Origin: Catenulispora sp. MAP5-51
GTDB lineage: Bacteria; Actinomycetota; Actinomycetes; Streptomycetales; Catenulisporaceae
Direction of reading: 5' to 3'
Assembly: GCF_041261205.1 (NCBI RefSeq)
Contig: NZ_JBGCCH010000025.1
Span: 62,001 to 126,000, forward strand
Length of the DNA: 64,000 nucleotides
Under the pieces are notes generated by a model. That model ran no database searches. It was not told the DNA's origin and worked only from the letters and a program-made list of their open reading frames with translations. Both the position numbers and the translations under genes were made by a program. Position 1 is the first letter of the stretch. Every line of letters begins with the position of its first letter. Below are positions 1 to 64,000 of this stretch, piece after piece.

Positions 1-3000
1 GAACAGCTGCGCGCGGTTCCCCGGCACGGCATCGGCCACGACGTCCTGGACGGGCTCGGCCGGCTCAAGGCGGATCGTCCTGGTGCCGAGGTCAGCTTCA
101 ACTACCTCGGGCGGATGGCGTTCGCGGGCGACCCGCACAGCCTCTACCGAGGCACCTTCCGCTCCCTGGAGCTGGACGTCGATCCCCTGACCGCGCGCCC
201 GCACGCCCTGGAGGTCGTCGGGCAGCTCGACGGCGACGTGCTGGAATTCACCTGGTTCTACAGCGACCAGCGGCATGCCGAGGCCACCGTCGAGGCCCTG
301 GCATCAGGGTTCGCCGACGCGTTGGCCGGCCTGGCCCGGCACGCGGCCCGGCCCGGCGCCGGCGGACGCACCCCGTCCGACTTCCCGCTGGCCCGGCTCG
401 ACCAGGCCGCCGTCGAACGGATCGCGGACGGCGACCCCGGTGCGGTGCAGGACGTCCTGCCGCTGACGCCGACCCAGGCCGGCATGCTCTTCCACAGCCT
501 GTCCCAGCACGACAGCGCCGCCTACTTCCAGCAGCTGACCTTCGTGCTGGAGGGCGTGCCCGACCCGGACAAGCTGGCCGCGGCCTGGCAGCACGTGACC
601 GACCGCAACGCGGTGCTGCGCGGCCGGGTCGTGTGGCAGGACGTGCCCGAGCCGCTCCTGGTGATCCAGCGCCGCGCCGAGGTGCCGGCGACCCGGCTGG
701 ACTGGCGCGCGCTGGCGCCGGACGAGCAGGCCGTCCGGCTGGACGATCTGCTGAGCCTGGACCGCACCACCGGAATCGATCTGGCCAAGGCGCCGCTGCA
801 ACGGCTGACGCTGGCCCGGATCGGCGACACCGGCGTGCGCGTCGTGTGGTCCTTCCACCACCTGGTCCTGGACGGCTGGAGCTTGTTCCAGGTGCTCTCG
901 GACGTCTTCGCCCGCCACGCCGAGCTGTCCGGAACCGTTCCGGTGCCGCAGACCGTGCCGGACCGTCCTCCGTACCGCGACTACGTGGCCTGGCTGCGCG
1001 AGCGCGACTGGGCCCAGGCCGAACGCCACTGGCGTGCCCGCCTCGGCACCCTCACCGAGGCCACGCCGCTGCCCTGGGACCGCGAACCGCGCGAGAGCCA
1101 CCGCGCGGAGTCCAGCCACTCGATCCAGATGACCGTGCCCGCGGACACCACCCGAGCCCTGGAAGACTTCGCGAAGTCCTCCGGTCTCACCATCAATACC
1201 CTGGTTCAGGGTGCCTGGGCGTTGCTGCTCGGCCGTCAGGCCGGACGCCGCGAGGTCGTGTTCGGCACCACCGTGTCCGGCCGGCCGCCGGAGCTCCCCG
1301 GCTCCGAGGCGATGACCGGCCTGTTCATCGCGACCCTGCCGACCCGCGCCGAGGTACCGGCCGAGGGCACCGTGCTGGACTGGCTGCGCCGGCTCCAGCA
1401 GGACCAGAGCGAGGACCGCCGTTTCGACTACGTCCCGCTGACCCGGATGCGCTCGTTCACCGGCCTTCCGGAGCGCGCCGAGCTGTTCGGCAGCATCGTC
1501 GTCTTCGAGAACTACCCGGTGGACGACGACCTCGCCGCCGCGCACGGGCTGCGCCTGAGCGGCCTGGACGGCGCCGAGACCACCAACTACCCGCTGACCC
1601 TGGTCGCCTATCCGGGACCGGAGCTGGGCCTGCGGCTGTGCTACGACCCGGAGCTGTTCGACGCCGGCACGGCACAGCGGATGGCGGAGTATCTCAAGGT
1701 CCTGCTGACGGGCCTGCCCGAGGGAGCCCGGCGCGCGCCGTCCCGGCTGCCGCTGCTGACCGGCGAGCGGCGCACGCAGGTGCTCGACGCCTGGAACGAC
1801 ACCGCGACCGAGCTGCCGGCCGGCAGTGTCGCAGAGCTCTTCGCCGCTCAGGTGCGCCGCACCCCCGACGCCGTGGCCCTGGACGCCGTCGACGAGCGGC
1901 TCAGCTACCGCGAGTTGGACGCCCGGGCCGCCGCCCTGGCCGGCCGACTGGCCGCGCGCGGTATCGGCGCCGAACAGTCGGTCGCCGTGTTGATGAGCCG
2001 TTCGGTGTGGCTGATCGTCGCCCAGCTGGCCCTGGTGCGGCTCGGCGGGATCTACGTGCCGTTGGACGGCCGGGCGCCACAGGAGCGGCTGCGCACGATG
2101 CTGAGCGAGGCCAAGGCCGAGCTGGTGCTCACCGACGCCGAGTGGGAGCGGACCGCTCGCGAGCTGAGCCCCGCAGACAACGTGTTGCGCCTGGACGACA
2201 CCGCCGCGCGTGCCCACACCGGCACCCGGCCGGCGGCGGCCAGCTCGGCCCCGGCTCCGGCCGTCGACCCCGACAACGTCCAGTACCTGATGTTCACCTC
2301 CGGCTCGACCGGCAACCCCAAGGGCGTCGCGGTGCGCCAGCGCGACGTCGTCGCCCTCGCCTTCGACCGCGCCTTCGCCGAGCACGACCGGGTCCTCGTG
2401 CACTCCCCGCACGCGTTCGACGCGTCCACCTACGAGGTCTGGACCCCGCTGCTGCGCGGCGGCACCGCCGTCCTGGCCCCGCCGGAGGACCTGGACGCGG
2501 CCGGGGTCCGGCGCGCCATCACCGAGCGGGGCGTCCGCCACCTGTTCCTGACCATCGGCCTGTTCCGCCTGCTCGCGCAGGAGGATCCGGGCTGCTTCCG
2601 CGGCGCCCGCGAGGTGTGGACCGGCGGCGAGGCGGTGCCGGGCGCGGTGATCGGCCGGGTCCTGGAAGCCTGCCCCGATCTCACCGCCGTCGCGGTCTAC
2701 GGCCCGACCGAGACCACCACCTTCGCCACCCGGCGGCCCTTCCACGCCGGCGACCCGCTGTTCCCGGTGCTGCCCATCGGGCGTCCGCTCGACAACACCC
2801 GCGTGTACGTGCTCGACGACGCCCTCCAGCCGCAGCCGCCCGGCATCGCCGGGGAGCTGTACATCGCCGGTGCCGGGCTGGCCCGGGGCTACGCGGGCCG
2901 GCCCGCCGAGACCGCCGCGCGCTACCTCGCCGACCCCTTCGGGGCGCCCGGGACCCGCATGTACCGCACCGGCGACGTCGTCCGCTGGAGCGAGGACGGC

Positions 3001-6000
3001 TCCCTGGACTTCGTGGGCCGCGTGGACGACCAGATCAAGATCCGCGGGTTCCGGGTCGAGCCCGCCGAGATCGAGGCGCGGCTGCGGGCCCATCCGGCCG
3101 TCGCCGAGGCGGTCGTGTCGCTGTACGAGGACGGCGGGCGCAAGCGGCTCGCGGCCCACCTCGTGGCCGCCGACGGCGCCGAGGTGCCCTCGGCCACCGA
3201 ACTGCGGGCGCATCTGGAAGCGGATCTGCCGGACTACATGGTCCCCGCCGCGTTCGTCGCCGTGCCGGAGCTGCCGCTGACCGCCAACGGCAAGGTCGAC
3301 CGGCGGCGGCTGCCCGCGCCGGACTGGGCGGCGGGCAGCGGCGACGCCGCCTACCGCGCCCCGGGCACCGAGACCGAGACGGTGCTCGCCGCGATCTGGG
3401 CCGACCTGCTCGGCGTGGACCGGGTCGGCGCCGACGACAACTTCTTCATGCTCGGCGGCGACTCGATCCTGAGCATCCAGGTCGTCTCCCGGGCCCGCAG
3501 CGCCGGGCTCGCGCTGTCCCCGCGCGACCTGTTCCGGCATCCCACCATAGCCGCGCTGGCTGCCGCCGCGACCGGCACCGCAAGGACGGTCGCCGGGACC
3601 GAGCCGGTGAGCGGGGAGGTCGGGCTGACCCCGATCCAGGCCTGGTTCCTGGACCCGCAGCCGCCGCAGGCCGCGTTCTTCAACCAGTCGGTGGTTTTGC
3701 AGGCCCCTGATGAAGTCGATCCGGACGCCCTGCGCCGCGCGCTGAAAGCCTTGTGGGCGCACCACGACGCGCTGCGGTCCCGGTTCACCCTCGGGGCGGA
3801 CGGCCGCTGGCGGCAGGACTGCGTCCCCGCGCACGACACCGCCCCCGACCTGTTGGAGCTCTGCGACTTCGATGTCGAAGAGCAGGCGACAGCGGCGGCG
3901 CACGCCGGCTTCGACCTGAGCTCCGGTCCGTTGCTCGCCGCGCGCTTGTTCACCGGCGGCGACCGATCGGCCCGGCTTCTGCTGGTCGTGCATCACTTGG
4001 TCGTCGACGGGGTTTCCTGGCGTGTCCTGCTGGAGGACTTGGAGACCGCATACCGGCAGGCCTTGGCCGGCCGGACGCTGCGCCTGCCCGACCGCACCAC
4101 CTCCGTGCAGGAGTGGACGCGGCGGCTGCGCGCCCACACCGAGACTGGTGGGTTCGCTGACCAGCGAGCCTACTGGCGGCAAGTCGCAGAACACTGCGCG
4201 ACGCCGCTCCCGATGGACGTCGGCGGCGGCAACACCGCCGCCGACGTCCGGGCCGTGACGGTCCGGCTGGACCGTGCGCGCACCGACGAGCTGCTGCGCA
4301 AGGTTCCCGGCGTCTACCGCACCCGGATCGACGATGTGCTGCTCACCGCTCTGGGCCGGGTGCTCGGCGCGTGGGCCGGGCGGGACACGGTCGCCATCGA
4401 CCTGGAGGGGCACGGCCGCGAGGACCAGCTCTTCGAGGACATCGACCTCTCGCGCACCCTCGGCTGGTTCACCACCTGCTTCCCGGTCGCCCTTCAGGTC
4501 CCAGACGGGGACTGGGGTGCCGCGCTGAAGTCCGTGAAGGAGCAGCTGCGCGCGGTCCCGAAGCGCGGGATCGGCTACGGCGCGCTGCGCCACATCGCCC
4601 GCGACGAACAGCTCGCCGGCGTGCCGGACCCCGGCGTCAGCTTCAACTATCTGGGCCGGTTCGACTGGTCGGCGGACGACGCCGTCCTGGTCCGCGCCGT
4701 CCCCGGCGGCCTCGGTGGTGCCGAGGATCCGGACACGGCGCGTGCGCACCTGCTGGACGTGGTCGCCCGCGTCGAGGACGACAGTCTGGAGATCAGCTGG
4801 CACTACAGCGTCGGACGGCACTTCGAGCAGACCGTCACCGCTTTGGCCGAGAACATGCTGCGCGCTCTGGAAGGCATCATCGACCACTGCGACAGTGCCG
4901 ACGCCGGCGGTCGCACCCCCTCGGACTTCCCGCTGGCGCGCCTGGACCAGGCCGCCGTGGACCGGATCGTCGGCGACGGCCGCGCTGTCGCCGACCTCTA
5001 CCCGCTGACGCCGATGCAGGCCGGCATGCTCTTCCACGGCCTGCTCGAACCGGACAGCAGTACGTACCTCAACCAGGTCCAACTGGTCCTGTCCGGCGTC
5101 ACCGACGCCCACGCGCTGGCCGAAGCGTGGCAGCGCACCGCGGACGCCAACCCGATCCTGCGCACCCGGCTGAGCTGGCAGGACAGCACTCAGCCGGTCC
5201 AGGTCGTGCAGCAGCGGGCGGTCATCCCGGTGGCCCACCACGACTGGACCGGGCAGCCGGCCGACCAGATCGAGCAGCAGACGGCCCGGCTGCTCGACGA
5301 CGACCGCGCCGCCGGTTTCGACCTGAGCCGGGCGCCGCTGATGCGGTTGGCGCTGATCCGGCTCTCGCCGACCCGGGTGCGGATGGTGTGGACCTTCCAC
5401 CACATCCTGCTCGACGGCTGGAGCGCGGCCCAGGTCTTCGACGAGGTCTGCGAACGATACGCCGCTCTCACCTCGGGCCGTCGGCCGCGGTTGCCCGAGC
5501 GCGCGCCGTTCGGCGACTACCTGCGCTGGCTGGCAGATCAGGACTCTGCTCGGGCCGAGCAGTACTGGCGGGAGGCGCTCGCCGGGTTCCCCGCCCCGAC
5601 CGAACTGCCCCGCGACCGGCGTCCCGCCGAAGCGCATCAGGCCAGCTCTTCGGAGTCGGTGAAGGTGATCCTCGACGGCGCTGTGTCGGCGCGGCTGCGC
5701 CAGACGGCACAGGCCGCGGGGCTGACCGTCAACACCGTCATGCAGGGCGCCTGGGCGCTGCTGCTGTCCCGCTACGGCGGCGGGGACGACGTGGTCTTCG
5801 GCACGATCGTGTCCGGACGGCCCACCGACCTGGCCGGGGTGACCTCGATGGTCGGACTGTTCATCAACACCCTGCCGACCCGGGTCCGGATCGACGGCCG
5901 CCTGCCGCTCCGGGAGTGGCTGCGCGACGTGCAGGCCGTCCAGTCCGAGGACCGGCGCCACGAGTTCGTCTCGCTGGCGCAGCTCCAGACCTGGAGCGAG

Positions 6001-9000
6001 GTGACCGGCGGGACCTCGCTGTTCGACAGCATCCTGGTCTTCGAGAACTACCCCTTCGACGCCGACGCGGCCGGCAAGCACGGCCTGGCCGTCGAATCCG
6101 AGCGCGACGTCGAGCCGACCAACTACGCGCTCAGCGTCGTGGTGGAGCCCGGCGAGGCCCTGGCCGTCAACCTCGACTACGACCCCGCCGCCTTCGACGC
6201 GGCGACCGTCGAAGGACTCGGGGCGAGCCTGGAGACGCTGCTCACGGCGATGGCGCAGGATCTGGACCGCCGGCTCGCCGACCTGCCGCTGCTGGCGGCG
6301 GACCGGGGACGCGAGCTGCTCGACCGGTTCGGCGGAACGGTCGCCGAGGCGCCGGCGCACACGCTGCCCGAGGTGTTCGCCCGCCAGGCCGCCCTCACTC
6401 CCGAGGTGCCCGCCGTGCGCTTCGGAGACAGTCTCCTTACTTACCGCGAGCTCGACGAGCGCTCCAACCGGCTGGCCCGGCTGCTGATCGAGGCCGGCGC
6501 CGGACCCGAGCGCTTCGTCGCGCTGGCGCTGCCCCGTACCGCCGATCTGATCGTCGCGATGATCGCGGTCCTTAAGAGCGGCGCCGCATACCTGCCGGTC
6601 GATCCGGGCTATCCGGCCGAGCGCATCGCGTTCCTGTTCGCGGACGTGCGACCGGACGCCGTGATCACCACGACCGGGACCGGGGACCGGCTGCCGGAGG
6701 GCGCGGTCACGCGGATTGTGCTGGACGAGCCAGCTTGCGCCGAGCGGTTGGCTGCTGCGGGGACCGGCGCCGTCGACGCTAGCGAGCGTCGCAGCGTTCT
6801 GCTGCCTCAGCACCCTGCGTATGTCATCCACACCTCGGGCTCGACCGGCCGCCCCAAGGGCGTCGTGGTCGCCCAGAACTCGGTGCTGGCGCTGATCGAC
6901 TGGGCCGTGGCCGAGTTCGCGGGTCGCGGGCTGGAGCATGTGGTCGCTTCCACCTCGCTGAACTTCGACGTGTCGGTGTTCGAGATCTTCTCGCCGCTGC
7001 TGTCCGGCGGCTGTGTGGAGATCGTGCACGACGTGCTGGCCCTGGCCGACCGGACCGAGCCCTGGCGTGCCGGGCTGCTCAGCGCTGTGCCCTCGGCGCT
7101 GGGCCGGCTGCTGGCCGAGGACGTCGTGCACGTCGGCGCGGACACCGTGGTGCTGGCCGGCGAGGCGCTGCCGGCGCGGACCGTGCGCCAGGTGCGCGCG
7201 GCGGTGCCCGGCTGCCGCGTCATGAACATCTACGGCCCGACCGAGGCCACCGTCTACGCCGCCGCGTTCCTGTGCGACCCAGACGACCCGGACCGCGAGC
7301 CCCCGATCGGCCGACCGGTCGGCGGCACGCGGGCCTACGTGCTCGACGATCGCATGCGTCCGGTCCCCGTCGGAGCGCCGGGGGAGCTGTACCTGGCCGG
7401 TACCGGCGTGGCGCGCGGCTATCTGCGGCGCCCCGGACTGACCTCGGCCCGGTTCCTGCCCGACCCCTTCGGCCCGGCCGGCCGGCGCATGTACCGCACC
7501 GGCGACCTGGTGCGCTGGACCGCCGAGGGCGACCTGGTCTACCTCGGCCGGACCGACGACCAGGTGAAGGTGCGCGGGTTCCGGATCGAACTCGGCGAGG
7601 TCGAGGCCGCGCTGGCCCGCCACCCGGCGGTGGCGGCGGCCGCGGCCCGGGTGGTGGACCACGACGGCCACAAGCGGCTGGTCGGTTACGCGGTGCCGCG
7701 CGTCGGCGGCGGTGCTGGCGCCGATGCCAATGCTGGTGTTGGCGCTGGCGCCAATGCCAATGCCAATGCCAATGCCAATGCTGGTGCTGGTGCTGGTGCC
7801 GATGCCGCACTGCCGGACGCCGCCGACTGGCGTGCGTTCCTGTCCCGCGCACTGCCCGACCACCTGGTCCCGGCGCTCGTCGTCCCGCTGGCGCGGCTGC
7901 CGCTCGGCGCGACCGGCAAGCTGGACCGGCGCGCTCTGCCCGAGCCGGTGTGGTCCGTCCCCGCCGCGCGCGGCGAGCGGGCTTCGAGCACCGAGGCCGA
8001 GAAGACCCTCGCCGCGATCTGGTCCGAGGTGCTCGGGGTGCCCGAGGTCCGGGCCGACGACAACTACTTCGCGCTCGGCGGCGACTCGATCCTGGGCATC
8101 CAGCTGGTCTCGGCCGCCCGCCGGGCCGGCCTCGCCCTCACGCCTCGGCACCTGTTCACCCATCAGACCCTTGCCGAACTCGCTCAGGCGGCCGAGCGGG
8201 CGCCGAGCGCGGAGATCACGGCCGAACAGGGTGTGGTCGTCGGCGATGCGCCGCTGACCCCGGTGCAGCACTGGATGTTCCACACCCTCGGCGCCGACGC
8301 CCGGTTCGCGCAGGCGGTCTCCCTCCAGCTGGCGCCGGACGTCGAGGAAGTGGTGCTGCGCGCCGCGCTGGCCGCTGTCCTGGAGCAGCATGACGCGCTG
8401 CGTCAGCGGTACGAACCGGCCGGGCCCGGACAGTGGCGCCAGTACGGCACCGCGCCCGATGGTGTGGTGGATCTGGTCGTCCATGACCGGGAACGCGATA
8501 TCAACGAGCTGACCGACGAGCTCATCGGCGGCTTCGATCTGGCAGCCGGACCGCTGCTGCGCGCCGCGCTATGCCGCTTCGGCGATGGACGTCGTCCGGT
8601 CTTGCTGCTGGCGGCGCACCATCTCGTGGTGGACGCAGTGTCGTGGCGCCTGATCCTGGAGGACTTCCAATCGGCCTACGAGGCTCAGCGCAACAGACAG
8701 TCCGTCGACCTCGGACCGAAGAGCACTTCGTTCCGCACCTGGGCCCAGCGGCTCACCGCGCACACGGAGGCCGGTGGCTTCGACGACGAGCTCGCCTACT
8801 GGCGGGACCTCACCCCGGCGCCGCTGCCGACCGACCTGGACGGCGCCAACACCGCCGCCACCGAGCAGACCCTCACCGTCGGACTGTCCGATGAGGACAC
8901 CCGCGCGCTGCTCCAGGACGTACCCGCGGTGTACCGCACCCGGATCAACGACGTCTTGCTGTGCGCGCTGGGCCGGGTCTTGGCCCGCTGGACCGGCCGC

Positions 9001-12000
9001 GACCGGGTGACCGTGGCGCTGGAGGCGCACGGCCGCGAGGACCTGCTGGACGGCGTCGATCTGACCCGCACCGTCGGCTGGTTCACCGCGATGTACCCCG
9101 TCGCGTTGGATGTGCCCGGCGACGCCGACACTGGCGCCGCGCTTAAGGCGGCCAAGGAGAGCCTGCGGGCCGTGCCGAACGGTGGCCTGGGCTACGGCGC
9201 CCTGCACTACTTGCGGCCCGACAGCATCGTGGACCTAACAGAACTGCCACAGATCAGCTTCAACTACCTCGGCCGCCAGGACTCGCGCGAAGACCAGGGC
9301 GGGCTGACCGGCAGCATGGACCGAGCGGCCGAGCGGCCGTTCCTGCTCGACGTCCTCGGAACGGTCAGCGAGGGCCGGCTGGACTTCACCTGGTCGTACT
9401 CCTCCGAGGTCCACCGGGGCGAGACCGTGGCCCGGCTGGCATCCGAACTCGCCGACGAGCTGCGGGCCATCATCCGGCACTGCACCGAGCCCGGTGCGGG
9501 CGGCCGCACGCCGTCCGACTTCCCGCTGGCGTCGCTGGACCAGACAGCGGTGGACCGGTTGGTCCGCACCGGAGCGGGCGTCGCCGACGTCTACCCCCTG
9601 ACGCCCACGCAGACCGGCATGGTCGTGCACGGCCTGGACGAGGCCGCACACGGCTTGTACATCGAGCAGATCACCTTCGTCCTGGACGGCGCCCGCGACC
9701 TCGGGGTGCTGGCCGCCGCCTGGCAGCACGTGGTCGACCGCACCCCGGTGCTGCGAACCGCCGTGGCCGTGGCCGGGATGCCGATCCCGGTGCAGGTGGT
9801 GCGCCAGGACGCGACCCTGCCGGTCACCGAGCACGACTGGAGCACCATGTCGGCCGAGCAGCGCGCGGCGGAGCTGGAGCAGGTGCTGGCCGAACAGCGC
9901 AGCCGTCCGATGCCGCTGGATCAGGCCCCGTTGTTGCGCCTGGCTCTGATCCGGCTCGGGCCGGACGCGGTGCGCGTGGTGTGGACCTTCCACCACGTCC
10001 TGCTCGACGGCTGGAGCGTCTTCCATGTGCTGGCGGACGTCATGGCCGCGCACGCCGCCCTCGCCCGCGGCGAGCAGCCGAGCCTGCCCGAACGCCGGCC
10101 CTTCGCGGACTACGCCGCCTGGCTCGCCGGCCTGGACACCGGGGGAGCGACCGAGCACTGGCGGGGCGTCCTGGCGGACCTCACCGCACCGACCGCCCTG
10201 CCCTACGACCGCAGGCCGGCCCCGACCGCGACCGCGCGCTCCGGAACGTGGCTCTCGCAACGGCTCGACGCAGCCGCGACCGGCCGGCTCCAGGAGTTCG
10301 CCCGCCGTCACCGCCTCACGCTCAACTCCCTGATCCAGGGCGCCTGGGCCCTGCTCCTGGCCCGCTGGAGCGGCCAGTCGCAGGTGTGCTTCGGCACCAC
10401 CGTCTCCGGGCGGCCCGCCGACCTGGCCGGGGCCGACAGCATCGTCGGGCTGTTCATCACGACCCTGCCGGCGCGCGTCCGCGTGGACGGCGCCGCCGAA
10501 TGCGGCGCCTGGCTGCGCGCGATGCAGCAGGCGCAAGCCGAGGACCGCCGGTACGACCACGTACCGCTGTCCGAGCTGCGCCGGCTGTGCGACCTGCCGC
10601 CCGGCACGCCGATGTTCGACAGCCTGGTCGTCTTCGAGAACTACCCGGTCGGCGACACCACCGCCGGGGCGCACGGTCTGCTATTGCGGGAGCTGGACGC
10701 GCGGGAGGCCACCAACTACCCGCTCACCGTCGTCGTCTCGCCCGACGAGCGGCTCAGCGTGGAACTCGGCTACGACCCGAGGTACTTCGACCCGGGCACG
10801 GCCGCCTCGATGGCCGACCAGCTGCTGCACACGCTGTCCGTCCTGGCCGCCTCCGACGGCACGCTGCGGCTGGACGACATCGACGTCCTGCCCGGGGCCG
10901 AGCGCGAGCGCCTGCTGCGCGGCCCCGCTCGTCCGCTGCTCGCGCCGGTCGCCCCGGCCACGCTGGCCGCGCTCGTCGAGGCCGCCGTGGACCGGTGGCC
11001 GACCGCGCCGGCGCTGGCCGCCGAGGGCCGGGAGCTGACCTTCGCCGAGGTCGAGGCGCTGACCAACCGGCTGGCGCACCGGCTCATCGCGCGCGGCGCC
11101 GGACCCGGCGACATTGTCGCCCTGCTGCTGCCGCGCTCGCCGGACATGGTGCTGGCCGAGCTGGCGGTGACGAAGGCCGGCGCCGCTTTCGTGCCGGTCG
11201 ACCCCGGCTACCCGGACGAGCGGGTCGAGATGATGCTCCGGGACGCGGCCCCGGTGCTCACCCTGGACGCCAAGGAGATCGCCGACCTGCTGGCCGCGCC
11301 GTCCGAGGGCCTGCGCGGCGACCGGCCCACTGACGGAGACAGGCCCACTGACGCCGACAGGCCCACTGACGCCGACCGGATCCGGCCGCTCGACCTGGAC
11401 GACCCGGCCTACGTCGTCTACACCTCCGGCTCCACCGGGACCCCGAAGGGCGTCGTGGTCACGCACCGCGGCATCGCCGGGTTCGCCGCGGCCGAAGCAG
11501 AGCACTACCAGGTGGCGCCGGGCGACCGGGTCCTGGCGTTCGCCACGCCGAGTTTCGACGCCTCGGTGCTCGAACTCTGCATGTCCCTGCCGTACGGCGC
11601 CGGCCTGGTGGTTCCCGCCCCCGGTCCGCTGCTCGGCGACGAGCTGGCCCGGGTGTTGCGGGAGGAGCGGATCACCCACACGCTGCTGCCCCCGGCGGCG
11701 CTGTCCACGCTGCCCACCGACACCCCCGGCACCCTGCCCGCCATGAAGACGCTGATCGTCGGCGCCGAGGCGTGCGGCGCGGACCTGGTCGCGCGCTGGG
11801 CTCCGCACCACCGGATGGTCAACTCCTACGGGCCCACCGAGGCCACCGTGGTCGCCACCTGGTCCGCGCCGTTGGAGGCGGACGGCTCCGTGCCGCCGAT
11901 CGGGCGTGCGCTGCCCGGTTTCGGCGTCTACGTCCTGGACTCCCGGCTCCGGCCGGTCCCCGGCGGCGTGCCCGGCGACCTGTGGCTGAGCGGTCCGGCG

Positions 12001-12742
12001 CTGGCGCGCGGCTATCTGGGCCGGCCCGGCCTGACCGCCTCCCGGTTCGTCGCCGACCCCTTCGGCCCGCCCGGCACCCGGATGTACCGCACCGGCGACC
12101 TGGTGCGCCGGGATCGCAAGGGCGAGCTGTACTACCTGGGCCGGACCGACCACCAGCTCAAGCTGCGCGGTCACCGGATCGAGGCCGGCGAGGTCGAGGC
12201 GGCGCTGGCCCGCCACCCGGCCGTGCTGGACGCCGTGGTCAGCGTGCGGGAGGACGAGCCGGGACGGCCGCGCCTGGTCGCGCACCTGCTCGTCGAGCCC
12301 GGCACCGAGGCGCCGGCCGGCATGGAGCTGCGCGCCATGCTCGCGCGCTCGCTGCCGGGATACATGGTCCCCTCGGCGTTCGCGGTCCTGGACCTCTTCC
12401 CGCTCACCGAGAACGGCAAGACCGACCGGGCCGCACTGCCCCCGCCGCTGGAGGAGCTGGAGAGCACCGGCCAGGTGGCGCCGCGCACCCCCACCGAGGA
12501 GGTGCTGGCGGAGATCTGGGAGCAGAGCCTTGAGACGCCGGTCGGCGTCGAGGACGACTACTTCCTGCTCGGCGGGGACTCCATGCGGGCCCTGCTCATC
12601 GCCTCCCGCGCCAACGATGCCTTCGACGTCTCGCTGACGCCCCGGGACGTCATGGTCTCCCGCACCATCGCCGCCCTGGCGGAGATCGTGCAGGAGCAGG
12701 TGCTCAGCGAACTCGAAGCAGCCGCGTACGGGGGTACCGACG

Positions 12743-12756
<14 letters not shown>
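1..12756 (+). CDS. Nonribosomal peptide synthetase, 5' end outside window ([E] C-A-T-E, C-A-T-E, C-A-T)
   Basis: The frame is open from base 1, which lies inside an epimerization (E) domain, so the gene starts upstream. Domains by position: E end 1-420; C 450-1790 (HHLVLDGWS near 855); A 1800-3330 ([10 protein letters not shown] near 2300); T 3360-3570 (LGGDSILS); E 3610-4900 ([10 protein letters not shown]); C 4970-6290; A 6300-7950; T 7980-8190; E 8245-9500; C 9580-10870; A 10940-12450; T 12475-12690. All three C domains start with the PLTPxQxGM-type signature of D-acceptor (DCL) domains, as expected after E domains. Ten-residue codes read by eye against GrsA: DAYFWGVTFK (Val/Ile-like guess), DVFSVAIVYK (unassigned), DALLIGSVVK (hydrophobic, unassigned). 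The last module lacks E, so it should hand an L-residue to the next protein. Low-complexity linkers lie at 7711-7806 and 11320-11373. The stop overlaps the next NRPS start by 14 bases, indicating translational coupling. Confidence 0.97.
7711..7806 (+). repeat. Ala-Asn/Gly-Ala coding microsatellite in NRPS
   Basis: GCCAATGCCAAT and GGTGCTGGTGCT units in tandem encode ANANANANA and GAGAGA. They lie in the small subdomain of the second A domain, between its A8 and A10 motifs. The sequence differs from the surrounding code in using AAT and GGT/GCT codons. Confidence 0.85.
11320..11373 (+). repeat. Three 18-bp tandem repeats in NRPS A domain
   Basis: Units beginning GACMGGCCCACTGACG repeat three times at exactly 18 bases and encode [18 protein letters not shown], in the loop just before the A3 motif of the third A domain. 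Confidence 0.88.
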
Positions 12757-32971
<20,215 letters not shown>

Positions 32972-33066
32972 TGCCACCACGGCCTCGCCCCCGCAACTGC
33001 CGTGCGCCGCCGGCGCCGCCCGCGCTCGCCGCCCGGACGATCCCAGCGATGACGAAGGAATGTGAC

Positions 33067-33270
33067 ATGGACGAGAACACCCGCTACCAGGTGCTGCGCA
33101 ACGACGAGGAGCAGTACTCGCTGTGGCCGCTCGAGATCGAGGTGCCCGCGGGCTGGCAGCCCGTCGGCAAGGAGGGCACCGAAGCGGAGTGCTCCGCCTA
33201 CGTCGACGAGGTCTGGACCGACATGCGGCCGCGCAGCCTGCGCGAGCGCATGGCCGAGACCGAGGCCTGA
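33067..33270 (+). CDS. mbtH: MbtH-like NRPS accessory protein
   Basis: A 67-residue protein, the normal size for MbtH-like proteins. These small partners bind A domains and promote their folding and adenylation activity. It has the family features: an N-terminal YQVLRNDEEQYSLWP segment and W residues, including the PAGWQPVG and VWTDMRPRSL stretches. The ATG is chosen because AAGGAA lies about 7 bases upstream and the protein begins MDENTRYQV, as in typical members. It lies 95 bases after the NRPS stop, in the same direction, and is followed by a strong hairpin, so it probably closes the biosynthetic transcript. The 95-base gap shows nothing else I can name. Confidence 0.96.
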   Translation: MDENTRYQVLRNDEEQYSLWPLEIEVPAGWQPVGKEGTEAECSAYVDEVWTDMRPRSLRERMAETEA

Positions 33271-33280
33271 TCGACCGCGA

Positions 33281-33320
33281 GACGGGGCGCCGGCGGTGAA
33301 CCACCGCCCGGCGCCCCGTC
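33281..33320 (+). terminator. Rho-independent-like hairpin after mbtH
   Basis: GACGGGGCGCCGG pairs with CCGGCGCCCCGTC around a short AACC-centred loop with one bulged base. It starts 10 bases after the mbtH stop. There is no U-tract, which is usual for actinobacterial terminators. It separates the NRPS/mbtH transcript from the GNAT-MFS pair. Confidence 0.75.
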
Positions 33321-33387
33321 ACCCCCGTGTCCCCGCTCGTACTGCCGAGCGGCGGCACAGCCCGGCTCATTTCTCACGGAGGTCACC

Positions 33388-33900
33388 GTGACCCCTGTCC
33401 TGCGCACCGACCGCCTGGATTTCATCCCCTACCGAGACGAGGACGAACACCATTTCGTCACCCTGCTGCGCAACGAGGAGGTGTGCCACTGGATGGGCCA
33501 GGACCTCGTGAGCGAGCCGGAGCTGCGCGCGCTGTTCCGCGCGATCCGCGACGACGTGTACCCCAAGGAGCTGTTCGACGTGTGGGGCCTGTGGATGGAC
33601 GGCGAGTTCGCGGGCCACGCGGAGGTGAAGAAGACCGGGAACGTCGAGGGCCACGAGCTGATCGTCGCGCTCGCCCCGCCGTTCTGGCGCCGGGGCGTGG
33701 GCTCGGAGGTGGTCCGGGGGCTGTTACGCCACGCCGCTGACAACCTCGGTCTGAAGGAGGCCTACGGCATGGTCGGCGCGGGGAACACCGCGAGCCTGGA
33801 GATGTGCCGCCGGCTGGGCTTCCGGTTCCTGCGCGACGTCGTCGGGGACGACGGCACGGTGTCGAAGATGATCGTCATCTCCACGACGGAGGGGACGTGA
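33388..33900 (+). CDS. GNAT family (RimJ/RimL-like) N-acetyltransferase
   Basis: A 170-residue acetyl-CoA-dependent acyltransferase. The opening LRTDRLDFIPYRDEDE matches the RimJ/RimL-type N-terminus. The acetyl-CoA pyrophosphate loop is seen as FWRRGVGSEVV (about residues 93-103), followed by the typical GAGNTASLEMCRRLGFR stretch that closes the fold. The GTG start is chosen because ACGGAGG lies 4-5 bases upstream; no better start is in frame. The stop overlaps the next gene (MFS) by 4 bases (GTGA), so the two are translationally coupled. Next to an NRPS cluster, an acetyltransferase plus exporter suggests self-resistance or tailoring, but the substrate cannot be read from sequence; a housekeeping role is possible. 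Confidence 0.9.
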   Translation: MTPVLRTDRLDFIPYRDEDEHHFVTLLRNEEVCHWMGQDLVSEPELRALFRAIRDDVYPKELFDVWGLWMDGEFAGHAEVKKTGNVEGHELIVALAPPFWRRGVGSEVVRGLLRHAADNLGLKEAYGMVGAGNTASLEMCRRLGFRFLRDVVGDDGTVSKMIVISTTEGT

Positions 33901-35324
33901 CCGAACGCGTCGCCGCCGCTGAGGTGTCACAGCCACAAGCACAGCCACAGCCACAGCCACGGCCCCAAGCACAGCCGCAGCCCCAAGCACAGCCACAGCC
34001 ACAGGCCGGCAGCGCGCCCGGCCTGTGGCGCAACCGCGACTTCAACCTGCTCTGGGGCGGCCAGTGCCTGTCGGACCTCGGCACCGCCATGTCCGACCTT
34101 GCTCTGCCCCTTCTGGTCCTCCAACTGACCGGCTCGCCGACGCGGGCCGGCCTGGTGGGGACGGTGGGCCTGGCCATCGCCACGGCCTGCCGCCTGCCCG
34201 CCGGCGTCCTGGCCGACCGCTTCGACCGCCGCCGGCTGCTGATCGTCTGCGATGCCATCCGCCTCGTCGGCTACGCGGCCTTGGCTTGGGCGGTCATGGC
34301 GAAGGCGGCCACCCTGCCGGTGATCCTGGCAGTGGTGGTCGCCGGCGCCGCGGCGACCGCCGTGTTCAGCACCACCGAGTACGCGGCGGTCCGTGCCCTG
34401 GTGAGCCCGGACCATATCGTCACCGCCGTCGCGCGCAACGAGGCGCGGTCGTATGGCACCTCGCTGGCCGGGCCGCCTTTGGGCGGCCTGTTGTTCGGGT
34501 TCGGCAGGGCGCTGCCGTTCCTGGGCAACACTCTGAGCTACGCGTTCTCGCTGGTGGCCGTGCTGGGCATTCGGCGGCCTCTGCAACGAGCCCGGCCGGA
34601 GTCGGCCCCCGAGCCGGTCCCCGGGCCGGCCCCAGAGCCGGCCCCAGAGCCGGTCCCCGGGCCGGCCGATGGCAACGGAGAAGGAGGGGGTAGCGGCGAG
34701 GTCGACAGTGACAGGTCCGGTTGGCAAGGCCTTCGGTTCGTCCTGGCCAACCCCTTCCTCCGGTCCCTGATCGCCATCGCCACCCCGCTCAACATGGCCT
34801 TCGCCGGCATGATCTTCGCCCTGACCCTGTCCCTGCGCCGCGCGGGCCAGCCGCCGGCCCTGATCGGCGTGGCCACCGCGATCATCGGGGTCGGCGGCCT
34901 GCTCGGCGCCTTCCTGGCCCCGGCCCTGCAACGGCGCCTGCGTCTGGCCACCCTGATCCGGCTGATCTGCTGGTCCACCGCCGTCCTGATGACGGTCAGC
35001 GTCCTGCTGGCCCCGGGCATCGCGGCCGCGGCGCCCTTGGCCGTGGCGGTCTTCCTGGGCCCCAGCGCCAACGCCGCCCTGTTCGGGTACCAGGCCGCGG
35101 TCACCCCCGACCACCTGCAGGGCCGGGTGGTCAGCGTGATCCTGCTCGCCGCCACCTCGGCCGCGGCCGCCGCCCCGGCCCTGGCCGGAGTCCTGCTGGC
35201 GCACGTCGCCGGTCATGCCGCACTGCTGGTCTTCCCGATCCTGGTCGCGGTCGCGGCCGGGGTGGCGACGGTCAGCGGCGGGATCACCTCGATGTCCCGC
35301 CGTCCGCCGGGAACCCCGGTATGA
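33897..35324 (+). CDS. MFS transporter, drug-efflux type
   Basis: A 475-residue major facilitator protein of about 12 membrane segments. After a hydrophilic N-terminus it begins GLWRNRDFNLLWGGQCLSDLG, then the first transmembrane helices, and shows the GVLADRFDRRRLL loop-2/3 motif typical of MFS drug and macrolide exporters (MFS_3-like). The GTG start is inside the GNAT stop (GTGA overlap); starts further upstream would lie deep within the GNAT gene. Two unusual low-complexity segments are present: a Pro-Gln/Ala repeat near residues 12-36 and a Pro-Glu/Gly-Pro repeat in the central cytoplasmic loop (34611-34667). It probably exports the peptide product or serves self-resistance; this is inferred from location only. 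Confidence 0.92.
   Translation: MTERVAAAEVSQPQAQPQPQPRPQAQPQPQAQPQPQAGSAPGLWRNRDFNLLWGGQCLSDLGTAMSDLALPLLVLQLTGSPTRAGLVGTVGLAIATACRLPAGVLADRFDRRRLLIVCDAIRLVGYAALAWAVMAKAATLPVILAVVVAGAAATAVFSTTEYAAVRALVSPDHIVTAVARNEARSYGTSLAGPPLGGLLFGFGRALPFLGNTLSYAFSLVAVLGIRRPLQRARPESAPEPVPGPAPEPAPEPVPGPADGNGEGGGSGEVDSDRSGWQGLRFVLANPFLRSLIAIATPLNMAFAGMIFALTLSLRRAGQPPALIGVATAIIGVGGLLGAFLAPALQRRLRLATLIRLICWSTAVLMTVSVLLAPGIAAAAPLAVAVFLGPSANAALFGYQAAVTPDHLQGRVVSVILLAATSAAAAAPALAGVLLAHVAGHAALLVFPILVAVAAGVATVSGGITSMSRRPPGTPV
33930..34004 (+). repeat. Gln-Pro/Gln-Ala coding repeat at MFS N-terminus
   Basis: CAGCCACAAGCA and CAGCCACAGCCA units encode QPQAQPQPQPRPQAQPQPQ in the cytoplasmic N-terminus of the MFS protein. 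Confidence 0.82.
34611..34667 (+). repeat. Glu-Pro/Gly-Pro coding repeat in MFS central loop
   Basis: GAGCCGGTCCCCGGGCCGGCC and GAGCCGGCCCCA units encode EPVPGPAPEPAPEPVPGPA between membrane segments 6 and 7. Confidence 0.82.
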
Positions 35325-35367
35325 GCGGAAGGGGATGATTTCCCCAGACCCGGGTAGGCCCTGCGAC

Positions 35368-36756
35368 ATGGCGCGGAATCGCTACGCGGACCTGCTCCGG
35401 GTCCTGGCCATCAGCGGGGTGGTCTACGGCCACTGGCTGCTGGTCTCGGTGACGTACCAGCACGGGCAGCTGTCCGGCGTCAACGCGATCGACTTCATCC
35501 GCTGGGGGCGCTGGGTCACCTGGGGCATGCAGGTGATGCCGGTGTTCTTCCTGGTCGGGGGCTACGTCAACGCCGGGTCCTGGGCCAAGCACCACGCCGA
35601 GGGCCAGGACTGGACCCGCTGGGTCCGCGACCGGGTGATGCGGCTGCTGTGGCCGACCGCGGTCTACATCGCCGTGGCGATCATCGCGGTGCTGATCGCG
35701 CGGGCGGCGGACGTGCCCTCGGCCGAGCTCGCCGAGATCGCCTGGCTGATGGCCCTGCACCTGTGGTTCCTGCCGGTCTACCTGCTGCTCAACGCCCTCA
35801 CGCCGGTCCTGCTGGCCGCGCACCGGCGCTGGGGCCTGGCGGTGCCGGCCGCGATGGCCGTGGCGACCGGGGCGGCCTCGATCCTCAAGACCGTCCCCGG
35901 CCTGCACTTCGTCGGCTACGCCGACTACCTGTTCGTGTGGGGCTGTATCCACCAGTTGGGCTTCTCGTGGCTGGACGGCAGGCTGACCTCGCCGCGGTGG
36001 CGCCCGTACGCGCTGGCCACGGCCGGGGCGGCGCTGCTGGTCGGGCTGGTGGCCTCCGGGGCCTACAAGGTCGACATGGTCGGGTCCGGCAACACCAACC
36101 CGCCCTCGATCGCGTTCCTGGCCTTCGCCGCGGCCCAGTCGGGCCTGGTGCTGGCGGCCGAGCCGTGGGCGTCCCGGCGGCTGGCCGGGCCGCGCCTGTG
36201 GCCGCGGGTGCGGCGCCTGAACAGCGTGGTCATGAACGTCTACCTGTGGCACTTCGTGCCGGCGCTGATCGTCGCGGTCGCCTTCTACGCCACCGGGGTG
36301 TTCGGCCAGCCCGCCGTCGGCAGCGGGCAGTGGTGGGAGCTGCGCCTGCTCTGGCTGGCCCTGCTGACGGTGCTGCTCGTCCTGGTGGTCGGGGCCGTCA
36401 CCTGGGCCGAGCGCCCGATGCTGCGCCTGCCCGGCGGCATCGGCCCGGCCGGCTGGTGGTCACCGGTGCTGCTGGCGGTCGGCATCGCCGCCGCGGCTCA
36501 GAGCCTGGCCACCTTCGCCGTCGACGGCTTCGCTCCGCATGGCGGCCTGCCAGGCCCCGCGCTGGCCGGCTTCGCCGTCGGGATGACGGCGACCCTGCTG
36601 ACGGGCCGAGTACCGCAGGCCCGAGGCGACGACCAACGGCCACACCGCCTGCAACCCGATGACCACACGCTCGGCGAACCCGGCATCGCCGTGACCGTTC
36701 AGGGCGACCAGAAACCACACCGCGCTGCCCAGCACCAGCACGGTGAACCCAACTGA
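35368..36756 (+). CDS. Acyltransferase-3 family membrane protein
   Basis: A 462-residue integral membrane O-acyltransferase-like protein with about ten hydrophobic segments. The opening MARNRYADLLRVLAISGVV with the following GHW (family catalytic/essential His) fits the acyltransferase-3 family, which moves acyl groups onto cell-surface or secreted glycans and lipids. The ATG at 35368 gives the family-typical N-terminus; an in-frame ATG at 35335 adds 11 residues and has a GGAAGG very close, so the start is uncertain. The recognisable fold ends near 36605 (GMTATLLTGR); the remaining ~50 residues are polar and are read antisense to the coding part of the converging DUF998-like gene, so they look like accidental read-through. 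Relation to the NRPS cluster is unclear. Confidence 0.88.
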   Translation: MARNRYADLLRVLAISGVVYGHWLLVSVTYQHGQLSGVNAIDFIRWGRWVTWGMQVMPVFFLVGGYVNAGSWAKHHAEGQDWTRWVRDRVMRLLWPTAVYIAVAIIAVLIARAADVPSAELAEIAWLMALHLWFLPVYLLLNALTPVLLAAHRRWGLAVPAAMAVATGAASILKTVPGLHFVGYADYLFVWGCIHQLGFSWLDGRLTSPRWRPYALATAGAALLVGLVASGAYKVDMVGSGNTNPPSIAFLAFAAAQSGLVLAAEPWASRRLAGPRLWPRVRRLNSVVMNVYLWHFVPALIVAVAFYATGVFGQPAVGSGQWWELRLLWLALLTVLLVLVVGAVTWAERPMLRLPGGIGPAGWWSPVLLAVGIAAAAQSLATFAVDGFAPHGGLPGPALAGFAVGMTATLLTGRVPQARGDDQRPHRLQPDDHTLGEPGIAVTVQGDQKPHRAAQHQHGEPN

Positions 36757-37182
36757 GATCCCCCGCCGCAGCGGCCACGGCGCCGCCGGACCCCCCTCCA
36801 CGGCCAGACACGGCCAGAGGGCCAGCATGGTGAACCCGATCCCGGTGGCCACGACATGCTGCGGCGTGGTGCCGCCATAACCGGGCTCGGGAAAGAGCGC
36901 GACCGCGATCGAAGCAACCCCGCCCATCAGCAGCATCACCCGCCCCGCAGGCCGCACATGCCTCAGCCCGCACGCGGTGACGAAGTAGCACACCCCGATC
37001 CCGGCTAACACCGACGTCATCAACCACCGGTCCGTAGCCTCGTTGGAGGCCAGCGCGCTGATCGTGTGACTGAGCGGGTCGTACCCCGCGGGCTGCAGCG
37101 CCGACGCGGCCGCCGAGCCGACGACCAGCAGCACCGGGGCTGTGCCGGATGACAGCAGCGCCCACCACGGAACCAGTGGCAT
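36460..37182 (-). CDS. DUF998-like membrane protein
   Basis: A 240-residue protein on the minus strand with six hydrophobic segments. The PAGYDPLSHTISALASNEA stretch after the first helix and the later FPEPGYGGTTPQHVVATGIGF stretch are characteristic of the DUF998 family, whose function is unknown. The domain appears complete by GLRYSARQQ (near 36605); the last ~45 residues (polar, Arg/Gly-rich) run antisense into the 3' end of the acyltransferase gene. The two genes overlap tail to tail by about 297 bases. The ATG at 37182 has only a weak GGAAG close upstream. It is divergent from the CHAT gene, with 108 bases between starts. Confidence 0.85.
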   Translation of the reverse strand: MPLVPWWALLSSGTAPVLLVVGSAAASALQPAGYDPLSHTISALASNEATDRWLMTSVLAGIGVCYFVTACGLRHVRPAGRVMLLMGGVASIAVALFPEPGYGGTTPQHVVATGIGFTMLALWPCLAVEGGPAAPWPLRRGISVGFTVLVLGSAVWFLVALNGHGDAGFAERVVIGLQAVWPLVVASGLRYSARQQGRRHPDGEAGQRGAWQAAMRSEAVDGEGGQALSRGGDADRQQHR

Positions 37183-37270
37183 GCTTCCACGGTAAGTCTG
37201 TCTGCTCGGGGGATCTCGTTTACAGGACCGGGTGGATGGTGCGCTGGGCTATGCGGGGGATGGGCGTGTC

Positions 37271-37281
37271 TCGTCCGTCAG
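37271..37281 (+). promoter_or_regulatory. Recurring GTCCGTCA element upstream of the CHAT gene
   Basis: TCGTCCGTCAG ends 9 bases before the GTG of the CHAT gene. The same core is seen before five other transcription units of this island (40827, 46506, 55663, 57014, 62885). No Shine-Dalgarno is visible before this GTG. If the element is a promoter -10 region, the message would be nearly leaderless. Whether it is a promoter, an operator or something else is not established. Confidence 0.45.
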
Positions 37282-37290
37282 ACTTGCCTC

Positions 37291-40200
37291 GTGGATGCTT
37301 CGAACCTGCGTGCGGAGATACAGAACCTGGTCGTCAGAGCAGAGGCGTTCGTCACCGCGACACCCCTGGCGGCGGATCTCGATCGGATGATCGAGGAGTC
37401 CGCCGAGGTCGAGGTGCGCGCGAGTGGGCTGTTGAGCGATGACGACCCCGCGCTCGGGCGGCTTCGGGTGACACTCGGCGGGTTGTACGCGTCGCGGTGT
37501 CTTCGCTTCGGATGGAGCGACGGCGACCGGGATGAAGGACTGCGGCGGTTCCGGGCGGGGCGCGCCGGCGGGCATCTGAGCGCGGAGACGGACGCGAGCG
37601 CGATGCTGCTGTTCGCGGTGTTGCTCGTGCCCCGGGCCGCGGCCACCTTCGACGGGCAGGCCGCCGGCACGTTGGGTGCGATCCTTGATTTCGCCGGGCA
37701 GCTTCGGCAAGGCGGCCAGCTCATCGAGGACCTGACCGAGATGCGCGGGGTCCTCGACGAGATCGTCGCGGCCCGGCCCGACGATCCGCGTGTTCCGCCC
37801 CTGATGGCGTACGCCACGACGCTGGGCGGCGTGTTGCAGCTGATGCGCGGCCTGTCCGACGGCACCGGGTCCGACGGCACCGGGTTCAGCATGGCGCGGA
37901 TGGGCGACCTGATCCGCGGGATGCCCTCGGCGCCCGACGGCCGGCTCGGCTCGATCATGGGTGCCTTGATGCAGCAGGGCGAAAGACTCGAGCAGCAGCT
38001 ACAGCAGCAAGGGCGCCGGGATGTTGTCGACCAGCCCGACCAGCCCGACCAGCCCGACCACGACGACCAACTGGTCCGGAACGACCTCGCGATGCTCGTG
38101 GAGGTGACGGTTCCCGGCTCCCTGACTCCCGCCGAGTTCAGGAGCCTGATCACCGGCTACGAAATCGAGGGCGACAGCCGGAGCGCCGCCATCGCCGCCA
38201 TCGGCCGATTCGCCGCGGCGAGCCGGACGAACGACCCCGGCGAGATGGATCAGGCACTGCGCCACCTGCGGGACGTGGCCGGCAGTCCGGAGGCCCCCGA
38301 ACTGTCCTGGCTCTTCACTTCCGTCTACCCCGGCTTGCTGGCGTTGGCGGCCGACACCCACGGCAACATCGGCGATGCCGCGAAAGCCCTGGGTCTTTAT
38401 GAGCACCAAGCGCCACCGCCACCAGCGCCGACCCCGGCGGCAGAGCAAGAACTGGGCTTCATACGCGCGACCCTCGGCACGAACCTGCGCCTGTCCGAGG
38501 CCATCGAGACCGACGACGAAGAAGCGCTGGACGGCCTCCTCGCGGAACTCCTCGAAGCCCGTCCTCCTACGGACGCGGCCCAGAGCGAATGGGCGTTCCT
38601 CCACCCGCTTCAGCTGGCGCTGGCGAAGCTCAGCGTCTCCGTCCGTCGTCAGGACACGGATATGGCCCGAGAAGCGCAGGCGCTCATGCGGACCGCGCTC
38701 GACAAGCCGATGCCGACGGCCGTCCGCACCCTCATGGAGGCCGCATGGTCGTCGACCCACATGATCACAGCGGTGCTCGAACGGCAGCCGACCGAGATCG
38801 CGGACGCCGTGGACAGTGCGCGCGGTCTGTTGAGCGCGGACATGGGTTCGTACGACGGTCCGGTCCAAACACGCCTGGGCATCGCCTCCGGCCTGATGAC
38901 GCGATACCTCCTCACCGAGGGGCCTGCCAAGGACCAGGCCCTCGGTGAGGCCATCGACGTCCTCGAACAAGCCGAGGCCGCCCTGACCGAGCGCACCGGC
39001 TCGCGGATCGCCGGTCGCGTCCTGTGGAGCCTGGCCGACGCCCTGCGCACCCGGCACGACCCCGCGCTGGACGACAACCGCCGGGCCGTGGCACTGACCC
39101 GCGACTCCCTCGGCATGGTCGCCGACGACGTGCTGCTCCAGCTCAACGCCGAACACGGACTGCGGGCCGCGCGGACCGGGGCCCTGCGCGGACTTCGAGC
39201 CGCCGGCTGGGCCCTGGAGGACCACCGCGTCCAGGACGCGATCGAGTGCCTGGAGCTCGGCCGCGCCCTGGTCCTGCGGTCCATCGCGACCGCCGGCTCC
39301 GTTCCGGACCGGCTTCGCGCGGCCGGCGAGACAGAGCTCGCCGAGCAGTGGGAGAGCTCCATGTCACGCCCGATCGGAACGGGACCGGGCGCTGGAGACC
39401 AGGTGGGAACGGTAGTCGGAGAGGCCGCCGGCGACCTCGATCTGCCCAGTGATCTCAGGCGGCGCGCGCTGGCGGCCCTGCGCATGCCGGGCCGGCGGGA
39501 TCTGCCGATCGTGGCGACGCCGCCCCAGATCGCCCGGCACCTCGACGCCGCCGGCGTGGACGCCGTCGCCTACCTCCTGCCCGGCGCTGAAGGTGCCGAC
39601 GGCACAGTCCTGATGATCCGCCGGGACGGTTCCACCCAAGAGCTTCCGCTCCCGGGTCGGGGACCGCTGGTGGATTACCTGGACGCGTCTGCCAAGCGCT
39701 ATCAGCGGTTGCGCGGCCAGGACACGACGCGCGACCTCTCAGCCGTGCCGCGCTGGGAGGTCTCCCTGGACGAGCTCTGCGCCTGGGCCGGGGCATCCGT
39801 GCTGGATCCGCTGATCGCGGCGCTGCCCGAAGCTCCGACCCCGGAATCGCCGGCCCGCGTCGTGCTCATTCCCTGCGGCCGGCTCGGGCTCGTGCCCTGG
39901 CACGCGGCGAAGATCTCGGCCACGCCTGCGCTCGCCGGACTGTCCCGGCCGCCGCGCGCCTGCGACCTTCTCGTCATCTCCTACGCGGCGTCGGCGGACG
40001 AGCTCGTGCGCAGTCTGTCCCGGAGCAGGAAGCCGTACGACACCGATCCGGTCCTGGTCGTGGACCCCAGCAGGACCCTGTCATATGCCGAAGAAGAGGC
40101 GGTCGCGGTCCGACAGGCCTATCTGCCCGGCGCGCGCCTCCTGGGCGCCGCGACAGGCGGGCCGGTCGAGGCCGCGGGTACCCCCGAACAAGTGCACATC

Positions 40201-40767
40201 GCCCTCGCCGGCGACGAACACCGCGACCCGGCGTCGATGGTCCAGATCATCGCGCACGGCACGGCCAGCACGCGCCCCACCGCCTCGCGGCTGCTGCTGG
40301 CGCGGCCGGCCGGACCGCAGAAGGACAAGGACGCCGCTTCGGAGTACCTCACCGTCGCCGACATCGTCGACGCCTCGCGGCCCGGCCCGCAGGACCGGTT
40401 CTCCGCACTGGTCATCCTCGACTGTTGTGAGACCGACCTGAGCAGCCGGGACCACGACGAGGCGCTGACCCTCACGACCGCCTTCGTGGCCCGGGGCGCC
40501 GTCGATGCGATCGGGTCGCGCTGGGCGGTCGACGACTGGTCGGCCGCGGTCTGCATGATCGTCTTCCACCACTATCTCGCCGCCGGCAGCACTCCGGCCG
40601 AGGCGTTGCGGGCCGCTCAGCGCTGGATGCTGGACCCCGATCGCGAGCCCATCGCGGCGGTGAGCGGATATCTGCTCGCTGAGACGCGCACGCCGTTGGA
40701 CGACGTCTGGAATTGGGCGCCCTTCATCCACCAGGGCAACGCGGGCACTGTCACCGCATCAGGGTGA
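37291..40767 (+). CDS. TPR-like helical repeat protein with C-terminal CHAT protease domain
   Basis: A 1158-residue protein. Residues ~1-700 are alpha-helical repeats of TPR type; residues ~740-1158 form a CHAT (caspase-HetF associated with TPRs) domain. The caspase-like dyad is visible: His989 in QIIAHGTAS and Cys1046 in VILDCCETD. The family end signature follows, with AIGSRWAVDD and TPAEALRAAQRW. TPR-CHAT proteins are proteases activated by partner binding in bacterial conflict systems (Csx29 of the Craspase system is a studied example). The GTG start gives an N-terminus (MDASNLRAEIQNL) continuous with the helical domain but lacks a Shine-Dalgarno. An in-frame DQP-type 9-base repeat at 38029-38058 sits in a loop. 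It is transcribed in the same direction as, and 126 bases before, the next gene run. It is probably the effector or activator protease of the island; substrate unknown. Confidence 0.93.
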   Translation: MDASNLRAEIQNLVVRAEAFVTATPLAADLDRMIEESAEVEVRASGLLSDDDPALGRLRVTLGGLYASRCLRFGWSDGDRDEGLRRFRAGRAGGHLSAETDASAMLLFAVLLVPRAAATFDGQAAGTLGAILDFAGQLRQGGQLIEDLTEMRGVLDEIVAARPDDPRVPPLMAYATTLGGVLQLMRGLSDGTGSDGTGFSMARMGDLIRGMPSAPDGRLGSIMGALMQQGERLEQQLQQQGRRDVVDQPDQPDQPDHDDQLVRNDLAMLVEVTVPGSLTPAEFRSLITGYEIEGDSRSAAIAAIGRFAAASRTNDPGEMDQALRHLRDVAGSPEAPELSWLFTSVYPGLLALAADTHGNIGDAAKALGLYEHQAPPPPAPTPAAEQELGFIRATLGTNLRLSEAIETDDEEALDGLLAELLEARPPTDAAQSEWAFLHPLQLALAKLSVSVRRQDTDMAREAQALMRTALDKPMPTAVRTLMEAAWSSTHMITAVLERQPTEIADAVDSARGLLSADMGSYDGPVQTRLGIASGLMTRYLLTEGPAKDQALGEAIDVLEQAEAALTERTGSRIAGRVLWSLADALRTRHDPALDDNRRAVALTRDSLGMVADDVLLQLNAEHGLRAARTGALRGLRAAGWALEDHRVQDAIECLELGRALVLRSIATAGSVPDRLRAAGETELAEQWESSMSRPIGTGPGAGDQVGTVVGEAAGDLDLPSDLRRRALAALRMPGRRDLPIVATPPQIARHLDAAGVDAVAYLLPGAEGADGTVLMIRRDGSTQELPLPGRGPLVDYLDASAKRYQRLRGQDTTRDLSAVPRWEVSLDELCAWAGASVLDPLIAALPEAPTPESPARVVLIPCGRLGLVPWHAAKISATPALAGLSRPPRACDLLVISYAASADELVRSLSRSRKPYDTDPVLVVDPSRTLSYAEEEAVAVRQAYLPGARLLGAATGGPVEAAGTPEQVHIALAGDEHRDPASMVQIIAHGTASTRPTASRLLLARPAGPQKDKDAASEYLTVADIVDASRPGPQDRFSALVILDCCETDLSSRDHDEALTLTTAFVARGAVDAIGSRWAVDDWSAAVCMIVFHHYLAAGSTPAEALRAAQRWMLDPDREPIAAVSGYLLAETRTPLDDVWNWAPFIHQGNAGTVTASG
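38029..38058 (+). repeat. In-frame 9-bp tandem repeat (Asp-Gln-Pro)
   Basis: GACCAGCCC occurs three times in a row, encoding DQPDQPDQPD in a hydrophilic loop of the CHAT protein. Confidence 0.8.
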
Positions 40768-40826
40768 TGACTATGTCGGTCGCTCCCGTCGCGCCGTAAT
40801 CGCCACCCTGTCGCCGCTTCCCGCTC

Positions 40827-40837
40827 TCGTCCGTCAG
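40827..40837 (+). promoter_or_regulatory. Recurring GTCCGTCA element upstream of the 40894 gene run
   Basis: TCGTCCGTCAG lies in the 126-base gap after the CHAT gene, 56 bases before the next ATG. It is identical over 11 bases to the copies at 37271 and 55663. It suggests that the 40894-46489 genes have their own start of transcription. Confidence 0.45.
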
Positions 40838-40893
40838 TACTCCAACGCAAAGCCGTTCGGTACTGCCGGCCCCGGGGCGGAGGAGACGACCAG

Positions 40894-41757
40894 ATGAGGT
40901 GGCGACGTCGCGAGCGTCAGGACGGCCGGCGCGGGAAACGGGACGGCCGTCAGCGCATCCCGACCTACACCGGCGTCATCAAGCTGGTCGAGGCCGGACT
41001 GCCGGTGCTCACGGTCTATCACGAGCACCTGCTGAACACCGGCCGGTTCGAGATGAACGAGGCCTTCCGCGCCTTCGTGGACAGCCTCCATCCGCACCGC
41101 AAGCACCTCATCCCGCTGAACAACGGCCTGGCCGCGGATCTGCGGCAGGTGGCGCAGTGCCGCGAGGAGTTGCTGCACGCCACCGCCGAGCTCAGCGAGG
41201 ACGAGCTGCGGCCCCGCAACCCCCGCGAGGCGTCGCTCGTCGCCTCCGGCGCCCTGCTGGACCGCCGGCGTTCTATGCGCCGTCAGCGCATCGAGGCGGC
41301 ACGGCTGCGGCTGACGTCGGCGCGCAACGCCGCGCAGGTGCGGCGGCAGGCGATCCTCGATGTCCACGCGCTGATCGCCGAGGACTTCGCGGTGGCGCAG
41401 GCTCAGGGCTGGCGGCACCACGACAGGTGTCTGTTGCGCATCGGCCGGTACTGGGAGGGGCTGGTGCAGACCCATCCCGAGGGCCCGAGCCTGGTCTCCA
41501 TCCTGCCGAAGCCGGTCCTGGACAAACCCGGCTGGCTGACGGCCCTGCGCTGGCAGGACACCGTCAGCGCGGCGCTGGTGCTGTCCGCGGCGGAGGACGC
41601 GGATACCGCCACCGGCGCCGTTACCGGCGCGGATGCCGACACCAACACGGACACCGGCACCGATGCCAATACCGACACCGACACCGACACCGACCCCGAC
41701 ACGACCTGGCCGACCCCCGACGGCACCGCCCCCGAGTGGCTGCGACAGGAGTTCTGA
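40894..41757 (+). CDS. Uncharacterised helical protein of the conflict island
   Basis: A 287-residue protein I do not recognise. It opens with a very basic stretch (MRWRRRERQDGRRGKR), then IPTYTGVIKLVEAGLPVL, and is predicted mostly alpha-helical with a charged, Arg-rich coiled-coil-like centre (about residues 120-160). It has no signal peptide or convincing membrane helix. Residues ~230-270 are an Asp/Thr-rich repeat (DTDTDTDTDP) that must be disordered and is encoded by an in-frame microsatellite. The ATG has GGAGGAG about 8 bases upstream. It is the first gene of a compact run; the next gene starts one base after its stop. It may be an adaptor or scaffold, but nothing in the sequence assigns a function. 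Confidence 0.82.
   Translation: MRWRRRERQDGRRGKRDGRQRIPTYTGVIKLVEAGLPVLTVYHEHLLNTGRFEMNEAFRAFVDSLHPHRKHLIPLNNGLAADLRQVAQCREELLHATAELSEDELRPRNPREASLVASGALLDRRRSMRRQRIEAARLRLTSARNAAQVRRQAILDVHALIAEDFAVAQAQGWRHHDRCLLRIGRYWEGLVQTHPEGPSLVSILPKPVLDKPGWLTALRWQDTVSAALVLSAAEDADTATGAVTGADADTNTDTGTDANTDTDTDTDPDTTWPTPDGTAPEWLRQEF
41635..41703 (+). repeat. Asp-Thr/Asn-Thr coding microsatellite
   Basis: Imperfect 6-base repeats of GACACC type near the end of the 40894 gene; all unit changes keep the reading frame. Confidence 0.75.
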
Positions 41758-41758
41758 C

Positions 41759-42220
41759 ATGGATCTCGCCCTGACCGCCTCCGTCTTCGGCCGCAACGCG
41801 GCCATGCGCCGCGATCTCAAGCTGGTGGAACGCGAGCTGGCGAAGAGCGACGAACCGGAGCCGGAGGCCATCGACCTCATCCCGATCTGGGAGGAGCTGG
41901 TCGCCGTGCTCGGCGTCGCGGCCGCGGGCCTCGACGACGACGTGGTCCCGGCCGCCGTCGACCGCTACGTGGACGCCTACATCGCCGAGTTCATGCGCCG
42001 CGTCGACGCCCGCCACGACGCCCGGCTCGGCGCCCTGGACCGGTTGGAGTTGAAGGTGGCCCCGCACCTGGCCCGCATCCACACCCTGATGCGCGACGAG
42101 CAGTTCCGCATCGAGCTGCTGGACGCGATCATCACCGACCAGGTGATCCGGGTCGCGGCCACCGAGGAGCCGCCGGTCTTCTCCCCGCACCGCCCCGACC
42201 CGCCGGAGCAGCACCGGTGA
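41759..42220 (+). CDS. Small helical protein of the conflict island
   Basis: A 153-residue acidic protein, predicted nearly all alpha-helical, with no cysteines, signal peptide or membrane segment. It opens MDLALTASVFGRNAAMRRDL and contains several amphipathic helices (for example around residues 45-110, including YVDAYIAEFMRRVDARHDAR). The start follows the preceding stop by one base and the stop overlaps the next GTG by 4 bases, so it is translationally locked between its neighbours. I do not recognise the family. Its location suggests a partner or chaperone of the 40894 product or of the membrane protein that follows. Confidence 0.8.
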   Translation: MDLALTASVFGRNAAMRRDLKLVERELAKSDEPEPEAIDLIPIWEELVAVLGVAAAGLDDDVVPAAVDRYVDAYIAEFMRRVDARHDARLGALDRLELKVAPHLARIHTLMRDEQFRIELLDAIITDQVIRVAATEEPPVFSPHRPDPPEQHR

Positions 42221-43020
42221 AGGACCTCACAGTGAGCCCGCACCGGCGCACCGGGCTGAACGCCGGCGACGTGACCACCCGCAGCCTGGGCGACATCCTC
42301 GGCTCCGGCTGGACCCGCCTGGGCCTGTGGGCCGTGGCTCTGGCCGCCGCACTTGTCGACGTCGGCACCTTCTACCAAGTCCTGGTGACCGTCCTGGACG
42401 CCCCGGAACGCGTGGTGTGGGTGGTGGTGTTCGGCTTCGCGGCCGTCGCGCTGACCCTGGCGCACTGGGCCGGCTGGCAGTCCCGGCAGCACCGGGATCC
42501 GCGCTCGCCGCACCGGTCGCGCCTGCTGGCCGTGCTCCTGTTCGCGGTCTGGTTCGGCTTGGGGGTGCTCGCCTTCGTCATCCGCTACCAGCTCGCCCAG
42601 GCCGATTCCTCCGACACCTCGACGGTCGACACCAACGGTGCGGTCTCGACGGTGTCCGGCGGCATCGACGAGACGACGGAGCACTACGCCGCCCTCTTCT
42701 TCTTCATGCTCTACATCGCCACCGGCGCGGTCGCCGCCGTCGCCGGCTATTTCCGCCCCGACCCCGCCGCCCGGCAGGTCGGCCGGGCCCAGCGGCGGCG
42801 CGCCCGGGCCGCCCGGCGGCACGCGCGCACCGCCCAGCAGTACACCCGGGTGGAGCGGACCGCGGAGAAGATCGAGCAGGCCCGCCGCCGCCGCGAAGTC
42901 GCACGGCAGGCCACCGAGGACCAATGCCGCAGCGCGGCCGAACGGCTGAAGGCCCAGGCCTGCCTGTTCCTGCGGCGCTCGGCGCCGGCACCGGCCCACC
43001 ACGAGGAGGCATCGTCATGA
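42217..43020 (+). CDS. Four-helix membrane protein with C-terminal basic coiled coil
   Basis: A 267-residue protein with four clear hydrophobic segments: about residues 34-58 (LWAVALAAALVDVGTF), 65-88 (VVWVVVFGFAAVALTL), 105-128 (LLAVLLFAVWFGLGVLAFVI) and 150-173 (YAALFFFMLYIATGAVAAVA). The loop between helices 3 and 4 is Ser/Thr/Asp-rich. The last ~85 residues are Arg/Ala/Glu-rich and look like a cytoplasmic coiled coil. The GTG start overlaps the preceding stop (GTGA) and the stop overlaps the following ATG (ATGA). Its topology resembles the protein at 50647 in the same island, which carries its main coiled coil before the helices. It is probably a membrane anchor or channel-like component; no known family recognised. 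Confidence 0.85.
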   Translation: MKDLTVSPHRRTGLNAGDVTTRSLGDILGSGWTRLGLWAVALAAALVDVGTFYQVLVTVLDAPERVVWVVVFGFAAVALTLAHWAGWQSRQHRDPRSPHRSRLLAVLLFAVWFGLGVLAFVIRYQLAQADSSDTSTVDTNGAVSTVSGGIDETTEHYAALFFFMLYIATGAVAAVAGYFRPDPAARQVGRAQRRRARAARRHARTAQQYTRVERTAEKIEQARRRREVARQATEDQCRSAAERLKAQACLFLRRSAPAPAHHEEASS

Positions 43021-44225
43021 CTGTCATGACCATCGCGACCGCCCGCCATGCCTGGGTCGCCCTGTTGCTGGCGGTGACCGGCACCGTCAGCGGCTGCGGG
43101 TTCTTCACCGGCAGCGCCGACGCCGCGCCCCAGCAGCAGCCGGTGGCGATGTCCTGTCCCGGCACCGGTTCCGCGCCGTTGACTCTGGTCGTCGGCGCGC
43201 ATGCCAACAGTCCGCAGCCGGAGCTGCCGCCGCAGATCAGGACCCTGGTACACGACGCGGCCCTGGCCGGGCAGGACGTCCAGGTCGAGCTGCTGGACGG
43301 CACGCCGGCCACCGTGCAGGACCGCCACTTCTCCTCCAGCAGCCAGAACCCCCGGATCAAGGAGCGCGACCTCGACCGCTTCGTCGCCGACACCGGGGCG
43401 GCGGTGAGCGCGCTGCGCCCCAGCGCTCCCCAGGTGGACTTCCTCACCGGGCTGTCGGTCGCCGGGCAGCACACTCCGGCCGGCGGCACCATCGTGGTGC
43501 TGGACTCCGGGGTCGCCACCGCCGGGCCGGTCAGCTTCCAGGACCAGGCCATGTTCGGCGTGGACCCGGCCGAGGTCGCCAAGTACCTGGACGCCCAGCA
43601 CCTGACGCCGGATCTGCGGGGCAAGGCCGTGGTCTTCGTCGACCTGGGCCAGACGGCCGGCCCGCAGCCGATGTTCGAGCAGAACGTCCAGACGCAGATC
43701 AATGCCCTGTGGACGACGATCGCCAAGGACGCCGGCGCGTCGTGCCAGACCACCGTCCAGGTCACCCATCCGCAGACCTCGGTGCCCACCGCCGTGCCGG
43801 TCGCGGTCGTGCGGCCGCAAGCCCCGCCGGCCTTCGACAGCTGCGGCACCACCACGCTCGGCGACGAGGGAAGCGTGGGATTCGTCGCCGGCTCCTCGGA
43901 CTTCCGCGATCCCGCGGTGGCCAAGACCACGCTGAGCTCGCTGGCCCGGCTGCTGGCCGGGCACACTCAGCAGGTCCGGCTGATCGGCTCGGTGTCCAGC
44001 GACGGCAGCCCGAGCGTGGACCACATCCTGTCCCTGAGCCGCGCCGAGGCGGTCAAGAACGTGCTCGTCGATCTGGGCGTGGACCCCTCGCGCATCACCA
44101 CCGAGGGCGACGGCGAGGCCGCCGGCCCCGGCCACGTGCCGGACCGCACGGCCACCGGCAGCCTGATCCCGTGGGCGGCCGAGCGGAACCGGTCGGTCAC
44201 CGTCATCCTGACCTGCCGGAGCTAG
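43017..44225 (+). CDS. OmpA-like C-terminal domain lipoprotein
   Basis: A 402-residue exported lipoprotein. The signal peptide has a hydrophobic core (WVALLLAVTGTVSG) ending in a lipobox with Cys27 (VSGC). Residues ~45-280 form an unrecognised alpha/beta region with VVGAHANSP, a possible Rossmann-like or vWA-like sensor. Residues ~295-402 match the OmpA/MotB C-terminal peptidoglycan-binding fold: VGFVAGSSDF at the first strand, SLSRAEAVKNVLVDLGVDPSRI, and a final AAERNRSVTVIL, equivalent to the family NRRVEI ending. Such domains bind the peptidoglycan stem peptide. In a monoderm actinomycete this would tether the system outside the membrane to the cell wall. It overlaps the upstream membrane-protein gene by 4 bases and lies 2 bases before the kinase gene. 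Confidence 0.88.
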   Translation: MTVMTIATARHAWVALLLAVTGTVSGCGFFTGSADAAPQQQPVAMSCPGTGSAPLTLVVGAHANSPQPELPPQIRTLVHDAALAGQDVQVELLDGTPATVQDRHFSSSSQNPRIKERDLDRFVADTGAAVSALRPSAPQVDFLTGLSVAGQHTPAGGTIVVLDSGVATAGPVSFQDQAMFGVDPAEVAKYLDAQHLTPDLRGKAVVFVDLGQTAGPQPMFEQNVQTQINALWTTIAKDAGASCQTTVQVTHPQTSVPTAVPVAVVRPQAPPAFDSCGTTTLGDEGSVGFVAGSSDFRDPAVAKTTLSSLARLLAGHTQQVRLIGSVSSDGSPSVDHILSLSRAEAVKNVLVDLGVDPSRITTEGDGEAAGPGHVPDRTATGSLIPWAAERNRSVTVILTCRS

Positions 44226-44227
44226 CG

Positions 44228-46489
44228 GTGGCCGGTTCCGGGATCGGCACAGGTGCCCAGGAGGCCCCGCCGACCGTGCTCGACCCCGGCCGGCAACGGC
44301 CGGGCGAGGCCGATGTGACTGAGATCGATCCTGATCGCCCCGACTGGCGCCCAGCCTCGGCCACCGGCCTGCCGCCTGGCCTGGACAGCCGTTTCGCGGT
44401 GATCCGCAGCCTGCACAGGGTCGGCGCGCGCGCCGAGGTCTATCTGGTCAAGGACCGGGCCACGGACGAGGAACGGGTGCTCAAGCTCTACGACGATGCC
44501 CGGCGCTCGCGGATCGTGCAGTCCTTCCTGCAGCGGAAACGGAGCACGCACATCGTCACGGTCTACGAAGTCGGCACCGAGGCGGACCGCGACTACGAGA
44601 TCATGGAGCACCTTGGCGGCGGCACCCTGCTGGCGCTGTCCGAAGCCCATCCCGGCGGTCTGGACCCGGCCCGCGTCACAGCGCTCGTGCGCCAACTCGG
44701 CGCGGCGCTGGCGGCGATGCACGCGGCCGGCCTGATCCACCGGGACGTGAAGCCCTCGAACATCGCGGTGCGCACGCTCGAACCGTTCGAGGTGGCGCTC
44801 TTCGACTTCGACATCAGCTCCCACCAGCCGGCACCCGGACTGTCCCAGGACCGCTCGGGAACGGTGCGCTATCAGCCCCCGGAGTTCCTGGCGGGCAGCT
44901 GGCTCTCCACCGCCTGCGACTGGTGGGCGCTCGGCCTGACCGTCATGGAACTGGCCACCGGGACGCGGCTGCTGGCCGGCGCCGACGACGACGCCGTGCG
45001 CCGCCACGTCGCCGGCGGCCCGCTGGCGGTGCACCGCGTGGTCGACGACCGCCTCCGGCTGCTGTGCCAGGGCCTGCTGGCCCAGGACCACACCGCGCGA
45101 TGGGGCGCCGACCAGGTCGACCGGTGGCTCGCCGGGGAGTCGCCGCCCGTCCCGGGTCCGGCGCCGGCCGATCCTGGGAGGGTCGCGGCTCAGGTCCCAA
45201 CGGCCTACCGGTATCTGGACACCGACTACTTCAACCGCGACGCGCTGGCCCTGGACCTCACCCGGACCTGGGACACCGCGGCCGAGCTCCTGTTCCGGTC
45301 CGGTGACCCGGAACCATTGGCACGGCTGCGGCACTGGCTCGGGCAGTACGGTCCGACAGCGATTCCCGATCCTGGCGACCCGCGGGAGCCGGTCGATGTC
45401 AGGCTACTGCGACTCGTGCGCGCCATGGACCCGTCCCAGCCGCCGATCTACCGGGCCGTCCACATCGCCAGCACGCGCCTGGCCGACCTCGCGAGCCAGG
45501 CGGCCGACGGGGTCGGGATCGCGCCGGCGATCGTCCGGGAGCTGTGGGCCCACCGGCTGCTGCCGCTGCTGACCACCGGCGTGGCCGCCGACGGCCTGGA
45601 GGGCGGTGCCGGCCTGGCCGAGCTCGACGCCGGCTGGCGGGCCTGGTACGAGTGGTGGCCGAGGGCGGTCCGCACGGTCGCCGACGACGAGGCGCGTCGG
45701 ATCCTGCGCGGGCGCGACGCGGAGGCGACCGGGCGGACGGTTGCCCTGTGCCTGCTGGCAGCCGCCGCCGGAACCGACGACGCCCGGCGCGCCGACATCA
45801 GCGCGGACCTTCGCCGCCGCGCCCGGTCCGTGCGCCTGCCCTGGTTCACCGAACTGGCACAGGACCCGGACCGGATGTGGATCGCCCTGCGGCTCAGCCG
45901 CCACGCCGAGCAGGTCGCCGCCGAACGGGACGAGGAGGAGGCCCGCGAACGGCGCCACGCCCGCTGGCTGCTGCGCAACCAGCGGCTGCGCGAGTGGTCG
46001 CGCCGCCAGAACCGGCCGCTCGCGCTGTCCTGGGCCGTGGCGGGGGTGTTCCTCATGGGCCTGCTGTGCGCGCTGACGGTGAGCGTCAGCGACATCGCCG
46101 GCCAGGTGCCCGGGACGACGATCCTGCGGGCCTGGGTCGCCACCGTCTTCGCCGTCGCCTCGACGCTGGGCTTCGAGTCGCTCTTGGCGTGGGAGATCGG
46201 CGGACGCTTCCATCCGCGCTACTCGATGCTCGGCGCCGGCCTCATCCTGCTCGGCCGCGCCGCGCGCACGATCGCCGGCCGCGGCATCGCGCTCGCGGTG
46301 ACCGCGGGCGTGCTGGCGGGGGCGTATCTGCTGACCGTCTACCAGCCGGTGACCACGCCGCTCGTCCTCGGCGGCACGACGATCGTGTGGGCCGTGGCCC
46401 GCTACCTGTCGTGGCGGACCGATGCCGCGCGCGAACGGGCCGCCGTGGAGCGGGCGGCGCGCGAACTGGGCGCCGGGCTCGGGCGATGA
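44228..46489 (+). CDS. Serine/threonine protein kinase with C-terminal membrane segments
   Basis: A 753-residue protein. A Hanks-type kinase domain spans about residues 50-310: ATP-binding Lys86 (VLKLY), catalytic loop IHRDVKPSNIAV with Asp173, and DFD (193-195) in place of DFG. The Gly-rich loop is degenerate (HRVGARAEVYLV). The activation region SGTVRYQPPEF and the DWWALGLTVMELATG helix are intact, so activity is likely despite the loop changes. Residues ~320-590 are helical and unrecognised. A charged coiled coil (ERDEEEARERRHARW) leads into about four or five membrane helices (600-740), so the kinase is an inner-membrane protein with its catalytic domain in the cytoplasm. The GTG is chosen because GGAG is 6 bases upstream and it begins 2 bases after the lipoprotein stop. 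The FHA protein at 50056 is the obvious candidate reader of its phosphothreonines. Confidence 0.92.
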   Translation: MAGSGIGTGAQEAPPTVLDPGRQRPGEADVTEIDPDRPDWRPASATGLPPGLDSRFAVIRSLHRVGARAEVYLVKDRATDEERVLKLYDDARRSRIVQSFLQRKRSTHIVTVYEVGTEADRDYEIMEHLGGGTLLALSEAHPGGLDPARVTALVRQLGAALAAMHAAGLIHRDVKPSNIAVRTLEPFEVALFDFDISSHQPAPGLSQDRSGTVRYQPPEFLAGSWLSTACDWWALGLTVMELATGTRLLAGADDDAVRRHVAGGPLAVHRVVDDRLRLLCQGLLAQDHTARWGADQVDRWLAGESPPVPGPAPADPGRVAAQVPTAYRYLDTDYFNRDALALDLTRTWDTAAELLFRSGDPEPLARLRHWLGQYGPTAIPDPGDPREPVDVRLLRLVRAMDPSQPPIYRAVHIASTRLADLASQAADGVGIAPAIVRELWAHRLLPLLTTGVAADGLEGGAGLAELDAGWRAWYEWWPRAVRTVADDEARRILRGRDAEATGRTVALCLLAAAAGTDDARRADISADLRRRARSVRLPWFTELAQDPDRMWIALRLSRHAEQVAAERDEEEARERRHARWLLRNQRLREWSRRQNRPLALSWAVAGVFLMGLLCALTVSVSDIAGQVPGTTILRAWVATVFAVASTLGFESLLAWEIGGRFHPRYSMLGAGLILLGRAARTIAGRGIALAVTAGVLAGAYLLTVYQPVTTPLVLGGTTIVWAVARYLSWRTDAARERAAVERAARELGAGLGR

Positions 46490-46505
46490 CGGGCGTCGGC
46501 CCGCA

Positions 46506-46516
46506 CTGTCCGTCAC
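46506..46516 (+). promoter_or_regulatory. Recurring GTCCGTCA element between kinase and 46536 gene
   Basis: CTGTCCGTCAC lies 19 bases before the ATG at 46536, in the 46-base gap that is the only sizeable break in the 40894-55576 run. GGGAGG follows as the ribosome site. It may mark an internal promoter splitting the run into two transcripts. Confidence 0.4.
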
Positions 46517-46535
46517 ATCATCACGGGAGGAATAT

Positions 46536-47888
46536 ATGAGTTCTGGTGCAATCATCATCGCGCCCTACGCCGCGGCAGCGGCCGCGGCCACGGCCACGGT
46601 GCTGGCCGCGGGGGCGGCAGCCGTGCTGGTGGCCCGCGCCGCGAGCATCGCGGCCGAGGCCGCGGTCCGCGCTGTAGGGGATTACGGCGCGCGGCTGGAG
46701 GACATCGCCGCCGCGCAGTCCGACGCTGAGATCACGCGCCGGGTCTGGGGCGTGGTCGCGGCCGACGCCATGGAGCTGAACAGCCGAATCAGGGCTCTGA
46801 AGACCCGCGCCGCCAAGGCCGGCGTCCTGGTCGAGATCCCGCCGCTCCTGAGCATCGCCGACTGCACCGCCGCTGAAGCCGCGCGGCGTACCGAGCAGAC
46901 CGCGCGCCTGGTGGCCCAGGCCCAGGCGGCCGTGCGCACGGCGGTCGCCGACGACGAGGCCAGGCACCTCGGCGCCTATCTGCCGCAGTACGTCCTGGCC
47001 CGGCCGGACGCCGCCAAGGCGCTGGCCGACTACCAGCACACGCTGCAGAAGCGCCGTGGCGAGCCCGTGGAAGCCGGCGCCACCGCCGAGACCCCCGCGG
47101 TACCGACCACGCAGGACGTCAACGCGGTCCTGGACGGCCTCGACCCGGACGCCGACGAGCGCGAGCACCTCGAGGTGCTGGCCGCGGCGGCGTGCGTGGC
47201 CCAGGACGACGCGCGCGAGGCGAGGTCGTATATGGACAGTCTGCGATCCAAGGTGGCCGCGGTGAACGCGGCGGCGTCCCGGCGCAGGCTGGCCGGCCAA
47301 TGGCTGATCGTGCTGGAGGAGCAGTCGGCCCTGGTCGATCCGCCGGCGCCGTTCTCCGGCACCGCCGCCAAGCTGCGGGCCGTGGTCGCCGGCGACCGGG
47401 ACCTCAGCGCGGACCTGCGCGCCGAGGGCGCCGAGGCCGCCGAGTGGGCCGCCGCGCAGGCGCGGGCCGGCTTCGTCAAGGGCCTGATGCGCTCCTGCCT
47501 GACCGAGCTGGGCTACTCCCTGGAACCGGAGTCGGGGCCCGCCATCCGGCACTCGGCAGAGCTACGACTGGTTCGGCAGGACTGGGGCTCGGAACACTCC
47601 GCCGAGATCTGGGTCGACGGCCACGGCGCACTGCACGGCCGGGTGGTCCGCGAGCACGGCGTGGACGGCGACGACGCCGCCGCGCGCGAGCAGGAACGCT
47701 GTGTCGGCTTCAACGCCGACATCCGAGTGCTGGGCAGCAGGCTCGGCGCGGCCGTCGTCACCGACGAGGGCTACGTGCCGCAGGGCAAGGGCGGGAGTAC
47801 CGGGGGGAGCACGGCCGGCGAGCGGGTCGAGCAGCCCGGCGTGCGGTACCACGACCGGTCGCCGTCGGCGGAGGGGAACTGGCAATGA
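46536..47888 (+). CDS. Uncharacterised protein with Ala-rich hydrophobic N-terminus
   Basis: A 450-residue protein. Residues ~5-45 are almost entirely Ala/Val/Leu/Ile (IIIAPYAAAAAAATATVLAA) and could be a membrane helix or hairpin. The rest is Ala/Arg/Glu-rich, with long helices likely to form coiled coils (about 90-150 and 225-300). The C-terminal ~110 residues look alpha/beta, with IRHSAELRLVRQDWGSEHSA and IWVDGHGALHGRVV. The ATG has GGGAGG 5 bases upstream. The stop overlaps the start of the AAA+ gene (ATGA), indicating linked synthesis and possibly a direct complex with the ATPase. I do not recognise the family. Confidence 0.82.
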   Translation: MSSGAIIIAPYAAAAAAATATVLAAGAAAVLVARAASIAAEAAVRAVGDYGARLEDIAAAQSDAEITRRVWGVVAADAMELNSRIRALKTRAAKAGVLVEIPPLLSIADCTAAEAARRTEQTARLVAQAQAAVRTAVADDEARHLGAYLPQYVLARPDAAKALADYQHTLQKRRGEPVEAGATAETPAVPTTQDVNAVLDGLDPDADEREHLEVLAAAACVAQDDAREARSYMDSLRSKVAAVNAAASRRRLAGQWLIVLEEQSALVDPPAPFSGTAAKLRAVVAGDRDLSADLRAEGAEAAEWAAAQARAGFVKGLMRSCLTELGYSLEPESGPAIRHSAELRLVRQDWGSEHSAEIWVDGHGALHGRVVREHGVDGDDAAAREQERCVGFNADIRVLGSRLGAAVVTDEGYVPQGKGGSTGGSTAGERVEQPGVRYHDRSPSAEGNWQ

Positions 47889-50059
47889 GCTCCGACACTG
47901 ATACGGACGGCGGCAGCGGCGGCACCGACATGGGCTCCGAGACCGGCGGCGCCGGCAGCGGCAGCGGCACTCGCGCGGGCACCGGCGGCACCGGCACCGG
48001 CACCGGCACCAGCAGCGGCGGCCCTGGCACCGGCACTGACACCAGCCCCCGCGCCGCCGCCGGAACGCGGCCCGATCCGCCCGGCTTCCCGGCCTTCGTC
48101 AGCGAGGTCGCCGGCACCCTCGCGGTGCATTCGCAGTACGTCCTGCACGGCAATCTGCGCGACCAGTTCCCGGTGTCACAGCCCGGCCGGCCGCCGCGGC
48201 CGACGTCGCTGCTGCCATTGCTGTGGCAGGCGCTGGAACCGCGTGGATACGAGTGCTTCATCTGTTTCGACATCGTGGACGGGATCAGCGTCCATCCGGA
48301 GACCCCGGCCGCGCTGGCCGCCGCGCATCGGCTGTTGGGCAACCGCGCCGTCGGACGCCGGCCGACCTTGGAGCGGATGCGGCCGCTGCTGGCCAAGGTG
48401 GTCGGCGCTCCCGCCCAGCCGCCCGCCGATGCCGGCGCCAGCACCGGCGCCGGCTCGGCAAGTCAGACCCCTCAGACCGGCCCCAGTGGCCAGGCAGATC
48501 GGGCCGAACCGGCCGAGCACGCCAAGCCACCCGCCTGCGTCCCGCCGGTGCGCGCCGCCGTCGTCTTCGACTACGCCTCGCGGATAACGCACATGCCGGG
48601 CCAGCTGGACACCGGCGAGCGCGACTTCTTCCTCTACTGCCTGAAGCTCGCGCTCACCGCGAAACCGCTTCGGCCGCAGGGCGCCGAGGGCCACCTGTTC
48701 AACCCGATCATCTGGCTCGCCGACGGGGAGCGGGACCTGCCGGCCTGGCTGACCGCCGGCGCCGATCCGATCCGTACCGTCGCGGTCGGCTTGCCGACCC
48801 TGGGGGACCGGGAAGCCCACGCCCGCGTTCTGGTGCCCAGACTGCCTTCGCCGCCCGCCGATCCCGCGGCGGCCGAACTGACGGCGAAGGAGTTCGCCGG
48901 CCGCACCGACGGGATGACGCTCCGCTCGATGACCGAGATCGCCCGGCTGTCCCTGGACCGCGGCATCGCCGCCGACCGGGTGGCCGACGCGGTGCGCATC
49001 TACAAGCTGGGCGTCGAGCAGAACCCTTGGCGGCAAGACAGTATCCGCTCGCACATCCTGGAGGGCGAGAAGGTCATCCGGGACAACGTGATCGGCCAGG
49101 AACGCGCGGTCGGCAAGACCCTGGACATCCTCAAGCGCGCCGCGCTGGGCCTGTCCGGCGCCCAGGCCACCAGCACCAAGTCCCGGCCCCGCGGCGTGCT
49201 GTTCTTCGCCGGTCCCACCGGCGTGGGCAAGACCGAACTGGCCAAGCAGGTCGCCGCGCTGCTGTTCGGCGACGTCGACTCCTATCTGCGCTTCGACATG
49301 AGCGAGTTCGCCGCCGACCACGCCGCCGACCGGCTGATCGGGGCCCCGCCCGGCTACGTCGGCTACGAGGCCGGCGGCGAGCTCACCGGGGCGGTGCGGC
49401 GCAATCCCTTCCAGGTGGTGCTGTTCGACGAGATCGAGAAGGCGCACCGGCTGGTCCTGGACAAGTTCCTGCAGATCCTGGAGGACGGCCGGCTCACCGA
49501 CGGACAGGGAGTCACCACCTACTTCTCCGAGTGTGTCCTGATCTTCACGTCCAACCTCGGCGTCGTCGCCACCGACCCCGAGAGCGGGGAGCGCAGGCAG
49601 ATCGTCCAGCCCGGGATGCCCTACTCGGAGCTGGAGAGCAAGGTGACGGCGGCGGTGCGGGACCACTTCACCTCGCAGATCGGCCGTCCCGAACTGCTCA
49701 ACCGGCTCGGAGACAACATCGTCGTGTTCGACTTCATCGGTCCGGCGGCCGCCGAGGAGATCTGCGCCAAGCAGATCGGCAACATCGTCCAGACCATCGA
49801 CCGGGAGCTGGAGATCGAGCTGCGCTTCGACGAGACGGCCCGGCGGCACCTGATCCAGGCCTGCGTGCAGGACAGCGCCAACGGCGGCCGGGGTATCGGC
49901 AACCGGTTGGAGAGCAATCTGATCAACCCGCTGGCCCGGCTGCTGTTCGACGAGGAAGCCGGGGCCGGCGCGACGGTCGAGATCCTCGCCGTGATCCCCG
50001 GCGACGTCGTCTCCGCCCCGCGGCTGCGGGCCCGCGTCACGCCGGGAGCGCGGCGATGA
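47885..50059 (+). CDS. ClpB/ClpA-type AAA+ ATPase with degenerate first ATPase domain
   Basis: A 724-residue protein. Residues 1-55 are a Gly/Thr/Ser-rich disordered repeat. Residues ~65-340 look like a degenerate AAA domain: YVLHGNLRDQF, a Walker-B-like AVVFDYASRI and a sensor-like IIWLADGERDLP, but no Walker A. Residues ~395-720 are a canonical Clp/Hsp100 D2 module: Walker A GPTGVGKTEL (Lys449), pore loop GAPPGYVGYEAGGELT, Walker B VVLFDEIEKAH (Asp515, Glu516), sensor IFTSNLG, arginine finger in RPELLNRLGDNIVVF, then the D2 small domain. Such ATPases unfold or disassemble protein complexes by threading them. It is shorter than ClpB (~850) and lacks its N-domain and M-domain. It overlaps both neighbours by 4 bases, linking it to the 46536 protein and the FHA protein, which may be substrate adaptor and phospho-switch. 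Confidence 0.94.
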   Translation: MSSDTDTDGGSGGTDMGSETGGAGSGSGTRAGTGGTGTGTGTSSGGPGTGTDTSPRAAAGTRPDPPGFPAFVSEVAGTLAVHSQYVLHGNLRDQFPVSQPGRPPRPTSLLPLLWQALEPRGYECFICFDIVDGISVHPETPAALAAAHRLLGNRAVGRRPTLERMRPLLAKVVGAPAQPPADAGASTGAGSASQTPQTGPSGQADRAEPAEHAKPPACVPPVRAAVVFDYASRITHMPGQLDTGERDFFLYCLKLALTAKPLRPQGAEGHLFNPIIWLADGERDLPAWLTAGADPIRTVAVGLPTLGDREAHARVLVPRLPSPPADPAAAELTAKEFAGRTDGMTLRSMTEIARLSLDRGIAADRVADAVRIYKLGVEQNPWRQDSIRSHILEGEKVIRDNVIGQERAVGKTLDILKRAALGLSGAQATSTKSRPRGVLFFAGPTGVGKTELAKQVAALLFGDVDSYLRFDMSEFAADHAADRLIGAPPGYVGYEAGGELTGAVRRNPFQVVLFDEIEKAHRLVLDKFLQILEDGRLTDGQGVTTYFSECVLIFTSNLGVVATDPESGERRQIVQPGMPYSELESKVTAAVRDHFTSQIGRPELLNRLGDNIVVFDFIGPAAAEEICAKQIGNIVQTIDRELEIELRFDETARRHLIQACVQDSANGGRGIGNRLESNLINPLARLLFDEEAGAGATVEILAVIPGDVVSAPRLRARVTPGARR
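47890..48050 (+). repeat. Gly-Thr/Gly-Ser coding microsatellite at the AAA+ N-terminus
   Basis: Imperfect GGCACC/GGCAGC units encode GTGGTGTGTGTSSGG and similar. They form a disordered leader to the AAA+ protein. All length changes are in frame. Confidence 0.75.
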
Positions 50060-50637
50060 ACTGGTGCTGCCCGGAGTGCGGACCGGGGGAGTTCTACGGC
50101 GACGACGACCCGATGTGCCCGGTCCACATGTGCGAGCTCATTCGGGCCGACCACTATGACGACCCGCCGCCGGACGTGGAGGGGACGATCGGCGGAGTGT
50201 CGGGCGGGATCGGCCCCGGGCCGGCGCCGGACGGCGCGCAGGCCTGGGACCGGTCCCGGTGCTGGAACTGCGGGAGCGTCCCGCCCGACGAGACCAACGT
50301 CGAGTGCCTGGACTGTCACAGGGCTCTGACTCCGCCCCGGCTGCTGCTCCGGTTCCCGGCCGGGGAGGTCGAGCTGGAACCGGGGGCCAGCGCGGAGCTG
50401 GGCCGGGTGGGGCCGTACGCGCGGATCTTCCGGAACCACCCCAACGTCTCGCGGCGGCACGCCGTGGTCGGTGTCGACGCGGACGGCACCGCCTGGATCC
50501 GGCCGCTGCCGACGCCGAACGGCACGTTCCTGGACGGCAGCGAGATCCCGGGGACGGATCGGCACAGCCTGCGCGACGGCCACAGGATCCGGCTCGCCCT
50601 GCACGCCGAGGGCCTGGCCGCGGTCTACGCACGATAG
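50056..50637 (+). CDS. Zinc-ribbon plus FHA domain protein
   Basis: A 193-residue cytoplasmic phosphopeptide-binding protein. Residues ~1-90 carry paired cysteines (CCPEC, CWNC, CLDC), consistent with one or two zinc ribbons. Residues ~95-190 are an FHA domain with all key residues: Gly116-Arg117 (ELGRVGPYA), Ser132-Arg-Arg-His135 (NVSRRHAVV) and Asn155-Gly156-Thr (TPNGTFLDG). FHA domains bind phosphothreonine, so its likely ligand is a protein phosphorylated by the kinase at 44228, or the kinase itself. The ATG overlaps the AAA+ stop by 4 bases and the next gene begins 9 bases after its stop, with AGGAGGGGA as ribosome site. Confidence 0.93.
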   Translation: MNWCCPECGPGEFYGDDDPMCPVHMCELIRADHYDDPPPDVEGTIGGVSGGIGPGPAPDGAQAWDRSRCWNCGSVPPDETNVECLDCHRALTPPRLLLRFPAGEVELEPGASAELGRVGPYARIFRNHPNVSRRHAVVGVDADGTAWIRPLPTPNGTFLDGSEIPGTDRHSLRDGHRIRLALHAEGLAAVYAR

Positions 50638-50646
50638 GAGGGGACT

Positions 50647-51891
50647 GTGAACCTGTTCCAACGGCTGATCGGCCTGTGGTGGTCGCTGTGGGCCGCGGCC
50701 CGGGGCCTGGACGTGAGCCGCACGGCCCCGCTGCCGGCGCCGGCCATGCCCGCCGTGTCCGGGGCCGAGCTGATCGCCCTGGCCGCGGCCCGGGGCACCG
50801 CGGACGGGCGGTCGGCGATGGTCGACCCGTGGTCGTTCGGCGGGGCCGGCGACACCGAGTCCGAGGACTACGACCTGGACTACGTCCGGGGCCTGCGCCA
50901 CCAGCGCGAGGCCGCGCTGCTGTCGCTGCGCACCGCGCAGCGCCTCACCGACGACCGGGTGTCCGTGGCCCGCCGCCGCCGCGACGAGGCCCGCGAGCGC
51001 ATGGCGGTGGCCCAGGACCGGATGTCCGGCCTGGCAGCCGACGAGGAGGAGGCCAGGCTGCGCGGCCTGGTCGACTCCGAGGACGACGTCACGGCGCCGG
51101 CTGAGACCCCGATCGGCACCACGCTCGGCACCCCGCTCGACACGCTCGACACCCCCGACGACCCCCTGGTGCCGGCCGCCCAGACTCCGTGGGAAGGCGA
51201 GTCCTCGCCGCTGCCGTTCGTATGGCGGCTGCTCATCCTGATCGGTCTGGCCGTCGTCCAGGCCGGGGTCGAGTTCTCCCTGTTCCAGCGGTTCACCGGT
51301 ACGGACCCGGCCGGGTCGGGCACCGCGCGCTGGCTGGCCGCGGCGACGTCCGGGATCGTGGTGTTCGGCCCCTTCGTCGCCGGGACCGTGCTGCGGACCC
51401 GCGCGGCCACCGGTACCGACCGCCGCATCGGCTACGCCATCTTGGCGCTGGTGCTGTCCTGGCTCACCGCGGTCACCGCGTCGGGGTTCATCAGGGCCCG
51501 GATCTTCCAGGCGGGCCAAGCCGGACCGGACACCGCGCACATCACCTTCGCCACCGTCGTGGTCATGTTCATCGGGCTGTCGTTCGTGGTCGGCGCCATG
51601 GCCTTCATGATCGGCCTGGCCAGGCGCCACCCGTATCAGGAGGCTTATCTGCGGCAGCGGGCCCGGCGCGACCGCTTCGAGACCGTGATGCGGATCATCG
51701 CCGGTCGCATCAACCCGGGCTATCTGGACCCGGAGAACGGAGCCCCGGCCACCGCCGACCAGGAGCGCGCGATCACCGAGGCCTACGCGGCCGCGGAGAA
51801 CGCCTACTACGCGGCATTGGCGCAGGCCCAGGGCGATCCGGCGTTCACCGAGGCGGTCCAGCACCGGCGCGGCATCAGGACGACGGCGTGA
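50647..51891 (+). CDS. Four-helix membrane protein with N-terminal coiled coil
   Basis: A 414-residue protein. The start is a short hydrophobic LFQRLIGLWWSLWAAARG segment that may be an amphipathic membrane anchor. Residues ~75-140 form a charged coiled coil (RRRRDEARERMAVAQDRM). About four hydrophobic helices follow between residues ~190 and ~325, including VWRLLILIGLAVVQAGVEF and ATVVVMFIGLSFVVGAMAFM, and then a basic and acidic helical tail. The GTG has AGGAGG upstream; its stop overlaps the next GTG (GTGA). Spacing and loops of the four helices resemble the protein at 42217, so the two may be distant paralogues forming a hetero-oligomer. No known family recognised. Confidence 0.85.
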   Translation: MNLFQRLIGLWWSLWAAARGLDVSRTAPLPAPAMPAVSGAELIALAAARGTADGRSAMVDPWSFGGAGDTESEDYDLDYVRGLRHQREAALLSLRTAQRLTDDRVSVARRRRDEARERMAVAQDRMSGLAADEEEARLRGLVDSEDDVTAPAETPIGTTLGTPLDTLDTPDDPLVPAAQTPWEGESSPLPFVWRLLILIGLAVVQAGVEFSLFQRFTGTDPAGSGTARWLAAATSGIVVFGPFVAGTVLRTRAATGTDRRIGYAILALVLSWLTAVTASGFIRARIFQAGQAGPDTAHITFATVVVMFIGLSFVVGAMAFMIGLARRHPYQEAYLRQRARRDRFETVMRIIAGRINPGYLDPENGAPATADQERAITEAYAAAENAYYAALAQAQGDPAFTEAVQHRRGIRTTA

Positions 51892-52622
51892 ACGCGCCGG
51901 CGCTCCGGATCAGCCGGAGCCACTACCCGGTCACCGCGCTCGGTCCCGGCGTCCGCCTCGGGGTCTGGGTGCAGGGGTGCCCGCTGGCTTGCAAGGGCTG
52001 CATGTCGCGCGACACGTGGGACGCGGCCGGCGGCGTGCGGATCACCGTCGACGAGCTGGTCGACCAGTGGAAAGCGGCGCTGGCCGACGGGGCCACCGGG
52101 CTGACCGTCAGCGGCGGTGAACCGTTCGCGCAGCCCGGACCGCTCGCGGAATTCCTGCGGCGCGCCGCCGAGGTCCGAGCGGGCCACGGGTACGCCGATG
52201 CGGGGTACGGCGAACCCGACGTCCTGCTCTACACCGGATACGAACTCGACGAACTCGACCGGGACCAACTCGCCGCGACACAGTACGCGGACGCCCTGAT
52301 CACCGGCCGCTACCAGGCCGGCCGGCCGACCGATCTGATCTGGCGCGGCTCGGCGAACCAGCGGCTGCAGCCGCTGACCGAGCTGGGCCGCCGGCGTTAC
52401 GAGTCCTGCGTGGACAAGCGCGTGGCGTCGCCGGCGCTGCAACTGCGCGTGGACACATCAGGGGTCTGGATCATCGGTGTGCCCCGGCCCGGCACGTTGA
52501 GCCGCATCGATCGCGCCCTGCGCCGGGCCGGCGTGGTGGTCGACGACGTCACCTGGCGGCCTTCCCGCAATCCGGACGGTGCCCGGAGTGAGGACGGCAC
52601 GCCGCCATGTCCGATCGACTGA
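51888..52622 (+). CDS. Radical SAM activase, NrdG-like (4Fe-4S single cluster)
   Basis: A 244-residue protein with the radical-SAM cluster motif Cys31-x3-Cys35-x2-Cys38 (CPLACKGCMS) and the SAM-binding GGE motif in LTVSGGEPF. Length and layout match activating enzymes of the NrdG/PflA type, which make glycyl radicals in partner enzymes. No glycyl-radical partner (NrdD, PflB) is present in the window. The enzyme is embedded in the conflict operon with 4-base overlap upstream and 16-base overlap downstream, so it likely serves the system, either as an activase of a system protein or as a redox/oxygen-sensitive switch. The final ~60 residues are divergent from NrdG and include TWRPSRNPDG. Confidence 0.92.
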   Translation: MNAPALRISRSHYPVTALGPGVRLGVWVQGCPLACKGCMSRDTWDAAGGVRITVDELVDQWKAALADGATGLTVSGGEPFAQPGPLAEFLRRAAEVRAGHGYADAGYGEPDVLLYTGYELDELDRDQLAATQYADALITGRYQAGRPTDLIWRGSANQRLQPLTELGRRRYESCVDKRVASPALQLRVDTSGVWIIGVPRPGTLSRIDRALRRAGVVVDDVTWRPSRNPDGARSEDGTPPCPID

Positions 52623-55576
52623 CCCGCTTCGAGGGCTTCGGCGACGCCGCCCGGGCCCGGATGACCGATGCGCTCACCCGTGAACTGACCCTGCTGTGGT
52701 CCGGTGCGGCCGCCGCGGGGCTCGAGCCGGAGCGGCTGGCCGCGGTGGTGGACACGTGGCGGGCCCGGCTGAATTCGGCTCGTGCGGTGCCAGAGGCGCA
52801 CAGCGGACCTCGAAAACCCGGGCCCGCTGCCCCGGTTCGAGCTCGGCGTGCCGCACTCGCCAAGGCCGCCGCGGCGGCCGCGTCCTTCGTCGGCCGGACC
52901 GCCGAACTCGGACGGCTCCTGGAGCTGCTGGAGCACGTCGGTTCGGGCCGGACGGCCAGCGCTGTGATCACCGGGGAGGCCGGCGTCGGCAAGAGCCGGC
53001 TGCTCACCGAGTTCGCCGAACGAGCCCGCCGCGGCTTCGGCGTCCACGTACTCCGGGGATCGTGCGCCGAGTTCGGCGAGGGAGCCATGCCCTTCGCGCC
53101 GCTGAGCGAGTCGCTGCGCACGCTGCTGGGGGAGAGCGGCCCGCGGTCGGCGCGGCAGGCGGCCGGCCAGGCTTGGGACGATCTGGCCGCGCTGTTCTGG
53201 GACACCTCCGATACACCGGCCGCGGGACCGGACGTCGGCGTGCCGGGACAGGCGCGGGTATTCGGCGCGGTGCGGCGGATGCTGGAACAGCTCGGCGCCA
53301 CCGCTCCGGTGCTGCTGATCATCGAGGATCTGCAATGGGCAGACCAGTCGACGCTGGACTTGGTGTCCTATCTGACGCGCACCATGGTTGGCGAACGGAC
53401 GCTCCTCACGTACAGCCACCGCTCGGCGGCGCCGCCGGGTCACGGACTGCGGACGCTTTTGTCAGAGCCCGGATTCCGGCGCCAGGTGACCGACGTGGAG
53501 CTGTCCCCGTTCACCGAGAGCGAGTTGTCCGCGTTCCTCGGAGGACCCGCGCTGATGGACCTGGATGCCGTACGGCGCTGTCGCGAGGCGTCGCAGGGCA
53601 ATGCCTTATTCGCCGAGCAACTCGTGGCTTCCACGATGCTCGCCGATCCGCGCGTCCGAGTCTTGCCACGGACCCTCGATGAGCTGATGGCGGCTCGAAC
53701 CGCACAGCTCAGTGAAGCGGCGCGGCGCGTCCTGCGCGTCGTAGCAGTGGCCCACCGAGTCGACGATCGTGTGCTGAAAGCGGTGAGCGGGCTCGATGAC
53801 GGCGTCCTGGACGAAGCGCTGGGGGAGTGCCATAGCCAAGGCATGATCGTCCTCGACTCCATCGACGGCCGCTACACCATTCCCTATACAACGCTCAGCT
53901 CGGCCGTCTACACCGGGATGGAGCCGCAGGAGCGGTCGCAGCTCCACGACGAAATCGCTCAGGCGCTGGCGGCCAACACGCTCGGTCCAACCCAGGACTG
54001 CGACGCCGCAGTCGAGCTCGCCCACCACTGGCACCGCGCGCGCCGCCATCCCGAAGCGCTCGCAGCGGCGGTGCGGGCCGGTGAGTCGGCCATGCGGATC
54101 CGTGGATTCCACGAGGCCGAGAGTCACTATCAACGAGTACTGACTTTGTGGGACCGGGTGGCCGATCCCGAAGCCGCAGCCCGCTGTTCCCGTGAGCGGA
54201 TCCTCCTCGCCCGCGCGGACGCGGCTCGGTGGGCCGGGCATCCCGGACAGGCCGCGGAACACGTCCGAGAGGCCGTCAATGCCGCGGGCCCGCATGCGGA
54301 TCCCCGCCAATTGGGGGAGCTGTATGAACGGCTCGGCAGCTACCAGCGGGAGGCGCAGGCCATGCCCGCGGACGGCCACGCCTACGCCGAGGCAGTACGG
54401 CTGCTGGCCCAGGCCGCGCCGCGCGAGGCGGTGTACGCCCGAGCCCTGTCCGGACTGGCGCTGTCCGAAGTGCGGGCCGGCTCGCACCTCACCGCGCTCA
54501 ACCGGGCCCGGGAAGCGGTGGCGCTCGCCTACGACTGCGGCGACGCCGGTGCCGAGAACCACGCGCTCAACGCTGCCGGCGTGGCGCTGGCCGTGTGCGG
54601 CAGGCCCACGGAGAGCGGACCGGTGCTGCGCCATGCCCTGGACGTCGCCGACCGTGCCGACCGTCTGGAAGACGTGCTGCGCACGTACCGCAACCTGGCC
54701 CTGACGCTGGAATTCGCTGGCGACACCGCCGGATCGGCCGACCAGGCCCGCGCGGGCCTGCGCCGCGCCCGGGCGCTGGGCCTGGCGGACACCCGGCAGG
54801 GAGCGGCGTTGGCCGGCCGGGCCGGTGCCTCGCTGATGCTGCTCGGCCAGTGGGACGAGGCCGCGGAACTGCTGCGCGAGGAGCTCGCGGGGCACACGCG
54901 CGCGGAGCACGGTGCTCACTTGCGGCTGATCCTGGCCGGTATCGCAGTGGAACGCGGCCGGTTCTCGGACGCCGAGCGCCTGATCGAGGAGTTGCGCGGA
55001 CGGCGGATCGCCGACTCGTGGTTCACCGCCGCGGTGCACTTCTGCGAATCAGAGCTCTGGTGTTGGCGCGGTCGACCCGTCCTGGCGTACGGCGCGGCTC
55101 ACCGCGGCCTCGGCGCCACGGACGACATCCTGATGCGCATGCGGCTGTGCGCCGTCGGATTGCGGGCCGCAGCCGACCACCGCGCGCGGCCGGCGGAAGC
55201 CGCGGCGCCGTCCGGCGGGGAGCTGATCGCCGTCGCGGTCGAAGAAGCCGCCCACCGGCCCGACATGGCGGTGGTCCAGGTTCTGCGCCGCCAGTGTGTC
55301 GCCGAACATCACAGGGCCGCCGGCACCGACACGGCGGAGCAGTGGGCGACCGTCGCCACCGGCTGGGACGCCATGGAGCGGCCGTACCCGGCGGCTTACG
55401 CGCGCTGGCGACAGGCCGCCGCCGGGTCGCGCGCGGCCGACCGTGCGGGATCGCAGAACCCTGGGGCTGTGGCTCCCGCGCTCCAGGCCGTCCAGACCGC
55501 GTCCCGGCTCGGCGCCGAACCGCTGCGGGCCGAGGTGGCGCGGCTGATCGAGCGACTGGGACTGGGCGTCGCCTGA
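52607..55576 (+). CDS. STAND-type AAA ATPase with TPR-like repeats, lacking HTH
   Basis: A 989-residue protein. Residues 1-85 are a distinct helical N-terminal domain (LTRFEGFGDAARARM, then LTLLWSGAAAAGLEPERL). The ATPase follows: FVGRTAELGRLLELLEHV, P-loop GEAGVGKSRLL (Lys129) and Walker B VLLIIEDLQWAD. Residues ~500-985 are TPR-like helical repeats. The ATPase and repeats closely resemble the LuxR-family (LAL) protein at 57046, but the C-terminal LuxR DNA-binding domain is absent, so it should act as a signal-sensing oligomerising switch rather than a transcription factor. The ATG lies 16 bases inside the radical-SAM gene. A perfect 12-bp hairpin 46 bases after the stop ends the run. Confidence 0.92.
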   Translation: MSDRLTRFEGFGDAARARMTDALTRELTLLWSGAAAAGLEPERLAAVVDTWRARLNSARAVPEAHSGPRKPGPAAPVRARRAALAKAAAAAASFVGRTAELGRLLELLEHVGSGRTASAVITGEAGVGKSRLLTEFAERARRGFGVHVLRGSCAEFGEGAMPFAPLSESLRTLLGESGPRSARQAAGQAWDDLAALFWDTSDTPAAGPDVGVPGQARVFGAVRRMLEQLGATAPVLLIIEDLQWADQSTLDLVSYLTRTMVGERTLLTYSHRSAAPPGHGLRTLLSEPGFRRQVTDVELSPFTESELSAFLGGPALMDLDAVRRCREASQGNALFAEQLVASTMLADPRVRVLPRTLDELMAARTAQLSEAARRVLRVVAVAHRVDDRVLKAVSGLDDGVLDEALGECHSQGMIVLDSIDGRYTIPYTTLSSAVYTGMEPQERSQLHDEIAQALAANTLGPTQDCDAAVELAHHWHRARRHPEALAAAVRAGESAMRIRGFHEAESHYQRVLTLWDRVADPEAAARCSRERILLARADAARWAGHPGQAAEHVREAVNAAGPHADPRQLGELYERLGSYQREAQAMPADGHAYAEAVRLLAQAAPREAVYARALSGLALSEVRAGSHLTALNRAREAVALAYDCGDAGAENHALNAAGVALAVCGRPTESGPVLRHALDVADRADRLEDVLRTYRNLALTLEFAGDTAGSADQARAGLRRARALGLADTRQGAALAGRAGASLMLLGQWDEAAELLREELAGHTRAEHGAHLRLILAGIAVERGRFSDAERLIEELRGRRIADSWFTAAVHFCESELWCWRGRPVLAYGAAHRGLGATDDILMRMRLCAVGLRAAADHRARPAEAAAPSGGELIAVAVEEAAHRPDMAVVQVLRRQCVAEHHRAAGTDTAEQWATVATGWDAMERPYPAAYARWRQAAAGSRAADRAGSQNPGAVAPALQAVQTASRLGAEPLRAEVARLIERLGLGVA

Positions 55577-55622
55577 TGCACGATCCCCTCGCGTCGGCGG
55601 GCGACTGAGAAGAACGGGGAGG

Positions 55623-55650
55623 GTCCCGAGCCGGGCCACCGGCTCGGGAC
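55623..55650 (+). terminator. Strong hairpin terminator after the STAND gene
   Basis: GTCCCGAGCCGG pairs perfectly with CCGGCTCGGGAC around the loop GCCA (12-bp stem). An outer alternative, GGGTCCCGAG with CTCGGGACCC, extends to 55660. There is no U-tract. It lies 46 bases after the stop codon and closes the 40894-55576 run. Confidence 0.85.
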
Positions 55651-55662
55651 TCGGGACCCTGT

Positions 55663-55673
55663 TCGTCCGTCAG
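55663..55673 (+). promoter_or_regulatory. Recurring GTCCGTCA element downstream of the terminator
   Basis: TCGTCCGTCAG directly follows the hairpin terminator and lies 288 bases before the next ATG. The sequence is identical to the copies at 37271 and 40827. The distance to the gene is larger than for the other copies. Confidence 0.4.
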
Positions 55674-55961
55674 AGATCATGCGGGTGCCGAAGCCGTTCT
55701 TCGACGGCGGGTAATGGATCTGTGTACTCGGCCCGTCGCCGGCCGCAAAGCACGTACACAGTCCTTTGTGACTTTGCCCTTACCGCTAGCCCGGATAGTT
55801 CGCGGCTCAATATCGTGAAATGACTTCGGAATCACGAATCCGAGTCCCGGCTTCCGGACCCCCCTTGTTGGTCTCACGCGCACCGCCGCAGGTACGGCGC
55901 GCGATTTCGGCATCCCCTGAAACGGCCTCCGGAAGCGGCAGAAGGAGAATGGAGAAGCCGC

Positions 55962-57005
55962 ATGGCCGACGAGAGCCCGGAACCGGAAAAGGTCGAACTG
56001 GAAATCCACGAGGCAGCCCGGGAAGGCGCGCTGTCGGCCTATCTGGCGGAACACCCGGCCACCGCCAGCCCGGTCCTGTACCGGATCGTCGCGGATGTCG
56101 TGTACGAGCGCCTGACCCGCCGCCTGGAGCGCGGCCGCGGACACCACCGGTGTGCCGTGGCGCCGGAGCTGCTCCTGCCCGAGTGCCATGACGGCTTCCA
56201 GGACGACGTCGAAGCCGTCCTGGCCGACCTGGTCAAGCACGCCGACCGGCGGATCGGCAACCTCGGCGGCTGGATGGCCGCCCGGCTCAACGCCGTCACC
56301 GTCGACGCCAACCGTCGGCGCCGCGGTGAACGGGGCGCGCTGCAACGGCCCCGGCTGCCCGCCTGGTTGGGCACCGCCCTCGGCCCCGACCCGTGGCTGC
56401 GCGCCCTGGCACTGGACATCCTGATGTGGGTCGGCGTGCCCACCGCGGTGGCGGGCGGGCTCTGGCCCCTGGGCACGTGGGCCGACCGGCGCGCGGCGGC
56501 CACCGGCGACCCCGGCGTCACCGAACGACAGGTCGCGGCCGACGTCGAGCTGGTGCTGTCGGCGATGAGGACGAACCCGGACTGGTACGAGCAGTACGTC
56601 GAGCGTCCGCTCGGCCGCAAGCAGGCGCCGCCGGCCTGCGCGCCGCGCGCCGATCGAGAGGGCGTATACGAGCCCGGCTATGTGTCCTGTGCCGGACCGG
56701 ACGAGTCGGTCGAGGCGAATCTGCGCGCACTGGCCTCGGAAGTGATCGACGCGGTCGAGGCCCGGATGCTGGCCGGCGACGACCCGCGCACGGCCGTGGT
56801 CGAGGTCCTCGGCCTCGTCTTCGGTGTGGGCACCGGATCTGAGGACCTCGGCTGTGCTCCGGGCTGCGCCCCGGACACCGACGAGCGGGTGGCCCGCCTC
56901 TTGGCCGATCCCGAAGCCCTGGACCGGGTGGTCGAGGTGCTCATAGGACCGGTCCTGGAGGCGATGGCGCAGGATGGGGGCGGTCGCGACGCCCTCGAAG
57001 GGTAG
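55962..57005 (+). CDS. Uncharacterised protein with a sigma-factor-like stretch
   Basis: A 347-residue, mostly helical protein I do not recognise with certainty. Residues ~85-120 (RIGNLGGWMAARLNAVTVDA followed by NRRRRG) resemble the end of sigma-70 region 2, where a helix ends in an Arg-rich run; N-terminal residues ~10-60 are also consistent with a region-2-like helix bundle. A classical region-4 HTH is not obvious; residues ~175-215 and the acidic C-terminus are unassigned. A hydrophobic stretch (ALDILMWVGVPTAVAGGLW, about 147-165) could be a buried helix. The ATG has GGAG 7 bases upstream. It lies just before the LuxR-family regulator, so a regulatory role is plausible but unproven. Confidence 0.78.
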   Translation: MADESPEPEKVELEIHEAAREGALSAYLAEHPATASPVLYRIVADVVYERLTRRLERGRGHHRCAVAPELLLPECHDGFQDDVEAVLADLVKHADRRIGNLGGWMAARLNAVTVDANRRRRGERGALQRPRLPAWLGTALGPDPWLRALALDILMWVGVPTAVAGGLWPLGTWADRRAAATGDPGVTERQVAADVELVLSAMRTNPDWYEQYVERPLGRKQAPPACAPRADREGVYEPGYVSCAGPDESVEANLRALASEVIDAVEARMLAGDDPRTAVVEVLGLVFGVGTGSEDLGCAPGCAPDTDERVARLLADPEALDRVVEVLIGPVLEAMAQDGGGRDALEG

Positions 57006-57013
57006 CCCCGCGG

Positions 57014-57024
57014 CTGTCCGTCAG
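57014..57024 (+). promoter_or_regulatory. Recurring GTCCGTCA element upstream of the LuxR-family gene
   Basis: CTGTCCGTCAG lies 8 bases after the stop of the 55962 gene and 21 bases before the ATG at 57046, with GGGAGGA between them. It matches the copies at 46506 and 62885 over ten bases. Confidence 0.45.
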
Positions 57025-57045
57025 CGACTGGCCGGGAGGAACTTC

Positions 57046-60000
57046 ATGACGACCACCACCCAGCTCGACCGGCCAGCCTATCGCCGCCGGAGCGCCGTGA
57101 GGCCGATTGTTCAGCATCTCCATGTACATACACCAGAATCAGCCATTGAGTACCGGCGCGGTGCGGGAGCGCGCCACAATGGCGCCATGACCACGGCCGA
57201 ACGATTCGTCGGACGCGACCATGAACTGCAGCGACTGAAGGTCCTGCTCGACCAGGCGGCAGGCGGCCGAGCAGCCACAGTGGTGCTGGGCGGCGAGGCC
57301 GGTGTGGGGAAGAGTCGGCTGGTTGCCCAGTTCATGGCACGGGCGGAGAAGGACCACCAGGCCCATGTCCTGCGTGGTGCGTGCATCGAGCTCGGCGGGG
57401 GACTCATCCCCTACGCGCCGTTGGTCGAGTCGTTACGTCTGCTGGTGCGCGACCGCGGCGAGAAGCAGATCAGGGCGGAGGTCACGGACTCCGCGTGGGA
57501 CGATCTGGCCCACCTGGTCTCCGATTTCACCGGTACGGCGGCCGCCGCCGTGCCGGACGCCGTGCCGTCCGGCTCCGGGCAGCTGCGGGTCTTCGGCGCC
57601 GTGCTCCGGATGCTCGAACACCTAGGCCGCAGCGCGCCGGTGGTGCTCGTCTTCGAGGACATGCACTGGGCCGACCAGTCCACGCTGGATCTCGTCTCGT
57701 TCCTGGCCCGGAGGCTGTCCAGCGAGCGGGCGCTGCTGGTGTGCAGCCATCGTGCGGAACTCCTTCCGGGGCACGCCCTCCGGGTGCTGTTGGCAGAGCC
57801 CGAATTCCATCGGCACGTCCATCCGGTGGCGCTGCGCACCTTCAGCGAGGACGAACTCGCGGACTTCATCGGCGAGCTCCTGCCCGACACCTCCACGCCG
57901 CCCGACCGGGACCTGGCGCGGCGCTGCCACGAGCTGTCCGGAGGCAATGCCTACTTCGCCGAACAACTGGTGCTCTCCGGCACCCTGACCGGCCCGCAGG
58001 CCAGCAGGGTCCCGGAGTCCATCAACGAACTGATGCTGACACGCATCGCGACGCTGAGCGAGCCGGCCCGTCGGGTCATGCAGGTCGCGGCGGCCGCCGC
58101 CCGCCGGCTGGACGACCGCCTCCTGGAGGCCGTGTGCGGGCTCCCCGACGATGTTCTCGACAACGCCCTGCGGGACTGTCGCGACCAGGGCATGCTCATG
58201 CTGGACCCGATCGACCAGGAGGCTTACACCGTCCAGCACGCGCTGCTCAGCGAGGCCGTCTACCAGCAGATGGGCATCGGCGAGCGCAGGCGTCTGCACA
58301 CCAGGATGGCCGAGGCGATGACCGCGGACGGCCGGCTGGGCCTGGCGCACGACGGGGGAGCCGCGGTCGAGCTGGCCCACCACTGGTTCCGCGCCGACCG
58401 CCGCGCCGAGGCCCTGGCCACGGCGGTTCGCGCGGGCGAGGCGACCATGCGGGGGCGGGCGTTCCACGAAGCCGAGAGCCAGTTCGGCCGGGTCCTGGAC
58501 GTCTTGTGGGGCCAGGTGACGGATGCGGAGCAGTCGGCCGGCCACTCCCGCGAAGGCCTTCTGTCCGCATCGGCGGAGGCTTCCCGGTGGGCGGGGCACC
58601 TGTCCCGGGCTGTCACCCGGGTCCAGGAAGCCATCGACGCCGTCGCGCTCCAGGGCGATTCGCGCCGGCTCGGAGAGCTGTACGAGCGGCTCGGCAGCTA
58701 CCACTGGGAGACCGGCGCGACGGTCGAGAGCCAGGCGGCTTATACCGAGGCCGTGCGGCTTCTGGAGGAGGCCGCGCCTCGCGGTGCGGCGCATGCCCGA
58801 GCGCTGGTCGGGCTCGCCATGGCCGAGATCCGCGCCGGCTCCTACCACGCCGCGCTGGGACGGGCCGGACGAGCGGTCGAGCTGGCCGAGAGCATCGGCG
58901 ACGTGGGTGCCGAAGGCCGGGCGCTGAACGCCGCGGGCCTCGCGCTGGCGTTGCTCGGCCGGGCCGAGGAGGGCGAGCCGCGGCTGCGCCGGGCGGTGAG
59001 GCTCGCCGACCAGGCCGATCATGTGGAGGATCTCCTGCGTGCGTACGGCAATCTCGCCGTGGCGCTGGAGCTGGCCGGAGACCTGGCCGGCTCGGTCGAG
59101 GAGGCGCTCACCGGTTTGCAGCGCGCTCAGGCGTTCGGGCTGACGGACGACCGGCTGGCCCTGGTGCTGGCCAACAACGCCGGTGTCTCGCTGATGGCGC
59201 TGGGCCGGTGGGACGAAGTCGCCGAGCTCCTGGGGCGGGTGATGGCAAGCCGGCCGCGGGTCGAGCAGAGCGCCTATCTGCGGCTCACTCTGGCCGAGTT
59301 CAGCGTGGCCCGCGGTCTGGACGCCGACGCCGAGCGGCTGATGGGTGAGGTGGGCGACCAGCGGATCGCCGATCCGCGATTTGTCGCCGCCTTGTACGCG
59401 TGCGAAGCCGACCTGCACTGCTGGCGGCAGGTGCCGGCCCGGGCCCTGGATGCGGTCCACCGGGGCCTGGCCGCGGTCGCGGACACCGAGAACGTCCTGG
59501 TGCGCCTGCGCCTGTACTCCATCGGCCTGCGAGCCGCGGCGGACCGGGCCGCGCTGACATCGGACGGTGGGGCCATGGGCGTGGATCTGATCAAGGCCGC
59601 GCGCAGACAGGCCGCCGCCGGGGCCGAGATCGACGAGATCCCGATCCTGCTCCAGCTGTGCCAGGCCGAGTATTGCCGGGCGCTGGGCAAGGATTCGGGC
59701 CCGCTCTGGGCCGATGTCGCGAAGGCCTGGGCACAGATGGGCCGCCCGTATCAGGCTGCTTACGCGAACTGGAGGGAAGCCGCCGCCAGGTTGGCCGCCG
59801 GGGACTGGGTGGCCGCGACCGAGGCGGCGACGGCGGCTGCCGAGACGGCCGCGAGGTTGGGCGCGAAGCCGTTGTTGTCCGCTGTGGAGGACTTGGCGCT
59901 CGGCCCGGTCCGCGAGCCTGATCCGCCGTCCGCGACGCCGGTGCCGGTGGCGGTGGCGGTGCCACAGGATCCGGGCCTGACAAAACGGCAGCTGGAGATC

Positions 60001-60198
60001 CTCAGGATGCTGGTATCGGACGGCGACACCAACCGCAAGATCGCCAGGAAGCTGGGCATCCAGGAGGCGACGGTCGCCACGCACGTCCACCGGATCTTCT
60101 TGAATCTCGGAGTTCAGAGCCGAGCCGCGGCCGTCTCCAAGGCCTTCGCCCTGGGCCTGTTCCCGGACCTCACGGGCTCGGCGCCGACCGGCGACTGA
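57046..60198 (+). CDS. LuxR-family (LAL-type) ATPase transcriptional regulator
   Basis: A 1050-residue protein. The ATPase domain starts near residue 50 (ERFVGRDHELQRLKVLLDQA), with P-loop GEAGVGKSRLV (Lys89) and Walker B VVLVFEDMHWAD. TPR-like repeats follow (about 450-940). A LuxR-type HTH is at about 977-1037: LTKRQLEILRML, then NRKIARKLGIQEATVATHVH. It is a large ATP-dependent activator. The ATPase and repeats are paralogous to the 52607 protein. The ATG at 57046 has GGGAGGA 5-6 bases upstream; an ATG at 57187 begins exactly at the conserved domain (MTTAERFVGRD), and the 47 extra residues are low in domain character, so the start is uncertain. The caspase gene follows 35 bases downstream and is probably co-transcribed and controlled by it. 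Confidence 0.94.
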   Translation: MTTTTQLDRPAYRRRSAVRPIVQHLHVHTPESAIEYRRGAGARHNGAMTTAERFVGRDHELQRLKVLLDQAAGGRAATVVLGGEAGVGKSRLVAQFMARAEKDHQAHVLRGACIELGGGLIPYAPLVESLRLLVRDRGEKQIRAEVTDSAWDDLAHLVSDFTGTAAAAVPDAVPSGSGQLRVFGAVLRMLEHLGRSAPVVLVFEDMHWADQSTLDLVSFLARRLSSERALLVCSHRAELLPGHALRVLLAEPEFHRHVHPVALRTFSEDELADFIGELLPDTSTPPDRDLARRCHELSGGNAYFAEQLVLSGTLTGPQASRVPESINELMLTRIATLSEPARRVMQVAAAAARRLDDRLLEAVCGLPDDVLDNALRDCRDQGMLMLDPIDQEAYTVQHALLSEAVYQQMGIGERRRLHTRMAEAMTADGRLGLAHDGGAAVELAHHWFRADRRAEALATAVRAGEATMRGRAFHEAESQFGRVLDVLWGQVTDAEQSAGHSREGLLSASAEASRWAGHLSRAVTRVQEAIDAVALQGDSRRLGELYERLGSYHWETGATVESQAAYTEAVRLLEEAAPRGAAHARALVGLAMAEIRAGSYHAALGRAGRAVELAESIGDVGAEGRALNAAGLALALLGRAEEGEPRLRRAVRLADQADHVEDLLRAYGNLAVALELAGDLAGSVEEALTGLQRAQAFGLTDDRLALVLANNAGVSLMALGRWDEVAELLGRVMASRPRVEQSAYLRLTLAEFSVARGLDADAERLMGEVGDQRIADPRFVAALYACEADLHCWRQVPARALDAVHRGLAAVADTENVLVRLRLYSIGLRAAADRAALTSDGGAMGVDLIKAARRQAAAGAEIDEIPILLQLCQAEYCRALGKDSGPLWADVAKAWAQMGRPYQAAYANWREAAARLAAGDWVAATEAATAAAETAARLGAKPLLSAVEDLALGPVREPDPPSATPVPVAVAVPQDPGLTKRQLEILRMLVSDGDTNRKIARKLGIQEATVATHVHRIFLNLGVQSRAAAVSKAFALGLFPDLTGSAPTGD

Positions 60199-60233
60199 CG
60201 CCGCTTGTTTCCCGCGCAGTGAATGGAGACACC

Positions 60234-62879
60234 ATGTCTGGAAGAGCGCTGTTGATAGGCGGCGCCGTCGAGAGCCTCACCGGGGTCGAGAACGACGTCG
60301 CGGCGATGGCGGAGGCGCTGTCCGCGCGGGGTCTGACCGTCGAACCCCCGCTCACCGGGAAGGACGCGACCCGGGCCGCGATCCTCGAAGCTTACGAGCG
60401 GCTGATCGCCTCAGTCGCACCGGGGGAAGCGGCGGTGGTCTACTACAGCGGCCACGGTGGCCGAGCCCTGCCGCCGGCTGCCGGGTCCGGGTCCAGATCT
60501 GGGTCCGGGCCCGAACCGATGGACCTTCAGTTCATCGTCCCCTACGACTTCGACGAGTCCGGGCCGGACGACTTCCGCGGCATCACGTCGGTGGAGCTCT
60601 CCGTGTTGCTGGCCCGCCTGACCGTGCGGACGGACAACGCGGTGGCGATATTCGACTGCTGCCATTCCGGGCGGATCTCCCGGGAGGACCGGCTCAGGGT
60701 CAAGGCCACCTCCCGCACGACCACCTACGGGGACCTGAGCGCCCACATCGAGAAGATGCGGGGACAAGGGCTGCGCACCGACTTGGTGCCGGCCACCGGC
60801 AACCCCAAGGCCGTGCGGATCGTGGCCTGCGCGCCCGAACAACTGTCCTACGAGTACCCCGGCATGGGCGGCAAGCAGATCGGCATCATGACCGAAGCCC
60901 TCACCCTGGCGCTGAAGGCGGCGGGGACCGAGCGCGTCAGCTGGGCGACGCTGCTGGACGCCGTGCGGCTCCGGGTCTCCTCGCTGGTGTCGGGCCAGCG
61001 CCCCGAGGCTGAGGGCCCTTCCCGCCGGCTGCTGTTCGAGACCGAGGGGGACGACCGTCTCGACTCGCTTCCGGTCACCGTCGTCGGCGACGGACGCGTT
61101 CGGCTCGATTGCGCGCCTCTGCTCGGGGTCCGCCAGGGCGACACCTTCACCGTCCTGTCGCCGGCCCAGGACACGATCGGCGACCTGACGGTGGACCGGG
61201 TCGGACCGTTCTCCGCACAGGGCGAGGTGGCCTTCGCCGCCGGAATCACCGAGGTCCCGGTCGGCGCGCGGGCACGCCGGATCACCGCGGCGGCGCCCAA
61301 GCTCGTCGTGTCGGTACCTCCGGACATCCCGCATGGCGCCGAGCTGGACCGGGCGCTAGCCGCTTCGCCTCTTCTCCGAACGGCTGCCGGCGACGAACCA
61401 TGGGCCGCGCGGTTGCGGATCGATGATGACGGTGCCGTGACGGTCGCCGACCGCGTCGGCGCGCTGCACGAGCCACGGCCCAGCGGCGAGGCCGGCCTGG
61501 CCAAGGCGGTCCGCGACCTGGAGAGGCTGGCCCGGGCCGAGGCGCTGCGCGGCCTGGACGCCGACACCCGCTGGTCGCTCAATGCCTCCAATGCCTCCAA
61601 TGCCTCGATCACGTGTGAATGGGGGCTGGTGCAGGGCGGCGAACGCCGACCCCTGCCGGCTTCCGGCGCGCTCGTCGAGGCAGGCCGGCCGGTCTATATC
61701 AGTGTTCGCAATCACGGCGAGACCCCCGTGTACGCCACGCTCGTGGACATCGGCATCGCCGGAAAAATCAGCGTCCTGACGGAGCTCGCGCCCTCCGGCG
61801 TCCGCCTCGCCCGCGGCGAGCAGCAGGAGTACGTCTACGGCTTCGACGACATCACCGGTGTCCTGGCAGGCGTACCCCTGGACTGGCCGGACGGCCTGGA
61901 CCCGGTGCACACCCGCATGGAGACCGTGCTGCTCTTCCTGACGTCCGAACCCCAGGATTTCAGCGCGCTGTCCCAGCCGGGGATCGCCCGCTCCGCCGCC
62001 CAATCCGCCGCCGCAGCCCAGGCCTCGCCGCTGTCGGTCGTGCTGGACCAGATCGCCACGGGCCGCACCCGGGACCTGCGCGGGGTGGCGAGCTCGGCCG
62101 TCCGCTACGACGTGCGGAAGGTGGAGTTCGAGCTGGAGCCCGCGGGCGGGACCGGCGGGTTCCTGATCGAGGAGATGCCGGGTTCGCAGCCGGCCGGACC
62201 GACGGCCCGCGTGCACACCTGGGACGGCGCGGAGACTCCGGACGGCGCGGAGAACCCGAGCGGCGCGAGCGGCGCGAGCGGCCCGAGCGCCCCGAGCACC
62301 ATGCCGGTCCCGAGCGCCGTGGCGGTCCGGCTGGACGAGCTGGTGATCCACCGCAACCGGGCCAGGTTCGGCGGCGCGGACGTCCGGATCGACGCGATCG
62401 TGCTGACCGGTGAGCCGCACTCGCCCCGGCCGGCGTTCCAGGCGCGGACCGAGCGGTTCTCCCGCATCCGCGACGGAGAGCCGCTTCCGTTGGACCGGAT
62501 GCTGGTCTACCACGGCTCGGCGGCGGAGTACCTCGACATCGCGTTGTGGGTGTCCCGGGACCGGCCCGACGCCGTGGACCTCGGCGAGCTGCTCAGCGAC
62601 GAGGTCGCCGCGTTCGAGATGCAGGAGGCCCTGGCGAAGATGGGCGGGGCGATGACCGGCCTGCCCTACGCCGCCGCCGCGGCGGCCATGGTGGGCGTCG
62701 GTGCCGTGGTCGTCAACGTCGCCTATCGGCTGCTGCGCGGCACGGTGAGCGACGTCATCGGCCTGTACCGGGGCTCGATGCTCGCCGCCGAGGGGTTCGG
62801 CGTCGGGCGCCATCCCGGTCAGGGAGTGCGCCGGGTCCAGGACTTCTCCTTCGCCTACAGCATCGACGACGTGTCCTGA
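60234..62879 (+). CDS. Caspase family (peptidase C14) protein with C-terminal helical domain
   Basis: An 881-residue protein. Residues ~1-250 are a caspase-like domain with His74 (VVYYSGHGG) and Cys143 (IFDCCHSG), both intact. Residues ~280-640 are mostly beta and carry SVRNHGETPVYATLVDIG, the extracytoplasmic-like DUF4384-type pattern seen behind many bacterial caspases. Residues ~670-880 form a C-terminal domain with a hydrophobic segment (YAAAAAAMVGVGAVVVNVAY, 810-829) followed by LYRGSMLAAEGFGVGRHP and DFSFAYSIDDV. The ATG is chosen because GGAG lies 5 bases upstream; an in-frame GTG at 60219 lacks one. Two in-frame repeats (NAS at 61581-61607; Gly-Ala-Ser near 62255-62300) lie in loops. 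It is the likely proteolytic effector of the right half of the island; the hydrophobic segment suggests possible membrane action. Confidence 0.93.
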   Translation: MSGRALLIGGAVESLTGVENDVAAMAEALSARGLTVEPPLTGKDATRAAILEAYERLIASVAPGEAAVVYYSGHGGRALPPAAGSGSRSGSGPEPMDLQFIVPYDFDESGPDDFRGITSVELSVLLARLTVRTDNAVAIFDCCHSGRISREDRLRVKATSRTTTYGDLSAHIEKMRGQGLRTDLVPATGNPKAVRIVACAPEQLSYEYPGMGGKQIGIMTEALTLALKAAGTERVSWATLLDAVRLRVSSLVSGQRPEAEGPSRRLLFETEGDDRLDSLPVTVVGDGRVRLDCAPLLGVRQGDTFTVLSPAQDTIGDLTVDRVGPFSAQGEVAFAAGITEVPVGARARRITAAAPKLVVSVPPDIPHGAELDRALAASPLLRTAAGDEPWAARLRIDDDGAVTVADRVGALHEPRPSGEAGLAKAVRDLERLARAEALRGLDADTRWSLNASNASNASITCEWGLVQGGERRPLPASGALVEAGRPVYISVRNHGETPVYATLVDIGIAGKISVLTELAPSGVRLARGEQQEYVYGFDDITGVLAGVPLDWPDGLDPVHTRMETVLLFLTSEPQDFSALSQPGIARSAAQSAAAAQASPLSVVLDQIATGRTRDLRGVASSAVRYDVRKVEFELEPAGGTGGFLIEEMPGSQPAGPTARVHTWDGAETPDGAENPSGASGASGPSAPSTMPVPSAVAVRLDELVIHRNRARFGGADVRIDAIVLTGEPHSPRPAFQARTERFSRIRDGEPLPLDRMLVYHGSAAEYLDIALWVSRDRPDAVDLGELLSDEVAAFEMQEALAKMGGAMTGLPYAAAAAAMVGVGAVVVNVAYRLLRGTVSDVIGLYRGSMLAAEGFGVGRHPGQGVRRVQDFSFAYSIDDVS
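61581..61607 (+). repeat. In-frame 9-bp tandem repeat (Asn-Ala-Ser)
   Basis: AATGCCTCC occurs three times in a row (last base changed), encoding NASNASNAS inside the caspase protein. Confidence 0.8.
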
Positions 62880-62884
62880 ACCGG

Positions 62885-62895
62885 CTGTCCGTCAG
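62885..62895 (+). promoter_or_regulatory. Recurring GTCCGTCA element upstream of the small-protein pair
   Basis: CTGTCCGTCAG begins 6 bases after the caspase stop and 50 bases before the next ATG. It suggests that the two small genes have a separate, co-regulated start of transcription. Confidence 0.45.
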
Positions 62896-62945
62896 TTGGC
62901 GGGCAGACGGGGAATCGTGATTCGCCCAACGGAAGGAAGCAGAAG

Positions 62946-63194
62946 ATGACCGGCCTGCACAGCACCGACAAGCAGATCATCGTGGACGGTGCGGAGTGGA
63001 TCCTGCCCCCGGACGCGGACGCGGCCAAGATCTTCGACCAGATCGAGACCGCGCTCGAGAAGGGGACCATCGCGCGGATCGCCGTCCTGGACCAGAAGCG
63101 CCGCCGGGTCGAGATCATCGTCAACGGACGCACCCTCACCAGCGTGGTCCTGGACGCCTGCCTCGACCCGCGGCCGAGCGAGACCTCCGGCTGA
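62946..63194 (+). CDS. Small uncharacterised protein next to the caspase gene
   Basis: An 82-residue protein with a probable alpha/beta fold: a strand (KQIIVDGAEWILPP), a helix (DADAAKIFDQIETALEKG), then strands (IARIAVLDQKRRRVEIIVNG and RTLTSVVLD). No cysteine pair, signal peptide or membrane segment. GGAAGGAAG lies about 7 bases before the ATG, a strong ribosome site, and codon use matches the neighbours, so it is a real gene. It sits between the caspase gene and the CHAT-tail-like small protein. It may be a regulator or partner of the caspase, but the family is not recognised. Confidence 0.82.
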   Translation: MTGLHSTDKQIIVDGAEWILPPDADAAKIFDQIETALEKGTIARIAVLDQKRRRVEIIVNGRTLTSVVLDACLDPRPSETSG

Positions 63195-63206
63195 GCACTC
63201 CAGCGC

Positions 63207-63239
63207 CGGTCCGGTCGCCCCGGGCGGGTGACCGGACCG
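63207..63239 (+). terminator. Hairpin between the two small genes
   Basis: CGGTCCGGTC pairs perfectly with GACCGGACCG around a 13-base G/C-rich loop. It lies 12 bases after the 62946 gene stop and 34 bases before the next ATG. It may be a terminator or attenuator that lowers expression of the last gene. Confidence 0.6.
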
Positions 63240-63273
63240 CTGCGTGTGCTCCCCAGCCGACAGGAGATGTGTC

Positions 63274-63591
63274 ATGTCGATCGACGCGGACAAGTACGAG
63301 GTCCACGCGGCCATCGCCGGCGCGGGGGACATCCTGCTCACCGCCGGATTCACCGGTGTCATCGGCTGGCGGCGGCCGGTGCCCGAGGGCCTCGCGGCCG
63401 TGGCCTCCTTCCTGCTGCACGCGGAACTCGCCGACGGCGGCCGCACACCGGCTGAAGCGGTCAGAGCGGTGCGCAGATGGCTTCGCGAGCCCGATCCCGC
63501 TGTGTTGCCGCCGCTGCTGGCCGCCCGGTTGCCGGCAGCGACCGCCTCGGCCGACGAGGATGGGAGTGCCCTGATCTACCGCGGACGGTGA
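63274..63591 (+). CDS. Small protein resembling the C-terminal segment of a CHAT domain
   Basis: A 105-residue protein. Its centre (residues ~20-75) aligns with the last part of the CHAT domain at 37291, after the catalytic Cys: VIGWRRPVPEG against AIGSRWAVDDW, AAVASFLLHAELADGG against AAVCMIVFHHYLAAGS, and TPAEAVRAVRRWLREPD against TPAEALRAAQRWMLDPD. It lacks the catalytic His and Cys and the rest of the fold, so it cannot be a protease. The ATG has AGGAG 7 bases upstream; an in-frame GTG at 63244 has none. It may be a partner that completes, blocks or mimics a caspase-fold protein in the island. Caspase/TPR-associated small proteins have been described in conflict systems; whether this is one needs a profile search. 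Confidence 0.85.
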   Translation: MSIDADKYEVHAAIAGAGDILLTAGFTGVIGWRRPVPEGLAAVASFLLHAELADGGRTPAEAVRAVRRWLREPDPAVLPPLLAARLPAATASADEDGSALIYRGR

Positions 63592-63619
63592 CACCGCCGC
63601 TTCGGATCCGGATGGGAGC

Positions 63620-64000
63620 CTAGGAGATCCACTCCTCCGGCACGTACAAGAGGTGTCCGCCGCGCAGATGGTCGATCACCGGCGCGAGGCGCGTCTTGAC
63701 CGCTTCGTTGTCGATCCGGAAGTTCCCCGTCGCCTTCGGCAGGTTCAGGAGCACCAGATGCGGCTCGAAGTCGTCGGTGAAGTAGATCATCGCCCGGAAC
63801 CACAGGGCCTTGTCGTCCTTCGTCGCCGAGTAGACCGGCAGATCCGGCAGCAGCGGCGCCTCCCAGGACTGGCCGTAACGGCTCTTGAGTTCGTGCAGCA
63901 CCCCTTCGGCCTCGGCGATGCTCGAGGCCTTGAAGCGCTTGTACTCGATCGGGTCGGTGATCAGCAGTACGAGCTTCGTCGGGTGGCTGCGCCGGAGCAC
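63620..64000 (-). CDS. Uncharacterised protein, 5' end cut by window edge
   Basis: At least 126 residues on the minus strand, open to the right edge; the first codon in view is a GTG at the very end, but the gene may start beyond it. The visible sequence begins LRRSHPTKLVLLITDPIEYK and ends in a region with beta strands and helices (LWFRAMIYFTDDFEPHLVLL, then HLLYVPEEWIS). No signal peptide, membrane helix or known motif is seen. Its direction, opposite to the conflict island, makes it the probable right boundary of the island; the genes converge with 28 bases between stops. Confidence 0.7.
   Translation of the reverse strand: MLRRSHPTKLVLLITDPIEYKRFKASSIAEAEGVLHELKSRYGQSWEAPLLPDLPVYSATKDDKALWFRAMIYFTDDFEPHLVLLNLPKATGNFRIDNEAVKTRLAPVIDHLRGGHLLYVPEEWIS

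Follow-up and report, generated by a model that had tools for sequence, protein, structure and literature searches.

This study focused on a run of 17 genes within a 64,000-nucleotide stretch of DNA from a soil bacterium (the whole of which is termed the window), in which a recurrent core, consisting of a coiled-coil protein (G), a ClpB-like ATPase (H), an NrdG-like radical-SAM protein (K), a Ser/Thr kinase (F) and an FHA protein (I), is joined to a membrane arm (D, E and J, together with B and C) and a protease arm (A, L, N, O and P). Judged by its gene content, there is about an even chance that the locus specifies a modular, phospho-regulated conflict (programmed-cell-death) system.

All 17 reading frames between 37291 and 63591 were on the plus strand in the ORF reading of the window (Table 1), in agreement with a preliminary description of this DNA. 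That description had also claimed ten junctions between 40894 and 55576 with overlaps or gaps of at most 46 bases, and the spacings from B to L were indeed +1, -4, -4, +2, +46, -4, -4, +9, -4 and -16 bases, the last being an overlap of L with K; the gap between L and M was 385 bases. Its domain list was upheld by Pfam (CHAT, OmpA, Pkinase, AAA_2/ClpB_D2-small, FHA, Fer4_12, AAA_16/TPR, LuxR HTH and caspase), and the OmpA-like lipoprotein and two 4-TM proteins that it named correspond to E, and to D and J. The start of N is possibly further in, as the gene caller placed it at 57187. While 17 frames exist, the last (Q) is not a gene of its own: it consists of the N-terminal 19 residues of a CHAT protein fused to the C-terminal 87 of another, CHAT-like protein, and both parents are full length in genomes G008 and G013.

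Table 1. Reading frames of the locus (positions are those of the window)
Gene	Product	Position	Strand	Basis
A	TPR-CHAT protease	37291..40767	+	Pfam CHAT, 110 bits
B	Unknown, 287 aa	40894..41757	+	No Pfam or NCBIfam family
C	Unknown, 153 aa	41759..42220	+	No Pfam or NCBIfam family
D	4-TM protein	42217..43020	+	Four hydrophobic stretches (hydropathy count)
E	Lipoprotein-like, C-terminal OmpA domain	43017..44225	+	Pfam OmpA, 43 bits; signal and lipobox by eye
F	Ser/Thr kinase, C-terminal TM segments	44228..46489	+	Pfam Pkinase, 106 bits
G	Coiled-coil protein, conserved C-terminal domain, conserved Cys389	46536..47888	+	Homologue alignment
H	ClpB-D2-like AAA+ ATPase, own N-terminal half	47885..50059	+	AAA_2, 159 bits; ClpB_D2-small, 31 bits
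I	FHA protein, N-terminal Cys motifs	50056..50637	+	Pfam FHA, 42 bits
J	4-TM coiled-coil protein	50647..51891	+	No Pfam family; TM by hydropathy count
K	NrdG-like radical-SAM protein	51888..52622	+	Fer4_12, 98 bits
L	AAA_16 STAND-type ATPase with TPR	52607..55576	+	Pfam
M	Unknown, 347 aa	55962..57005	+	No Pfam family
N	AAA_16 STAND-type ATPase, TPR and LuxR HTH	56974..60198	+	Pfam
O	Caspase-fold protease	60219..62879	+	Pfam Peptidase_C14, 65 bits
P	Small protein, 82 aa	62946..63194	+	No Pfam family
Q	Remnant of two CHAT-type genes, internal deletion	63244..63591	+	Comparison with G008 and G013

The neighbouring genes are found together in relatives as well as in other phyla, which indicates more than a chance association and is the opposite of the outcome that the preliminary description had named as refuting it. 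In G108, a genome from another taxonomic family and the only one besides the window in which a complete A-K row was seen, this row is collinear and adjoined by N-O-P-M. A smaller core of F, I, H, K and G, at times with a PP2C gene, recurs in four phyla (Actinomycetota, Pseudomonadota, Planctomycetota and Bacillota). K was near H in all 13 non-window loci that were found by H and then examined, and H was present at 17 of the 18 loci where K scored at least 200 bits, compared to 4 of 62 where it scored lower. On the K tree, the H-linked label required 6 changes versus 26.7 when shuffled (0 of 500 shuffles). FHA was absent from 4 of the 13 loci, and G was not detected in G102 or G537. The distribution is patchy (9/394 class genomes and 6/396 phylum genomes), and the core was also found on plasmids.

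Elsewhere, the neighbours of the core vary, and include TPR-CHAT, caspase/STAND, RES, macro, DUF4011 helicase-nuclease and GAP1/DO-GTPase proteins; RES domains are NAD-degrading toxins. No CHAT, caspase or RES relative was found at seven betaproteobacterial core loci (L045, L047, L049-L052 and L054), where neighbours were Pfam-scanned at two of the seven; those scanned at L047 were PriA and molybdopterin oxidase genes. Most core genomes lack N and O. Within the genus, G008 and G013 have jointly lost the kinase, OmpA, 4-TM and FHA parts and retained G, the STAND ATPase and the caspase, while G006 and G005 keep G together with STAND and caspase genes but lack H and the kinase arm, so the protease arm can exist without the core. 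The membrane/phosphorylation arm and the protease arm come and go separately. What recurs is the smaller core; a fixed 17-gene unit is ruled out by the separation of its parts in other genomes.

Homologues of B and C (31% each) and of E (41%) were seen solely in G108, which also encodes a homologue of D (36%); D shows, in addition, weak kinship to J-like proteins encoded at Streptomyces loci. J has homologues in G108 and at Streptomyces loci L039-L042, gave no match among plasmids, and its predicted structure was poor (mean pLDDT 60). The kinase F retains HRDVKPSN, with DFD in place of DFG, and in G008 kinase and FHA are fused. The possibility that B and C correspond to the two genes following A in Streptomyces was rejected, as alignment gave no convincing similarity. 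The second of those genes specifies a RES-domain protein, as in G102. The first may, to judge by a motif, have the tail of an Xre/MbcA-type antitoxin; Pfam was empty for it in L041 and G102, and a search of solved chains gave one weak match, with a designed-type name (E 0.04).

In the protease arm, both A and O belong to the CHAT/caspase fold by domain and catalytic His-Cys. The dyad of A was found by alignment and is likewise present in 9 of 12 CHAT rows, while O carries the motifs SGHGG and DCCHSG. A has homologues in G008, G013, G108, G102 and Streptomyces L039, L041 and L042, and a search of A against solved chains gave none under E 0.1. The two STAND-type ATPases, L and N, are 50% identical. 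M is represented in G108, G008, G013 and G006 (47-71%), and a homologue of P lies directly 3' of O in these four genomes and in G005.

H has a single P-loop (residue 443). Its N-terminal half matched no solved chain under E 0.3, and searches of H against phage records gave no match. K carries CPLACKGC at residue 31 (CX3CX2C) and GGEP, features that, with its Fer4_12 domain, it shares with NrdG and the glycyl-radical activases, and it scored just under the cut-off of the Pfam Radical_SAM model. It differs from those activases in adjoining H and in scoring 88.8 bits with the curated NrdG model, below the cut-off of 126.1. NrdD was found in none of 10 carrier genomes by a search that was positive in 6 of 14 controls. 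K is thus not an ordinary NrdG, and a role as activase of class III ribonucleotide reductase is ruled out by the low score and missing NrdD. Most carriers also lack a glycyl-radical enzyme that K could activate: Gly_radical was detected in 3 of 12 carriers, and not in the window's own genome, and where present it was at a distance from the locus, next to a different NrdG-like match.

Cys389 of G is retained in 26 of the 28 rows of an alignment that includes four weak G homologues, most rows being about 15-25% identical to G of the window, and it is also present in a 29th sequence, from a second locus of G013. The sole G carrier without K, G006, has Arg at this position, so that the K-less case behind a K-G link amounts to one event; in G005, G is frameshifted just ahead of the retained Cys codon. 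Of 394 class genomes, a G profile matched 7, each a carrier of K and H. For G itself, no match to a solved chain fell below E 0.2. Its residues 310-413 are similar to Crl and KA1-type folds (best E with Foldseek, 0.12; Z with VIA-align, up to 7.3), a resemblance within the range that the tool calls common, and no function was drawn from it. As a tentative and rather speculative proposal from these sequence comparisons, K could be a protein-modifying enzyme with G as its client, acting at or near Cys389. This would license G as a hub at which the kinase/FHA/AAA+ arm works to free caspase-fold proteases, and across at least four phyla a single core would serve effectors unrelated to one another. 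If true, a bacterial death or immune system would be armed by a radical modification.

The conflict-system reading in the preliminary description is partly supported: the content fits, and the immune or death function is read from gene content. Its logic of sensing, phosphorylation, FHA/AAA+ remodelling and proteolysis omits G and K, which are present in nearly every locus. In a revised scheme, lipoprotein E, the 4-TM proteins and the membrane kinase F would sense envelope damage or infection; F would phosphorylate a partner, and I would read the mark and recruit H, which may remodel a complex built on G. K would mature G, or a molecule that G binds. Once armed, this complex would act together with L and N to switch on the CHAT and caspase-fold proteases, leading to cell death or arrest, and the core may drive different effectors in certain other genomes. 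Counted in favour were the K-H linkage, the A-K collinearity of G108, death- or defence-type neighbours, the G008 fusion and the joint losses in G008 and G013. Counted against were the effector-poor betaproteobacterial loci, the restriction of B, C and E homologues to G108, the two genomes without detectable G, the FHA gaps, the lack of a PADLOC system or a phage H, and the protease arms of G006 and G005 that do without the core. If the scheme is right, it invites the question what keeps bacterial CHAT and caspase-fold proteases inactive and what activates them, and singles out one residue (Cys389 of G) and one enzyme (K).

The same parts could instead constitute an envelope-stress or developmental regulator: wall remodelling would be under the control of the kinase, OmpA lipoprotein, FHA protein and Clp-type ATPase, and the proteases would cleave substrates involved in development. 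The OmpA domain and TM parts do point to the envelope, and the betaproteobacterial loci carry the core without evident effectors; however, patchy presence, plasmid carriage and swapped death-type neighbours would be unusual for a developmental pathway, and we regard this explanation as possible but unlikely. We also consider it improbable that A-K, as a core module, and L-P, as a STAND-caspase module, are unrelated operons with separate jobs that adjoin here. The 385 bases between L and M, the occurrence in G006, over the stretch that was read, of G-N-O-P but not of A, H or K, and the cores that in most genomes lack N and O would all be accommodated, but the modules also adjoin in G008, G013 and, in another arrangement, G108, K and L overlap by 16 bases, and G005 and G006 keep G along with N-O-P.

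The threonine-phosphorylation pathway of type VI secretion involves a kinase, an FHA protein, a Clp-type ATPase and an OmpA domain, and the window has all four of these protein types, which are common to type VI loci. H scored 200 bits with the ClpV model and E 23 bits with the TssL-OmpA model, but these are far under the cut-offs (885 and 140 bits), H scored higher with ClpB (253 bits), and no sheath, tube or spike family was found among the Pfam-scanned proteins, which included part of the neighbours. A relative of type VI secretion is thus highly improbable.

Among known defence systems, Hhe is a tested anti-phage system. A DUF4011-helicase-nuclease protein of the Hhe/PDC-S37 kind is fused to the core kinase in L068, in L056 and on a Rhizobium plasmid, and these fusions scored 462-492 bits with the PDC-S37 model of PADLOC and 215-225 with that of Hhe. 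The scanned window proteins include no such protein, and instead include CHAT and caspase proteases. PADLOC named no system among ten window proteins, matching only generic kinase, AAA and caspase models.

No description of the whole set, or of the core, was found in the literature searched, including sections of PMC7159879 and PMC8195603, in keeping with the preliminary view. MoxR-vWA ternary systems combine an NTPase chaperone with varied effectors, and sections of PMC7159879 mention caspase, FHA, OmpA and radical-SAM proteins for some of them. The window proteins include no MoxR ATPase or vWA family by Pfam; their AAA+ protein is ClpB-D2-like, and their radical-SAM protein is NrdG-like, not of the SPASM or Memo-linked kind of that paper (PMC7159879). 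The GAP1-N2 GTPase-centric conflict systems are modular, enriched in multicellular bacteria and linked to the membrane or wall, and one of their themes, the third, combines an active kinase with PP2C and vWA (Kaur et al. 2020, sections of PMC7159879). None of the 17 window proteins has a GAP1 or DO-GTPase domain by Pfam, and the GAP1-N2 sections of that paper do not name a ClpB-like ATPase or NrdG-like radical-SAM protein. G102, however, has both DO-GTPase and GAP1, and carries a kinase-PP2C-vWA set like that of the third theme with K and H inside it, while L059 has GAP1 domains at least two genes from H. If the locus is indeed a conflict system, such systems would gain a core that joins a kinase and FHA protein, at times with a phosphatase, to a Clp-type ATPase and a radical enzyme.

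The preliminary description had proposed one candidate new conflict system of 17 genes in this window. The genes, named A to Q, are consecutive frames on a single strand and are read here as a modular conflict (programmed-cell-death) locus, with a core (G, H, K, F, I and sometimes PP2C), a membrane arm (B to E, J) and a protease arm (A, L, N, O, P), a reading given an even chance of being right. Pfam and other domain searches recognized CHAT in A, OmpA in E, a Ser/Thr kinase in F, FHA in I and a caspase in O, while family searches identified H as a ClpB-D2-like AAA+ protein and K as an NrdG-like radical-SAM protein. L and N both combine AAA_16 with TPR, and N additionally has a LuxR HTH. No Pfam family scored above cut-off in B, C, D, G, J, M or P; D and J each have four hydrophobic stretches. 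Catalytic or binding motifs are present in A (dyad), O (SGHGG and DCCHSG), F (HRD with DFD), H (P-loop) and K (CX3CX2C). The ten junctions from B to L measure -16 to +46 bases, bearing out the tight spacing first described, and PADLOC named no system among ten window proteins. Upstream lie GNAT, MFS and acyltransferase genes and a 6742-codon frame, which its length suggests, at first look, to be of natural-product type. The host genome, in which the window lies on contig C25, measures 10.9 Mb, and from this size and its kin the host is probably a filamentous actinomycete.

Coordinates of the features discussed, in the window and in loci of other genomes
Feature	Sequence	Coordinates	Strand
Gene row A to Q	window	37291-63591	+
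Q, shortened CHAT remnant	window	63244-63591	+
6742-codon frame	window	12743-32971	
Site of in-frame loss (G008)	L120	11587-11991	
208-aa K-like gene (G008/G013)	L148	7406-8032	reverse-complement coordinates
208-aa K-like gene (G008/G013)	L150	6802-7428	
CHAT-like protein (G108)	L119	7628-10633	
CHAT-like protein (G108)	L025	9895-12948	
DUF4407 protein (Methylocaldum)	L055	4313-5524	

The N-terminal half of H was found in only 9/394 genomes of the class, the window's included, so ordinary ClpB is not picked up by this query. A 19-row profile of the same half matched 6/396 phylum genomes, two of them new, and tblastn matched nine plasmid records, three of which were examined, and no phage record. 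K lies near H in 13/13 non-window loci, and the kinase is present in 12, missing only in G658, within 16 kb up to its contig end. FHA occurs in nine (not in G102, G537, L134 or L136), PP2C in six, and a G-family protein (E 1e-3 or better) in all but G102 and G537; six of these 11 G rows are inside the G model itself, and five (G051, G658, L134, L135, L136) are outside it, at E 2e-12 to 3e-4. A separate profile of the C-terminal part of G, to which no H-carrier genome but the window's contributed rows, found G in 6/8 non-window class genomes with H. It matched 7/394 class genomes, all H carriers, an overlap with a chance of 1e-13 assuming independent genomes, which is too small a figure given shared descent, and 5/14 genomes of the window's family, its own included.

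In G108, from another family of the class, A to K are collinear with the window at about 31-61% identity, and N, O, P and M homologues adjoin them on the opposite strand. Homologues of B, C and E were found in no other locus examined, and relatives of D and J occur in four Streptomyces loci (L039-L042). The claimed neighbours thus do co-occur, in G108 in the same A-K order, but as a full set they are rare; the widespread part is the core. G108 also encodes CHAT-like proteins with neither catalytic residue, next to active-looking ones; the former are perhaps regulatory pseudo-proteases.

K is no ordinary activase. NrdD was found in 0/10 carriers, against 6/14 control genomes, and a glycyl-radical domain in 3/12 carriers, distant from the locus and each time with another NrdG-like match directly alongside. 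The locus K is the genome's best NrdG-like match in 11/12 carriers (in G537 it is narrowly outscored by the match adjoining the glycyl-radical domain) and the sole match in six, including the window's genome. A search of genome contigs with eight K rows confirmed 417 loci, of which the 80 best were analysed. Among these 80, the H subfamily accompanied K in 17/18 loci at 200 bits or more and in 4/62 below (L056, L059, L060, L106), with a profile made from H-linked rows, whose scores are thereby favoured; the exception, L044, stops 102 bases beyond K. In a 91-protein tree of K and NrdG-like sequences, 32 of them labelled H-linked, the label requires 6 changes versus 26.7 when shuffled (0/500 shuffles). 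One clade holds 28 rows, 27 H-linked and the 28th L044; five H-linked rows (G102, G537, G658, L059, L106) fall outside it, and the tree does not establish one common origin. Among matches listed, carriers belong to Actinomycetota, Pseudomonadota, Planctomycetota (L059) and Bacillota (L106 and plasmid L135). Two remoter K-like loci, L058 and L106 (the latter with a divergent H), lie amid several large genes of no recognised kind and are perhaps further variants. In both G008 and G013 a second K-like radical-SAM gene follows a CHAT gene pair, and the sequence read there contains no H.

Within the window's genus, the draft assembly G008 retains A, G, H, K, L, M, N, O and P, at about 63-83% identity; A is followed by G with no B-F in between, and of I and J only the ends remain, joined in frame, with the FHA core and TM segments gone. 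The draft G013 retains A, G, K, L, M, N, O and P, without B-F, H, I or J. G005, a single contig, keeps a frameshifted G, K, an N-like gene, O and P, and the draft G006 keeps G, N, O, P and M, with no K found in its genome (best match E 2e-4). The kinase, OmpA, 4-TM and FHA parts were lost together, as one functional arm would be, and G and the STAND-caspase genes were retained. A second G008 locus has H, K, a 1763-aa CHAT protein and a 1102-aa kinase-FHA fusion (FHA 35 bits; Pkinase 28 bits, below the cut-off of 32). Three genes, Q in the window and I and J in G008, are shortened by internal in-frame loss with both ends kept, the loss in Q spanning two CHAT genes; the operon's start/stop overlaps are preserved, perhaps through selection for translational coupling.

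One G cysteine (window Cys389) is kept in 26/28 aligned rows; four of the 28 (L039, L040, L042 and G051) are weak homologues (E 5e-7 to 7e-3). K-less G006 has Arg at this position, a single event which suggests that K may act on G. In G005 the frameshift falls just ahead of a Cys codon. The predicted model of G shows long helices, together with an alpha/beta domain at 310-413 (mean pLDDT 74).

TPR-CHAT, RES-type and J-like proteins flank the core in Streptomyces L039, L041 and L042 (RES by Pfam on L041), L040 ends in a CHAT fragment, and a macro-domain protein of L041 (Pfam) has relatives in L039 and L040. G102 carries CHAT, RES, vWA, PP2C, kinase, K, H, two DO-GTPases and GAP1, with an HSP70 match and a macro match below cut-off; judged by these domains, its core lies within a locus of the GAP1-N2 type. 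In L059, a GAP1-N2 domain is encoded upstream of H. In L068, L056 (kinase domain partial in the gene call used) and a Rhizobium plasmid, the kinase forms a fusion with a DUF4011-helicase-MTES_1575 protein, which scores 462-492 bits against PADLOC's PDC-S37 and 215-225 bits against Hhe. An Aristaeella plasmid has, in a single row, a DUF4011 protein, kinase, weak G, FHA, K, H, phosphatase and second kinase. In Methylocaldum, a DUF4407 protein with four hydrophobic stretches adjoins the core and may correspond to D or J. Evidence against a conflict function comes from the betaproteobacterial core loci L045, L047, L049-L052 and L054, which have no relative of the CHAT, caspase or RES proteins used as queries; neighbour scans cover two of these seven, and the neighbours scanned at L047 are housekeeping-like. 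These effector-poor loci lower the confidence in the conflict reading.

What is demonstrated of the mechanism is the gene content, the linkage, the joint loss of parts and the motifs. The kinase motif was matched by 18/25 F-type proteins; four Streptomyces kinases have HRD[IT/IS] with another residue in place of Lys, and that of L068 is degenerate. In the proposed scheme, E, D, J and F would sense the envelope, I would act as reader and H as remodeller, G would be licensed by K, and execution would fall to A, and to O via L and N. The core is absent from the text examined of PMC7159879 and of PMC8195603, and other papers may describe it; on the portion examined, the nearest known frame for the locus is that of Kaur et al. 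2020 (PMC7159879).
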